From the NCBI RefSeq assembly GCF_001640025.1, contig NC_031672.1, forward strand, positions 682,001 to 746,000: a stretch of DNA of 64,000 nucleotides, read 5' to 3'. Source of the stretch: Sugiyamaella lignohabitans (Eukaryota; Ascomycota; Dipodascomycetes; Dipodascales; Trichomonascaceae). Under the pieces are notes generated by a model. That model searched no databases, was not told where the DNA came from, and worked only from the letters and a program-made list of their open reading frames with translations. The position numbers and the translations under genes are program-made. Below are positions 1-64,000 of the stretch, piece by piece. Numbering within the stretch: position 1 is the first letter of the stretch; every line of letters starts with the position of its first letter.

Positions 1-722
1 CTTGTGTAATGCCGAACTATGGTTCTGTACCTGATGCAATCGCTCTTCCTTTGCTTTCTCAATTGAAGCATTGAACGTCTTGGTGAACACACTGTTAATA
101 GACGAGTAAAACTTGTAAAAAGGATCTTCTTCCGACAATTTTTTCTTGGCACCAGATGCTAAATGGGCAGTACCAGTAGCTTTTGATGTATTGGATCCAG
201 TAGTAGGAGCAATTCCTCGTGCAGAAGCGAGGGATGCCGTCAGTTCCTCATGCTGTGCGAAATGTCTTTGTGGTTGAACCTGATGCGATCTCTGTTTATG
301 CTGTTGAAGTTGCTGCTGCTGATACTGCTGCTGTTGGAGTTGTTGTTGTAATTGCTGTTGTTGCTGTATGGCTTTCTCGTTGGCTTTAACATCTCGGAGA
401 AATTTGGATCTCGATGCCTGTTGCTTGGCCATTGCATGTATCATCCACTGAGCCTATAGCAGAGTTAGACACTACTTTGCAAGATTCGGTTCTTTAAACT
501 TACTTCTGGACTATTTGTCAGTAGTTGTGCTTCTGAGAAAGATTTCGCAGCCTCCAGATGAAGAGCAGAAGCTTTGACATAGTCGCCATTCTGGGTGGCC
601 TGGTCAGCCTTTTTCAAAAGAGAGTATGCCTATTGCAATGTTAGCAAGAAACTTCTATTAAATGATCTCAGATCAGATTGCAGTTTACTAATACATACAG
701 TATCCAAAGGCGACCCATCCAT
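1..722 (-). CDS. MIT-like N-terminal domain protein, partial (3' end beyond window)
   Basis: Three exons give one open frame: 722-699, 629-504 and 453-1, all in phase 0. Intron 1 (698-630) starts GTATGT and has GCTAAC before its AG. Intron 2 (503-454) starts GTAAGT and has TCTAAC before TATAG. The start MDGSPLDT joins a helical segment (AYSLLKKADQATQNGDYVKA, then LHLEAAKSFSEAQLL) that looks like an MIT helix bundle, the fold that binds ESCRT-III tails or occurs in Atg38/NRBF2. A glutamine-rich linker follows, then the segment DPFYKFYSSINSVFTKTFNA. The frame is open to base 1, so the C terminus is missing. The exon structure is strong; the domain call is by eye, and the link to Atg38-like proteins is only a possibility. 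Confidence 0.7.
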
Positions 723-1096
723 TTTAACTGGCAATTCCACTATGGTTACTGAGAACTCCTGTAATCTTGAGTATTAATAAATGGTCGAAAGCTGTGATGA
801 CATGTGATGCATTGGTGATCCTTATCTTTGGTAAAACATGCACGTGATACTTATCTTTTCCAGGGGTGTGTTATCATTAGCCCTTAGTACCTTTCGACAT
901 TCAAGTAAATTTTCTAAGAAGTTCATTAAAACGTGGAATTAAATCTATAGCCCAAAAATCTATACAAAACACGAAAAGCTATGCCTCTCAGAAGAGTCGG
1001 CCGACTCCCGCCCTTACACGAAAATTAAAGAGTCCAGCACTGGAATCGCTGTAAGGTCAGGAATAAGCCTAATCTAATAGAAACAACTCATGACTA
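723..1096. other. Spacer between two minus-strand genes
   Basis: This stretch is the upstream region of the MIT-like gene and the 3' flank of the dehydrogenase gene. I see no gene, tRNA or clear repeat in it. Confidence 0.5.
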
Positions 1097-2227
1097 TTAA
1101 TTAACACTGTTTCGTGCCTTCCCAGAGCCGAGAACGACATCCTTGATGTTCACAAAACAGTTCTCAAGAGCAGCCTGTGCAGACTCATCGGTGCACGATC
1201 CAATATGAGGTAGCAACGTCACATCGTGTCTTTCAGCTAGAGCAGGCTCGATAAGTGGTTCTTGCTCATATACATCAAGACCTGCTGAGGAGAGCTTTCC
1301 AGACTCCAGTGCCTTGATAAGGGCCTTTTGATCAATAAGGGGTCCACGTCCTACATTTACAACTCTGGCAGCATCAGGAAGTAGTGCAATTGTCCTCTCA
1401 TTCAAGATGTGTCGGGTGTCTGAAGTCAAGGGAACCACAAGTACCAGAAGATTCGACACCTTGGCAAGAGAATCAAAAGTTTCATGACGTGTGATTTCAA
1501 ACGGAGGAGTTGAGCCTGTACCACCTAACTCTTCGATTTCACTCTCAGTCAAAGGACTTCTCTTGAGATAATGGATCTTCATACCTAGAACAGCGAGTCT
1601 TTTGGCAATGGCACGTCCAATAGAGCCGAAACCAACAATACCAGCGACCTGTCCTTTTGGACTATCGACTTTATAATTGCCAACTAAATGTCCATACACC
1701 ATCTTTCTTTTGGCCGAAACATCTTCGGAGCTGGCCCGTCCAGCTGCCTTATCAAACTGGTCTTCCACAACATACCTGGCAGATAAAGTATTTCTATGAG
1801 TTCTTAGCGAGTTTTCGAAAAGTGAAGTAAATCTATACGCAGATAAAGATAGGTGCAACGCAATATCAGCTACATCATCGGATGTAATACCAGCTGAGTT
1901 GGCAAGAACAATGCCTCTTTTAGTAAGAGCGTCGAGATTGTACAGATCCACACCCACGGTGGGGGTAGCGATAACTTTAAGTGTCTTCGGCAGGGCATTC
2001 AATAACTTCTCATCATGTAAACCACCAACAGGCACAAAGGAGAACCAAACTGTGGCAATAGCAACAATGTCATTAAACTCGGTCTCAAGCTTCGAGATCA
2101 AGTCCTCCTTGGTTGTAATATCGTAGTTGATGAGTTCAAACTCAGACTCATATCGCTTAAGAATGTCCTTGTCAATAAAATGGACAACTCCGAGGAGCAG
2201 AATCTTGGGTCTCACAGAAGCAGTCAT
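1097..2227 (-). CDS. D-isomer specific 2-hydroxyacid dehydrogenase
   Basis: A 376-residue NAD(P)-dependent dehydrogenase that would interconvert 2-keto acids (glyoxylate or hydroxypyruvate type) and D-2-hydroxy acids, probably in the cytosol. The Rossmann motif is VGFGSIGRAIAKRL near residue 195. The family catalytic residues are visible: Arg in VNVGRGPLID (about 290), Glu in DVYEQEP, and His in LLPHIGSCT (about 340). The ATG at 2227 (MTASVRPK) is chosen because the open frame upstream of it has only a GTG. A segment of roughly 50 residues before the Rossmann motif, rich in charged residues, looks like an insertion relative to the usual family length. The exact substrate cannot be read from the sequence. 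Confidence 0.9.
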   Translation of the reverse strand: MTASVRPKILLLGVVHFIDKDILKRYESEFELINYDITTKEDLISKLETEFNDIVAIATVWFSFVPVGGLHDEKLLNALPKTLKVIATPTVGVDLYNLDALTKRGIVLANSAGITSDDVADIALHLSLSAYRFTSLFENSLRTHRNTLSARYVVEDQFDKAAGRASSEDVSAKRKMVYGHLVGNYKVDSPKGQVAGIVGFGSIGRAIAKRLAVLGMKIHYLKRSPLTESEIEELGGTGSTPPFEITRHETFDSLAKVSNLLVLVVPLTSDTRHILNERTIALLPDAARVVNVGRGPLIDQKALIKALESGKLSSAGLDVYEQEPLIEPALAERHDVTLLPHIGSCTDESAQAALENCFVNIKDVVLGSGKARNSVN

Positions 2228-2275
2228 GGCAGGATTCACAAGGTATCTGGTTCTTTGTTTCCTTTCGTAATCAAG

Positions 2276-2283
2276 TATTTATA
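2276..2283 (-). promoter_or_regulatory. TATA box of the 2-hydroxyacid dehydrogenase gene
   Basis: TATAAATA on the minus strand, about 50 bp before the ATG at 2227, a spacing that also supports this ATG as the start. Confidence 0.55.
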
Positions 2284-2514
2284 AAAGCCAGTTTTTGGTC
2301 TGGAACCTCGAGCTGTCGGCATCCCCGACTGCATATTTATAAATATTGCAAAATCACACAGGACTCTGATCCCTGCCAGATTAGGACTGATAAGTCCGGG
2401 AACGAAATTTCGTTACGAGAGACACAATCAGTGAAATTTCCAGATTCTGACTGAGATTTTCACCACTGATATTAAATTTCGCAATACGAAGAAACAATAC
2501 CGGTCAGAAGCAAA

Positions 2515-2575
2515 CGACTCGAGTACAGCGAGAGGAGCAAACGGGCTCTGGGGCAGAGCCCCAGAGCCGGAGGCA
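2515..2575 (-). repeat. GC-rich double-hairpin element, half-unit A-B1 (site 1)
   Basis: Reads A then B1 on the minus strand. The hairpin CTGGGGC-AGA-GCCCCAG is intact, but the outer CCGGCGG block and the B1 arm carry substitutions, making this the most diverged half-unit. It starts 55 bp after the DUF3445 stop codon, with A nearest the gene. Confidence 0.85.
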
Positions 2576-2630
2576 GATTGGCCCGTCCACACTATTAAAC
2601 AGAAACAAAATATATATGAAAACTAAAATG

Positions 2631-3875
2631 CTACTTTTTCTTGATACCGTCAGATTCACGTTGGAGATAAGCCTTAACAGCGGGTCCCCACTCGTCTCTC
2701 TTCTTATAGTGGGCAACGTTGTCAGGGAGGTTGTCTATAGCCTCGACAAGTTCTAACGCACGGTCTTCTTCGCGGATTTGAGATAGCGGTGTGACGTATG
2801 TGCGGATGGTGAAGAGGAGATGCTTGGTATTGGGTAAACGGGTCAAGACCTGTCTTTCGACTCGGAGGAATACCTTGTCGAAGTCGAGCTCGTCAGGATT
2901 AATGGCCTTGAGCTTGGCACCTTTCTTGGCATGGTTGAGAGTGGGAGCATACAGATTAGTATGTCCCTGGATAGACCAGTTATATCGTTGGACCCACTTT
3001 CCAACCTCAATCTTGTGGAAAAACCTATCCATGGCGTTCTCAATCTTCTCTTTATAAAGAGGAACCGGTCCATGGATATCTTTCAAAGCGAGATTCAACT
3101 TCTCAGCTGGATTAAATCCCGAGGGGAATGCAAAAGATCCAGCACGAAGATAGTACTGCTGGGTCTTCTCGTCATAGATCAATATCAGGAAATCCTCCTC
3201 AAAGTGTTTAGCCAACAGACGGATCTTACTATCCATGCGTTCCTTCTTATCAGGAATAGACTCTTCGAAATCTTTGTCATACTGTTCAGAAGTGCTTGGG
3301 ATATAATCTTTCTTGATAGCATTATAGATGTATCCAGGTCGTCTTCTGGTGGTGTAGAAGTATTTAGGAAACTTCTTGGTGATGTAATTGACAAACATAT
3401 CGTATGTTTCGTCAACAGCCTCAATAGCCAAAGGATTAGTCAATACCGTATTATCACGGTGGTTCTCTACGATTTCGGCCCTAGCTTTTGTGATGTCCTT
3501 ATATGTATTCTCTAGTAACAGCCAGTCATTAGGATCCAGTGCTCTGAGGCCCATAGTCATAAAATATGGCCCTGGTTTATAAGGGCGGTATTTTCTGGGA
3601 TTTTCATTTTCCCAGTCAAAACTTCTTGAAACAGGAACAATAGCAGACGGATATCTTCCTGCAATATATCTTCCCTGTCGTACTTGATGCTGACTATCCT
3701 TACCAAAAGGATTATAATTTTTGTAAAGACGACGAGCAAGATAACTCATCAAAACTGCAAACATTCCAACAATCAGTTTCTCAATGTTCTCATAGCCTTC
3801 ACCTAGGAAGCCCTCGCCTTTCAAGAAGGAAACAACAACCCCGGCAACATGGGAAATATCCGGTAGTTCTGACAT
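2631..3875 (-). CDS. DUF3445 (heme-dependent oxidative N-demethylase-like) membrane-anchored protein
   Basis: A 414-residue protein. Residues about 25-50 (ENIEKLIVGMFAVLMSYLAR and on) form one probable membrane anchor near the N terminus. The rest matches the fungal DUF3445 pattern I know: KPGPYFMTMGLRALDPNDWL, a segment with RAGSFAFPSGFNPAEKLN and DIHGPVP, then NWSIQG, RVERQVLTRLPNTKHLLFTI and RTYVTPL. Family members are related to heme-dependent oxidative N-demethylases; the substrate here is unknown. The start is a true ATG with no nearer in-frame alternative needed, and length is normal for the family. It ends in a lysine-rich tail. A GC-rich element follows 55 bp after the stop. Confidence 0.85.
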   Translation of the reverse strand: MSELPDISHVAGVVVSFLKGEGFLGEGYENIEKLIVGMFAVLMSYLARRLYKNYNPFGKDSQHQVRQGRYIAGRYPSAIVPVSRSFDWENENPRKYRPYKPGPYFMTMGLRALDPNDWLLLENTYKDITKARAEIVENHRDNTVLTNPLAIEAVDETYDMFVNYITKKFPKYFYTTRRRPGYIYNAIKKDYIPSTSEQYDKDFEESIPDKKERMDSKIRLLAKHFEEDFLILIYDEKTQQYYLRAGSFAFPSGFNPAEKLNLALKDIHGPVPLYKEKIENAMDRFFHKIEVGKWVQRYNWSIQGHTNLYAPTLNHAKKGAKLKAINPDELDFDKVFLRVERQVLTRLPNTKHLLFTIRTYVTPLSQIREEDRALELVEAIDNLPDNVAHYKKRDEWGPAVKAYLQRESDGIKKK

Positions 3876-4382
3876 TTTGCTCTGTAGGAAATCTAGATTA
3901 AGCAGAGTTGTTGGATTAAAAGTCAGGAGATTTATTAATTTTCTGGGTCGTTTGATTCAATATATATCGGCCTGATGATATATGCGGGGCGGAGGTATGG
4001 CTTATCTGTCAGAATACCTCTAATCACTCTGATAGGTAGTACGTCTGATCCAGCTGCAAAGCTGGTGCCGTGACTTTTCACGGCTCCGCCGATCTTGCTT
4101 ATAAATTAAGCTCTTTTTGCCGCCAGCTGCAGACGTATTTTAAAGTTGAGATCAGCCAGTGTCGATCTTCAAGACAATACTGCAGAAACGTTAGATTAAG
4201 CAGAAATGCCATCTTCATTTAACGAATCAAGCCCTTTTCTTTTATTACTAATTAGTTGAAGCATATGCTTATTATAAGGTGAACTAAGGAAAAATGTGTT
4301 GAAGTCTAAGCCTAGAAAAGAAAATTCTGAAGTCTTTTGAAGAATAATGGGAGCTTTTGGACGGGTCTTCTTTTCCATGTCT
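3876..4382. other. Spacer with two adjacent perfect hairpins
   Basis: Upstream region of the DUF3445 gene and 3' flank of the next gene. It has TATATAT-type sequence near 3960 and two side-by-side hairpins at 4050-4083. A 60-codon ATG frame at 4378-4196 starts just after the neighbouring stop codon, but I see no reason to call it a gene. Confidence 0.5.
4050..4083. repeat. Tandem pair of perfect hairpins
   Basis: 4050-4065 is CCAGCT-GCAA-AGCTGG and 4068-4083 is CCGTGA-CTTT-TCACGG, two perfect 6-bp stems separated by TG. They are unrelated in sequence to the GC-rich family but similar in layout. Confidence 0.6.
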
Positions 4383-5723
4383 TCAGTCGACCAGCGTCTT
4401 ATTCAATATTTTCTTAATATGCAGTGTCGTCTCTTCCCATCTCCCCCTGCAGAGCTGTGGTACTGCTGACTTGGAATATTTATCACCAAAATCTTCACTT
4501 AGACAAGGGACCTTTCGGCCGAATTCTTCGAATATCATCCGGTACCGTGTCTGAACGCAGTCGCAGGGTTCTTCTGTGTAGCTTATTCTAAGCTCTTCAA
4601 TGCATGACTGTATCAAGAGAGTCTCTGGTTTAGCCGATCTTACTAGTCTGCCAAACAAAACTTTTAAAAAGTCTGCTCTCCATGTACGGAATTGAACGTT
4701 CGCGGTATCATGAAATCCGTTACTAAAGCAAGTCCTGGTTGAAATAACACGCTCAAGGGTCTTCTCAAGATTTGAGCTTTCAGCCATTAAAAACAAAACC
4801 GTCTCATATGCTATTTGACCGTAATCGTCAGGTGTTTTACACACCTCGATCAAGTTGTTGGTGGCTTCTTCGAGGAATTTGCTCACGTCCGAGTCGACAT
4901 TAGGAAACCCAGCAATGCGGTTAAGCAATCCACAGGTTTCATCAAAGCATTGTATGTAGTTTGGTAATAGCCTGAACTGTCTATCTTTCACAGGTATCAT
5001 GAGGGGCTTGAGGTACTCTAAACACCACCCAGGAGAATAAAGTAATTGGACTCCAGCCAGAACCATCTTGAGATGGCTATGCAATACTTCAACAAACTCT
5101 GGTCTTTCGTTAATTGACCTCAGGACTAGTACTTTGTTCAGGGACTGCTCCAATTGCTCTTCATCAAATGAATCCGTGAAGTAACTGCCCTCACTTCCGC
5201 TGTCGTTACACCATTCATCCGTCACTGATGTTTTCTTTGATCCAAACAAATGGATAGGAATGCCTGTCGAGGTTTGTATAGAGTTGGTTGTTGAGCTATC
5301 TGATAGTGTCTTTAACTTCACTTCAGGCTTAGATTGACATTCACTTGGCAGAGTGGAATCACTCTGACTGGAGTTGGACCGTTTTGCTGCTGGTCCTTTG
5401 ATTGGCGAATGCTCTAAAATTGTGTCTTCGTCGTCACTTCTTAAACAATTTCTGTTCCTCTCAGAACTCATAGACCTTGAGTATGATTTAATCGAACAAG
5501 AACCTTTAATTTTCTGCTCACTTCTTTTCATATCCACTTTGTTGCAACTGCGGCTACTCTCTGCTCTGCTTTTGGCTTTTCTAGGAGCACTTTGGCGCCA
5601 AAGGCTCATTACGCTGGTATGGGTTTTTTCTCTAGCACGATTGATGAAGTAAAGATATGTTTCCCTGATAGTGGTCTTTCCATAAAGGAAAGAGGGGGGT
5701 GTTTGCGAGCTAGCAGAAAGCAT
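4383..5723 (-). CDS. Unrecognised 446-residue protein
   Basis: A single long frame with an ATG at 5723; a second possible start is Met39 (MSLWRQSAPRKAK). The first 190 residues are rich in Ser, Lys and Arg and look disordered, with likely nuclear-localisation patches and possible phosphosites. Residues about 195-446 look globular and mostly helical (EEQLEQSLNKVLVLRSINER, EFVEVLHSHLKMVLAGVQLL, several spaced cysteines). I do not recognise the family. The frame uses no repeats and no antisense low-complexity sequence, which favours a real gene. The 60-codon frame that starts after its stop could be a misread or spliced C terminus, but no donor site is visible at the junction. Confidence 0.7.
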   Translation of the reverse strand: MLSASSQTPPSFLYGKTTIRETYLYFINRAREKTHTSVMSLWRQSAPRKAKSRAESSRSCNKVDMKRSEQKIKGSCSIKSYSRSMSSERNRNCLRSDDEDTILEHSPIKGPAAKRSNSSQSDSTLPSECQSKPEVKLKTLSDSSTTNSIQTSTGIPIHLFGSKKTSVTDEWCNDSGSEGSYFTDSFDEEQLEQSLNKVLVLRSINERPEFVEVLHSHLKMVLAGVQLLYSPGWCLEYLKPLMIPVKDRQFRLLPNYIQCFDETCGLLNRIAGFPNVDSDVSKFLEEATNNLIEVCKTPDDYGQIAYETVLFLMAESSNLEKTLERVISTRTCFSNGFHDTANVQFRTWRADFLKVLFGRLVRSAKPETLLIQSCIEELRISYTEEPCDCVQTRYRMIFEEFGRKVPCLSEDFGDKYSKSAVPQLCRGRWEETTLHIKKILNKTLVD

Positions 5724-6653
5724 CGCAGATTCCTAACTCAGTTACCGGGTTAGTTGCAAAATTGACGACTGGACACTGTTCAGTCAACGTATACGTGTTG
5801 TGTTACAAAGGAAACAAAATTCCTGAATAATCAACACTTTTATATTTCACCTGTATCCATCCCATAAGATATAAAGTTCCAGAGGTGGTTGTAACCATAT
5901 TAATACGGCTCTGTCGATCCCATCTGGATGCTCTGCTGTGATGTACAGGGTCTTAAGGTGATTCAACCGCTAGTTATGGGTAGATCCGCGAAGATCACGA
6001 GTTTCTGCAGTCAGATCAAAATTATACCCCACCACCTGGCTTGTTTAAAGGATGTTCCATTTTTTCCAGTTCTATAATCTAGCGACGATCTTGGTGTTTC
6101 AAGGCAAGCATATGCACTAGGAAGTACTCATTTCCTTCAATATTCTTATCTGGTTTGTTTATGATTTCAACATAGGCAAGCTTAGAACCTCAACTGCATT
6201 TTTAACTTGGATATTAAATAAGGTATACAAATCTGGTAGTTGAAAGAGGCACAAACCTATGCAAGGCTGGAAAATTTCCTAGTCAGTATGCAATAATTAT
6301 ATTTCAGCGATACTCACGGGCTTGAACCTTCCTGAACGCCATACAATGATTTCGTTCCAAGGCGTTTCCGTGGCGGACATCATTCACAACCTCGGATCTG
6401 ACAAGGCATTACCCCCGTTCTGTATTATTCGGCTGTGAGCCGAAAAATGTTTAAGACATTGTTGGCTGGAACCAGTCGTCCTGCCTTCTTTTAGGCATAC
6501 ATAAACAGAAGCTCATAAGGGATCCTCGAGTAAGATTACATCTGGACAGTTGAGAGGAGAGCTAAGAAGGAAGTCAAGAAATCCAACAAATGGAGGCAGT
6601 CTCGCTAATAATAAATTGATCTTGATAAATAAAAAAAATAATCATGCAGGTTA
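5724..6653. other. 930-bp spacer
   Basis: No gene, tRNA or GC-rich element is seen. It contains a perfect hairpin with a 7-bp stem and three-base loop, TTCGGCT-GTG-AGCCGAA, at 6428-6444. It lies between the upstream region of the 4383-5723 gene and the 3' end of the CCDC137-like gene. Confidence 0.5.
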
Positions 6654-7403
6654 TCATAATACATCACCACCCCTCTTTTGCTCCATTAGCGCTCTATAAC
6701 TTTGAATCACTCTATCACGCTCTTCCTCCAGAATCACTCGTCTTGCCAGAGAACCGGCAGATTTAGGGACGTTTCGTAGCAATTTTGTAGGCAAATTGAG
6801 TTCAGGTGGTCGATCAGCTACGTCTCCGAATTTGGGCTTTTTAGATTCGAGATGAGCCCAAGGATCAGGTGATGGCTCTCTTTTACCTTTCTTTGGTTTC
6901 TGGTCTTCATCGTCTTCATCATTGTCGTCATCGTCATCATCATCCTTCTTTTTCCTACTGTTAGCCTCATCTTTGGCACGCTTTCTGGCTTTCCTTTTAT
7001 CAGCTCTCGAAGGAGACCCCTTACGAGCTTTCACAAGTGGTAAAGCCTCGTTTACTCTACGAGAGAAGTCTGACATTCTTTCACCAGGCAAAATTTTTAA
7101 ATCAGCCGCTGGGGTAGTATTCGAAATCGACGCAACTGACGACGTACTCTCTCTTGTTCGAGAGCGACCTCTTTCTTCGCCTTCTGTTCCTTTTGCTACT
7201 TTCCCTTGCTTCTTATTTGACCAGTTCATGAGTCGTTTAAACTCTTTGGGCATATCATCCTCCATATCGTCTCCATTTTGGGTAGGCTTAGAAGCTGCTT
7301 TGTTCTTCTTGCTGACTTTTTTCGGGTTAATTAGAACACTGGGGGCAGTGTCAAAATCCACTTGCTTCCGCTTCAAAGGATTACGTGCCCTCTTTCTTGG
7401 CAT
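6654..7403 (-). CDS. CCDC137-like basic nucleolar protein
   Basis: A 249-residue, strongly basic protein starting MPRKRARNPLKRKQ. The ATG at 7403 is chosen because the frame further upstream offers only a TTG. Visible features: a lysine-rich N terminus, DMPKEFKRLMNWSNKKQGK, the motif LPGERMSDFSRRVNEALPL, a basic ADKRKARKRAKDEA block, a poly-Asp run at about 157-168, and KPKFGDVADRPPELNLPTKL. The last resembles the KFGEV...PPEL segment of animal CCDC137, a nucleolar/chromosome-periphery protein. The highly charged composition fits a ribosome-biogenesis or RNA-binding role. It is divergent to NOC3 with a 414-bp shared upstream region, which also suggests a nucleolar role. Confidence 0.75.
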   Translation of the reverse strand: MPRKRARNPLKRKQVDFDTAPSVLINPKKVSKKNKAASKPTQNGDDMEDDMPKEFKRLMNWSNKKQGKVAKGTEGEERGRSRTRESTSSVASISNTTPAADLKILPGERMSDFSRRVNEALPLVKARKGSPSRADKRKARKRAKDEANSRKKKDDDDDDDNDEDDEDQKPKKGKREPSPDPWAHLESKKPKFGDVADRPPELNLPTKLLRNVPKSAGSLARRVILEEERDRVIQSYRALMEQKRGGDVL

Positions 7404-7817
7404 CTTTTCAATAGTTCTAGAGAATAAATAAATTAATTCTGAAATGTTCAAATTATTTCAGCATAGTTTACGATTGATGGGCGAATTTTTTTTATGAGAA
7501 TGTTATTCTATAACTGAGGTTGCAGAGCGAAATTTGCAATTTGATACAAATTATCACAATTAAGACAACAATTGACCGAATAGAAAGGGTCGAGATTAAA
7601 ATATATCATTAGCTGAGTATTTAAAAGATCCAATAGTAGAGGACTTATTTTACTCTTGTGAAATAATATCGAATTGTGCACCTTGTTCAAGCTCTTTCTC
7701 AGGGCTTTGATCACACGGCTGTCCATACAGATCAGATCTGAATTTTTTATGCATGTCAAAAATAAATATTTTGGCACAGTTGTAGTTCAGTAACAAACTA
7801 CTTATTTATTATATACA
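7404..7817. promoter_or_regulatory. Shared divergent promoter of two nucleolar genes
   Basis: The 414 bp between the CCDC137-like gene and NOC3. It carries two near-copies of one T-rich motif, GAATTTTTTTTATG at 7483-7496 and GAATTTTTTATG at 7740-7751, similar in feel to the A/T-rich elements of ribosome-biogenesis promoters. Function is inferred. Confidence 0.4.
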
Positions 7818-9890
7818 ATGGCCAAAAGACCCAGAGGAAAGGTGGCTGAGAAGCTTGCAAAGCGGTCTAAAGACAGGCACACTGCAGACTCAGCTCTTAG
7901 TTCGTCTTCATGGTCTGCTTTGGGTGAGGTAGATGAAGACCCCAATTACCCAGACAGTGATCAAGAACAGGACTATGACAGTAGACCAAGGAAATTTCAA
8001 GTTGCTGATGACGAACGGGTTGAACGATTGCCAGTTAAGACCTTAGAGGGAGAAGTTAAACGAGTAATGGGAAAAAAGGAGAAGAAAATCCAAAAGGAAG
8101 TTGAAGAAGATAAAGAGGACGAGTCTGAATCAGAGGAAGACGAATCTTCCAAAAGCGAGGAAGTCACTACAGAACAAAAGGCTTCTGGAGACGGTGAAGA
8201 TGATAGTGATTCTGAGCCCGAAGATAACGACCCAGTTTCTCTCAACCAGAAGCTTTTGGAGCTGAAGGAGATCATTGCAGAGACAGCAGAGAAGCTAAAC
8301 GAGGATCCAGAGGAACATATTAGCAAGTTGAGAGAGTTACGGGAATTGATCGCATCTTCGAAGCACTTTAAAGCTAAGCAACTTATAATATTGTCGTTGG
8401 TTCAGATATTCCAAAGTCTCATACCCGGTTATCGTATCCGCCCTCTTACAGAAAGTGAACAGAAGGAAAAAGTATCGAAAGAGGTCAGAAAATTACGAAA
8501 CTTTGAAGAGAGTCTATTATTGAATTACAAAGCATATATCTCTACTCTGCAAACGTTTTCAAGGAAAGGGAAAAGTTCGCAGGTTGGAACAGTTAAATAC
8601 TCCCTTGCCAGCGTCTCTATCCTGGCGGCATGTGAGCTCCTTGAATCAGTTCCCTATTTTAATTTTAGAAGCGAACTAGTTCAAATCATCGTTGACAAAT
8701 TAAGCACCAAAAAAAACGATGAAACGTTTTATAAATCTATTCAGACACTGGAGACTATATTCAAGGCCGATGAGGAGGGACAAATCAGTTTTGATTTAGT
8801 GAGGCTGCTATCCAAGATGATCAAGGCCCGAAAATATAAAGTTGATGAAAAGGTCATTAACAGCTTGCTTCATCTGAGACTCTTAACCGAACTTGCAGCT
8901 AGAGCTGATTTGGAGAAGGTACAGAGGTTTGTCGAAGATGAGGGACCCAAAAAGAAGAAAGATAGAGTCCACCTTAGTAAAAAGGAAAGGAAAGCACGAA
9001 AAGAGCGCAAAGCTATTACCGAAGAAATGATGAGGGCTGAAACAGCCGTCTCAGCAGAAGAAAGAGAGAGACTCCAAGGAGAAACTCTAAAACTTGTATT
9101 TATTCTTTACTTCAATATTCTTAAGGAGCGATCAGAAAAGCTTATTGGCGTAACATTAGAAGGCTTGGCAAAATTTGCACACTTGATCAATGCGGATCTT
9201 TTTGGTGATCTATTGGAGGTTTTGCGTGAGCTTATCTTGGAAAGACAAAAACGCATAGTAGGCGGCGAGTACGAATTCAAGGAGTCCGCTACCCGAGAGT
9301 CGCTTTTATGCATCGTAACAGCTTTTGCACTCCTGTCGGCTCAGGCTGGTGTTGGTGAGTCTATGAACCTTGACTTGACCTTTTTTGTTAACCATTTTTA
9401 CTCGAGTCTTTATTCTTTATCATTAAATGCCGATATCGAATTCTCCCACAAGACCCTTCGACTCGATGATCCATTAAAGGCAGCATCTATAACACCCAAT
9501 AAGTACAAGGTTAACATTTCGACGGAAACTGAGATGATGATCAGAGCATTTGAATTTATCTTTTTCCGCCAAAGATCCATAGGACCCAATAGGGTTCAAT
9601 CATTTGCTAAACGACTAGCAATTTCGACTCTACATATGCCCGAAAAGTCGTGCGCTGCCTCTCTAAGAATTCTTGATAAAATGACCAAGAAGTTCAATAG
9701 TATGCCTGCCCTCTATTCTACCGAAGACCGTGTTGCAAACGGCGTTTATAATATGGAAGTCGATGATCCTGAGCACTCGAATCCAGGAGCAGCAACTATC
9801 TGGGAGACTGTACTCTTAGAAAAACATTACTCTCCAATGGTTGCCAAAGCAGCACAAGCAGTACCCAAAGGTGCTATTGTTCCCACGTAA
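7818..9890 (+). CDS. NOC3: Nucleolar complex-associated protein 3 (Noc3)
   Basis: A 690-residue protein of the Noc3 family. In yeast Noc3 works with Noc2 in export of pre-60S ribosomal particles and also binds origins in pre-replicative complex formation. The N terminus (1-150) is charged, with acidic blocks and basic nuclear-localisation patches. The Noc N-domain follows with LRELIASSKHFKAKQL, IILSLVQIFQSLIPGYRIRP, then KEVRKLRNFEESLLLNYKAY. A CBF/Mak21-type helical domain occupies about 400-640 (LKLVFILYFNILKERSE, LLEVLRELI, GESMNLDLTFFVNHFYSSLY, then RQRSIGPNRVQSFAKRL). The length is close to yeast Noc3. The start is a good ATG (ACAATGGCC) and no intron is needed. Confidence 0.93.
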   Translation: MAKRPRGKVAEKLAKRSKDRHTADSALSSSSWSALGEVDEDPNYPDSDQEQDYDSRPRKFQVADDERVERLPVKTLEGEVKRVMGKKEKKIQKEVEEDKEDESESEEDESSKSEEVTTEQKASGDGEDDSDSEPEDNDPVSLNQKLLELKEIIAETAEKLNEDPEEHISKLRELRELIASSKHFKAKQLIILSLVQIFQSLIPGYRIRPLTESEQKEKVSKEVRKLRNFEESLLLNYKAYISTLQTFSRKGKSSQVGTVKYSLASVSILAACELLESVPYFNFRSELVQIIVDKLSTKKNDETFYKSIQTLETIFKADEEGQISFDLVRLLSKMIKARKYKVDEKVINSLLHLRLLTELAARADLEKVQRFVEDEGPKKKKDRVHLSKKERKARKERKAITEEMMRAETAVSAEERERLQGETLKLVFILYFNILKERSEKLIGVTLEGLAKFAHLINADLFGDLLEVLRELILERQKRIVGGEYEFKESATRESLLCIVTAFALLSAQAGVGESMNLDLTFFVNHFYSSLYSLSLNADIEFSHKTLRLDDPLKAASITPNKYKVNISTETEMMIRAFEFIFFRQRSIGPNRVQSFAKRLAISTLHMPEKSCAASLRILDKMTKKFNSMPALYSTEDRVANGVYNMEVDDPEHSNPGAATIWETVLLEKHYSPMVAKAAQAVPKGAIVPT

Positions 9891-10354
9891 ATAATATACA
9901 AAGTTGCATTTTTAATAGAATACTCCCTGCATCTGAGATCTGCAAGCCCGCCCTGCATCAGCCTAGTGAATGTCATGAAGCTGTAATGCATGCAGATCAA
10001 TAAGGATCATAGATGGCTCTGTAAAATCCCTTATCTTGAACGGAGACACCTGGCAATATTTATTAGCTTAAAAGAATAAAACCAAAAAAGAAGTAATACA
10101 TATGCTTATTGGGACCAAGAGTTTTGCAATGCTTGTTTGCCATCAACAGAATAGAGCCGGAATAAATTCAAGGAACTTTCTCAGCCGTATAATTGCATCA
10201 TTACGCGGCCAGCTCACGTCAGGCCCGTTGGGCCGTGCTAAATCATCTCCTTACCACTATGGATCAGATTTATAATTGTCGTGAAGTAATTTGTATAGGC
10301 ACTAAAGATGTAAAACAAGATTTGCCTTCTTATCTAATGCTAAGACTGTGAATA
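9891..10354. other. Spacer, promoter of the Zn2Cys6 regulator
   Basis: No gene seen. It contains a small perfect hairpin with a three-base loop, GGCCC-GTT-GGGCC, at 10222-10234 next to CGG/CCG triplets that could be a zinc-cluster binding site. Confidence 0.45.
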
Positions 10355-12424
10355 ATGAAGGGTGAAAAATTCATCTTATACTCAAAACCTGATGGCAAGG
10401 TCACCAAAGATTTTGAGCGGAGAAAAAGGGTCTCTTACTCCTGTACTCTGTGTAAGAAACAAAAAATCAAATGTGATCTTGAATTTCCTTGCGGCACATG
10501 CAGAAGCAAGAAAAGGCCACATCTTTGTAAATTTGAACGTAGCAATGGTATAAACAATTCGCAAGATGTGCTGACGACGACGTCTGAGGGTACCGCCAAT
10601 AGCGACAATGAGACAGGAGATGGGGATCACACAAAAGATATGGAAAAAGTCCCTCCTGATCAAAGGCTGGTATTATATGGAGAAGTCTCAAGTGGCACCA
10701 CCAATTATCTAGGCCCTTGGCATGCCGATGTTGCAGCTGCTCACAAGGAGCCAGGGGTACGCGTGATACTGGACGACTTTGAAAAGCGGAAAAATCAGAA
10801 ATCTTTAGACTGTATGAGACCCTGGCAGCAATACGACAAAGGAACAAATGCAACTACCTATATAGACCCCTTCCTTTGCGGAATTGACGAGCTATTAGTC
10901 CAACACCTGCTTAACACATACTGGCAATTTATCAACCCAATTGAAAGTATATTGGACCCAAATTCGTTTTGGGATAAGTTTGATCGATACAACACTGATC
11001 CTACCTTAATAGACTGTTGCGACCGGCCTATATTTTCAGCATCTCTTTGGCTTATGCTAAGCTACTCCAGCCGATCTTTGTTACCATCAGATTGGACAAT
11101 CGAGAGATTACAATCTGAGTTGTCTTCAGGAACACTCATGGGAACGGTAAGCTCCACGCTACAACAGGAAGCGAGGTTTGTAGCCGATCCGTGTGAATTC
11201 TTCCTTTATTGTGCGGAAAATTGTCTTACTCATGCCCAAATTTTCAAATCGGTTAAAAACATCGACTCTCTCACGGTGCTTATGTTGTATATTTCTTACT
11301 TACACGATGGCAGTGAGAGAAATTGGGCTTCCTGGACACTTTTAGGCATGGCATCTAACGCAGCACAAAGGCTGGGCCTATTCCAGGACCCTAGCTCCCT
11401 TAGTGCACTGTCTTCGACAGATAGTGATTTTCTCGAACAGGAACGAAAGTCAAACCATCGTAGAAATCTATACTGCGCTTTCATCACAATGAATGCACTT
11501 TATTCGGTAGACCTAGGCCAGATGCCCATAGTGGTACGAGAGTCATTGTGCACTATTAAAACGGAGCGGAAAGTCATGAAACAATTGAACGATGGGGAAT
11601 TTATTTTGGCTAAATATGATATTGCAAAGACTCTAAGCAAGTCCTTGGAAGCTACATATGCCTTTTATTCCTCAGACAATCCTCACATATGGCACCAAAA
11701 AGAATATACACAAGCAGTAGAGGACATGGAAGCTAAAATCAACTCTCTATGGGAAAATTTATCTGGAACATCTTTGGCATTACGGGATGGAATTACAGGA
11801 GATTCAAGTATAAAGCTTGAAATCGCACTAAAACTTGAGCATCCCCCCGTTCCTTCAAAATTTTTTTTTCAAAGATACATAGTAGATACCCTGATACACA
11901 AAGCAAGATTTGTCTTATTCAGACCGTTCTTACGTTATCGAGGTAGTATAAATCCAACCATGGCATCGTTTCAAGCGAAATGTCTTTCATCAGCACGGGC
12001 AATGTTAGAAAATCAATTTGCAGTTAACAACAACCAGGATATAATGGGATTTAACAAGTTTCGTTGGAATTATGTATTTTCCCACGCATTTCAGGCGGCA
12101 GTCATATTAAGCTTACAAAAAGATTTTAACAGGTCAGATTGGGAACTTCGGCTGGTCCAAGGATCAGCCCAACTATACTACAATATTAGACGACACGCAG
12201 GATGTGCAGCTGCTAAAGCACATTTAGTGCTATCCAATCTACTGGGTCCAAACGCCGTTGATATGGATGATCAAAGTTCTGCTGACAACAGTCACTTTTA
12301 TTGTATAACCCCAGAGGTAGTTCAGGACGGGATTTCTTGGAAACCTGAAAATCTACCTTCTGATATAGAGTCACTTGAAAATGATTTCTTTGCTTCTGTA
12401 CTAGGAAATCAGAGGGCTTGCTAA
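10355..12424 (+). CDS. Zn2Cys6 fungal transcription factor
   Basis: A 689-residue regulator. The zinc cluster uses Cys30, 33, 40, 46, 49 and 58 (CTLCKKQKIKC, then PCGTC and HLC), preceded by a basic RRKR. The linker to about residue 170 is polar. The fungal-specific middle homology region follows from about 185 (HLLNTYWQFINPIESILDPN), with the typical segments ASWTLLGMASNAAQRLGLF and RRNLYCAFITMNALYSVDLG. This class binds CGG-containing sites and controls metabolic genes. The next gene downstream, 1.05 kb away on the same strand, is a Dal5-type permease, so a local regulator-transporter pair is possible but unproven. The target is unknown. Confidence 0.92.
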   Translation: MKGEKFILYSKPDGKVTKDFERRKRVSYSCTLCKKQKIKCDLEFPCGTCRSKKRPHLCKFERSNGINNSQDVLTTTSEGTANSDNETGDGDHTKDMEKVPPDQRLVLYGEVSSGTTNYLGPWHADVAAAHKEPGVRVILDDFEKRKNQKSLDCMRPWQQYDKGTNATTYIDPFLCGIDELLVQHLLNTYWQFINPIESILDPNSFWDKFDRYNTDPTLIDCCDRPIFSASLWLMLSYSSRSLLPSDWTIERLQSELSSGTLMGTVSSTLQQEARFVADPCEFFLYCAENCLTHAQIFKSVKNIDSLTVLMLYISYLHDGSERNWASWTLLGMASNAAQRLGLFQDPSSLSALSSTDSDFLEQERKSNHRRNLYCAFITMNALYSVDLGQMPIVVRESLCTIKTERKVMKQLNDGEFILAKYDIAKTLSKSLEATYAFYSSDNPHIWHQKEYTQAVEDMEAKINSLWENLSGTSLALRDGITGDSSIKLEIALKLEHPPVPSKFFFQRYIVDTLIHKARFVLFRPFLRYRGSINPTMASFQAKCLSSARAMLENQFAVNNNQDIMGFNKFRWNYVFSHAFQAAVILSLQKDFNRSDWELRLVQGSAQLYYNIRRHAGCAAAKAHLVLSNLLGPNAVDMDDQSSADNSHFYCITPEVVQDGISWKPENLPSDIESLENDFFASVLGNQRAC

Positions 12425-13159
12425 ATTATTTTGAATATATGAATATAATGCAAATGGTGAATCATTTAATGCATTTTTCTCAAATTCGGCACTAAGCCAT
12501 GGCGATTTCTTGGCCGAAAAATTATTTTGCGCTAGGGTATTCAGTATGAACGACGGTTTATTTAGCGTATTGCTTTGTAAACTTTAGTTCTCTCCTTGCA
12601 TGTAATGTAGTCATTAAAGGCAGGGCTTGCAACATTTTCTTGAAGAGTTCGATGCCAAGATACCCGGAGAAGCGTTAGCCGATAGCTTAAAGCTAACAAG
12701 TACAGTCTGTTTGATTGGATTGGTATGGTTCTATAATTTACTCGTTCGCAAATCCTTGGAATAGTGGGATATTAAATTTAACTAAAATCGAATTGTTATC
12801 TACGCTCCACGAGTGTTGTTTATGTACAAATGACAATTGACAATTGAGTGGGATGAAATGTCAGATGAACTATCAGAGATACCAACCAATTGACGGAACT
12901 AGTACTCCGCTATTGGATTATGCATGTAGGTACAGCACTGGGCAAAATCTGGACTAGTTCAAATGTTTTAGCCGAGATTCAGTGGCTCCTCCAAACGAAA
13001 GAGGCTTTAAATCTTAGCTAACAGCCCCTTTCTCCACGAAGCGTGGCGTCCGTCCTAAAAATATTTTATTCAAACTCAAAAATTCTTTATTGTGGGCGGC
13101 CACATCCATATTAAGTCCATCATAATTCATAGTTACTAGCACGCCATCTCGCCTGTCGT

Positions 13160-13231
13160 GATAAGCGGCATGCATGTCTGTCTGTTTATGCAACCTTAAA
13201 GGGTTGAAATGTCGTAATCTTAAATGATAAG
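13160..13231 (+). promoter_or_regulatory. Two GATAAG sites upstream of the Dal5-family permease
   Basis: GATAAG at 13160-13165 and again at 13226-13231, 66 bp apart and about 250-320 bp before the ATG. Paired GATAAG is the classic site of GATA activators in nitrogen catabolite repression, which controls DAL5-type genes in yeast. Use here is inferred. Confidence 0.5.
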
Positions 13232-13418
13232 GTGCATAAGAATTGCTTTTTACAATCTGATCTTAGTGCAACGGTCGGGATGATTAGATCTCAGCAGCCA
13301 CTTGTCAACGAGATAATTGAACGAAATGGCGTCAGCATTCAGCCCAGTAGCCACCATAGAAATGCCGTAAAGGTGGAGAAAAGCGGCGGTGATTACGGGA
13401 ACTGAGGCTGAAGAGAAC

Positions 13419-13425
13419 TATAAAA
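13419..13425 (+). promoter_or_regulatory. TATA box of the permease gene
   Basis: TATAAAA, 55 bp before the ATG at 13480. Confidence 0.5.
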
Positions 13426-13479
13426 TGTGAGCAACAACCTCGTACAAATCTGTCCAGACAAACTGTACTCATAATAACT

Positions 13480-15175
13480 ATGACCAGTCCTAAAAGTCCT
13501 AACGAGAAGAGTGTCGGTGCTTATCGAGTTGATGAGTTATCATCAAGTTCTTTAAGTATTGAAAATGAAGACCTCGCTGTTGGGCAGGATAATATATTCA
13601 AAGACCCTGCTATCTATGAGCATTACAAAAAGGTTTACGAAGAGGCCAATTATGAGTGCAGGCATCTGCTTGACCCTGACTTCGAGTGGACACCACAAGA
13701 AGAAAGAAAGCTCGTATGGAAGACAGAATGGAGATGTTGTTTTGTTGCATTCTTGTTCTTCTTCAATTTAGATATTGATCGTGGAAATATCTCATCAGCT
13801 CTTGGAGATAATATGTTGACAGATTTGAAGCTTACTACCAACGATTATAATTTGGGAAGCACAATTAATCTTGTTTGTTTCTTGTCATCTGAACTTCCTT
13901 CACAGCTTATATCCAAGAAATTGGGTCCAGATGTTTGGATTCCTCTCCAAATGGTTTTGTTTTCTGCTATTGCTATGTCTCAAATGGCAATTCAAAACCG
14001 TGCTGGTTTCTTTGCGACCAGAGCTTTATTGGGAGCACTTCAAGGAGGCGTAAGTTATTCAAGCAAGTCATGCTTTCAGCACAAGTTATCTAACCTAGTG
14101 ACAGTTCATACCTGATGTGTGTTTATGGCTATCATATTTTTACAAAAATAATGAATTGCCTATCCGCCTTTCATACTTTTATATTGCGAACCCTTTGACT
14201 TCTGCTATTAGCTCTCTGATGGCTTATGGAATTTTTCACATGGATGGACGAAATGGTATTGCTGGATGGAGATGGATGTTTCTTCTAGAAGGGCTGTGTA
14301 CTTTTGTCATCGGTGCCATTGGATTCTTTTTGATGCCTCCTTCCGTTGTTCAAACGAAAACTTGGTTCAGACCTAAAGGTTGGTATACTGAAAGAGAAGA
14401 AAAGATCCAAGTGAACAGAATTTTAAGAGACGATCCATCCAAAGGTGATATGCATAACCGTGAAGCTATTGGCCCCAAGCTTCTTTACAAATGTATTTCA
14501 GATTACCACTTATGGCCCATCTATTTTGTGAGATTGCTTTGCGATATTAATGTCTCTCCCGTGAGTAACTACATGACCCTCACACTTCGTAAGCTTGGTT
14601 TCTCTACCTTAAACACAACCTTATTGGTGATTCCTAGCTCATTTATCAGTATCGCCACAATGCTGATAGTAACATACGGATCTGAATTTTTTAATCAGAG
14701 GGCATTCGCTCTTCTCTTAACGCCGTTATGGTGTGTTCCATTTTTGGCAGTGTTACGGTTTTGGCCCGGTGCTCAAATAGAGATCTGGAAGACATATGCA
14801 GTTCTGATTTTGGCTCTCTCTCGTCCTGTTGCTTCGGTGCTGACTATTTCGTGGGCGGCTAGCAATAGTTCCACAGTCTCTACAAGAACTGTAAGCGCAG
14901 CCCTGGTCAATATTTTCAGTCAAACAGCTGGTATCATTAGTACCCAAATCTATAGAGCGGATGATGCCCCGAAGTATCATAGAGGTAATCTACAACTGCT
15001 ACTAATTGCTATAGGTGCTATCGGGATGTGCTTGGTGGCCAAGGCATATTATGTTATTCAGAATAAACGAAGAGACAAGGTATGGAATGCTATGTCCAAG
15101 GAAGAACAAACGTATTACATCCTAAATACAAAGGATAAGGCAAACAACAGACTGGACTTCCGCTTTGTTCATTAG
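13480..15175 (+). CDS. Dal5-family anion:cation symporter (MFS permease)
   Basis: Two exons, 13480-14049 and 14105-15175, give 546 residues. The 55-bp intron starts GTAAGT, has CTAAC and ends GTGACAG; splicing joins LLGALQGG to FIPDVCLWLSYFY, the conserved helix 4-5 region of the family. About twelve membrane helices are visible, with the N-terminal motif around NLDIDRGNISSAL, AGWRWMFLLEGL in helix 6, a central cytosolic loop with RILRDDPSKGDM, and a polar C-terminal tail. Relatives carry allantoate, nicotinate, pantothenate and similar anions into the cell across the plasma membrane. The substrate cannot be read here, but two upstream GATAAG sites hint at a nitrogen-responsive role. Confidence 0.9.
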
Positions 15176-15549
15176 TTTAGTTTATACAAAATAAATATGT
15201 GTTACGATTTAGTCTACATGGCTCGTATTTGTCTGAAAATGGGTATTTGTTTCCTGAAATAAACAATTGATATCCTTCTCCATATAGCGAGACAGACTTC
15301 AATGGAGTCAGGAAAGGTAGAACCTTGTGTTGGAAACTAGGGTGTCCAGCTTGAGATTGTAGTCAACCACATATTACCAACAACATCACGTGCCGAAATG
15401 CAGATCAGGTCATTCATGTTCGCGTTCTGACCGTGTCGTCTAAGTTACCAGTGGAAAGCTCTTTCCTGAGAATTGCGCTAGCTAAATTTACTTGCTAGTA
15501 TTAGTTTGAAGAGAATTCCAATATGGAAGTGTGATTGCCGCTTGTAAAT
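15176..15549. other. 374-bp spacer
   Basis: 3' flank of the permease and promoter of the GCP5-like gene. No other feature is seen. Confidence 0.5.
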
Positions 15550-17979
15550 ATGTCTGACCATTCGAGACGGCGGTCGGAAAAAATTGAACAGCTCGTACGG
15601 TCTATCGTTGTGCAGACCTCTAGCAAGAGGTTCGAGAGGATTCTCACTTGGACAAAGAAACAAGCAACTGCCGACCATATTTCTATCGACAAGGATGCTG
15701 TATTGAACGCATATGATGGCCTTATTGAAAAATTTGACGTTTTGGGAAGATCGGATTTATCCAGTGCGTTGCAAGACCGCATCGAGGAGTTGACGCCCAT
15801 GGTAGATAACAAAGATGGATACTCGAGCGCGCAATGTCTAGCTTTAATCAAAGATCTTTCTGTTGACCCATGGCGATACCCACTGGTGGATTTAAAGGCA
15901 AGGGCTGACCTACCCAGAGCTGCAGGTGCGGTACCTCTGACTTGGAAGGATATAGTTGACAGTGAACCGCTTGAAGGGCCACACTGGGAAGAAGTATCTG
16001 AAGAAGAGACTTTGTCCGGTCTGGAAACTGAAAGTGATGATAATGGGGCAGAAAATAGTGTACCAGATCCGAGCAGGCCAGTGACACAGCCTGCGAGAAG
16101 ACCAAGTGCTGCTCGGAATCCAGCTCCGCAGGCATTTATATATCCAGATCCCTACTCTGCCCTTGAGGCTATTCGTCTACCTTCATATGGCCAATCGCAT
16201 TTACCATATTGGATGGTGAAGGATGATGGTATCAGTACTCCTCCAGTTATATCCACAGCTGATATTCTGCGGGAGATTGTCTTTGCATTGTTAGGTCTGC
16301 CAAGTAGCGTGTTCACAAGAACTACCATTGACAATTTTAATATAGTAGTTGTCGATGAAGCTGCTGTTTCTTTCTTCAACCTTCCACATCTCTCTACCGA
16401 AGCCCTCTTGTCAATACTAAGGGAATTCGCTAACTTTGCTTCAATAATAGCGCAACTACGACAATTTTCTTTAATTTATTTCGTTATGGAGCACTTTCAA
16501 TCATTTGATTACAAGAATATTCTAGCTATTCTAGACGAAAATTGTCGTAAGATAGAAACGAGTATACTGGAATTTCAAGATGAACTTCAAAATGATAAAA
16601 ATTCTACAGTTTCACTTCTATCTTTTGAGACATATTGCCGTCAATTGTTACTTCCCTATACCGCAGTAGTGTCCATCATCAAAACTGTTTGTGCAGAGAG
16701 TTATAAGAAAGTCACAGTAGTGTCATTGCTGGACACATTATATGATAGACTATGTACCAGCGACATTTCAGGCGACGATTATTACGACCTATTATATGAC
16801 ATCTTCTGCCGGGTTCTTCAGGACTATATAGAACAACTACGTCCATGGTTGGAGAGCGGGATAGTCCCTCAAACACGGTCATTTGTTGTCGAGGCGGTAC
16901 CTGATAATAGACTTCCGACAAGCTCTGGCCAATTTAGATTGGTGAAAGCAAACATAGCTGAGTGTTTTAATGGTTGCTCTAAACTGGTTTTGAGCGCGGG
17001 AAAGGCAGCCTATATTCTCAAAATCTTAGCCTCTCCAGACAGTATTATATCAGATGGCATATCAATACCGTCAAAGCTCGGATTCTCTGAAACTATTTCA
17101 GGTCTAGGAGGTAAATCAGCGGGAAATTTTGCAGACTCTCTAGATCAAATGCTACATGCCTACTTTGGTAACATTGAGCAGCGAAATAATGAGTTGCTAT
17201 ATAGGCGTATTATTTCTGATTATCATTTGAAACAAAACCTTATACATCAATTTGGGATCTACTTTATGTTTGATGGAGTTTCCAGCGCTTTATTTTTGGA
17301 ACGGTTGTTCGAACGAATAGACGACCGATATCCTATTGATAGATATTCCGTTGCTGATATTTTGGAAGAGACTTGGAGTTGCGATAAGTTGTACCCGTTA
17401 TTCAATATTACCGCAGTAATTGCCCAGGACGCACTGGATTTTTCAATAAAGATTGACGTACCTTTATCAACCACCGTATTTAAAGAGATAATCACACACG
17501 ACACCTTGGCGGTGTATCAGTCGATATGGGAGCTACAATTGCATTGCCGACGAATCTATTATCGTCTTTCCAGGATGAGAGGATTGCCGGTCAAATTCTT
17601 ATTTATTAACTTTCTCAATGCATATATGGTGTATTTGCAGGAGTCTGTTCTCCGAAAAGAATCCAATCACTTGTTGTCAAAATTGGATTCACCATGGCTC
17701 AGTTTTCAAGAGCTTATAGATGCTCATCGAATGCACCTTGATATTATTTATAAACGAAGTTTAATGGGAACTCATGCGAGGAAGGCACTGTGGGAGCTGC
17801 TTAGTTATGGATACACACTTGATCATACAGGTGCCCCAGAGCTCAGAGTTTTTACACAACTCTATGAACAGTTGCAAGCTTCTTTTACAGGAATAGATGA
17901 TCCCGTAATTCAGACCCTTGCTCAACTATTAAGTCCAGACAGTCAAATTAAAATTAAGGAAAATCATGCTATTTCATGA
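15550..17979 (+). CDS. Gamma-tubulin complex component, GCP5-like (Spc97/Spc98 family)
   Basis: An 809-residue protein. The ATG at 15550 (MSDHSRRRSE) is chosen; the open frame before it has only a TTG. Residues about 130-160 (PLTWKDIVDSEPLEGPHWEE) and the start of the core at about 237 (DILREIVFALLGLPSSVF, then LREFANFASIIAQLRQF) fit GCP5, equivalent to fission yeast Mod21. The rest has the weak helical pattern of the family, including HLKQNLIHQFGIYFMFDG in the GRIP2 half. Such proteins are non-core parts of the gamma-tubulin ring complex at microtubule organising centres. Budding yeasts related to Saccharomyces lack them, so its presence supports an early-branching lineage. It converges with the Sds3-like gene, leaving 158 bp between stops. 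Confidence 0.75.
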   Translation: MSDHSRRRSEKIEQLVRSIVVQTSSKRFERILTWTKKQATADHISIDKDAVLNAYDGLIEKFDVLGRSDLSSALQDRIEELTPMVDNKDGYSSAQCLALIKDLSVDPWRYPLVDLKARADLPRAAGAVPLTWKDIVDSEPLEGPHWEEVSEEETLSGLETESDDNGAENSVPDPSRPVTQPARRPSAARNPAPQAFIYPDPYSALEAIRLPSYGQSHLPYWMVKDDGISTPPVISTADILREIVFALLGLPSSVFTRTTIDNFNIVVVDEAAVSFFNLPHLSTEALLSILREFANFASIIAQLRQFSLIYFVMEHFQSFDYKNILAILDENCRKIETSILEFQDELQNDKNSTVSLLSFETYCRQLLLPYTAVVSIIKTVCAESYKKVTVVSLLDTLYDRLCTSDISGDDYYDLLYDIFCRVLQDYIEQLRPWLESGIVPQTRSFVVEAVPDNRLPTSSGQFRLVKANIAECFNGCSKLVLSAGKAAYILKILASPDSIISDGISIPSKLGFSETISGLGGKSAGNFADSLDQMLHAYFGNIEQRNNELLYRRIISDYHLKQNLIHQFGIYFMFDGVSSALFLERLFERIDDRYPIDRYSVADILEETWSCDKLYPLFNITAVIAQDALDFSIKIDVPLSTTVFKEIITHDTLAVYQSIWELQLHCRRIYYRLSRMRGLPVKFLFINFLNAYMVYLQESVLRKESNHLLSKLDSPWLSFQELIDAHRMHLDIIYKRSLMGTHARKALWELLSYGYTLDHTGAPELRVFTQLYEQLQASFTGIDDPVIQTLAQLLSPDSQIKIKENHAIS

Positions 17980-18137
17980 AATGCCACTGATCCAGGTTAA
18001 GCATATTTAAATCATAGTCATTAATCCTAATAATAAAAAGTAACATTTTAGTATCATTAATTATGGTCTGTCTAATATACACATTCATAACATTAGAAAC
18101 ATTACAATTTCGTGCGCAGGACGATAAATAAAAAAAG

Positions 18138-18735
18138 TTAACGAACTTGATAAGGAGGCTGAGCCTGATTTGGCTGGCCCTCATATGCTCCAGCATACTG
18201 CACTGGGGGCTGTTGTTGCGGGGGAGGTTGCTGAGACATGTCCATGGAATGTGGAGGTGGCTGTTGTTCATAATAACCTTGGTTTGGATATTGACCATAG
18301 CCTTGATAACGTTGCTGCTCCTGGTAAAAACCATCATACCTATTTGGAGGAGCTGGTTGCATTGGCGGCTGTTGGCCCGGTTGCAGAGAGGGCAAAACTG
18401 GAACATTATACGCAGCGTACTGTTGTGGAGGTACTTGCTGTTGTTGCTGTTGATGAGGAGGTGGAGGAGGTGGCTGTTGTTGTTGTTGCTGCTGACCATA
18501 ATAACCTGAGTAATACGGATATCGGTATTGTTGTGGAGGGGGCAGCTGCTGTTGCTGTTGAGGTTGATGGGGTGGAGGGTATCCGTAGAATTGATTCTCA
18601 TTAAGTGGAGGCATAGGTTGTTGAGCAACATGTGGTACAGATGGTAGTCTTTGATGTTGAGGGGGAGCACCCCCTCCTACATGAACCATTTCTGGTGGGC
18701 CATAATTTTGGGTCATTTGAAGCTGTTGCGGTTGT

Positions 18736-18782
<47 letters not shown>

Positions 18783-20639
18783 CTGTTGTTGCTGTTGCTG
18801 TTGCTGCTGTTGTTGCTGTTGTTGCTGTTGTTGCTGTTGTTGCTGTTGTTGCTGTTGTTGCTGTTGTTGCTGTTGTTGCTGTTGTTGTTCTTGTTGTTGC
18901 TGTTGTTGTTGTTGCTGCTGCTGATGTTGATGTTGTTGCTGCTGTTGATGCTGATGTTGATGTTGTTGCTGCTGCTGATGCTGCTGTTGTTGCTCAGCTG
19001 TGGAAATATGCGAAGGCTGCGATAGCTGTGGTCCTTGGGGCTGTGATTGCGACTCTTGAGGGTGTGAGAGTTGCGGGTGTTGATGTGGTGGTAATTGTTG
19101 TGGGGATTGAGACGGAGCTGGTTGACCCATGGCATTAGATCCGTCAGAAGGCCCCACCTGCAGGCTATATGGTTGTGAAGAGGGTGTATTTGTGGATTGC
19201 TTGATTTGCTGTGGAGGACTAGGCATTGATTGTTGGCCAGCTGGTGGATGCTGTTGTGGCTGTGAGGGAATTGGTTGAGGTACAGATAGGGGTTGCGATT
19301 GTAACTCGCCTGGGACTTGGATGGGAACTTGTGACTGAGATGATTGTCTTGAATGCTGCTTTGTTTTTACTGGCTGTTTTACTTGCTGTGGTTCATTCTG
19401 TGGAACTGCTTGTAATGGCTTGTTTTTATCATTACTCTTAGTTCCAGACTTTCTAGACCTCTTTGCAGCGGCCGAACTAATAGGAACATTTGATTGAGGC
19501 TCATCATCACGGGCACGTTTCGATCCTTTAATAATTCTTGGCCGGCCTCTAGTAGGAGCAGAATATGTTCTTTCTTGTTGGTTATCTGGACCGAGATCCA
19601 AGTTTGTAGGGTATTGAGCTTCGAATGCAGGCTGTAATTGTTGTGGCAGATTCTGCTGAGCATTAGCTTCAACGACATTTACAGGAGCAGGCTGTTCAAA
19701 GTCTTCCCGTGGCGGTAATTCGAAAACTTCAATATGCCACTCTCTGTCCATATTCAGAGGAGTTTGATGCTTTTCTTCCTCTTCCTCTACATCTTCCTCA
19801 TCATATGAGGTATCGCGTCCTGATCTAAGAATTTTCAAGTCACGATCTTGTTCCCGTTTATCCAGTGCAGTGATACCAGGATAAGTTGGTAGTTTACGAG
19901 CAGTTCTTAAGTTACGGCGGACAACTTTCGATACAGAAGAGCTCTTTAACAGAGACCGGTGATATTCTCTGTCCAACAGGCATAACTCTTCGTTCACTCT
20001 GCTTATACACTCTTGTTGAAGGTTACTCTTTTTCTTAAAATAATTCAGCCAAACATTACGAGCTTCACCTTTAGTGACCCGACGAATCATTGTCGTTTGA
20101 TAAAGAAAAGCCACTTCGGCATCATGTCGCATTTTGTCAAAAGCTTTAGTCTGTCGCTCAATTAGCTTATCAAAGAGAGCCAATCCTTGGTCAGTTTTCA
20201 GAGCATGAAGCATGTGTGCAGCACGGTCAGACCGGGCATCTGCCAGCAGTTTTGCGATCTCCCGGAATTTTAGGGCCAGCTTATCCTGCTCCATCTTAAG
20301 AACATTTGGATCTAGTAATGTGTTAGTTATGCAAATGTACATAAGACAAACTTTGCAAAGAGAATGCCGCTAAAATATATATTGAAAATTGTGTTTTGAG
20401 GCATCAAATATCCGGCTCCTTCCCATTAACCCGTAGATAATATCAATAATAGCTTGGTAAAAAAACCATAAACACTTTGGTGGCGGCATTCCTTGCCAAA
20501 AGCTCCGACAATAAATAGAATTGTTGATGACACCCTTACTTGTGTTATGCAACAGTGTGGGTATTTAAAAGTGCTACGTACCTGACAACTCAGCATCCTC
20601 CTTATCAGCCAGCAATATACCATTGACACTCATGTTCAT
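18138..20639 (-). CDS. Polyglutamine Sds3-like protein (Rpd3L-type complex candidate), with long first intron
   Basis: I place a start at 20639 (MNMSVNGILLADKEDAELS) and a 270-bp intron (20581-20312) from GTACGT to ACTAACACATTACTAG; exon 2 is 20311-18138 and the product is 743 residues. The frame stays open across the junction, so this replaces an apparent start at 20342 inside the intron. Residues about 27-150 are helical and charged; MRHDAEVAFLYQTTMIRRV, then VWLNYFKKKSNL and LDREYHRS and a later RNLRTARKLPTYPGI, loosely follow Sds3, a subunit of Sin3-Rpd3 histone deacetylase. The rest is Gln/Pro/His-rich, with an unbroken run of 52 glutamines at about 495-546 in mixed CAA/CAG codons. The family call is tentative. 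Confidence 0.6.
18732..18887 (-). repeat. CAA/CAG microsatellite coding 52 uninterrupted glutamines
   Basis: All 52 triplets read CAA or CAG in the minus-strand frame; one Glu codon (18888-18890) separates it from more Gln/His repeats to about 18990. Mixed codons suggest selection on protein rather than fresh slippage. Confidence 0.9.
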
Positions 20640-21921
20640 TTCCGTTGATTGCCATGTGAACTTCATGAGACTAAGAACAAAAAAATAAAAACAAGATATG
20701 CGCGGTCCTGCTGCTCTTTACCCGTAACAGAGTGATCAATCAGGTTATCTAACCTTAAATTGATGAAAGAACTAGCCAGTGACCCAAGAAGGCTGCTGAT
20801 TGCATAAAGGGTAAGCGGGGTAGGTACGGCTTTATCAGTGGCAGAATGTTCGGTGCTGATTCGATGCCGCTGATATGCCGGTAGTATGTCGCTGCCTGCT
20901 GCTAATGATATGCATATATACTGATTGTGTGTCAAGATAATCGGAGAATCTAGATGGGTAAATCAAAACGCTAATTACAAGCAAAAAATTAACTTTTTGC
21001 CGAATGGTATCAAATGAAACAAAGGGGTATAAAACGACAATAGCAATGTCAGCAACTAATAACAGTTACAGCTGCCGCTAGGTTATCAAGTTTAATCGAG
21101 ATATTGCCCAAATGATATTATCCAGTTGTCCCAACCAGGACAACAGTATACCCAAGCGGACCCGGTGACATGCAGAAAAAGTGGGGCAAATTTTTATCTC
21201 TGCTTTAGTGGGGCAATGTGAACCGTTGAAAATGGCAATAGGCAGATACACTATTATTGTAATAGTGATAGGTGGTATTGAAAGCAATTGTGACAGCTGT
21301 CATGATTTTAGGGCTGGAAAGTTATTCAATTTTTAGAAGTTTGTAACCGGGTTGTAATCAGTTTAGGTAATGTAGTGTAGCGAATCATGAGATATTGTAA
21401 ATGGTGTAATTGTAATATGATTTTGCTTTCTGTTGTCACTGTGTCGGATTATTACTTCGGTAGATATTGTTGTAATTGGGTCCAGCTATTGGATTCAGCA
21501 GATAATAGTGCAATCAGAGGTGTTATTGACACCCGTAGTATCACTCGTAGAACAGCACTAATGATCTTACCTGCTATATAGTGTGCAACTCTATCAAGAT
21601 CAGGCGAAAACTGGTTACCGTTGTAGTTTCAACTAATTGTCGTTGCCAAGATGTAATTTGAGTCCGAATCTGAATTACAACATCGTTTCTCCGAGAATCA
21701 ACTAGTGACAAACTCTTGGGTATTTTTTTTCGTAGCAAACGGGTTATTAATTGCTACTCCTCAAGTCGAGCCATTTTACACTCCGCTGGTATCGCATCCT
21801 GCACACGATCCTAATGTGATTCATCACATTTCTCATCTCACATCGCATTGGTATCATAATCTAATAATCCTATCACATCCCTCAAGTCCATCTCAATCTT
21901 ACACTCTTTAATACCACGAGT
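20640..21921. other. 1.28-kb spacer
   Basis: It is the promoter region of the Sds3-like gene and the 3' flank of the next minus-strand gene. It is AT-rich, with short ATG frames that are not convincing. No RNA gene or GC-rich element is seen. Confidence 0.5.
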
Positions 21922-22602
21922 CTATTCTCTGTGTTGTCTTTCTCGTAAGATCTCACTTGCTCTCCACCTGTTCATCCCATACATACCTTCTGATATTGGC
22001 TCACTTAATAGAGTCTCCTTTAAAGCTAGTGCTTCCTGCATAGCAGTTTTATCTGTTGAAGTCTTTGTCGATTGTCCATTGAGCTTGCTGTCTGCAGATA
22101 CAGCTTCCTGCTTGACTAGCTGTACTTCGAGACGATTTAGTTGATAGATTGTTGCTTCGTCCTTAGACGATTGATGAAACCCAAACTGGTCAGGAAGTAC
22201 TAATTGTATTTGTGTTGAATTCTTTTTGACTGTGCTTGGTTTCGCCATCTCAGTTGTCGCATCTGTAGTTCGGTCGGTAGATGCTTGACTCGCATATGGT
22301 TCCTGCTTGACAATTAATCTAGCAGCCCCCTCTAGACCATCACTATTGACATTGACCAAATCGCTTGTCGAAGAATTATTTAACGTCTTGGTGAAAATAT
22401 TAATCTTGTCACTTGCATTTTCCGACTGAACGTTTCTGGCACTGTCCCCGCTACTATTTCCTGAACCGGTTCCAGCGGTATCGGCAGACCCAACTGTACC
22501 CGACTCATTATTGGGCGAGATATGTGCGGCACTTCCAACGCCATTCGACTTCATTTCCAAATGACTATCCACATCCATGTCCATAGACCCACTGTTCGAC
22601 AT
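21922..22602 (-). CDS. Unrecognised Ser/Thr-rich 226-residue protein
   Basis: A single frame from an ATG at 22602 to a TAG. The first 110 residues are low-complexity (Ser, Gly, Asn, Asp), beginning MSNSGSMDMDVDSHLEMKS. Two short VKQEP/VKQEA motifs (LIVKQEP near 97 and LVKQEAV near 160) resemble sumoylation consensus sites. The C terminus (YGMNRWRASEILRERQHRE) is charged and helical. The composition suggests an intrinsically disordered nuclear protein, but I do not recognise it. It could also be an exon of a longer gene, although no donor or acceptor is obvious at its ends. Confidence 0.5.
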   Translation of the reverse strand: MSNSGSMDMDVDSHLEMKSNGVGSAAHISPNNESGTVGSADTAGTGSGNSSGDSARNVQSENASDKINIFTKTLNNSSTSDLVNVNSDGLEGAARLIVKQEPYASQASTDRTTDATTEMAKPSTVKKNSTQIQLVLPDQFGFHQSSKDEATIYQLNRLEVQLVKQEAVSADSKLNGQSTKTSTDKTAMQEALALKETLLSEPISEGMYGMNRWRASEILRERQHRE

Positions 22603-24315
22603 TGTAAGTGCGTAGTCTACTCTGTCTGGACGAATTCTCTGTATGTGTGCTTAATTATGTTAGTTAGCTTTTGATTTTCATACTAAGAAGTTAAAAACAA
22701 CGTATTGTTCGGTTTAGGTAGGTGACGAGGTAGGTCAATGTTTCATTCAAGGTAAGGGCGAAAAAATGCAGGCCGTGTCGCTGCAGACTCAATGCACCCC
22801 TCGAGCCAGCGGTTCCGTCTGCTGCTGCTGTTGCTGTGGCTCATCTGCTGGCTCATCTTGTCTAATGGGGCTATTGATTTTTTGGCTGTTGATTTGGCTG
22901 TTGACTTAGGTTGTTGACTTTGGCTGTGATTTCACAAATGTTTCTGACATGGACTCTGCTTACGAATTCGTAGACCTTTATAGATAGCCAGTATTTGTAG
23001 TCAATGCTATATTAATTGTGCTCACGTGCTGAGAATTCCTGACCAGCAAATAAAGCCTGATAGACACGGACTGATTTTCTGACGGAAGTCCGCGTGGCTA
23101 CTGCTGCACCACAAACTGCTTACTATTGTATATAGAATAGCCTATAGCCGGCCAATAAATCTCATGCTATTTTCCTTTAAACAACCATGAATCATTTTAT
23201 ACTTACATAACTGCGTGGTGATAGATACCAAAGTCAATATTTTTTAGCGCCGTTCCCGCACCGTTTCCTGTCGATACACTACTCAAATTCTAATGCTGAT
23301 ATACGCAATTGCTAGTTTATAGCGCTAAGTCTAACAGCTATATCCGTGGGTAAAATCTTTCTCCTTTTCCTATTCCACTCGTTACTTTCCTCGTTTTTTT
23401 TTTGTTTATTTTTATCTGATCAGCTTGATTGCTGAACTGAATCTATGAGGAATATCGCTTATAACAACTCTCTGTCGCTAATTGGTACTAATCAGTACTA
23501 TCAGCAAAATTACCTAACAAACGGCTTGTCTGTTTACTCTGTATTTTCTGTCAAGAAGATTAATTGACAACCTGATCAACCTGTTCCTTCAATTGTATTC
23601 TACAGGCAACCCAGTTTGTTGTTGCAAAGTGAAATATGTTCTAAATGTTCAGCTGCATCAGAGTCCTCTTCCAACTGAATTCAATAATCCAATAATCACA
23701 CTACCAGTCACTCAGTCCAGTTACTTTCTACTTTATTTTGATTCAGCGATGAATATCATTCAGCAAATTTCTACTCAAAATCTCGGTTGTGTCGATTAAC
23801 AGTCAACTTTGTCTCTGACTCACGCCAAGTGTTTGTCTTGTAGCAATAACCTTCCTGCCGTTTGAGTTATGTTTGGTTACTTTTTATTTTTGCCTCGATG
23901 ATGATGCCAATCCATTATTTGCGTCATGCAATGTTGCCTATCAGCCCGAGCTGCGGCTATTTAGAGATAAACGAACCATCTCAGGGGTAAATTGAGCATC
24001 CCAACCTTACCCTTATACACCACCCAAAAACCCCTAAAAACTGTCAATAATAACAGAAGTACGACCTTTCTTTAGTCTTAACTTTCCTAGAACTTGAGAT
24101 AACCCTGGTGTGATCAAACCCCATACTCGGCTCTCCCTCACTGCAAATCCCACCACCCGTTGAGCCAGCTGCAGGCCGATATCGAATATCGCACGGCTGT
24201 GCACCAGTGAACTTTTTTCTCTTCACCACTTTAATCTATAGACGACATTAAATATCAACTGCACCACCAGTACAACGAACTGTTTCAATCGTCTCTTTCC
24301 AGTACACACATACAA
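22603..24315. other. 1.7-kb divergent spacer
   Basis: It separates the Ser/Thr-rich gene (minus) from LRP1 (plus). It contains a short CTG/TTG run near 22813, a T-rich tract near 23390 and a 68-codon frame at 23593-23799 that I do not accept as a gene. No RNA gene is seen. Confidence 0.5.
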
Positions 24316-25160
24316 ATGGAAACAGTACCAGTACTGCAGTCGCTTGTAGGCGCATTATCGGAAAGCATCGATGGTTTAGAGGAGATTCTCAGTCCGCTGC
24401 TGGACCAGGATCTCACCCAACTGGCGGCCTCCCTGCCCGGCCACGCTGAGCAAGCAAACCTCTACGTCCTGCTGGCCTATACTTTGGACGCTCTGTTGTT
24501 CTGTAAGTCCGTTTCTGTTGCCCTCGGTGCCTCCGGCGGCTGGGGCTCCGCCCCAGACCCCGCTGCTCCGCCCCAGACCCCGCTGCTCCTCTCGCTGCGC
24601 TCGAGTCGGTCCGTCGACGGTCCCGCAATCTCCTGCGAAGCAGGAGCCACGGGGTCTGGGGCGGAGCCCCAGCCGCCGGAGGCAACGTGACAACCCCGGA
24701 ATCTCTTCTAACGCGGATAGCACATTTGAAGTCGACTGGAACCAATACCGCTGGCCACCCTATTATGAATGAGCTCGAGAGAGTCAAGTCTTATATGAAC
24801 AAGGTCAAGGAACAGACTGGAGAACCCGTTAAGAAACCCCAGCGAGCGCGGGTGGTGGACAAAGAGGCCGCTAATCGGTTTATTCAGAATGCTCTCAGTG
24901 ACAGCAATGATAAGACCGAGGTGGTGTTCTCTGGAAAGCATACCAGACTCGATGGAGATGAAACAAAGGACAAAGAAGACGACAAAGAAGGGAAAGCTGA
25001 GGAAAGAGATGTCGATACCACAGCTCCCAAGAAAAGGGCTGCTAAGAGCAGCTCAGAAGCTCCTCCAAAAAAGAAAAGCAACAAAAAGGCAGTAGTGAGA
25101 GCCAAGAAGAAGGCTGCTAAAGAAGCCGCTGCCGAGGCTGCTGCAAGTGCCAGAGAATAG
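24316..25160 (+). CDS. LRP1: Exosome cofactor Lrp1/Rrp47 (C1D family), with a GC-rich element in its intron
   Basis: Exons 24316-24502 and 24721-25160 give 208 residues. The 218-bp intron runs from GTAAGT to TTCTAAC and GGATAG. Splicing joins LYVLLAYTLDALLF to SHLKSTGTNTAGHPIMNEL, the conserved core of the Sas10/C1D domain (about 10-95), followed by ERVKSYMNKVKE. The lysine-rich tail (about 125-208, with repeated KKK and alanine-rich stretches) fits RNA binding. In yeast Lrp1/Rrp47 partners Rrp6 in nuclear exosome processing of rRNA and snoRNA 3' ends. A complete double-hairpin element fills most of the intron; read without splicing, it yields spurious Pro/Gly-rich peptide. Confidence 0.9.
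24528..24684. repeat. Full-length GC-rich double-hairpin element A-B1-centre-B2'-A' (site 2), inside the LRP1 intron
   Basis: 157 bp. The left half has an internal tandem duplication of about 20 bp (CTCCGCCCCAGACCCCGCTG, twice). The right half is the B2 arm CTCCTGC-GAA-GCAGGAG followed by the inverted A arm with loop GGA. The intron donor and branch/acceptor lie outside the element. Confidence 0.95.
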
Positions 25161-25624
25161 CTAACGGTATTGCATGCCATGCCCGCATTTTATTTATTTA
25201 TTTTTTATTTAATTTAATTTAATCTATTTAAGTTACTTTTAATAGTTACTCCTGCTACTGGACCCATGGGAGAGCATCTTACATTTTGTCCTAGTGCTGA
25301 GGTAGGATCAACGACAAACTCGGATCGGTCCTATTACTTTGAGATAGTAGCAATCGTGTTAGGGAAAAATCTGAAGCTTGAGACGTAGATGCCAAAGCAA
25401 TACAATGACCGAGTGTTGACAGGAAACTTGCAACATTAGGATCCCATTTGCTATGCAAGAGTGGGCACTATTGAAGGGTGATTTTAAAAAGAAGTTCGGG
25501 AAAAATTTTAAAAATATTACTGTTACTGGCTATTATTGAGCCTCTAGCACGCCTGCTACATACGGTAATATCAGGGGAACAAATGCAGCGGCATGCACGT
25601 GACTACCTGGTGTCAAGAATACCC

Positions 25625-25685
25625 TGCCTCCGACAGCTGGGGCTCCGCCCCAGACCCCGTAGCTCCTCTCGCTGCGCTTGAGTCG
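25625..25685 (+). repeat. GC-rich double-hairpin half-unit A-B1 (site 3)
   Basis: Plus-orientated, A first. The outer block reads CTCCGACAG instead of CTCCGGCGG, but the CTGGGGC-TCC-GCCCCAG hairpin is exact. It lies 464 bp past the LRP1 stop. Confidence 0.9.
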
Positions 25686-26246
25686 TCGTGATTCCGGCTA
25701 ACCAAGGGTGCACATTCTGCGATTCTGGAACCGATAATAGAGCACCACCTTGCCTCAGTGGCACGTAAATATATCTAATTGGCAAAATGTACCGGGTAAT
25801 GTTAATGTTTATAACCGAATGTATTTATGATTTTCTGTCATCGGGACACCGACACACGAGAACGAGATAGATCTTCATCAGATATGTTGACGGATAAACA
25901 GTTTTATAGTGGGGGCGTGAGAAAGTGGGGTATCCTAATTCGGATCGAGCATCCGATAACCCTAAACCATCTGATTGTGGAGCATCGTAACGGTCGCCTA
26001 CAGAAAGGGGTCAGATGAATGGAACTAGCAAGGGGCATTACAAATCAGCCGGAGTTATAACAAAAGAAGCAGACCTTAGTGATGAGTCCTAAATCCTGAT
26101 CTTAAATATTTATCTTAGTCATTATCTGAGCCCTTTGTACTCTTGCACTTGCTATTATCATAGTCAACTTGAGTGATCCCCGCGGAGATAATATTACCGG
26201 TATCAAACCTTAACAACCGTGCATATCCTGAATAGCTTATTCTGCA

Positions 26247-26254
26247 TATAAATA
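26247..26254 (+). promoter_or_regulatory. TATA box candidate of the MCT-type transporter
   Basis: TATAAATA, about 235 bp before the ATG at 26488, which would imply a fairly long 5' leader. Confidence 0.35.
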
Positions 26255-26487
26255 AGACCCTGGCTGGTGCTTTAGGTCGCTGCTTGATTTATGACTGATT
26301 GAGGTAACTGTGTTTCAAAATATTTAGATATTGGATTTGATTCGAATTTTCATTTCGAAGAATTGTTCTTTTCTCTGAAAATTGTTTTTTGAATTGACTG
26401 TCCAAAGTCAGACAAGTTATCACGTTTTCAGGCTAATGAATGGTACTAGAATACAAATCTGTTAATAATAAACACATTCCTTAATCA

Positions 26488-28282
26488 ATGACAGCTAAGC
26501 CCGTATCGGAAGAAGTCGAGAAAATGAAAACTTCAACATGGGGTGGTAGTGAAAAGAAAGAAACAGATATGGATGGGTTAGGAGGCTTGGAGTCTGGCTT
26601 AGCTGGATCTGGAACTGGTACAAGTGAGAACGATATTTCTGACATCGAAGCGTCGGAGAGGAATTTCGATAAAGGGAAGACCTTTGAATCTGCGAAGCCG
26701 CCATTTGAATCGAGTGAAGTGGTACAACCAGATCAAGCTGAGTCAAAGGATGAACAAATTTCGGCTCCAGTAACAGCCCCTCCATTGGTAGGACCTCCTC
26801 CTAATGGCGGACTCAAAGCATGGCTAGTTGTGGCCGGAGGATTTTTCGCATTGTTCAATTCATGGGGAGTAGTAAATGCATTTGGATCATTCCAAGCTTA
26901 TTATAGTACGAATCTGCTGAAAAATGAGAGTGACTCGGCAATTTCGTGGATCGGAGCTATCCAAGGTTTTATTATTGTTTCAACTGGTATTATTGTAAGT
27001 GCAAATGGTACAGGCGTTCCTCGAGTTGGTGTCTTCTGATTTTCATTACTGACGAAGAATAATGAACCATAATTTCGGAATATGACTAACAAGATTTAGA
27101 GCGGACGATTGACAGATAGTGGATATGGCAGGTACATGATCTTTGCGGGATCATTCATGGTATCCTTTGGCTATATGATGACAAGTCTGGCCACCACCTA
27201 TTACCAGGTGCTTCTAGCACAAGGATTTTGCATCGGAATTGGTGCGAATTTGCTATTCCAGGTCACGGTGGCCATAGTAGCACAGTACTTTTCCACCAAG
27301 CGTTCTATGGCCATTGGCATCACCGCCAGTGGAAGGTAAGCATTTCACACTGTCCTCCCCTCACGGAACGACTCGAGCGCAGCGAGAGGAGCTACGGGGT
27401 CTGGGGCAGAGCCCCAGCCGCCGGAGGCACACCTACAACCAGTAAATCTAACAAATAATCCAGCTCGCTGGGAGGTGTTATATACCCAATTATGGTGAAC
27501 AAGCTCATAGGTGAAGTGGGATATCCATGGGCGTCGCGAATCCTTGGATTTACTGGTAAGTTATCTGTATCTCAGACTTAGCATTTTTCAGTTACCAAAA
27601 ACTAACGTTGTAAGTATTCGGTACCAGTATTGTGACATGTGCATTCGTGATTCCTCGGCTGCCCCCTCGAAGATCCGGGCCATGGATAGACATTCCCTCG
27701 CTGCGAGACGCTCCATTCCTGCTGTTTTCGTTTGGTTGTTTCTTCGGATTCCTGTCCATTTATGTCCCGTTATTCTACATTCCATCGTACACGATCCATT
27801 TGGGCTACAGCCAGTCTACTGGTTTGTATATGTCTTCAGTTATCAATGCAGCATCTATTGCAGGCCGTTTGCTGCCCAATCTAGTGGCAGACCGCATTGG
27901 CCCGTTTAACACACTGGTACCCTGTTCGTTCGGAGTGGCAGTCCTGTCATTTGCATGGATAGGTGTTCATAATATAGGTGGTATTATTGCATTTTGTTTG
28001 TTCTTTGGGTTCTTCTCTGGGTCAAACGTGTCTATCCCACCGAGCTGTGTCGCATCTCTCACTCCCAATCTGGCTATTATGGGCACCAGAATGGGAATGA
28101 GCTTTTTCATATCTTCATTTGGCACGCTAGGAGGTGGACCTATTGGCGGAGCTCTTATCACCAGAGACAACGGGGACTATTTGGATGCTCAGCTGTTTGC
28201 GGGCATTGCCGCAACCATCTCCTTCGTCTGCATCTTGTCTGCCAGATTTCTAATTAAAGGCTTTGCTCTTGAGAAATGCTAG
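26488..28282 (+). CDS. Monocarboxylate-transporter-like MFS permease (MCT/Mch family), four exons
   Basis: Exons 26488-26994, 27100-27335, 27464-27555 and 27615-28282 give 500 residues. Introns start GTAAGT, GTAAGC and GTAAGT and carry GACTAAC, TCTAAC and ACTAAC. Splicing joins STGII to SGRLTDSGYGRYMIFAGS, ITASG to SSLGGVIYPIMV, and RILGFT to VFGTSIVTCAF. The first 105 residues are a Ser/Glu-rich cytosolic tail. Then about twelve membrane helices follow, starting GLKAWLVVAGGFFALFNSWG, which fits the MCT family motif. Yeast Mch proteins have no proven carboxylate substrate, with Mch5 carrying riboflavin, so the cargo is unknown. Intron 2 contains a GC-rich half-element in antisense. Confidence 0.9.
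27369..27429 (-). repeat. GC-rich double-hairpin half-unit A-B1 (site 4), in intron 2 of the MCT gene
   Basis: Minus orientation, thus antisense to the host gene. B1 is CGACTCGAGCGCAGCGAG, and the A hairpin loop is AGA. The intron's donor and branch point are outside it. Confidence 0.95.
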
Positions 28283-28336
28283 CCTTCATGCATCTCGTGT
28301 AAACTAATAATTAATGTGCGTTGTGTTTTGTGTTTT

Positions 28337-28390
28337 CCTCCGGCGGCTGGGGCGCTGCCCCAGACCCCGTGGCTCCTGCTTCGCAGGAGC
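28337..28390 (+). repeat. GC-rich double-hairpin half-unit A-B2 (site 5)
   Basis: Plus orientation, in the 145-bp gap between the convergent MCT gene and PEX3. It begins 54 bp after the MCT stop. The A loop is GCT and the B2 arm is CTCCTGC-TTC-GCAGGAG. Confidence 0.93.
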
Positions 28391-28427
28391 TTATCGTCGG
28401 GACGTGGCATATAGGTGTAAATATTAT

Positions 28428-29885
28428 TTATTCACTGGATGTACCGAAATTAGAGTACACGAGGGCGCTGAAGCCATCTAGTTCGGGAACGTTGATCATA
28501 GCTAGAATGTATTCGTTAGGATCAAGTGGCTTGCCTGCTGCTAGGGCATGTCCTTGACGAGTTACGTTGGCAAGAATGCTCGCCAGTTTGACTTTGCTGG
28601 GCTCGGCATCGGCACCACCTGGTGGGTATATGGTAGAAATGGACTCCACAAATACTGTCAGCCCACTGTGAACAAGTCGCTGAATAACATCAATGGCATT
28701 CGGCGATTCGATGAAATCGTATGTCTCATCGAGAAGGCGACGCAATGGCGGTGTCACGAGATTCTCATCATTATCTGCTGATCTGAGGGTACTCAAGTTG
28801 TCAGGATTGACAGGAGCTTGTGATAGTACATATGACTCCAGTTCAGTGGGAGGCAGTAAGTTATTAATGAAATTGTTGGATTCCAGAACACTAATAGGGT
28901 GGTCGATTTTAAATTGCACTTGGCCAATCAGATCAGAAATTTCTGCCAAGCTGAGATCTGTACGTGGGTTCACAGAGTCAAAGACATCAGTAACAGCATC
29001 TTCGATTCTCTCGCTGAGAGCAGCCCAGCCTTTATTTAACAGCCACCAACTGAATGTGAGATACATTCTGTTGATGTTGACTTCTTCCTCTTCGAGTGCC
29101 AGTTTCACCAAGTCCTCTTCAGTTGGTTCTGAAATATATGCGCCATAGGCATTTTCTTCTTGTTCGAGTTTCTGTTGCTTGGTTCTAGACTCAGCCATGT
29201 GAATAACAGAAGCAACGTAATTCTTGCGACCCAGGATATTTAACTGAAGGCGCGTGAAGAAGACCAATAAAGCACTGCAGTATACCAGAGTCATGGCACG
29301 TGCTATACTTCTGATTTTAAGATCTCTCCATAATTCGGTCTTGGTCTTCTTCACTACAGGAGCGGCATCTTCAGTGACCGACCATGATCCAGTGAGAGAA
29401 GCTGGTGCTGATGGCCCAGTACTGGCATTAGTTGTATTTCCTTCATTAGCAACAGCTGGTGAACTGCTGTTCGCTGGTATCGGTGTGTTGCCCGATGTTT
29501 CAGAAGGTAGGGTTTGTACAGAATCATTGAGACTAGGTGTGCCATTAGTGACAGCCTCGTTAGCAATGGCTGCTGTAGTGGCTATCCTTTCCGTTCTCTT
29601 TGCTTGCAATTCTTGGGTAATTTTTTCTACTGGATATTTCTCCATGATCTGAGATGCCAGGCTAGGCAACAGAGCCATGATTGTGAATGTAGCATCTTCT
29701 TGATTCTGCTCAAATCGTCTTTTCAGGTTCTCTCTAGCCTGGCGTTCCGTAGCCAGTCGATCCTGAAGCTCAAAAAACTTATTCTTAACATAATCGATGA
29801 CAAAGTATCCACCAGCTACTAGTCCGGTGGCCACCAAGATCTTGCGTTTGTGTCTTTTCACGAGATTCGATGCTGATTGAAACAT
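28428..29885 (-). CDS. PEX3: Peroxisomal biogenesis factor 3 (peroxin-3)
   Basis: A 485-residue peroxin. The N terminus (MFQSASNLVKRHKRKILVAT) has the short basic stretch and membrane helix (about 15-33) that target Pex3 to the endoplasmic reticulum or peroxisome membrane. The cytosolic part includes the DRLATERQARENLKRRFEQN coiled segment with NQEDATFTIMALLPSLASQI, which is typical of fungal Pex3. It ends with the DGFSALVYSNF region. In yeasts Pex3 docks Pex19 with its membrane-protein cargo and also anchors peroxisome inheritance factors. Length is slightly above the usual 430-460 because of a Ser/Thr/Pro-rich insert at about 112-165. The ATG at 29885 follows a TATA-like TATATAG near 29922. 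Confidence 0.93.
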   Translation of the reverse strand: MFQSASNLVKRHKRKILVATGLVAGGYFVIDYVKNKFFELQDRLATERQARENLKRRFEQNQEDATFTIMALLPSLASQIMEKYPVEKITQELQAKRTERIATTAAIANEAVTNGTPSLNDSVQTLPSETSGNTPIPANSSSPAVANEGNTTNASTGPSAPASLTGSWSVTEDAAPVVKKTKTELWRDLKIRSIARAMTLVYCSALLVFFTRLQLNILGRKNYVASVIHMAESRTKQQKLEQEENAYGAYISEPTEEDLVKLALEEEEVNINRMYLTFSWWLLNKGWAALSERIEDAVTDVFDSVNPRTDLSLAEISDLIGQVQFKIDHPISVLESNNFINNLLPPTELESYVLSQAPVNPDNLSTLRSADNDENLVTPPLRRLLDETYDFIESPNAIDVIQRLVHSGLTVFVESISTIYPPGGADAEPSKVKLASILANVTRQGHALAAGKPLDPNEYILAMINVPELDGFSALVYSNFGTSSE

Positions 29886-31599
29886 GATTGGGTTTGGTTG
29901 ATAATATACCCTTATTTCTATATAACGGTGACAAGTGTAATTGACAGGATGATCAAGCTCTCTTGCTCACAACCCCAATTGTGATTTCCAAACGCTGGAC
30001 TTATTGGCAATGACGCGTTCTGTCCGTGTTTCAAAATAAAGGTTCAATCAATTTCCGGTATTTGATATTTCTGCTCCAAAGTCCTGTAAGAAGAAGTTCA
30101 CAATACCATGAGCTACAAACAAAATCGCTCACTTCCAGAATAATCAGTACTAAAGCAAAATACTGATTTAAGGAGGATCAAGCTGAAAGGTGGAGAAGAC
30201 CATTTTATGCAGATGCAGCTCGATATGTTCCGAGGTTGCGTGAAGCTAGCGAACATCGTTATGAGCCGCATATGTCAAACGGCGACTGACATCCCCCCTG
30301 AACCCCAACACCCGTTTACTATTTTATTCCTGAGGAAAGCATTCAGGAGGACTGTCGACGCAGTAATTGGAGTGTAGAGAGAAGAGAAGCAGCCGTTATA
30401 GACAAGTGGGCAAGCTGGCAAATGGACAAATGGGCAAGTGAGCAAGTGCACAATAGTTACTAGACAAGACTCTGTAGATATTCTAATTGCCAATGGATCC
30501 AGTCCCAGTTCATCCTACTGATGGCTCACTGCATACTCTTTTTTATATTTATTCGAATATTCATTTTAGAAAAGCATTCTGAGTTCGCGGATAAAACTTC
30601 CCGGTTACCCTACTTGGGTTAATTCTCATAGCCAGGGTAGCCCGGGTAACATTTACATGCCGTGCAATTGTTTAATTTCTGAAATGAGCATGTTAAATAT
30701 TCTATATGTTAAATAAACATTACTCCTCGCTAATAATTTTTGGATTATCGCATGATCTACTGGAGTATTATACGGTTATATCATTCTATAAGGATGAATG
30801 CAGGTGAACGTTTGTGTGGCGGATGGAGTCATCATTATCACCAAAAGAAGCTTTGCCGAAGGAGTTTCCGAAAGAGGAGTATGGTGTTAACAAAATCTCG
30901 AGAATTCCCAAGACCATGTCAAGACAATTGCAAACCATTTCCTAGCCAATTTTAAACCAGCATTCAGCCAGTTCCGAGCTACTTTCAAACCAATATCCAG
31001 CCATTTGCAAGTTGAAAGCCCTTATCTAGAATGACAAGACATTGTCTTCTCGAAAGTGGCAATCAAATGCAGCATTCACACCCCAACGTACACCAACCCT
31101 TGGCTTGGATTCTAGATCGAGTATTACAAAATTAAAGTGCTGTTCCCATGTGCTTGAAGGCTGTAAGGTTCACAGCCGATTTCCATCTAAGATGCCTTGC
31201 ATATTTCGACCTGCATGTAAATAAGGTGTGAATCTAAAGTTTTATCGGGGCTAACAATCGTAGCTGTCGACTAAACAAGCATAAAAGGGCGGTGCACATG
31301 TCGGGGGAGATCTCCGCAGCAGCGCCCGAACCTTCTGACTCTGCTGCGCCAAGAATCTCAGGAGGTGACTTGGCTTCAACGTTCGCGTTACTGTGTTAAG
31401 ATGCTTATATAGCAGGGCCGAAGGCCACTCAATTGAGTAGAAATCCAGTTCCACAATTGCATTTGTGAAATTTTGTCCTGATTAGCTCTTGTCTTGACAG
31501 TGTCAAATCTATTCATACTTGGGTTGTTTGTCACGGATATCATCAACCTCAATAAAACCACCGTTCTTTTGATACTCTCATTTTGAATACTTCGATTCA
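29886..31599. other. 1.7-kb divergent spacer with degenerate CAAG repeats
   Basis: Upstream of PEX3 (minus) and of the VWA gene (plus). Near 30402-30452 is a degenerate short repeat of the form (N)GGCAAGTG; inverted GTTACCC/GGGTAAC copies lie at about 30604 and 30645. No gene is seen. Confidence 0.5.
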
Positions 31600-32892
31600 A
31601 TGGGTCTAGCAAGTAAATTAGCTGCTGCCGGAGTTGCTGCTGCTGTTTCTAACATGTCTGGCGGAGCTCCGGGTGGACCAGGCGGTTACGGTCGTCCTCC
31701 TGCTCCTGGTGGCTATGGTCAGCCTCAAGGCTATAATCAAGGTTATAGTCAACAATCTGGACCTGGCGGTTATCCACCACCCGGTCAACAACAGCCCGGT
31801 CATGGATATCCTCCTAGCCAACAACAGCCCGGTCATGGATATCCTCCCAGTCAACAACAGCCCAGTCATGGATATCCTCCTAGTCAACAACATCCTGGAT
31901 ATCCTAGTCAACAACAACCTGGATATCCTAGTCAACAACAACCTGGTTATGGTCAACCTGGACCCGGTGGATATGGAGCGGCTGCTGCTGGAGCTGCTCT
32001 TGGAGCCGCTGCTGGATACGGGGCTGCCAGCTATGGCGGCGGTCCGGCCGGACAGGCTGGTGGTTATTACTCAATTCTTGAAGCTGCTGTTCGAGAAAAC
32101 CGTCTTGAAGCCTTCTACCCTCCTCAAAGGCTGCAACAAGTCGCTGCCAGTGTTTCAGGCCAAGTTCAACAATTGGCTCAAACCTGGGACATTCCCATGG
32201 AGATTGCCCGTGACCTTGTCCGATTAGCTCTGTATGATATCGTGCTATATGTTGATGATTCGGGTTCAATGGCATTCGAAGAGAAAGGTGAACGTATTGA
32301 CGATCTGAAACTGATCCTCCACAGAGTATCTTTTGCGGCCTCGTTATTTGATACAAATGGAATTGAGGTGCGGTTCATGAACAACAACTACCAAGGAAAT
32401 GGTATTCGTTCTGAACAGCAGGTGGGTCAGATGATGCAAAATGTCAAATTCCAGGGCCTCACGCCTCTAGGAACCAATCTGCGTAAGAAGGTCCTCGATC
32501 CATTAGTTGTCGGACCAGCTTCTGCAGGTCAACTGCAGAAGCCAGTTCTCATTATCACCATCACTGATGGTGAGCCTGCTGGCGAGTCTTCCAGCACCCT
32601 GAAACATGCTATCAAAAATGCCAAGCACCAATTGCAATCCACCAGATACGGACCCGGTGCACTTGCCCTGCAATTCGGACAAGTTGGCAACGATCTCAAA
32701 GCCCGTGCTTTCCTAGCATCTCTCGACAACGACAGAGAAGTGGGTCCCATGATCGACTGTACGAGTAACTTCGAAGTCGAGCAAGACGAAATGGCCAGAA
32801 TCGGCGTTGACCTCTCGCCCTCTCTCTGGCTGGTCAAGATTCTAGTAGGCTCCATCGACCGTTCCTATGACAAGAAAGACGAGAGACAATAG
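31600..32892 (+). CDS. VWA (copine-like) domain protein with Gly/Pro/Gln repeats
   Basis: A 430-residue protein. The ATG is at 31600 (MGLASKLAAAGVAAAV). Residues about 20-130 are low-complexity Gly/Pro/Gln/Tyr, with three tandem 11-residue units of the type GHGYPPSQQQP encoded by 33-bp DNA repeats. The segment YYSILEAAVRENRLEAFYPP leads into a von Willebrand A domain (about 210-400): the metal-site motif DDSGSM near 218, a Thr in GLTPLGTNL, and ITDGEPAGESS as the third metal-binding loop. This VWA type is common in filamentous ascomycetes, with no settled function; adhesion or membrane-associated scaffolding is a guess. It lacks C2 domains, so it is only copine-like in the VWA part. Confidence 0.85.
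   Translation: MGLASKLAAAGVAAAVSNMSGGAPGGPGGYGRPPAPGGYGQPQGYNQGYSQQSGPGGYPPPGQQQPGHGYPPSQQQPGHGYPPSQQQPSHGYPPSQQHPGYPSQQQPGYPSQQQPGYGQPGPGGYGAAAAGAALGAAAGYGAASYGGGPAGQAGGYYSILEAAVRENRLEAFYPPQRLQQVAASVSGQVQQLAQTWDIPMEIARDLVRLALYDIVLYVDDSGSMAFEEKGERIDDLKLILHRVSFAASLFDTNGIEVRFMNNNYQGNGIRSEQQVGQMMQNVKFQGLTPLGTNLRKKVLDPLVVGPASAGQLQKPVLIITITDGEPAGESSSTLKHAIKNAKHQLQSTRYGPGALALQFGQVGNDLKARAFLASLDNDREVGPMIDCTSNFEVEQDEMARIGVDLSPSLWLVKILVGSIDRSYDKKDERQ
31795..31893 (+). repeat. Tandem 33-bp coding repeat
   Basis: Three near-identical 33-bp units encode GHGYPPSQQQP-type peptide in the VWA gene; shorter related units follow to about 31945. Confidence 0.7.
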
Positions 32893-32938
32893 TCCCGTCC
32901 TAGCAGTGTAATTCTATTTTTTTCTACCGACCTGGCCC

Positions 32939-32999
32939 TGCCTCCGGCGGCTGGGGCTGCGCCCCAGACCCCCTGGCTCCTCTCGCTTCGCTCGAGTCG
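32939..32999 (+). repeat. GC-rich double-hairpin half-unit A-B1 (site 6)
   Basis: Plus orientation, 46 bp after the VWA gene stop, A first. A loop TGC; B1 has the GCTTCGC core. Confidence 0.95.
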
Positions 33000-33082
33000 G
33001 GCGTACGGTCCCCTCCGTTAAGTTAACAGAGAATCTGTTAGATTATTGAGATAAATATCAGAAAATGCTGATCCCCTGCGCC

Positions 33083-33142
33083 CGACTCGAGCGAAGCGAG
33101 AGGAGCCGGGGGTCTGGGGCAAAGCCCCAGCCGCCGGAGGCA
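33083..33142 (-). repeat. GC-rich double-hairpin half-unit A-B1 (site 7)
   Basis: Minus orientation, only 5 bp from the Nudix gene stop codon, with A against the gene. A loop is AAA on the plus strand. It faces site 6 across 83 bp, together forming an open inverted pair in a convergent gap. Confidence 0.95.
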
Positions 33143-33147
33143 GCAGA

Positions 33148-33918
33148 TCACATCCGCTTCCTGTTGAACGTCCCCAGTTTGATACAGTCGGCTACTGCTA
33201 GGTCGTAGCCAATGGAGGGGATGATGGGGAAACCCTCGGGGTCTCTGCCGTAGGCGACGCGAGCACAGTCGAGGGCGATTTGGGCCGTGAGTCCTGTTAC
33301 GCTGTTGCTGGCATAGGATTCGGCCAGCCGCGAGGTAGGGTCTTCGAATACCCATTCAGAGTTCTCGTTTCTGTGTGCTTCGTATTCGTAGTATACCCAG
33401 GGCTGGCCAGCCCATTCAGTGGGGTCGCTGGCTTTCAGAGTGGATGGATCGTTCAGGAAGAACGTCTCCAGTTCAAGCCCGTATGCAATTTGAACCTCGG
33501 CCCCATTCATTTTGGCCACAATCTGTTCTATACTGACTGGAGGTGAGGTTTCGTGAAGTGGTTCGATATAGCAGACACATGGACGCACGACTAGAAAGTT
33601 CCGACTTAAATAACATGGAAGACTGCAAAGTTGGTGAAATTTATAACTAGCTGGATCAAACCCAATCTCTTCTTGTGCTTCCCGAAGCGCTGTACTCCAT
33701 GGATTCTCATTTGGATGGTCGCTTCTTCCACCAGGAAACGCTGCTTGCCCTGGATATGTCCTCATGTTGAACGATCGTACTGTCAGTACCGTCAGTAACT
33801 TGCCAGCAGCATTTCTATAAAGTATTATTAACACAGCTGCTCGCTTGTTATAAGGCACTGACGTCCATAAATGGTCAGACTCATCTGTTTGGAATGATTT
33901 CAAACGGTTTATCTCCAT
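33148..33918 (-). CDS. PCD1: Nudix hydrolase, Pcd1-like (CoA or oxidised nucleotide diphosphatase)
   Basis: A 256-residue Nudix protein with the ATG at 33918. The Nudix box is GGRSDHPNENPWSTALREAQ followed by EEIGFD, and shows the family Gly, the Glu in NENP, and the REAQEE core that binds magnesium. The preceding LTVLTVRSFNMRTYPGQAAF is typical of the CoA-diphosphatase subfamily (LR-S-x3-G-x2-F-PGG). Yeast Pcd1 hydrolyses CoA and 8-oxo-dGTP, and some members are peroxisomal. The C terminus here ends in NRKRM, which is not a usual peroxisome-targeting tripeptide. Length and C-terminal region otherwise fit. Confidence 0.8.
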   Translation of the reverse strand: MEINRLKSFQTDESDHLWTSVPYNKRAAVLIILYRNAAGKLLTVLTVRSFNMRTYPGQAAFPGGRSDHPNENPWSTALREAQEEIGFDPASYKFHQLCSLPCYLSRNFLVVRPCVCYIEPLHETSPPVSIEQIVAKMNGAEVQIAYGLELETFFLNDPSTLKASDPTEWAGQPWVYYEYEAHRNENSEWVFEDPTSRLAESYASNSVTGLTAQIALDCARVAYGRDPEGFPIIPSIGYDLAVADCIKLGTFNRKRM

Positions 33919-34669
33919 GATTTTGATTCCTGTGGATATTATAACTGACTTCTGTAGATCGAGCCGAGCCGATATCTTACTGATAATCCCGGAGGTTAGG
34001 GTTCAACCCCGCATTTACTCGATAAGACTGTTTCCTCCGGACATTTTTAATGGCCTCCAGTCCCAATTGATACAATTTTAACAATTTCGAGCAAAATAAC
34101 TTGTTCTTTAGTTATAAATGGGAGTGAAAAATTCCATTTGATGCTTGTTTCTGACTGATCAATTTTGTTCACTTGGGTTACACCCTAACCGCTATCTTGC
34201 GTTAATTTTCAGGGGTACATAGCTCCGTTATCAACTCTAGACTTTTGCGGTCCTATTTTTCATTTTATGAAGTCGTGAGTCTAGCCATTCTGTTGATCTT
34301 GGTTGCATAATAGAGAAACAAATAATGTAAAGCATTATCCCATGAATGACAGGATAGAGTTATCAATGCGAAAATGTGGCCATTAAGCTCTCTTCGCGGA
34401 CAATATGCCAGCGGGATTGTGATTTGGATCATTTATTGCCAGATCTAATACTGCTAACCTACCAGTTGGGCTACATTGGGATAGTAAATAAGAAAAACTG
34501 CTGCTGCTATTTCGCGGATTCAGAGACCCTCGACGTAACGACTCGAGCGCAGCGAGAGGAGCAGCGGGGTCTGGGGCGGAGCCCCAGCCGCCGGAGGCAG
34601 AATGGGGCTATATTCAATGCAAAATAATTTCAATTAAAAATGGAAGGTATTGTTCATGACAGGCAGGTG
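33919..34669. other. 750-bp spacer
   Basis: Promoter of the Nudix gene and 3' flank of the fasciclin gene with element 8. A tRNA-like GGTTCAACCCC near 34000 is not part of a foldable tRNA. Confidence 0.5.
34539..34599 (-). repeat. GC-rich double-hairpin half-unit A-B1 (site 8)
   Basis: Minus orientation, 70 bp after the fasciclin-gene stop, A first. Loop GGA on the plus strand. Confidence 0.95.
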
Positions 34670-37402
34670 TTATGGGCTCGGGAGGTTGAGGTGGCGGCCA
34701 AACTCACGATGCTCGTTGACATGCCCTGTTGCGATGGGGTTGATGCTGCTATTGCTACTTATAGTGGAGTAGAAATTGTTGGAGGTGGAATTAGGAGAAG
34801 TACCGTCAACATCGCTGGCACCGTTGTTGCTGTCACGGCGACTGCGGTTACTGCGAGCACTACGAGTACTCCGTCCTGAAGGAGAGGTAGTACGATCGCG
34901 TAGAAGAGGCCGATGTTCGTCATTCTCGGGATCCGTGGCTTTACGGGTGCCAACAAATGCGTACAGACAAGTGACGATACTGGTAGCAGCCAGAATTAGT
35001 CCTAAAGCAGCGCCAATGAGAATTGCAACGTGGGTCTTGAGTCTGTATGGAGGTCGGATAAGTGGTGTGTGAACCCAGTCAGGCGAGATATATCTGTCAA
35101 GGAACAACACAGTCGAGTGTTTTCCAAATTCGTGGTTTTGAGCATCGCCACGGCTTACAACATATGTCTCTTGACCAGTACCGTCCACGATAGAGAGGAT
35201 ATGGAAGTTCTCAGTGACATTGCGACCAGAAAGTTGGACATCCTCATCCAAAGTTGGAATAGCTTCTCCAGCAAACAGGGTATTGATGGGGTTGTCGGGG
35301 AGGATATGGAGAGATAGTAGTCTGTCAGTTTTGCTGGAGTTGGCATAGTAGCCGTTATCAGCGAGTTGGTCCATGTTCGGGACCAGGATAGTATAACTTT
35401 CATTGCGATCCAGAATGTGGGACATGTTTCTTGCTTTTAATAGGTCTACAAAGTCTTTTCTGTCACCAGCAATAATGAGATCATGTGGAGAAACCTCGAC
35501 GTGCTTTGGAATGGACAATTGGTCGATAGAGTGGGCAACACCCGAGTTGAATAGAATGTCTTCAGCATCAATGTCATAGGAAGTGTTATTGACACGTGCG
35601 ATGTATGGGCCGTTATGGCGACCCTCACCACCACTAAATACGCTGAGCTTGGACTTGGTGCCGTCCAAAGACTCAACGACTCTTGGTTTTTCGTTACTGT
35701 ACACAGGAGTCTCAAAAATAAGCGACTCAAAAACAGCTCTGAGAGCAGTATGGTTGGATTGAAGATAAAGTTTTAGCAGAATCTGGTTTTCCCAAGCTCG
35801 ACGTGAGGGGACGAGGTACGTTCTTGGGGGATCGTTCTTGGGTGGAGAGATCAGTCCTGTCGACTCGAGAAAAGCTACTGAAAATGAGGACTGAAAAAAG
35901 GGTCCTAATGCAAAGGCAAGAGATGGAGGCACGTCTAGATCGCCCTCTAACAGGTAGATCGAAGTGTTACCAACATTATAATCTGAAGTGAGCACCAGTT
36001 GAGAATTCAGGCTAATGGTGCCTTCAGAAGATACTATTGCCTTGATTTTCTGGTAGTAGTCCCCCATTCGATGAGATGATAGTTTTGACGTTAGCAGATA
36101 TGTTCCACGGGTGTCGAGATCTTCGAGGGCATTAGCTCCTTTGACAATATGGTATTTGATATTGGGGTGACTATTAGTTTCACTGGTGCCGATGGGATAC
36201 ACAAAAATGGATTGAGGTTCGGTTTCAGTTCCGTCAATAAGAGACTGAAGTCCTCGCAGATACGTTTCCTCGACAAACAGGTCTGCACCAAGGCCATGCA
36301 AGTACTTTTCAGGGTTGAATTCAACCACCTTTGAAGATGCATCTTGACGAGTGGACAGCAAAGAATCGTAGGTATAGATGATGCCATCACGGGTCAATAT
36401 GTTTACTTCGTCGGGGTTGAAAGTCGAGTTGATGATATAGTCGCGATCAAATTTAAGGACAGTCCCATCAGCAGTGACGGCAGTCATTTCTCCAGAACTT
36501 CTTTCCGAGCGGTGTCGAGGCTCGATAGAGGTCTGTATAGCTTGAGGCTTTAATAAATGATCGATAGTGTGTCGATTAATCAGGATTTCTCGGTCGGCTT
36601 TGGCACTGGCGGATAATAGATAGTCCTTTTCGACGTCGATAAACTTGTCAAAGGCATTGTCATTGGGCACTAGTAATGTGACAAGATTCTTTCTTAGCTT
36701 AGTCTGCTTTTTCCGAGAAGAATCACAGTTGTATTCTAATGAGAAAAGTTCACTGAAAAAGCTATGTTTCCTAGATTTCGCTTCAATGACTTCACACAGA
36801 GTGGGCGGGATCGAAAGTAAGCTGTCAACACCTTGAACTACGCCTCGATGATAACCGGCCATCTGATCCAACTCAACGACAGTGGCCTGGCCGTTTACTT
36901 TGAGACCAATACCATCGTCGTCAGAATCATGACTGGAATCAGGAGAAATGACAACGGGAATACCATCTTTCAACTCTTCCTCACCTTCCCTGTCATGCTC
37001 GTCCTCATCGTCATCCCACGCTTCATACAGTCGTTTACTCAGATGGCTCTGAAGAACCACATCTGATGTCACATTGTCAGAAACCACCGTTCCATTCAGG
37101 AAATGATATAGCAGCAGGTCCTTGGTGACAGTAGCACCGTCTTCTTCCAGCTGGTAGAAAGCACTATTCACTGGAGCCAGCAGAGTCGAGTTTCGTGACT
37201 GGTTTATCAGATTGACCAACCCATGTTTCTGTAAATAATGCAGTAGAATCGAATATTCTGGCGATGCTGATAAGATATCGATAATAGTAGTCGATGGAGA
37301 TGGGTCGACATCCCCTGCCGAGGTTGGTCCAATAGTCACCAGCAGAATATACAGCGCGGTCACCAGGGGTTTAGAGCTCTGAAACAGACCCGACAGCTTC
37401 AT
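34670..37402 (-). CDS. Fasciclin (FAS1)-domain type I membrane glycoprotein
   Basis: A 910-residue protein starting at the ATG at 37402; the frame extends upstream only to a TTG. A signal peptide (LVTALYILLVTIGPTSAG) precedes repeated FAS1 domains. Their conserved LVP-type strands are visible at about 75 (NSTLLAPVNSAF), 247 (LLVPNDNAF), 530 (TYLVPSRRAW) and 670 (YTILVPNMDQL). Many N-glycosylation sequons are present. A membrane helix at about 790-820 (THVAILIGAALGLILAATSI and on) is followed by a basic, Ser/Arg-rich cytosolic tail. The layout matches the fungal vacuolar or surface fasciclin proteins, such as yeast YLR001C, whose role is unclear. Confidence 0.88.
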   Translation of the reverse strand: MKLSGLFQSSKPLVTALYILLVTIGPTSAGDVDPSPSTTIIDILSASPEYSILLHYLQKHGLVNLINQSRNSTLLAPVNSAFYQLEEDGATVTKDLLLYHFLNGTVVSDNVTSDVVLQSHLSKRLYEAWDDDEDEHDREGEEELKDGIPVVISPDSSHDSDDDGIGLKVNGQATVVELDQMAGYHRGVVQGVDSLLSIPPTLCEVIEAKSRKHSFFSELFSLEYNCDSSRKKQTKLRKNLVTLLVPNDNAFDKFIDVEKDYLLSASAKADREILINRHTIDHLLKPQAIQTSIEPRHRSERSSGEMTAVTADGTVLKFDRDYIINSTFNPDEVNILTRDGIIYTYDSLLSTRQDASSKVVEFNPEKYLHGLGADLFVEETYLRGLQSLIDGTETEPQSIFVYPIGTSETNSHPNIKYHIVKGANALEDLDTRGTYLLTSKLSSHRMGDYYQKIKAIVSSEGTISLNSQLVLTSDYNVGNTSIYLLEGDLDVPPSLAFALGPFFQSSFSVAFLESTGLISPPKNDPPRTYLVPSRRAWENQILLKLYLQSNHTALRAVFESLIFETPVYSNEKPRVVESLDGTKSKLSVFSGGEGRHNGPYIARVNNTSYDIDAEDILFNSGVAHSIDQLSIPKHVEVSPHDLIIAGDRKDFVDLLKARNMSHILDRNESYTILVPNMDQLADNGYYANSSKTDRLLSLHILPDNPINTLFAGEAIPTLDEDVQLSGRNVTENFHILSIVDGTGQETYVVSRGDAQNHEFGKHSTVLFLDRYISPDWVHTPLIRPPYRLKTHVAILIGAALGLILAATSIVTCLYAFVGTRKATDPENDEHRPLLRDRTTSPSGRSTRSARSNRSRRDSNNGASDVDGTSPNSTSNNFYSTISSNSSINPIATGHVNEHREFGRHLNLPSP

Positions 37403-38186
37403 CTTGAACAAATAACTTCCAAATCACTAACAGCAAGTAGAATCCAACCAGGCAGATAAACTAACTGAGTGTAAAAAGATAAGTCTGTTTAAATAAGAAG
37501 AGTCTTTACACAGCTCAATTGCTACCCAGATCAATAGCAGCAACACTCTAAATGAACTTAAATTGTAGATCAACCAACCCTGATCTCAGTCTTTTTTTCC
37601 AACTTCTGAGATCAAGCTACCAACCAAAAAGCTGCTCTTATCCAGATCACAGCCAACTGTATCTACAAACACTTGAAAAAGTGCCACAACTCCCGTAAAA
37701 ACTGATACCACGACACAGACGGTCCGTGAAACAAATTACAGTGATCACCGTGGGCACCTAACCTTCTCCAGATAGAGCTACAAACTCTAATGAATCAACG
37801 GGTACTAATATAATAAATCCTACTCGGGAGTGGGAAGACTGTCTCAGTACCAGTCTCTTAAACCGTAAGATCCTTCAAAAAAAGGTATTACCAACAAAAG
37901 AACAATCGTTAAGGAAAGAAAAAACTCGGGAATCCAGATTGTCTGTATATATTGCAACAATCAACAACCCTAGATATGTCTCAGTCTTATCATCATACAA
38001 ATAAAAACACCCGAGAGAGAGATCATACTGCCGACTATTCACCAATTAGGATCCAGCCGCAGCATAATCCAGGGTTTACTGCCTAAACAGGAAGCCACTC
38101 ACGTGCATGCGTTTGCAACTGCCCGTTGGGAATGTACCAAAAAGAGACATGTTATTTCATCTTGAGATAAGAGTCTCGTGAGGACA

Positions 38187-38238
38187 TGCCTCCGGCGGCT
38201 GGGCTCCGCCCAGACCTGGTTGTGCTCGCTTCGCGAGC
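38187..38238 (+). repeat. GC-rich double-hairpin half-unit A-B3 (site 9), shortened stem
   Basis: The A hairpin is CTGGGC-TCC-GCCCAG: one G and its pairing C are both missing, so the stem stays perfect at 6 bp. B3 is GCTCGC-TTC-GCGAGC. Confidence 0.93.
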
Positions 38239-38510
38239 TTGGTGGGGTGACTGGAGTTCGAAGTCGGCCGAGTTTAGTCCTTTCTGGTGATGTTCCACTC
38301 GCCACTTTTTTTTTCCACTGCCATCGGCCATCTGCTGCCGGCCCTCCAAATGCTCGGTAACATGCAGTTCTATGCACCGCTGGCCGAACGTTGCACCAGC
38401 AAGACGAATATAATACACAATTGTATCCATCACCCAACTCACTCCGCTACCAGACTCTGTCTCCAGATCCGCCGCCCGACTTGCCCCGTGGAATCCTTAG
38501 CGGGGGGTAT

Positions 38511-38572
38511 TGCCTCCGGCGGCTGGGGCTCCGCCCCAGACCCTGGTTGCTCCTCTCGCTGCGCTCGAGTCG
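38511..38572 (+). repeat. GC-rich double-hairpin half-unit A-B1 (site 10)
   Basis: Plus orientation with loop TCC, linker GACCCTGGTT and B1 ending CTCGAGTCG. Confidence 0.93.
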
Positions 38573-39228
38573 GAGCGTCTACTGTCGACAGGGTTTTCTG
38601 TGAAGCAGCAGTTAGGGTGTTTGGGACTGATGCTGCCAAACTAAAGTCTCCACGACCACTGTACCTTAGATAGTGTGATATGAGAGCATTGGGTATGTGA
38701 GTCTTGCAGATAGTGACTTTGATAGTAGAGGAGTTCCATAAAATCAAATTTGTGAAAAATGATTAACGATCTATAGTACCCGTATATGTAATAAGAAAAG
38801 TACTATAAAGATAGTGTTAGTACAGCACAACACAGGTTCCAGGGGCATTTTAAACCAGATAAGTTATCAGGGCAACGATCTGCACTCTTATACAGAGTAG
38901 TGGCAGAAAATGGACGACCGTCACTGATCGTCAGGCACAATCGATCGCAGAAGTGTGATGCTGCTGAGAGCACAACTTGACCGTCGAAAAACTCCTAACC
39001 AGCTAAATTCTTTTGAATGTTTTTTTCCGTTATAGCAGGAGAGCAAACGGCACCGATTCTGATCAAAAAACTTCTATCGCGCTACCGAACACCGACTACA
39101 AGAACATCTCAAGTTCATTCCAACGGCGATTTTAACGATTGAGGTGTTTATAAACGAACCAATTCACCTCCTGAGAAACAAGAACAGCAGATCCCACCAT
39201 TTCCAAGGCATAACCCCACCAGTCACAC

Positions 39229-39366
39229 TGCCTCCGGCGGCTGGGGCTCCGCCCCAGACCCCGCGGCTCCTCTCGCTGCGCTCGAGTCGTCTCTTCCACG
39301 GTTCCAGCAAAACTCCTGCGAAGCAGGAGCCACGGGTCTGGGGCAGCGCCCCAGCCGCCGGAGGCA
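39229..39366. repeat. Full-length GC-rich double-hairpin element A-B1-centre-B2'-A' (site 11)
   Basis: 138 bp. Left loop TCC, right loop AGC; the B2 arm is CTCCTGC-GAA-GCAGGAG. The centre is about 24 bp of unrelated sequence. Confidence 0.95.
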
Positions 39367-39688
39367 GGTCCCCCTACCCCGCCAGGGGGGAGATCGGCGG
39401 GCAAGGCATGATAAGCGCTGTACCTGGCATGGACGACGTCATATGTGCCTATCGGTTGGCAGTGATGCCGCAGATACAGAGGTGCCAAAATAAACAGGGG
39501 TGGGTGCCAATTAAGGTTGGCAGGGCCGGTCCATATAAAGAACAGCAGTTCCGATGGCACCACAGGGGTCGTCGTTTGTCGCCAAGTTTTTTTTTGACAT
39601 TGATACAGTGCCGTAAGTGAAAAGTTGCATGCCAGTGGTTCTAGACCTAGCACCAACCAGTCTCAATCGTCCCTGGATGGTTCAGGCT

Positions 39689-39742
39689 GCTCGCGAAGCG
39701 AGCACAACGGGGTCTGGGGCAGCGCCCCAGCCGCCGGAGGCA
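39689..39742 (-). repeat. GC-rich double-hairpin half-unit A-B3 (site 12)
   Basis: Minus orientation. B3 reads GCTCGC-GAA-GCGAGC on the plus strand; the A loop is AGC. Confidence 0.94.
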
Positions 39743-40194
39743 GAAGAGCCCCCGATAGTTAAACGCGCTAACAGTCTAGCGAGCTTGACAGGCAGACTGA
39801 TTCTGAGGTGAGTTTTAGGCAAGAGGAGTTCAGGAGTACAGAAAGGGGGTTAGAGGTACAATGGTGAAACAGCGAAATGCGGGATAGAGTGGTTATGGTG
39901 GGAAGGGGACGAAGGATTATTGGACGTGCCGTGCAGGGCCAGATGCAGACTTGTTCCGAACAGGGGTAGCGAGCGGAGTTGTAGCAGGCTGGAGAGTGTT
40001 GGAGCTGTGGGTGTCCGCTGTGGATGAGTGTGGGTGTGAGTGGGAATGCGAGTGTGTTTGGATACAGAGTTTGGACCAACCAATCGACAGGCGGGCGAGC
40101 AGGTGAGGGTAGAGTATGGAGCTGCGAAACGGCAATGGGAAAAGTCGGAGAATGGATTGCAGGGGATGGGATGGGACTATGGCGGATACAGGTG

Positions 40195-40310
40195 CAGAGC
40201 GGGTATGCAGCAGTAGCAGTAGCTGTGGCATCCGCATCAGTATCAGCATCAGCAGCAGCATCTGTGGTAGTAGTAGGAGTAGCAGCAGCATCAGCAGCAG
40301 AAGCTAAGGG
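40195..40310 (+). repeat. GCA/GTA trinucleotide-rich tract
   Basis: Degenerate (GCA)n and (GTA)n triplets in about 115 bp. It gives poly-Ser/Ala or poly-Leu in several frames; I do not treat any as a protein. Confidence 0.6.
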
Positions 40311-41535
40311 CTTTGTTTAGCAGTAGTAAGCGAAGAAAAGCTAGCTTGTCTGTCAGTACCGTCAATGTTATCGATACCCACTAGCCAATTTAGGGGTTAA
40401 TCTAAGGATCAGACGGGCAGCTGGCATGGATGACGATGGCTCTGCACGCACCGCCTTGAATCTTGGCTTAGAGCTTGAACTCATTCTCTTGATTTTAGGG
40501 CTTTCCATGCCGATAGTTAACCCTTTACATGTGCATGACCAGCCTGTAGGTGACGCAGATCCATGTTTGATGTTTAAAATAACTCGCAGGTCCGTGCAGA
40601 AGCATGCCAGAGTAGCCTAATCGATAGCCATGGTGACCGATATAGGGGGGATAGACGTGCCGACCAAGCTCGGGACAGTGAACCGGTCTAGCATTGTGAT
40701 TGATTGATTGACTGATGGAGAGATGGACTGATTCTGTTTTTAGGCTGGTGATTCGAGCTATGAATATCATACTCATATACTGGAATAGTAGTGAATGAGC
40801 GGCGGATAATAGTAAATCAGTGGTGGAGTGATTACCATTTGCAAATCAAACTATTACCCACCAGTAGGTAGAAGAGAGTATTACGGACCAAGGTTAGTTC
40901 TGGAGAGTATATTTTGTTAAGCACGTATGTTTGATACTATTACTAGGTAATGTTCATGCGCCTAATTGCTATTGTGAAAGGAAGTCATACGTAATCCTCA
41001 ACACCCATAATACTGACTAACTAGACCAATTACGTGACATACCAAATATAACCGACAGTTGACCTGACCAGCATCACCCACTACTGCATGCTGTCTACTG
41101 ATTAAACTTTTACCCCATTGAGTTCTGCATCCCATACCGGTGTAGCGTACCCTCAGAGTCATTCTCTCTCTCTGTCTCTCTAAGTGAACTGTACAAACCG
41201 CTAGCTACCAAGCTATATTAGCTAAAACAACGTCATCATCTTTTCCAGCCAGTCAACGTCAATCTTCTGAACTATTATTTTTTTTCTTTTTTTTTTATTT
41301 TTATTTTTTTTGGTTCTATTTCTGTTACTACTTCTGCTCTCTTATTACGGTCTATCCCTGCTCTCTATCCTATTCGTCGATTTTATTGATTTTCTAAATT
41401 TTATTCTCTCTTCACTTTCTACTGGTCTGTACACTATTTCGGTCTCGTCTTCTCTCTATCCCGCTTGCATCTTTCTATTTTTTTTTTTTTTTTCATTTTA
41501 TATTTTTATTAGCCTTTGTTGGCGAGTGATTTGAC

Positions 41536-41640
41536 TAGTAACAAGCAGGCAAGCAGGCAAGCAGACAAGCTGTCAAGCGTGTGTACCGCAGGCGAGTCGG
41601 CAAGCAGTCAAGTGTGCACGGTAGGCAAGCAGTACAGTAA
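41536..41640 (+). repeat. Degenerate GCAAG tandem repeat
   Basis: AAGCAGGC-type units repeat several times, then diverge (CAAGCTGTCAAGCG and similar). It resembles the degenerate CAAG repeats near 30402-30452. Confidence 0.55.
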
Positions 41641-42725
41641 GGTTCAAAAACCAAACATTACAGAAGTACGTGTTAATTTACCGGTCTAATCTGATCTCAT
41701 CTAAATCAGTTAATACCAGGTGCAGTGAGTTATTTCAGGGTGCATTTCGTACGTGCACTTGCAGGTTGGTGTGAGCACGCTGGCAAATGCATGCCCCCCC
41801 TCTACCCCTCTATAAGCAGTAGGGTACTGGTACATAAGAATAGGGATATAATACCCCTCAGAGATCGAATAGTGAATCCTGGTTTCTGACTCTGTTCTAC
41901 TTTTGACTGACTTGATCTGTATTTTGGACCCTTAGCTGTTTAGCAGGTCATTTGCTGCTTAGCAGTTAGCCAGCGAATTCAAGTCCTGCTTTTGCTATTA
42001 TTGTGTTTGATTTGTGTGTGAAGTAGTCTCTCTGTGGGTGTGTTTGTTTCTTACTGTTGGTCAGGTCACTTGTTACGCGGCACAGGTTACAAATACGACT
42101 GGTTGAAAGTCGAGAAAAGAGCTTGGGTTGGTAGCTGTCGCTTTTTTATTTTTAATATTGCCAAAAGAATAAAATAAAATAAAAAAGACGACTTGGCTCT
42201 GTGAACCACTGTCGAAAGGTACTACGTTTTATTTGGTTGTGGTAATTTGAAGGTGACCGTGTAGACGGGTTGTTTTGGTCGGCAATAATACCACTGTCTG
42301 AGAGATAATTAGGTCTGCAGACAATAGTGACGCTCTACTAGTTATAATTCGATTTGGAGAACCCTGGTTGGATTTGTCTTTTCTGCTCCTGTAACTGTAA
42401 CTGCTGTAGCAGAGTGAACTTGGTGCAATTATAGGCTACTAACGCTGCCAGCAGCTAAAGTCACACACCATTACGACTGTGGGAATTGCAGCCAATTCTG
42501 TTAAAACAGTATTAGAACGATTGAAACTGCAGTTACAACTATTGCTACGACTATTGCTAGAACCACAACTACAGCTATAGCGATTTTACAAAACACCTGG
42601 TACTACTACAACTAGCACATCAGCTATTACCACCATAGCTACACGACAAACGCAGTATACTTGTTCTGGAACCACGTCATATCAGTGTCAGATCAATTGG
42701 TCCGTAACAACTGACTTTAAACAAG

Positions 42726-44012
42726 GTAAGCATTCTTATTTTTGTAGTTTTGTTTCAACAGCTCGATCAGCCGCTGAATATACCGGCAGTTCATGTGGTG
42801 AAGAAAAGGACTATGCATTTTATTTTGAGGGATTATTTCTGATGCAAGATACCATACATCACCCCACATTTGACCACCAGCAGCATATGTTTTTGATTTT
42901 CCTTTTACTATTATTTTTCTTACCCCGCTTCCTGCATCTGACCGGGTCCTAAACGGTTGTGCGTTTCATCAAATGTTAATACTAACAACGACGTACAGTG
43001 GATCGAGACTATAACTAACCAAGCTAATTAGCTGGTTAATTTAGCTACTGGTTAAGTGGTGATTTGGCTACTAGGTTTTTGATAATTGGCTAATTGCTAA
43101 TTGACTAGGTCAATAATTGCATATTCGCGTCCAGCTGATAAACTCAATTGTCGAGTCATAAATTAACTGGCGGAATCGTTTGATAGCGGTTTAGTTAATC
43201 TGAGCATCCAGTCTATATAATTGGTCAGCCAAGTTTCATTGCAAATCAGCAACTGGATACTGCTATTTCTTCACTACTGGGTCAAGCAACAAAACCCAGG
43301 TGCAATATTCTTATATTCAGGTAGGATTCTTTTTGACATTGGAGTTTAAAGGTTAGTATTGAGAAGGGGAAAATGGGTAGGGAAGTTGACTTTTTTGGTG
43401 AAAATGAGTGTGAGTGGCCTGTGTTGGGAAGAATCCCGTTTGACTTGACAGCCGGTGGGCTCAATTAAGCTACCAACTGGGCTTATTGGGCCAATAACGA
43501 CTGCAAGATGCCAGAAAAAGGCGGTCAATTAAGCCGCGTTGTGTATGAACAGATGGAAAAATCTTGGGCCGTTTGTACCGATGATATCACACTGATTCCG
43601 GCGGTACTTCCCGAGCAGACGGTGCAGCTGATTATGCCGCTAGTAGCAGCCAGTCCCTGTAGGACGCTGTACTATTATGCATGATCGATATCATATCGGC
43701 GAGACAATATCCGGTCGGCGTTTCCATACCCGCGTGTTCCACACCCGACCTTCCGTGTCCCATCTCACCCATCACCCAATTCATACCCGGTTCTAGCCCC
43801 AATCCCCCACGTAACTCCTGCGAAGCAGGAGCAACGGGGTCTGGGGCGGAGCCCCAGCCGCCGGAGGCAGCACTCAGCCGGTAGAGATAACAGTAGCCCA
43901 TCCAGTAGTTCTGCGGCCGGCCTGATATAGCCGGGGTTATGATTTTGCCGTGGGCGGAATTTTCTAGTTCCTTCTGGCAGAGACTTTTTCCTTTGCTCCC
44001 AAGCTAACGCAG
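42726..44012 (+). other. Probable long 5' leader intron of the Sat4-like kinase gene
   Basis: A strong donor, AAG then GTAAGC, lies at 42726. A perfect yeast branch GCTAAC (44003-44008) with CAG at 44010-44012 (or TAG at 44018) sits just before the ATG at 44023. The intervening 1.3 kb has no coding content and contains element 13. The acceptor side is strong; the choice of donor is inference. Confidence 0.5.
43815..43869 (-). repeat. GC-rich double-hairpin half-unit A-B2 (site 13)
   Basis: Minus orientation, within the candidate kinase leader intron. B2 is CTCCTGC-GAA-GCAGGAG, A loop GGA. Confidence 0.94.
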
Positions 44013-44022
44013 TCCTAGCAAC

Positions 44023-46335
44023 ATGTCAGTAGCGTTTGATCTCCAGCAATGCAGTCCCAACACGGGCCCTAACCCTTCCCCGCTGAGCGATAGGGAGACT
44101 AATTCATCAACCCCCACCAGCCCTCCATCTCCTAAAGCGATAATTTCTAGGACGGGCAAAGAAGAACTAAACTTGACTTCTTCTACAACAACACCTGTTT
44201 CGAATAACAATCTTAGTATTTCGCCTCCGATATCTCCGCTGATTACAAATAGGACAGATGGGGTCAAGAATGTCGTGAGTTTGACTGGCGTGACAGAGAA
44301 CATTCCTAGTCTTGAGCTAAATTCCGCAGCATCTGAACGTGGAGCTGAAGCTGAAGCTGGTATTGGTAAAGAAAACGATATTGTACCAGCTCTGGGTGAA
44401 CGAACCGTACAAACGAAATCCCGGTCGTATTCCACTTCGTCAACCAGTCCTCCCAAACTCAGCGTTGTAACTGGACTTTCGGGTCCCCCAGGTCAAAAGT
44501 CGGCATCTGCTGCTGTCGTTACAAACCGATCTGGTACGTCAAGACCAAGGTCGAATTCAGTTTTACATTCAACTAGTTCTGGAGGTTCTGGAGGTTCTGG
44601 ATTTAGTTCCGGCTTTGGATCTGGATCTGGATTTTCCCAGGCAACACCTGCTCCTGCACCGGCACCAACACCTCCACTCCGACCGAGATCCAATTCAAAG
44701 ATATCAGGTACAATGACAAAACTACGAAGTTTCTTATTTTCGGGCGAAAAAGAAAGACCTGGGGTGACGCCGGGTCATACGCCGTTAGGATCAACTGCTC
44801 AATCTGGTACCGCTACTCCTGCTAATACATTACATACGAGCGTTACACCGTCTACAATAGGTTCACATACTGAATCAACATTGCATATTCCAGAAGCTGG
44901 TATTGGACGATCAGGAGGACCCAAAATTAGCTCTGGTGGTACTAGTAGCCCTGCTAATGGTGGAGGAAGTGCCAATGGAAGTATCGGCACGCAATCACCG
45001 TCTTCATCTACGGTGTCTATTCCATCACTTCATGAAACAAGTTCACCTGCTTCAACTCCTCAACCCGCACAAACCGGAAACACCACACCAAACTCATCAT
45101 CTGCATCGGTTGGTCGGTCGGGCTCGATATCTAAATCATCGTCGTCATCAGCAGCGGGTCTACCACGGTTCGCTGTGTCTGAAGATGGTAGTACACATTC
45201 TCATCACCTCAAGACGGCCAAACGGCAGGAGAAACTGAGTGGCATGATTAAAGAGTTTTTGGGTGGTAAGAAACTTCGAGACGAAGCAGTTTCTGCCGTT
45301 TCCGCCATTTTGAACAGCGGTGGCAATGCATCCAACGCCGCTGCTCAAGTACCTGGAAATCAACCTCCGAGTCTGATGGCAGGATTTGTTCACCAGATCA
45401 AAAAAGGCGACCAGGACGTTGAGTCCCTGTTTAAGACAGGAGTCGTGCCATCCCAAAGCTCGTTTGTCGAGAAATACGGTAAATGCCACGAAGTTATAGG
45501 AAAAGGAGCATTTGGCGTGGTGCGAGTAGCACATAAAACAGATCCAAAGAACCAGCGAGACCTGCTATTTGCAGTCAAAGAGTTTAAAAAGCGGCCACAG
45601 GAATCAGAACAAAAATATTCCAAACGACTGACATCTGAATTTTGCATTTCATCTTCACTCCATCACCCGAATATCATTCAAACACTTGACTTGCTACAAG
45701 ATGCCAAGGGCGAGTACTGTGAAGTCATGGAGTACTGTGCCGGCGGCGACTTATACTCTTTGATTCTGGTGGTGGGTAAACTCGAGTACCTAGAAGCCGA
45801 TTGTTTTTTCAAACAGATTATTCGTGGCGTCAATTACATGCATGAGATGGGAGTTGCCCATCGAGATCTGAAGCCCGAAAACATTCTTCTCACGTCCAAC
45901 GGAGCAGTCAAGATTACTGATTTTGGCAACGGCGAGTGTTTCCGGATGGCGTGGGAAAAAGTGATTCACCTATCGAACGGAGTGTGTGGGTCCGCTCCTT
46001 ACATTGCACCAGAGGAGTTCACCGAGCCGGAATTTGACCCACGAGCGCTCGATATCTGGGCTGTGGGCGTGATATACATGGCCATGCGAACAGGACGACA
46101 CCTGTGGAGAATGGCCAAGGCGTCGGAAGACGAGTTCTACGCCAAATACCTCGAGGGCCGCAAAGACGAGCACGGCTACGAGCCCATCGAGAGCCTCAAA
46201 CGAGCAAGGTGCCGCAACGTTATTTATTCAATTCTCGACCCTGTTCCCAGCCGACGTATCACTGGCAAGCAGATCCTCAACAGCGAGTGGGGCAGAGAGA
46301 TCCACGTGTGCCAGGCCGGCGACCTGGGCTTATAA
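44023..46335 (+). CDS. Sat4/Hal4-Hal5-type serine/threonine kinase
   Basis: A 770-residue kinase. Residues 1-475 are a Ser/Thr/Pro/Gly-rich disordered regulatory region. The catalytic domain runs from about 480 to the end: glycine loop IGKGAFGVV near 492, the lysine in FAVKEFKK, catalytic HRDLKPEN near 610, the metal-binding DFG near 631, then the segment [20 protein letters not shown] and the APEE near 661. This activation-segment signature, [14 protein letters not shown], is characteristic of the yeast Hal4/Sat4 and Hal5 kinases that stabilise plasma-membrane potassium and nutrient transporters under salt stress. The upstream region is unusually long, with a likely leader intron, suggesting regulated expression. 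It converges with the next gene, and a full double-hairpin element lies between them. Confidence 0.88.
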
Positions 46336-46391
46336 ACCATGTAAATAAAATATTTCATTCTCTATGAGAGTCTGTGTCGGGCGGGTGATTC

Positions 46392-46527
46392 TGCCTCCGG
46401 CGGCTGGGGCGTTGCCCCAGACCCCATTGTGCTCGCTTCGCGAGCGCGTGTTGGTTCCGGGAGAGTTTAGGATGCTCGCGAAGCGAGCACAACGGGGTCT
46501 GGGGCAGCGCCCCAGCCGCCGGAGGCA
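46392..46527. repeat. Full-length GC-rich double-hairpin element A-B3-centre-B3'-A' (site 14)
   Basis: 136 bp between convergent genes: 56 bp after the kinase stop and 24 bp before the next gene's stop. Each gene reads into its own A arm. Loops are GTT (left) and AGC (right); both B arms are the type 3 hairpin. Confidence 0.96.
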
Positions 46528-46551
46528 GACTTCCGGTCGTACAATATTAGT

Positions 46552-47640
46552 TTATTGGGTGGACTGGTGTCTCCGCTCTTTGTGTTTGGAGCTGCCGCTT
46601 TTGGCGACGGCAGACATGATTATTGGAGCGTCGAGGGCGTCGAAGTTGACGAAACCGGCGTCGTCAGGCAGTCGTGAGTCGAGCTTTGTGAGCGGGCTCG
46701 TGACCAGTTTGTTCTTGGAAGTACAGCGTCGGACTTTTTTCGTTATTCGGGCCGGCATCTGTGTGATAGAGGTCTGGTTGGTAGACGTTCGGATAGAGTT
46801 GAGCGACCGGGTCGCTCGTACCGAGTGTACGGGGATGTGAATGGGGGAATGCAAGTTGGAAACCGAGGCAGGGCTCCGAAGTGAGGTGTCCAGAAAATTA
46901 GGAAAGTTGTCGTAATTGTTGTATGGAGTTGGACTGTCGCGATATGTGGTTGGTGGTGTGTGAATATTGTCAATTGGCGACTTCAGGGGGGTGGTGGAGC
47001 AGGAGCTGGACTCGGCTGGCATTGGAGGTAGCAGCGAGTTTGGGAACTGGTCGAAAGAATCCGACAGCTGGGATATCTGTTCTTCTTCTTCTTCTTTGGC
47101 AGAATTGACACAGTCAGGATCTATGTTATAATGCAATGGATAGAGGACATTGGTCAGACGGTCTCGTTTGATGGTAGGAGCAAAGTGCGCGTCTAGATCA
47201 GGAATTGGTCTGGCATCGCTAATTGCTGAACCATAGAATGGTGAAGTGCTTCCAGAAGGAGGGAAATTATTATCTCGCGGAGACTGAGGCCATGCAGTGG
47301 TCATGTCGACAAATAAGTTGTGACCAGGCGCTACGAAAAAATTTTCCGACGGGCTTAAAAGACGGTCATAACTCAGAGATTGAACATTGCTATCACCTTG
47401 TGAGTTCACAGGGGGAGGTATAGGTATGTAGTCATAATCCGACAGGGACTTTTGCGTATAGTTATGGTTATTGGTGTTAGTGTTGTTTGGCGGGGAGTCG
47501 ACAGGACGAGGCAGATTTCCCATATTGTCAAAATAAAATACCGACTCATCGAGATTAGGATTATAATTATGCTTTTTTACTTTATTATAAATCCAGTTGA
47601 AAGGATATGCAAAGTACGGTTGAGAAGGAAGGAAAGTCAT
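46552..47640 (-). CDS. Unrecognised Pro/Asn/Ser-rich protein with conserved-looking C-terminal motif
   Basis: A 362-residue protein starting at the ATG at 47640 (MTFLPSQPYFAYPFNWIYNK). I chose this start because a TATATAA box sits about 50 bp upstream of it; the frame is open to a TTG at 47802 and an ATG at 47748, but that would place the TATA box inside the gene. Most of the protein is disordered (Pro, Asn, Ser, Tyr), with an acidic run KEEEEEQ near 190. The C terminus has a basic patch (ITKKVRRCTSKNK) and a segment reading DDAGFVNFDALDAPIIMSAV, then AKSGSSKHKERR. It resembles a short tail motif I associate with ascomycete regulatory proteins, but I cannot name the family. Confidence 0.6.
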   Translation of the reverse strand: MTFLPSQPYFAYPFNWIYNKVKKHNYNPNLDESVFYFDNMGNLPRPVDSPPNNTNTNNHNYTQKSLSDYDYIPIPPPVNSQGDSNVQSLSYDRLLSPSENFFVAPGHNLFVDMTTAWPQSPRDNNFPPSGSTSPFYGSAISDARPIPDLDAHFAPTIKRDRLTNVLYPLHYNIDPDCVNSAKEEEEEQISQLSDSFDQFPNSLLPPMPAESSSCSTTPLKSPIDNIHTPPTTYRDSPTPYNNYDNFPNFLDTSLRSPASVSNLHSPIHIPVHSVRATRSLNSIRTSTNQTSITQMPARITKKVRRCTSKNKLVTSPLTKLDSRLPDDAGFVNFDALDAPIIMSAVAKSGSSKHKERRHQSTQ

Positions 47641-47682
47641 TGAAGGAAGAAGTCGGTTGAGTCCAACATTGTGGACTAGGGG

Positions 47683-47696
47683 GTTGGTCTTATATA
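47683..47696 (-). promoter_or_regulatory. TATA box for the 46.5-47.6 kb gene
   Basis: TATATATAAG-type sequence on the minus strand, about 50 bp before the ATG at 47640; it favours that start over the longer frame. Confidence 0.5.
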
Positions 47697-49393
47697 TAAA
47701 AAGAACACCAAGAGAGGAGGGGGCAGGAGCGAGGGGGATGGTCCACATGGGATATGCATTCACACAAATTACGGTAAACCTTTTGCAGCAGACCGTAGAC
47801 AATAGTAAGCCCTTGATTAGGAACTTAAATCAACTTAGACGCGATCAACCCTGTACGACGATACGGTAGGATCCTCATAATTGGAAGAGGAGAGTAGGAA
47901 CAATTGCAGATGGGACGCTGGACTAGGCACGAATGTTAGAGATCGTTGCAGCGTAAACCCTAGGATGCAATGTTTTAGTCACCTTACTGGACCGGGGAGT
48001 AACTGCCAGCGCTAGTGCATTAATCATTCGCATATGTTTGTCTAGATAAGCGTTTAATTTTTGAGTTGGCGTGCAAGGGCTAACGTGAGTTGAGCTGAGA
48101 TTGGTCAATTGGACGTGAGCTTAAAATTAGGGGTTTATGAAAATACATTAGGAATAAAAATATTAATTTCCATAATATTATGTGCTATGAAATAATTACT
48201 TGTGGGGTTCAGGAATTCAAGATGCACCTTTATTGCGGAAATTTTTTAATAATACTATCAATTGGCCCGTCCATTATTGTTAAGAAAGAAATCAGAAAGA
48301 ATTCCAATGCACTTTTTTCAAATATGGTAAGACCTCGGTCTAGGTCTTGAATAAAGTAAATTTTAAAATACCATGCCAACGGTAGGAACAAGATTTTTCC
48401 AGAGATCCAAAAAAGCAACTGGCCTTCAACGGTGTTTATCCGGTTTCTATGGTGCACCCCTCTTCTTTCGAGAGACAACAGAGTGAGGGGGAAGCACAAG
48501 TGAGACAATCGAGAAGGGCTGTAGACATTCATAGCCGGTCTCTGGTTATACGTCTATATGTAAGATTAAAGTTTTAGGTTTTAAGATATTATACGCTGTG
48601 CCTTGCCAATCATCGGAGTCTAATTGGGGAATTCAAATGGAAGGGGGAGGTTGGTTATATGTAACAGAACAAGTAAAGACCGACTATACGAGGAAATAAA
48701 AGTCGAAAATTAAAAACAATTTGATAGATCCGGGAGGGATACAGTCTATTATTGGAACAAACTGACGGTAGCAGGTGGCGGTGGTATTGCCAACAGAAAT
48801 TAGCATGACATTGACAGGTGTGGTATGTTCAAGGCATTGGTACCGGGATCTTAATGTCACTTGTATCGACGGTAGCGGGATTATTTAAGGCACCTGTAAT
48901 AATAATCATGATAACCCAGACCAACAGTAACAACACCAGCAGCAACACTAAACTGACACTAACACAAGCAGTGACACAAGCAGTAACCAACTAACCAACC
49001 AACTAACCAACCATGTTACATGGATACCAACCGGCGGTAGAAAAAGCTTGCAAAAAAAATGTCCGGATATTTTAATAAGTCTCAGTTGAATCGGGGCGAA
49101 GTCCGATAGCATGAAGTCTATTGACAATTACGCGATAGCAATTTTTTAAAAATAGTTCATTTTTGAGGTGTCTCAGTCGATGGACATAACTTCATTGGCG
49201 GTCTCGGTGATAAAAGGAGCCAGGTGCAGACGACTTGCCGACCAGATCATCAGATACCCCTGATAGCCACGGCCATCAAGCAGCTGGTCCCCGGGTCTAG
49301 GCACTGTGCAGATGCTTCCATGCAAGACAACATTAATAACAGCCTATTTTACTGGCCATATCCAGACGGACCTTTTGATCAGCCAGAGCTCAT

Positions 49394-49455
49394 CTACAGG
49401 TACATCTACAGGTACATCTACAGGTACATGTACAGAAACATGTACAGAAACATCT
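49394..49455 (+). repeat. 12-bp tandem repeat
   Basis: Repeats of ACATCTACAGGT, about five imperfect units, the last ones changed to ACATGTACAGAA. It is in noncoding sequence. Confidence 0.75.
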
Positions 49456-49832
49456 AAACCTACCCCGCTCGGTGCGTCTGCCCTGGCAGCACGCACAGAA
49501 CCTGAACTATTTGGGTTATACTTCCGTCGCACGCTCTTTACAAACCTACTAGTGGCCTGCAGCCTGCCGCCGATCCATGCATCCCTGGCTGTTCGCGGAA
49601 CTCGACATACAAATAACCCCTGGTGATTCTCGGCACCCACCATCCAACTAGCACTTTCTGCCAAATATCTCCATGACCGAATTCCGTGGCGCACAGACTG
49701 CCCGAAAAAAGTAATCGCGTCTGTGCCGCGGCCACCGTACTCACTTCCGCACACCGGGCGTAACCCGTATTGCCCTGTATAACTCATTTTACCATTGCCA
49801 GGGGTTGTGGCGGGTTCGTTGGGGGACAGACC

Positions 49833-49974
49833 TGCCTCCGGCGGCTGGGGCTCCGCCCCAGACCCTGGTTGCTCCTGCTACGCAGGAGTTTCTCGTGGCA
49901 CTGTCGACACAACGACTCGAGCGAAGCGAGAGGAGCAACCAGGGTCTGGGGCGGAGCCCCAGCCGCCGGAGGCA
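49833..49974. repeat. Full-length GC-rich double-hairpin element A-B2-centre-B1'-A' with extended flanking palindrome (site 15)
   Basis: 142 bp. Left B arm is type 2, right is type 1. Outside the element the inverted symmetry continues for 10 bp (GGGACAGACC on the left, GGTCTGTCCC on the right). Confidence 0.95.
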
Positions 49975-50117
49975 GGTCTGTCCCGGTCAGCCAGGGGGGC
50001 CAGCCCGAGACGCTCACGCATATCGTGGGGGGTCCGTTAAAAGAGTGAGTGTAATTGGGGGTCAAACCGGCAGATTTCCAGCCTCAGCCAGTCACCTAAT
50101 GGCTCGCAAGCTCGCGA

Positions 50118-50171
50118 GCTCGCGAAGCGAGCACAACGGGGTCTGGGGCAGCGCCCCAGCCGCCGGAGGCA
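50118..50171 (-). repeat. GC-rich double-hairpin half-unit A-B3 (site 16)
   Basis: Minus orientation, loop AGC. It abuts an extra short palindrome GCTCGCGAGC at about 50110-50119. Confidence 0.93.
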
Positions 50172-51057
50172 CAAAATCACACTCGCCAACACCTGACCCC
50201 CCTGACAGTCCATCCCTGAGGAGCACATGCGCGGCACCGCAGCGCGGCAAGGGGCTGCTAATTAAGCTCGAACGGGGCTTAGTGGAGCTAGTCATGTGCA
50301 GGGCAGGGCTGGCCGGCCGTGGTGCCGTCGTCGTCCGGCGGCGGTCTCACTGATAGCGGAGACTTTTTGGCTCAAGCACCGCTGACATTGCATCACTAAC
50401 TCACTACCAGCACATACCGCTCAGACAAGGCCCTGCGACCCGAGTCCTGTCAATTCCCGTTTGTGGCACCTGAACTGTATTCGGAACTCACCGATTTTTA
50501 CCTCCCGTCGAACGAAATCAGTGTCGACCAAGAATTGTCTGCTGTTGCCGCTGTTTTAGCTGCCAGACCCGTCCGCTCCGACCCACCATCAGCACGATCA
50601 CCAACTCCAGTTAAAGAGGCAATTAGCATTTGCGCTGTCGAACTTAGTCTGACCAGGTCTCTGTTCTAAAATATTACGGCTTCCAGCTCGATTGGCGTTT
50701 GAAAGCAACTTTTACTGCTGAATTGATTGATTTGTAGGTGTTGCCTGTTGCTGGATTCACCTGCTGTTATCTTCACGAAGAGAGTGGCTGAGAACTCGTC
50801 ATTCCAGTAAACCATTAGACTGTGGCGTATTGTTGTAGCAGTCACTCGAGGATCTATATTCGCGCGTAGCAAACTCTTGACTTGTCAGACTGTCAGGTGT
50901 CAGACGATCAAGGTACTGAGGATATCACTGTATTGGAAGACAGAAGTCAGAGGTATTTAAAGTATCAGCCCGTTAGAGGTACAAAGAGGTATACGGGCCA
51001 TAATCACAAGAGCAGAAAACCTACAACGATAAGAAGTAACACGCGTTCAAATTCATA

Positions 51058-51846
51058 ATGAGTTGGAACGGATTTAAGAAAGCCGTCAGCCGAGCCGGCA
51101 CCTCGGTCATGATGAAGACCGGTCATGTCGAGAAGACCGTGGATAAAGAGTTCGAGGTCGAAGAACGTCGTTACCGTACTATGGAAACGGCGTGTATGTC
51201 GTTACAGAAAGAAGCCAAGGGGTATCTTGATTCGTTACGTGCCATGACTGCATCTCAGACAAGAATTGCCGAGACCATTGATGCTTTCTATGGCGATGCC
51301 GGAACAAGAGACGGTGTTTCGAAATATTACTTGACTGCCGTGCAAGAACTAGATTCGGAGACCGTCAAGGCCCTGGATGGACCATTTAGAGAAACTGTGC
51401 TGGAACCAGTCAGCAGATTCTGCGCTTACTTTACCGATATCAATGAAGCCGTTAAAAAGCGCAATCACAAGCTATTAGATTACGACTCGTTAAGGGCAAA
51501 GGTTAAAAGACTGACTGAAAAGCCATCTGACGACGTGTCGAAACTGCCTCGTCTAGAGAAAGAACTGTCTATGGCCAAAGAAATCTACGACCAATTAAAC
51601 CAACAGCTCATCAACGAGCTGCCACAACTCATCGATTTGCGAGTGCCGTATCTCGATCCATCCTTTGAAGCATTAGTCAAGATCCAGCTGCGTTTCTGTA
51701 CCGAATCGTACACCCGTCTGGCCCAAGTACAACAGTATCTCGACGCCAGCACCAGAGAGGAGTACGCCAATGGCCAACTTGACAGCCGCGTCGAACAGGT
51801 ACTCCTCGAAATGAGAGAGCTCTCCATCACCTCGCTCGGCAACTAA
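51058..51846 (+). CDS. RVS161: BAR-domain protein Rvs161
   Basis: A 262-residue amphiphysin-like protein, almost entirely one BAR domain, matching yeast Rvs161 in length and pattern (MSWNGFKKAVSRAGTSVMMK, then VDKEFEVEERRYRTMETACM and DYDSLRAKVKRLTEKPSDD). Rvs161 pairs with Rvs167 to bind curved membranes at endocytic sites and promote scission, and also acts in cell fusion. The amphipathic N-terminal helix and the basic concave-face lysines in HVEKTVDKEF and VKKRNHK are visible. No SH3 domain is present, as expected. The ATG is in a good context (ATAATGAGT) and no intron is needed. Confidence 0.95.
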   Translation: MSWNGFKKAVSRAGTSVMMKTGHVEKTVDKEFEVEERRYRTMETACMSLQKEAKGYLDSLRAMTASQTRIAETIDAFYGDAGTRDGVSKYYLTAVQELDSETVKALDGPFRETVLEPVSRFCAYFTDINEAVKKRNHKLLDYDSLRAKVKRLTEKPSDDVSKLPRLEKELSMAKEIYDQLNQQLINELPQLIDLRVPYLDPSFEALVKIQLRFCTESYTRLAQVQQYLDASTREEYANGQLDSRVEQVLLEMRELSITSLGN

Positions 51847-51944
51847 CACACACTCGTCTGCCCACTCATTCTCTTTTCCAGCGTGCAGCATTATTTTCTC
51901 CCTGTAATTTATGTCTCAACTGCAATCTTCTTCGTGGGGAGCTC

Positions 51945-51988
51945 TGCCTCCGGCGGCCGGGGCGCAGCCCCGGACCCCACTGTGCTCG
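51945..51988 (+). repeat. GC-rich double-hairpin half-unit A with truncated B3 (site 17), covariant stem
   Basis: 98 bp after the RVS161 stop, A first. The stem reads CCGGGGC-GCA-GCCCCGG: the usual outer T-A pair is changed to C-G on both sides. B is cut after GTGCTCG. Confidence 0.93.
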
Positions 51989-52035
51989 TTCCTGGTGTTT
52001 ATGAAAAAACTGAGCGGTTTTGCTTTGGAGGGTTG

Positions 52036-52089
52036 TGCCTCCGGCGGCCGGGGCGTTGCCCCGGACCCCGTTGTGCTCGCTTCGCGAGC
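52036..52089 (+). repeat. GC-rich double-hairpin half-unit A-B3 (site 18), covariant stem
   Basis: Same compensatory stem as site 17 (CCGGGGC-GTT-GCCCCGG) with a different loop and a full B3 arm GCTCGC-TTC-GCGAGC. It is a direct repeat of site 17, 91 bp downstream. Confidence 0.95.
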
Positions 52090-52197
52090 GGCTTGGACCG
52101 TGAAGCTGAGGTTCTGTTAGAAGGGTTGCTGGTTCCCTGTGATCTGGTAGTTTGCATGTCTTTTCCCGCTTTTCCAAATTAAAAATTAGAAAAAAAA

Positions 52198-52228
52198 ACA
52201 TCAAAAAACATCAAAAAACATCAAAAAA
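52198..52228 (+). repeat. 10-bp A-rich tandem repeat
   Basis: CATCAAAAAA repeated about three times, then an A-rich tail. Confidence 0.75.
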
Positions 52229-53080
52229 CAAAAAAAACAAAAACAAGAAGAACGCCTCCATCTGTACGGAGAAGTACTAACAATTGTAAAACCTCTGATA
52301 AGAGCCAGGTCGTTCGGGTCTGTTCATTTGTCCATTCACGGGCACACTTCTTATAATCAGCTGACCATAATTCTAACAGCTATTGCAAGAATTTAGGTCA
52401 TCTAAAAAGCGATGAAAATAAGCAGTTCTGTGTCATTCGTAACACATCTGTCAAATATTTATCCTTACTATCCAATTTTTTGGCATTATAATCTAGACTA
52501 CGGGGTTGAGGAAGATTACAGAGGGGAATGTTCGTCGTCTACAAAATTAATAAAGACAGAAAGCTGATGATGTAGTTTTGCTAAAAAGGTGTTTGAATAG
52601 TTAAGGTACTCTCTGTGCAAACTCTCTTGATTATGATTTATAGTTCAGACTGCGTTAAACCAGTCTAGGATTCATGCTAATAAGCCACAGGCTGTAAGCT
52701 GCAGACAATCTGAGGATTGCCCTAAGTAACAGGGTCAATACAGCACTTAGTACTATTTACAAGTAAATCTCAGGTGAGCAATAGAATTCGACGTTATTTT
52801 GAGTGTTTTTATACTAAAAATATGTATTTTAGAGATGCATCTTGTTTAAATAGTGAGAATACTCTGGTCCGAGCAGCATTGGCATTGTTTACACCATGCA
52901 CGCATCGGCAGAAGATAAGCCTAAACGGCCAATCTGTGCATTATCAAACTCCACTCACCAAACACACCAGCACTCGAACACCTGGCACAAAGACACCCTC
53001 CTTCAACTCAATCAACAAACAAACACCCGATCTAATCCCTACACACCTCCAACAAAACCACCCACCGCCCACACGCCCTC

Positions 53081-53139
53081 CTCGAGCGCAGCGAGAGGAG
53101 CAACCAGGGTCTGGGGCGGAGCCCCAGCCGCCGGAGGCA
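53081..53139 (-). repeat. GC-rich double-hairpin half-unit A-B1 (site 19)
   Basis: Minus orientation, 105 bp after the CipC-like gene's stop, A first. The outer end of B1 is clipped (no CGA before CTCGAG). Confidence 0.94.
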
Positions 53140-53244
53140 GACCTCGTTTACAAACAATTACAGTAATAAAAGAATCCATTTCATATACAAGACGATCCCG
53201 ACAGACTAGCTAGAGGATGTCCGAATACGTCGTTTAAAGCCAGT

Positions 53245-53589
53245 TTAAACGGAAGGAGGGTGGTTGGGGTCCCATTGGGCTTGGCTGCCGTAGTGGTCAT
53301 CGTATCCTTGTTGGACGTTTTGTTGGGCTTGGTGCTTGACCTTCTCCTTGTCAAGGTAGTTAAGACCCTTGGACTCGAAGAGCTTGTCGACCTCAGCACC
53401 GGCAATACCAGCAAGAGCCTCCTTAGCGAATTGGTGAGAGACGGGCTTGCCCTCCTTACGTTGCTTGTCCTCGAAGATCTTGGCAGCAGCGAAAGAGGCA
53501 GCACCGGCAACGAGCTCGTGAGAGAACTTGCTCTCGTGTTGTTGGCCGTTGTAGACCTGGTTGTGGCTGTCTTCAAAAAGTCCGAACAT
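53245..53589 (-). CDS. CipC-like protein (DUF3759)
   Basis: A 114-residue protein with the DUF3759 pattern: an N terminus of the form MFGLFEDSHNQVYNGQQHES, the core KFSHELVAGAASFAAAKIFE, then DKQRKEGKPVSHQFAKEALA and GIAGAEVDKLFESKGLNYLD. The end is rich in Gln, Asp and His, including QQGYDDHYGSQAQWDPN. It is the full family length. The type member, CipC of Aspergillus nidulans, was found as a concanamycin-induced protein and relatives are often strongly expressed under stress or in hyphae; the molecular function is unknown. A TATATAAA about 110 bp upstream suggests an inducible promoter. No signal peptide is seen, so it is probably cytosolic. Confidence 0.9.
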   Translation of the reverse strand: MFGLFEDSHNQVYNGQQHESKFSHELVAGAASFAAAKIFEDKQRKEGKPVSHQFAKEALAGIAGAEVDKLFESKGLNYLDKEKVKHQAQQNVQQGYDDHYGSQAQWDPNHPPSV

Positions 53590-53699
53590 GTTTAATTTTT
53601 TGGTTTAGTAGAGGAATTGAGCTGTAATTAGAGACAATTAAGCGTAAAGAAGAAAGAAAAAGAAGAAGAAAAGCTAATCGTAACCGGGAATCACTAGGC

Positions 53700-53707
53700 T
53701 TTATATA
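53700..53707 (-). promoter_or_regulatory. TATA box of the CipC-like gene
   Basis: TATATAAA on the minus strand, about 110 bp before the ATG at 53589. Confidence 0.5.
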
Positions 53708-53964
53708 CTTTTCCCTCACCGCCAACCACTAGAACACGGATGGAATAGGGCAGCTGCTGATCGGCCAGCTCGAGAGTGTGGAGTGCTCGATTGGTTAGGT
53801 CCTAACCCCGGCAGATTAGAAACGTTGCGTCATGAAACCGCCCGATGTCGGTTTGCGCTTGCAGCAGACGCATGCTTAGCCCGCACCAATGCCTTGGCAA
53901 GGCACCGCGAACCGGCGGGGCTTTGTTTTCGGTGTGGGGACGGGTCGTGGCACGGGTAGGACAC

Positions 53965-54113
53965 TGCCTCCGGCGGCTGGGGCTCCGCCCCAGACCCTGG
54001 TTGCTCCTCTCGCTGCGCTCGAGTCGTTGCGTCTGGCGGTCTTGAACGATCTGGAATCTCCTGCGAAGCAGGAGCAACCAGGGTCTGGGGCGGAGCCCCA
54101 GCCGCCGGAGGCA
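53965..54113. repeat. Full-length GC-rich double-hairpin element A-B1-centre-B2'-A' (site 20)
   Basis: 149 bp. Both A arms share the GACCCTGGTTGCTCC linker and TCC/GGA loops. Inverted symmetry continues 5 bp outside (GACAC on the left, GTGTC on the right). Confidence 0.95.
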
Positions 54114-56255
54114 GTGTCACCATCCCCGTGTCACCAGTGGACCCGCCAGCAGGCGCGGTTTAAACTCAATCGCCGTGTAAGTTTAAAACCATGGGCGTGG
54201 GAGTTGAGTGTATCGAGGGAATTGCGGTTTGGCTGTGGCTCGATCGTGGGTCGTGGGTGGAGGGAGACGCCTCGTGAGACGTGGACAGTTTTGTCGCGGC
54301 GATGCTGCTGGCTGCAGGCTGAGGTTATTGTTCTCCGCCGGTTGGTGGCCTGAAACTGTGCCTAGCATCTGTTACTTGCAGCTGGTGACTTTTGCGACTG
54401 TGTCTGCTGTGGCCAGTAACCGTATGAGTTGATGTGAGGGAAAAGGGAGTCTGTAACTTACTCACTCAATTGGCACAGACAGGGATATAGTTGGTAAAAC
54501 GAGGTCGAGTTAGCTCAATTGGGCCGGGAGATCAGCCTCAATTCACTGCCCCAGTTGTATCGGATGTGTTTCATGTTGCCAGCTACAGCCTCCTCCAAGC
54601 TTCTCCTGCCTTCTCCTGCCTTCTCATGTACTTGCTGAGCCTCTGTGATAGCAGCGATCATGACTATCAATTCGATAACTCAGTTACTGTTGTGGTTTTT
54701 GCCAGCTAGCAACCGGTGTGGCCTGTCTGTTAAGGTGAAATTTGATGGTTTAGTAGGTGTCTGGCAGATCAATAAAGTACCCCTGGCCAGCAAGTGTTCT
54801 AACCCAATTAATTAAATTAGTTGTTGCAGCTGGGAAATTGCCTAGTACGAATTCATCCATTTTCGCCATTGTACAATTATAGATTATTGAGGCTCCTCAA
54901 TTGCCGTTTCTGGCTCCATTGTTCGAGTCCTATTTCATCACTAACCGCTCATAGCAATAACTGCCTCACATGGATTGGCGTGAAACCCTAATTGACCGCA
55001 AGTCACAAGTCTTAGCTACGATGATGATGCAGACGACGGCGAGGTGTTAGATGTTGTCATAGTGCCATGCCACAGTTGCCAAGTCATTGTATTGTAAAAC
55101 ACAGATGTGCCGTCTGAAAGATGGTGGACTGTGGACACTGTCAGATTTCTATCCACTTCTATAGGATCAAGATCTAACCAATTTTATTATTATTTTTCAT
55201 TTTTTTATTTATATTTTTTTATTTAATGATGATTTATGTAGCTTATTTTTATGTTCTGTTGCGGTTAGCGTCTCATACATTGACTGCTATTTCGCCTCCT
55301 ATTCCTGCTACAACTCCTGGGCTACACCTTCAATTTCAAAATTGTGACCCCACAGTGTGCTTGCTTGGTTAGTTTATGAGGACTCAGTCTAGACACTGAA
55401 CTACAAGCATGGGGAATCAGGGCGGACATCGGATATCAGACAGACAGTCATCACCCGTCAGGCATCAAACGCCTGCCTTGCACATTGAGCCGAATGCTCG
55501 GCTCTCAGTAGTCAATCTGGGTAGCGTGCATGGAAGGCGATCTGTACCTTACGGCAGTGCAGATTGGTGCATGAATGGACTGAATTCAGATGGTGGTGAT
55601 GAAAAGAGACACGTCGAGCCTAAATAATAGCCAGTTAGCGAAACCACATACCACCAGAAGGCTGTACGGTAAAGACCACTAAAACACACAATCAGTCAAT
55701 TTTCAGCAGTCTGTCGGAAGTCGGCTGTTAATTACAGGAAACGAATTTATAATCTTTGGCATGAAGACCGAGAAAGTGGCTCAGAGTATTATAAGAAATA
55801 CCAGATTATGATCTGACTGAAATTTCGATCAACTGAGAATTGCTTTATTTATTTTCTATAAAAATTTGTAGTAACAATCTCAATTCATTGCAGCCTTGAG
55901 GGAGTCGAGTTCAGTTCGTCGAATCACCATGCAGTACCTCTAGCGGGCGGAAGTGCATTTGAGTGAAGAGAGAGGCTTCTGCTCAACAAACAACTGTGAT
56001 GTGATATGGCCATTGTATACCACCAAGAATCAGGGAGCCGAAGGCCAGCCGCCTCATCGTGAGATGCTGCCTGTACGCAAACCATTCTCTGCCCACCAGC
56101 TGGTCAACCTCTGATTTATTCACCAACCTTATTCACCACCAATGCAGCCACCCCCATCAATCCAAAATCATCGAGACCGTATCACCACCAGCCGCCACGC
56201 CCAACCTCGCCAAGACCCTCTTCCAATAACTTCAATACACCCAATCCCCCCACCA

Positions 56256-56311
56256 CTCCTGCGAAGCAGGAGTAACCAGGGTCTGGGGCGGAGCCCCAGC
56301 CGCCAGAGGCA
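56256..56311 (-). repeat. GC-rich double-hairpin half-unit A-B2 (site 21)
   Basis: Minus orientation; B2 CTCCTGC-GAA-GCAGGAG, A loop GGA, one change in the outer block. Confidence 0.92.
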
Positions 56312-56524
56312 CACCGCCCATCCGAGAACCGACCGCAGCCCGTATTGAAGTTACCGTTAAAAAATAGCCTGATAATAATTAAAAAAAACACCTGCACCAT
56401 TTCCCAGCTAAGACACTGTTTCACTCATACCCTTTCGAGCTAGTCACTGTGGACCGCGGTGCGTCGATCTACTGTTTACATAGTTCCTGTTCTGTTCACT
56501 ACCAATGCTTTCACTGGCGGGTGT

Positions 56525-56580
56525 TGCCTCCGGCGACTGGGGCTCCGCCTCACACTCTGGTTGCTCCTGCTTCGCAGGAG
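56525..56580 (+). repeat. GC-rich double-hairpin half-unit A-B2 (site 22), diverged
   Basis: Plus orientation. The right side of the A stem is mutated (CCGCCTCACAC), so this hairpin is broken, whereas B2 is intact. With site 23 it forms a 171-bp full-length element. Confidence 0.88.
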
Positions 56581-56612
56581 GGGCAGGGGTCTTAGTTTTA
56601 GAACCCGCGTGA

Positions 56613-56695
56613 CGACTCGAGCGAAGCGAGAGGAGCAGCCAGGGTCTGGGGCGGAGCAGCCAGGGTCTGGGGCGGAGCCCCAGCCGCCGGAGGCA
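56613..56695 (-). repeat. GC-rich double-hairpin half-unit A-B1 with internal duplication (site 23)
   Basis: Minus orientation, 83 bp, longer than usual because a roughly 20-bp segment (CAGCCAGGGTCTGGGGCGGA) is tandemly duplicated. Confidence 0.93.
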
Positions 56696-56740
56696 TAGTG
56701 GCCATTCACAGTTGTCTCGCAGGAGTAAGTGGCTGGTAAT

Positions 56741-56800
56741 GACTCGAGCGGAGCGAGAGGAGCAGCCTGGGTCTGGGGCGGACCCCAGCCGCCGGAGGCA
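56741..56800 (-). repeat. GC-rich double-hairpin half-unit A-B1 (site 24)
   Basis: Minus orientation, 56 bp after the DAHP synthase stop, A first. The A hairpin is shortened on one side (CTGGGGCGGACCCCAG). Confidence 0.93.
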
Positions 56801-56856
56801 GAGTGGCCGTACAAAGTTGTGTTTATTTACAGTATACCATTTATCAAAAACCTTGT

Positions 56857-58597
56857 TTAGACGTCCTTCAGGATACCCTGGCGGTAGTAGTCGGCGATCA
56901 GGAATGCGACGTCCAGTGCTGTGATGCGTTAGTAGGAGTTTGGTTGTAGTGTGAGGAACAGGAGACAGGTTGTGGTACTTACATTGTGAGAGACTGAGAC
57001 GGGGGTCGCAGAAAGTCTCGTAGCGGACGACGAGGTCTTCGTCCTCGAGGTCTTGTGAGCCACCAATGCACTCGGTGACAGGGTCACCCGTGAGTTCTAA
57101 ATGTAATCCGTTGAGTGTAGAGTCGTTGTCCTTGTGGATCTCGAGGGCAAGACGGATTTCCGAGATGATGTCGTCAAAGTATCGGGTCTTGAGTTTGCTA
57201 ACAGGAGACGTCTTGGTATTACCGTGACAGGGGTCGGAGATCCATACCACCTTGTGACCCGACTTCTTGACAGCACGAATCTGCTCGCCAAGCTTGTCTT
57301 TGATCTTATCGGCACCGTAACGAGTGATCAAAGTGACTCTGCCAGGAACGAAGTCGGGGTCGACTCGGTCTAGGACAGCCACCAGCTCGTCTGTTTCGGT
57401 GCTGGGTCCTACTTTAATACCAATTGGGTTGGCTACTCCTCTGAAGAACTCGACATGTGCACCGTCCAACTGGCGTGTTCGGTCACCTATCCACACAAAA
57501 TGTGCCGACGTATTATAGTACTTCTTGGCGCTATTAGCACTGCTACTTCTGGTGCTGTTGCTATTAGTATCAGTAGTACCGTTAGTGCTTTTCACAGTGG
57601 GATCTCTTAGAAGTCTGGTGAACGATTGCTCATATTCTAGTAGTAAAGCTTCGTGTGACGTGAACAAGTCAATTGACTGCCAGGCAGGATTGTCCCCACC
57701 GACTGTCGACATGAATTGTAACCCTTCAGAAATATTGTCAACAACTTGTTGGTATCTGTTACGGATTGAGTCCTTACGAACGTGGCTCAAATCCCATTCG
57801 AAAGGATGGTGTAAATCAGCAAATCCAGAAGCCAAAGTTGAACGGATGAAATTCAGCGTCGCTGCCGAGTGGAAGTAAGAACTGACCAATCTGGAAGGAT
57901 CAGGTGTACGGTCGCTGGGATCGTATCCATTGATATTGTCTCCACGGAAGGAGGGGATTTCGCCATAGCCCTCGACAACCTCAGTCTGCTTGGATCGAGG
58001 TTTGGCGTACTGACCAGCGATTCTACCAATGCGAACAATAGGCAATTTTGTCCCCCAAATAAGAACCAGTGACATCTGTAGCAACACTTTGAGTTTAGCT
58101 TCAATTCTATCCTGATTACAGTAATCGAACAATTCAGCACAATCACCACCTTGCAAGACAAAAGCTCGACCCTCGGCAGCATCTCTCAGTTTTGATTTCA
58201 AATCCTCGATCTCCTTGGGATGAACCAATGGTGGTAAACTTTCAAGCTTTTCTAAAGCCTTCTCGACCTTGCTATAATCATCATAAACCACATCCTGTTT
58301 AATAGGATGCGACTGCCACGAAGTCGGTGACCATTCGGCCTTTCCATCATCTACTGCTGAACCTGATGGGTGGACTGCTGTCAGACCAGTTGGTCGGTCT
58401 GACCCGGCCTGGTCGCTCGAAAGCGTTCTAAGCTTTGCTGCCGATTTGGCTCCCTCACTCGCTATTAGCCTCTCAGGGCCCACTACGTCCACTCGAAATT
58501 CTTTTCCGGCACCCATTGCTGACTGACTTGTTTGAGTCAGAGTATCCCGTAGCTCGGGCATGAAATATATTTCATGCTCGCTGCATGCGGCTAACAT
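56857..58597 (-). CDS. Type II (plant-type) DAHP synthase
   Basis: Exons 58597-56983 and 56918-56857 give 558 residues. The 64-bp intron starts GTAAGT and has TACTAAC before CACAG; splicing replaces a spurious repeat-encoded tail with SLDVAFLIADYYRQGILKDV. The enzyme joins phosphoenolpyruvate and erythrose 4-phosphate to give DAHP, the first shikimate-pathway step. Class II motifs: VLQGGDCAELFDYCN, PIVRIGRIAGQYAKPRS, GDNINGYDPSDRTPDPSRL, SHEALLLEYEQ, HFVWIGDRTRQLDGAHVEFF, NPIGIKVGP, TRYGADKI, WISDPCHGNT and HLELTGDPVTECIGG. A Ser/Thr/Asn-rich insert lies before HFVWIG. Start choice is uncertain: Met1 at 58597 or Met13 at 58561. Saccharomyces uses the unrelated type I enzymes, so a class II enzyme marks this lineage. 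Confidence 0.92.
58558..58577. repeat. 20-bp perfect palindrome at the DAHP synthase start
   Basis: GCATGAAATATATTTCATGC overlaps the second candidate ATG (58561). It is either near the promoter or inside the first codons, depending on the true start. Confidence 0.8.
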
Positions 58598-58668
58598 GAC
58601 ATGTGCTCCGCCGACAGCCGTCTACCCCTGACACTTCCCAATTGCAGCAATATCTCGGGGAGGGGGCC

Positions 58669-58729
58669 TGCCTCCGGCGGCTGGGGCTCCGCCCCAGACC
58701 CCGTGGCTCCTCTCGCTGCGCTCGAGTCG
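58669..58729 (+). repeat. GC-rich double-hairpin half-unit A-B1 (site 25)
   Basis: Plus orientation with the standard sequence and loop TCC. It lies 72 bp upstream of the DAHP synthase ATG, so it is the clearest site near a gene's 5' end. Confidence 0.95.
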
Positions 58730-58887
58730 TGTGTCGGTGGAGGGGACAGCAGCGTTATGGGTCGGTATAGGGTAGTTATAGGGAGTTTTTTGCCCTTGAT
58801 TTGGCTCTCGAACTGCCAGGAGGTGAATCAATAGAATAAAGGTGACGCTCTTTCTTAATTTCTAATTAACACCCACTGCCGACACCT

Positions 58888-58960
58888 CGACTCGAGCGCA
58901 GCGAGAGGAACAGCGGGGGGAACAGCGGGGTCTGGGGCGCAGCCCCACCTGCCGGAGGCG
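58888..58960 (-). repeat. GC-rich double-hairpin half-unit A-B1, diverged (site 26)
   Basis: Minus orientation. The linker carries a tandem duplication of about 12 bp (GGAACAGCGGGG, twice); the A stem is one pair shorter (TGGGGC-GCA-GCCCCA is retained) and the outer block is changed. Confidence 0.9.
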
Positions 58961-59134
58961 GGCTCTCCCACCCCGAAGATGCAAGGCTGATCAGCGATCG
59001 TTTCCTGCCGCTTTTTGTGATGAAATAGCCAAAGAAGTCCGTTTTGTAGTCCCTATTTTTCGTGCTTGTTGGCCTTCTCAGCTCTATGTAGATAGGTCTC
59101 GACAGTGGCCGCGGGGTCTTTTTATAATATATTA

Positions 59135-59216
59135 GGCACTATGGCCGAGCGGTTAAGGCGAAAGATTAGAAATCTTTTGGGATTTTCCCGCGCAGGTTCG
59201 AGTCCTGCTGGTGTCG
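59135..59216 (+). tRNA. tRNA-Ser (anticodon AGA)
   Basis: An 82-base tRNA. The acceptor arm GGCACTA pairs with TGGTGTC and G is the discriminator. The anticodon stem AAAGA/TCTTT encloses the loop TTAGAAA with AGA as the anticodon. The long variable arm (GGGATTTTCCC) is typical of tRNA-Ser. The T arm has GGTTCGAGTCC. A T-run follows as the polymerase III stop. No intron. Confidence 0.95.
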
Positions 59217-59282
59217 TCATATTTTTTTGAGAATTTCATTTTTTTGAGAATAAATACGTCATTAAATAAATAATTACTTATA

Positions 59283-61303
59283 CTAGTAAGCTAGGATATC
59301 TTTTTCGTCGTCGCCGCTAGTGGCTGCTTCGCTGGAGTATGCACCGCCCCATACCTTTTTCATTTTCTTGAGGACATGGTTGGCAGACCCAGCGCCGAGC
59401 TCGTCTAACAGCTTGAAAAACCTTTCTATTTTCGCAGCATCCGAATCATCGATGACATTATAGCCTGCAACAAACATTGGTAGCTGGAGCATGAACGTTC
59501 CATACGATTCTACTCGGCCGTCTAGGAAATTTACTAGTGACAGGAGCTCTTTAACTGCACCCTGAACGATAGGTGAATGCTTCGACAAGCCCTGTACACT
59601 CGTAAACATGGTTATTAGTGCTGCAAGGGTATATGATTTGTTGGAAACGTCATACCAGCAAATCGAGACTTGCTTGTTGTTCTGTTTGACTATTTCCACG
59701 GCCTCACTTGACAGGCCGTTGAGTGGTGATGGGTCGCCAACTGTGTAGTCTAGTTGCTGATACAACCCTGATAAGACCCTCAATACTTCCTTGTACGATA
59801 TAAGATCCATGCTCCGGTTATCGGCCCCTGATGGCAAACTTTTTCTATCATCGTTCCAGGGTCTCGTTTTATGTAGAAGCTTTACCATGTCACGAATTAG
59901 AGTCACTAATTGCTTGGAATATCCATGTAACAGACTAAACCCGTTAGGACCGTAGAGATGAAGTTGTGTCAGAGATTTCATTTCGACTGGGTTGTCAGGT
60001 GAGATTAGCAACTCCAGCTCTCGATCTGATCTCAGGGTCCCTCCGTTCGGCGCTCCTAATGCTGCAAGAAGCTCAATTGAAGAGTACCAGCTTTTGCACA
60101 GAAATAAGACATGTGACTGCTTCGATTGGGATGTGTATTTTAGTAGTAGCTCCTTTGCTCCTTGAAGATGAGCTCGCCAGTTCTGATTGCTGCTCGATGC
60201 GTGGTCTGACGTTAGAACCAGCACTGTCAGTAGAATTGACTCGATCTTTGATACTAGTGTAGTTTCAACATTAAATATCGGTTCTAGCGATTGGATGCAT
60301 GTTGTCAAATACTCTCCATAGGCTAATTCATCTGCTGCGAGTGACGTCTTTTTATGTGATGACGTGGCACCACATGCTAATAATGCCAGTAGGAGATATC
60401 TCTCGCGAGCAGCATATGTTAATAGGACGTCTCGCACTGGGTTGAGGTCAACGCCATTGAAATGTGCTGAGAAGGGTAGAATGACTTTGGCGAACCAATG
60501 ATAGAACTCGTTCAGATATGGTTGGTGTTTTGGACTCACTTTGATGTAGTCTACAGGTACATTGTGGTGGATATCTGATTTGTCCTGGACAAACTCTGTC
60601 ATGAAAAGTTCTGTTGGCGGAATAGTATTTTGCGAATTGGAAAAGTCTATAGACATCTCTCCCAGTCGCATGCTTACTAGATCATTGAGGTTGGTTGCAA
60701 GTAGTCCCGCGTGTGAGATCCAGTCTTCGTCATGTAGCAGAGCTTCATCGAAGAATGGTGGTGGCTCGGTAATAGTCATTGAATCTCCTGGCTTTGTGGG
60801 TGAGGTATTTGATGATGTGGGCGTAGTGTCTGTGCCGGACCGAAGGTCGCTCAAAGCTCCCAAAACAGATGTCAACCGAGAATGCAGGTCTTCGCCCCCT
60901 GAAATGGCTATACTATCATTGATTGAGTTTGGCCCTGTAAATTCTCTATTTCTCTCAGGTTCTACTTCTGGTGGGACCTCTGCGGCCAGAGTGTGAGTCG
61001 GTGGGTTGTGATATGTTGATCTCATGGGTGGAGGTTGTTTTGGTGCGTCTCCTCTTTTTAGTTTACTGGATGTGGTTTTTCTAATCTCATATACACATAC
61101 CTTTTGGAGCCGGTCGCATTGCCAACACGTCGGTTTAGATTCATCACACTAGTAGACTCGGTTAGTTCGTCTCCTTATAATTGTGGCTGCTGTGAGTGTC
61201 ATTTTCTTACCTTGACCTTTCGCCGACGGCATTCTTTGCAGCCTGATTTACTATAAGGACCCTTTTTCCTTTTTACAGGAACTTCTTCTGCTGACTTGGT
61301 CAT
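59283..61303 (-). CDS. Zn2Cys6 transcription factor with zinc cluster split by an intron
   Basis: Exon 1 is 61303-61211 and exon 2 is 61148-59283; the product is 652 residues. The 62-bp intron begins GTAAGA and has ACTAACCGAG, with TACTAG at its end. It falls inside the zinc cluster: Cys22, 25 (exon 1) and Cys32, 39, 42, 49 (exon 2), spaced C-x2-C-x6-C-x6-C-x2-C-x6-C. Reading only the long frame from Met at 61025 misses the whole DNA-binding domain. The rest is the fungal regulator C-terminal domain (Fungal_trans_2 type, as in Lys14/Upc2-like proteins), with helices such as RYLLLALLACGATSSHKKTS and LQGAKELLLKYTSQ. Targets are unknown. tRNA-Ser starts 66 bp after its stop. Confidence 0.92.
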
Positions 61304-61806
61304 TGTTGTTTGTTTACGTGAGAATCACATGAATGAGACGTTAGTGCCGATATCGGTTGGATCGTGATCTCGAGGACGCTTTGATCCTGCGGCTGCATGT
61401 GCACTTGCAGCTCGTCCGTTTACAGTGTTCTAGCCGGATCGCTAGTCTAACTAAACTTTAGCTGGTTAGATTGCTAGGCTGATATGTCGGCTTCCTTGAG
61501 ATTGAATAATCTGGTTTGTGCTTAATGATTTCATTGCAATTTTATTCAACCTGTATTTACCCTATAGCTGGATTAAGCTCGGCATGCAACATTTAATTAA
61601 CATGCATACTATGCCGACTCAACGCAGAATTGTCACAGAAGTTACATACGTGATCGTTCAGTCGGGGTACGTCATTAAAGATGCTGAAATACCACTAGCA
61701 GGACTTAAAATAAGAATTTATTCAGTATTTCACCCTAACAACCGTTTCACTGGAAAACATATATTTAATACTCACATCTTTTTCAAAATAAATTAAACAA
61801 ATTACA

Positions 61807-61878
61807 AGCGACATGGCGCAATGGAAGCGCGCAGGGCTCATAACCCTGAGGTTCCAGGATCGAAACCTGGTGTCGCTA
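61807..61878 (+). tRNA. Initiator tRNA-Met (anticodon CAT), copy 1
   Basis: 72 bases. AGCGACA pairs with TGTCGCT, giving the initiator-specific A1-T72 pair; the anticodon stem ends in three G-C pairs (GGG-CTCATAA-CCC); the T loop reads ATCGAAA with A at position 54. A T-run follows. All three are initiator hallmarks. Confidence 0.96.
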
Positions 61879-61953
61879 GATATCTTTTTTTTGTGACTGC
61901 GAACAGGGGGATACTGGCATGAATTTCGTAAGGGATCCAAAATTTTTATCTAC

Positions 61954-62025
61954 AGCGACATGGCGCAATGGAAGCGCGCAGGGCTCATAACCCTGAGGTT
62001 CCAGGATCGAAACCTGGTGTCGCTA
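61954..62025 (+). tRNA. Initiator tRNA-Met (anticodon CAT), copy 2
   Basis: Base-for-base identical to copy 1, 75 bp after its end. Flanks differ between the copies, so only the gene itself is kept identical. A T-run follows. Confidence 0.96.
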
Positions 62026-62387
62026 GCGACTCATTCTTTTTTGCGTTACGGGTAGTTTGCCCGTTGTCCGAGAAGGGGACGAGACAGGCCTTTGATATTT
62101 GAGCTTGGATGGACTGTAACGAATGGGTGGGCTTACGGATCCTCCTCTTGTAGGGAGAATGAACCCGCTTTTTACCCCTCTAAATCCCCTATGTTATCTA
62201 TAGCTCCTTGTCATCCGGCTGCTAACTGATAACAGCATCACCAGATCAAAACGGTACGCCATAGCCACTGGTATTGATTTTTTCAATGCATGAACCTTGC
62301 TTTGAGGGGTGAAGGCATCAAACATTCATGCATACATCAATTCTATCCTGATCCATAGAACCAAGCGAATAACAACAGAGACCTCAA

Positions 62388-62420
62388 AAAAAAAACTCTA
62401 AGAAACCTAGAGTTTTTTTT
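62388..62420. repeat. 13-bp perfect inverted repeat ending in a T-tract
   Basis: AAAAAAAACTCTA and TAGAGTTTTTTTT flank a 7-base loop. It could end a small RNA or be a chance AT-rich palindrome. Confidence 0.6.
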
Positions 62421-63450
62421 AAACAGAGTCCATCATCATAGATGAGATGGCACTATTTTAGATCCATCCTATGATAGCCACATCTCACAATCTAAGATAC
62501 AGCCACGCCCGTTCAAGGATTGTGTGAGACACGCACATCCTCAGGACACACAGTGCGGCACCACCACCAAAATAATAGCAAAGTTTTTGGGTCGTAGTAT
62601 TTTGATCATCCTAAATAGCACAATCGATGGCACACTATCGTTATATTATCAGTTATATATAAAGTCCGTAAATAAAAAGTCAATACCGTAGATTTTGAAT
62701 CTCGCTCAGAGTACATTTTGTCATGCTAGCCGTTGATGCGCGCTTGAAAATTGCCAGAACCGCGTCTACCCCTGAGCGCCATTTTCGTTAATTAGATGAA
62801 CTTCACGTGATAGATGTGCGTCGCTTTTTTACACTTCAATGTGCATAATTACAGCATACTACTGACAGTGAGGAAGCGTGTATCTTACCACCCAGATAGC
62901 GATTTTCTTACTATTCTTTTTGGCGTTACTTTTCTGTACGCGATATTCATTACACACATCTTTAAAAAGTGACGTGGGGATCATACGAAAAAAAATCGCC
63001 GATCAAATCACTTTTAACAATTAACCAGTCAATTATATTTGTAATTACTATTATTACAATTCTTCAACCCTGGAAATTATTCGTCCCGCTGCTTTGTTAT
63101 TATTTTCATAGGAAACTTTAAAGCCAATTTGTGTGGATGTCAACCAAACTGAGCCTTGAAAAGCTTAGCCATTTTTGCGAATAAACTTTCAAAACATAGA
63201 GACGGCTGTTTTTTTGTTTAGAGTTAGATAACTGGAAATTTAACCTTGTGTAGACGAAACTGCCAGCCTCTAAACGAAATAGTACATATCAAGAGGTACT
63301 ATTGATTTCAGTTTGCTGAGATTTTGACGTGGGTCAGACAATCAATCAACAGTACTTAATACCTGGAACAAGCTGAAGAGTATAACAAATATCTCCGAGA
63401 TCGAATATAGGAAGACAAGATATATTGATTACTGGTTGGTTTGAGTAGTT

Positions 63451-64000
63451 ATGGATCACGCGCATGAGCGAATTGAGGAAGATCACCCTGATAATGAGGG
63501 TGATTTAGAAATAACTGGATCAAATCAAGTTGAACCAACTAGAACTGAAGAGGAAATGGACTCCGAAAACCATCCTCAGAGACCAACGACCATCGAGGAG
63601 AAAAATACAAACGCTGATGAAGACATCAACGAACAGCCAGAAGAAGATCAAGAACACAGCAAAAGTGAAGAGCTACCAGAAAATGACGTCGAACCAGAAG
63701 AAAAAGATGTAGAGAATAACGGGAGTCTCGACACCACGGATGGCGTCGATAACGACGGTGACAATAGTGAAGACAACACAGACGACGCCGACATTCAAAG
63801 CGATAGCCATGATGATCCGTCCAAAAGGAATTCTATTCCTGTTCCACAGACGCCTTCTCGTAGTAATAAGAGAGAAAACGACAACAGCCCCTTATCTAAT
63901 GTAGAAAATATCGATACAGCACCGTCAACTCCAAACTCACGCCAGGATTTTCAAACTCCACCCTCTGGAGACGATGGAAGTCCTCCAGACGTCATCCCAG
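63451..64000 (+). CDS. N-terminal part of an acidic, disordered protein (runs off window)
   Basis: A frame opens at the ATG at 63451 (MDHAHERIEEDHPDNEGD) and stays open for 183 codons to the right edge. The sequence is dominated by Glu, Asp, Asn, Ser and Pro (for example EEKDVENNGSLDTTDGVDND), with later Thr-Pro and Ser-Pro pairs (PQTPSR, TPNSRQ, QTPPSG) that could be kinase sites. No domain is visible in the part present. It looks like the regulatory N terminus of a larger protein, but the family cannot be named. Confidence 0.75.
   Translation, partial: MDHAHERIEEDHPDNEGDLEITGSNQVEPTRTEEEMDSENHPQRPTTIEEKNTNADEDINEQPEEDQEHSKSEELPENDVEPEEKDVENNGSLDTTDGVDNDGDNSEDNTDDADIQSDSHDDPSKRNSIPVPQTPSRSNKRENDNSPLSNVENIDTAPSTPNSRQDFQTPPSGDDGSPPDVIP

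Follow-up and report, generated by a model that had tools for sequence, protein, structure and literature searches.

Hairpin elements and genes in the window

The window, the whole 64,000-nucleotide stretch of Sugiyamaella lignohabitans DNA analysed here, contains single halves and inverted pairs of a hairpin family. Each half, or arm, is ~60 nt long and carries two hairpins: arm A, defined in the initial annotation as TGCCTCCGGCGGCTGGGGC...GCCCCAG, and arm B, which occurs in four kinds that we named B1–B4. Single halves with arm A nearest the gene lie on the minus strand at 2516..2575, 55 bp past stop 2631 of the HODM_asu-like gene (DUF3445, which we take to be the older name of this domain), at 34540..34599, 70 bp past the fasciclin-domain gene (34670), at 53080..53139, 105 bp past the DUF3759 (CipC-like) gene (53245), and at 56740..56800, 56 bp past the DAHP synthase stop 56857. 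On the plus strand, two tandem halves (51945..52090), both with C-G replacing T-A in the A stem, follow the BAR-domain (RVS161-type) gene (51846) A first at 98 and 189 bp, and a more distant A-first half (25625..25684) lies 464 bp past stop 25160 (LRP1). The single half at 28337..28391 (plus strand) is flanked by convergent genes, being A-first at 54 bp from the MFS stop 28282 and B-first at 36 bp from the PEX3 stop 28428. Another, at 27370..27429 (minus strand), is positioned in a predicted intron (27336–27463) of the MFS gene and reads B then A in the gene sense.

Inverted pairs were assigned no strand. The pair at 32939..33142 is located between the convergent stops 32892 (VWA, 46 bp) and 33148 (Nudix, 5 bp), and the B3–B3 pair at 46392..46527 between a kinase stop (46335, 56 bp) and the stop of its convergent partner (46552, 24 bp). 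A B1–B2 pair (24528..24684) occupies a predicted intron (24503–24720), 25 nt after the donor and 36 nt before the acceptor. Other pairs are found at 49833..49974 (B2–B1, with 10 more complementary flanking bases), at 53965..54113 (B1–B2, far from stops) and at 56525..56695, beyond the DAHP synthase single half.

Re-measurement confirmed the stop-to-arm-A distances of the initial annotation, that for DAHP synthase (56) only if the gene has a small spliced last exon, whose stop at 56857 was read by eye. A site described beside PEX3 in the opposite sense corresponds to the single at 28337. Pfam backed the gene names PEX3, Nudix, fasciclin, kinase, BAR, MFS, DUF3759, class-II DAHP synthase and HODM_asu-like; neither the VWA ORF nor the LRP1 exon had a Pfam match, leaving these two names unconfirmed.

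Make-up of the hairpin family and systems that resemble it

Arm-A cores are abundant in the genome. A pattern count allowing ≤3 mismatches returned 3,417 + 3,366 cores in 15.93 Mb (~6,800 in total), and the reversed pattern gave 0 matches in the same sequence at the same tolerance. Whole stretches are nearly devoid of elements, for example the window's initial 20 kb, where 1 arm lies. Single halves make up 67 of 177 arms. Inverted pairs, with the B hairpins face to face and A at both ends, are commonly ~136–157 bp long, and only pairs have inverted ends. A gap of ≤40 bp separates 41 of 70 B-facing neighbours versus 3 of 69 A-facing ones, so that B-facing pairs show the over-representation of doublets at short spacing that marks REP/REPIN elements.

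A perfect B stem is present in 77 of 177 arms, and the main perfect stems differ in sequence (CTCCTGC/GCAGGAG, GCTCGC/GCGAGC and GCTCCGC/GCGGAGC). B1 is the commonest kind, yet had no perfect stem in this survey of 177 arms. Read on the B>A strand, GNA loops are found in 157 of 177 B hairpins and 119 of 177 A hairpins; PMC4686876 describes GNA as the loop rule for DNA mini-hairpins of exceptional stability. The predicted fold of one 136-nt pair is very stable (−130.5 kcal/mol, RNA parameters).

Rfam at gathering scores returned three tRNAs and nothing else, and a distant search of plasmid and phage collections found no match to the family. A bacterial origin of the arm-A core was considered on one exact match in a genome contig collection and rejected, the match being taken as chance. 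A possible resemblance to Pol III A and B boxes was weighed by visual inspection.

The family most resembles bacterial REP/REPIN elements. As PMC3116915 describes them, these are short palindromic extragenic repeats in many copies, with singlets and with inverted doublets that are predicted to fold as hairpins; the yeast family shares these features, as well as the short preferred doublet spacing. Unlike these bacterial elements, it resides in a eukaryote genome with spliced genes, occurs also in introns, has two-hairpin arms of ~60 nt, and has singlets near stops that are oriented towards the gene. The host DNA is not a bacterial chromosome, as the surrounding genes are predicted to be spliced and the relatives of the BAR-domain protein are fungal. 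Mitochondrial GC clusters and double-hairpin elements of fungi are GC-rich hairpins between genes. The yeast family similarly consists of scattered GC-rich intergenic hairpins in an AT-richer genome, but lies in multi-megabase contigs with nuclear-type spliced genes. Introners are repeats within spliceosomal introns of many genes, where yeast repeats are also found, although here the splice signals lie outside the repeat and most blocks examined are in no recognised intron. MITEs are short, noncoding, many-copy elements with inverted ends, as are the yeast elements, which differ in that single halves are common and no target-site duplication was found.

This last result comes from 45 of 55 pairs tested, in which exact flanking repeats were no commoner than in shuffled partners. 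Mobility of the family is inferred, as is the cause of its polarity. The median HMM score was 50.6 for singles (65 arms) and 53.9 for paired arms (112 arms; p = 0.057). The idea that singles are decayed pairs was rejected, with a clear degenerate B-side partner in only 2 of 67 (scores 39 and 27) and no excess in the mean B-side partner score (15.5 versus 15.9 for the A-side control). Also rejected was the idea that singles are ends of large GC-rich islands, since beyond 60 bp the B-side GC was no higher than the A-side GC (63 singles).

Orientation at gene ends and in introns

Elements are enriched close to gene ends. Within 75 bp past stops lie 23 of 120 noncoding blocks (2 of 122 were omitted for overlap with called coding sequence), compared to a mean of 6.4 expected from 200 random placements (maximum 14). 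An element was found within 200 bp of 37 of 92 scored stops but not of the other 55, and the median stop-to-element distance is 55 bp (31 genes). The pairs within 200 bp past stops, 6 B2–B1 and 3 B1–B2 rows with one pair between convergent genes counted in both, are too few to indicate a preferred direction.

Half-elements past gene ends had been proposed to be always A first from the gene. The tendency is real and above chance, but exceptions exist. In the window, 7 single halves lie ≤200 bp from a stop and 6 of them have arm A towards the nearest one (p = 0.12, not significant alone), and the one exception, at 28337, sits between convergent genes. In further DNA from this genome, where gene models are uncurated ORF/hexamer calls, 14 of 16 such singles are A-first (two-sided p = 0.0042), with exceptions in L005 (148 bp) and L008 (55 bp). 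Over all DNA this gives 20 of 23, with a smaller effective n owing to neighbouring rows (51945/52036, R 117462/117543 and two L008 arms). Farther than 200 bp from a stop, orientation is random (A-first in 24 of 51 halves in all DNA combined and in 18 of 43 outside the window), and near and far halves differ (Fisher p = 0.0018). Four cases originally listed in support, VWA with Nudix and the kinase with its partner, are uninformative on orientation because each is an outer end of a B-facing inverted pair (32939/33142 or 46392/46527), and such ends are A by construction. Conservation was no higher in gene-facing singles (median HMM score 49.2, n = 17) than in distant ones (51.0, n = 50; p = 0.33), and 51 of 74 single halves lie >200 bp from any scored stop.

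AT-rich 3′ motifs precede the elements at the usual rate. Among 31 genes, a set from which singles with B towards the gene were excluded beforehand, TTTT occurs between stop and element in 17 (13.5 expected from element-free stops) and a TATA-type motif in 8 (6.3 expected). The AT content of the first 30 bp after the stop was somewhat lower before elements (0.56–0.65) than after element-free stops (0.64–0.72).

Some copies are intronic and lie between the donor and the branch site; each of the 8 pairs accompanied by a branch-site signal has a donor on the correct side as well. Of the singles with a branch-site signal, 8 read B then A in the gene sense versus 2 that read A then B; both singles with branch-site and donor signals are of the B-then-A kind. 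Once the element is removed, 7 of 11 element-holding intron calls are 48–68 nt long, and the other four comprise a call of 85 nt, a call that holds two elements and two long calls that are doubtful; among element-free calls, 12 of 33 are 45–102 nt and the others longer. Exact-pattern counts over the whole genome placed the A end near CTAAC 514 times versus 155 for GTTAG, and near ACTTAC 218 times versus 21 for GTAAGT. Genome counts of B1 ends showed no excess facing the branch site (52 versus 53 for the control) and 16 versus 8 facing the donor; they mix pairs and singles, use exact B1 ends only and are no pure test of single halves, and they agree with A, not B, bordering the branch site. A fixed direction of intronic pairs was rejected: 7 of 8 read B1 then B2 here, but the genome counts are not clean (247 B1 and 148 B2 halves near the branch-site motif, 115 B1 halves near the donor motif). 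In introns, most singles present the RNA strand opposite to that of the 3′ copies; "A towards the gene" fits better than the earlier suggestion of one defined transcribed sense.

Possible origins of the polarity

We give about even credence to the explanation that the elements are selfish, REPIN-like hairpin DNA, tolerated beside 3′-end and splice signals, with a polarity that comes from insertion or loss and without forming 3′ ends. The family would be structure-dependent DNA that spreads as a hairpin of single-stranded DNA, the route proposed for bacterial REPINs. Elements would settle or survive where the coding frame, the 3′-end signals and the splice signals stay intact, and polarity may be set at insertion beside the 3′-end region or through loss of oppositely oriented copies. 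Polarity at gene ends would then be no sign of an element forming the 3′ end. We prefer this explanation because of the ~6,800 A cores, the B-facing pairing, the near-stop polarity and the stop enrichment, together with the normal rate of AT-rich motifs, the placement in introns, the B stems kept through different sequences and the GNA loops. However, it offers no reason for A facing the stop, and the 45 of 55 pairs tested had no target-site duplication that would speak for mobility. The greater divergence of singles over paired arms that the REPIN model predicts is also not clear here (p = 0.057), clear decayed partners are rare, B1 has no perfect stem, and the polarity has its exceptions in L005, L008 and at 28337. 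A nuclear REPIN-like system that moves as single-stranded DNA, its strand fixed by GNA loops and its insertion polarity reading the end of the transcription unit, is a tentative possibility.

The initial annotation had interpreted the half-elements as insertions into a 3′-end signal or as terminators or 3′-end formers. The placement past gene ends is real, and the interpretation is partly supported; the first option, insertion beside 3′-end signals, may apply. A terminator or 3′-end former with A-then-B as its working sense is unlikely. The median distance of 55 bp, the enrichment past stops and the 20 of 23 polarity would suit it, as would the pairs 32939–33142 and 46392–46527, which could serve convergent genes with A first for each, and the somewhat less AT-rich stretch between stop and element. 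Yet AT-rich motifs precede the element at their usual rate, 55 of 92 stops are element-free within 200 bp, the intronic halves are mostly on the opposite strand, and gene-facing copies are no better conserved. More doubtful still is a hairpin that the host keeps by selection at some genes only, where it would lie downstream of a normal poly(A) signal and either prevent read-through or shield the mRNA 3′ end. Elements do come after AT-rich motifs without replacing them, and the predicted fold is very stable, but there is no extra conservation near genes, most singles (51 of 74) are distant from scored stops, and whole stretches are nearly empty.

A DNA-transposon MITE of the classical type, whose terminal inverted repeat would be A, is improbable: it would account for inverted pairs with A at both ends, but not for the absence of target-site duplication above shuffled pairs in the 45 of 55 pairs tested or for the 67 of 177 single arms with so few decayed partners. 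Least probable is an introner that creates new introns and leaves 3′ copies as by-products, for although A ends are in excess near branch-site and donor motifs across the genome, splice signals lie outside the repeat, 99 of 110 pair-strand tests gave neither signal, and the 48–68 nt that 7 of 11 element-holding introns measure without the repeat fall inside the range of the shorter element-free introns.

If the polarity of the yeast family arises at insertion, the element would be a natural recorder of the transcription end or of the open DNA behind it, and to our knowledge the family would be the first REPIN-like one in a nuclear genome. If polarity arises by selection instead, thousands of natural constructs would reveal which hairpin orientation is tolerated at yeast 3′ ends and in introns.

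The element family and its arrangement

The genome comprises 15,932,016 bases in four contigs, and the window corresponds to C1:682001-746000 of its contig, C1. Each half-element is composed of arm A (TGCCTCCGGCGGCTGGGGC...GCCCCAG) and a second hairpin, arm B, of which there are four kinds, labelled B1-B4 in this analysis; in pairs, two inverted halves face each other with their B hairpins. A profile built from 21 halves matched 192 times across the window and C1:200001-400000; merging reduced these matches to 31 and 157 arms, respectively. The 177 arms scoring at least 20 were kept for analysis and make up 55 pairs and 67 single halves. When as many as three mismatches were allowed, the whole genome yielded at least 3,417 plus at least 3,366 arm-A cores.

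Neighbouring arms were separated by ≤40 bp in 41 of 70 cases when their B ends faced each other, and in 3 of 69 when their A ends did. Outward of A, the flank is a loose C-rich stretch of ~13 bases. No target-site duplication was found above shuffled partners in the flanks of the 45 of 55 pairs with intact outer ends. The elements are strongly clustered, with one arm in window 1-20000, three in C1:260001-290000, none in C1:330001-360000 and 8-19 per 10 kb elsewhere; noncoding GC per 10-kb bin is 0.39 where at most one arm is present and 0.50 where there are at least eight. Two identical tRNA genes (61807-61879 and 61954-62026) also lie in the window, 147 bp apart from start to start.

The doublet/singlet arrangement is shared with REPINs, which in the description of Bertels and Rainey (PMC3116915) are hairpin-forming doublets of inverted REP sequences, the less conserved singlets being what remains of them; the yeast family differs in its eukaryote host. 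A REPIN-type test of whether single halves are more diverged than paired arms gave no clear difference (p = 0.057). Decay of one half of a pair does not by itself account for the single halves, as a clear remnant accompanied only 2 of the 67. Among the top 10-20 matches listed per search of the open-access literature, no title or abstract opening described such nuclear elements. The BAR-domain protein in the window has its best named relative (90%) in Trichomonascus vanleenenianus, and the consulted passages of that species' genome paper (PMC13130702) make no mention of palindromic repeats.

Hairpin structure

A perfect A stem of at least five pairs was present in 162 of the 177 arms, the sixth pair from the loop being T-A in 152 and C-G in 8. 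Perfect B stems were found in 77 arms, with sequences differing among B2, B3 and B4, and none was found for B1. Counting triplets framed by GC...GC on the B>A strand, the B loop is GNA in 157 of the 177 arms of the window and L031-L050, sampled loci outside it (GAA 108, GCA 29, GGA 13, GTA 7); its middle base is free to vary. The A loop is GNA in 119 of the 177. GNA loops closed by at least two G-C pairs form unusually stable DNA mini-hairpins (PMC4686876). This likeness suggests, without proving it, that the preserved feature is structure, possibly that of single-stranded DNA.

Placement and orientation past stop codons

Twenty-three of the 120 noncoding blocks are situated no more than 75 bp from a stop, compared to a mean of 6.4 and a maximum of 14 in 200 trials of random placement within 5 kb. 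The excess at exon or CDS starts is small (≤50 bp, 9 blocks vs 4.1 random, maximum 9; ≤75 bp, 10 vs 6.3, maximum 13), and introns contribute part of it. In 31 genes, arm A begins 23 to 135 bp past the stop (median 55). AT-rich 3' motifs occur in this interval as frequently as past element-free stops, which suggests, from sequence, that the element mostly sits behind the usual motifs. The final 12 bases ahead of A are GC-rich (AT 0.33-0.37), and AT over the first 30 bp past the stop ranges from 0.56 to 0.65 where an element follows, against 0.64-0.70 where none does.

The initial annotation held that half-elements past gene ends always present A first. Within 200 bp of the nearest stop, A was indeed towards the gene in 6 of 7 single halves in the window; in the outside sample the count was 14 of 16, which by itself gives p = 0.0042, the independent events being fewer than these counts because some are close neighbours. 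Beyond 200 bp, the values were 6 of 8 and 18 of 43. The outside sample comprised C1:200001-400000 and five of nine further loci from a whole-genome search, the other four holding only pairs. "Always" does not stand, given exceptions at 28337, which lies between two convergent genes of the window, and at two sampled loci, L005 (148 bp) and L008 (55 bp). At L008, two halves (1470-1603) show the rare opposite arrangement, A ends facing 16 bp apart, and one turns B to the stop. The paired cases originally listed are uninformative on orientation. Gene-facing single halves were no better conserved than distant ones.

Elements within predicted introns

Several elements close to exon starts lie inside predicted introns. 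Predicted spliceosomal introns with an element between donor and branch site include 24503-24720 and 27336-27463 in the window and C1:209436-209640, among others. In the five introns holding one pair, the pair starts 19-27 nt past the donor in four and 53 nt in the fifth, and ends 29-41 nt before the acceptor in all five. Each of the eight pairs with a branch-site signal was accompanied by a donor on the proper side.

Among single halves with a branch-site signal, eight read B then A and two A then B; some of these ten may not be intronic, because a donor signal accompanies only two, each reading B then A, and 60798, from the group of eight, is also counted as a copy past a stop. Genome-wide, with exact patterns and pairs included, A ends occur near the branch-site motif 514 times (155 for the reverse-complement control) and near the donor motif 218 times (21); B1 ends are no commoner than the control near the branch-site motif (52 vs 53) and slightly commoner near the donor motif (16 vs 8). 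These counts suggest some hundreds of intronic element ends. In RNA, the B-then-A halves have the sense opposite to that of copies past stops. An A end turned to a stop or a branch site describes the shared pattern better than the proposed single transcribed sense.
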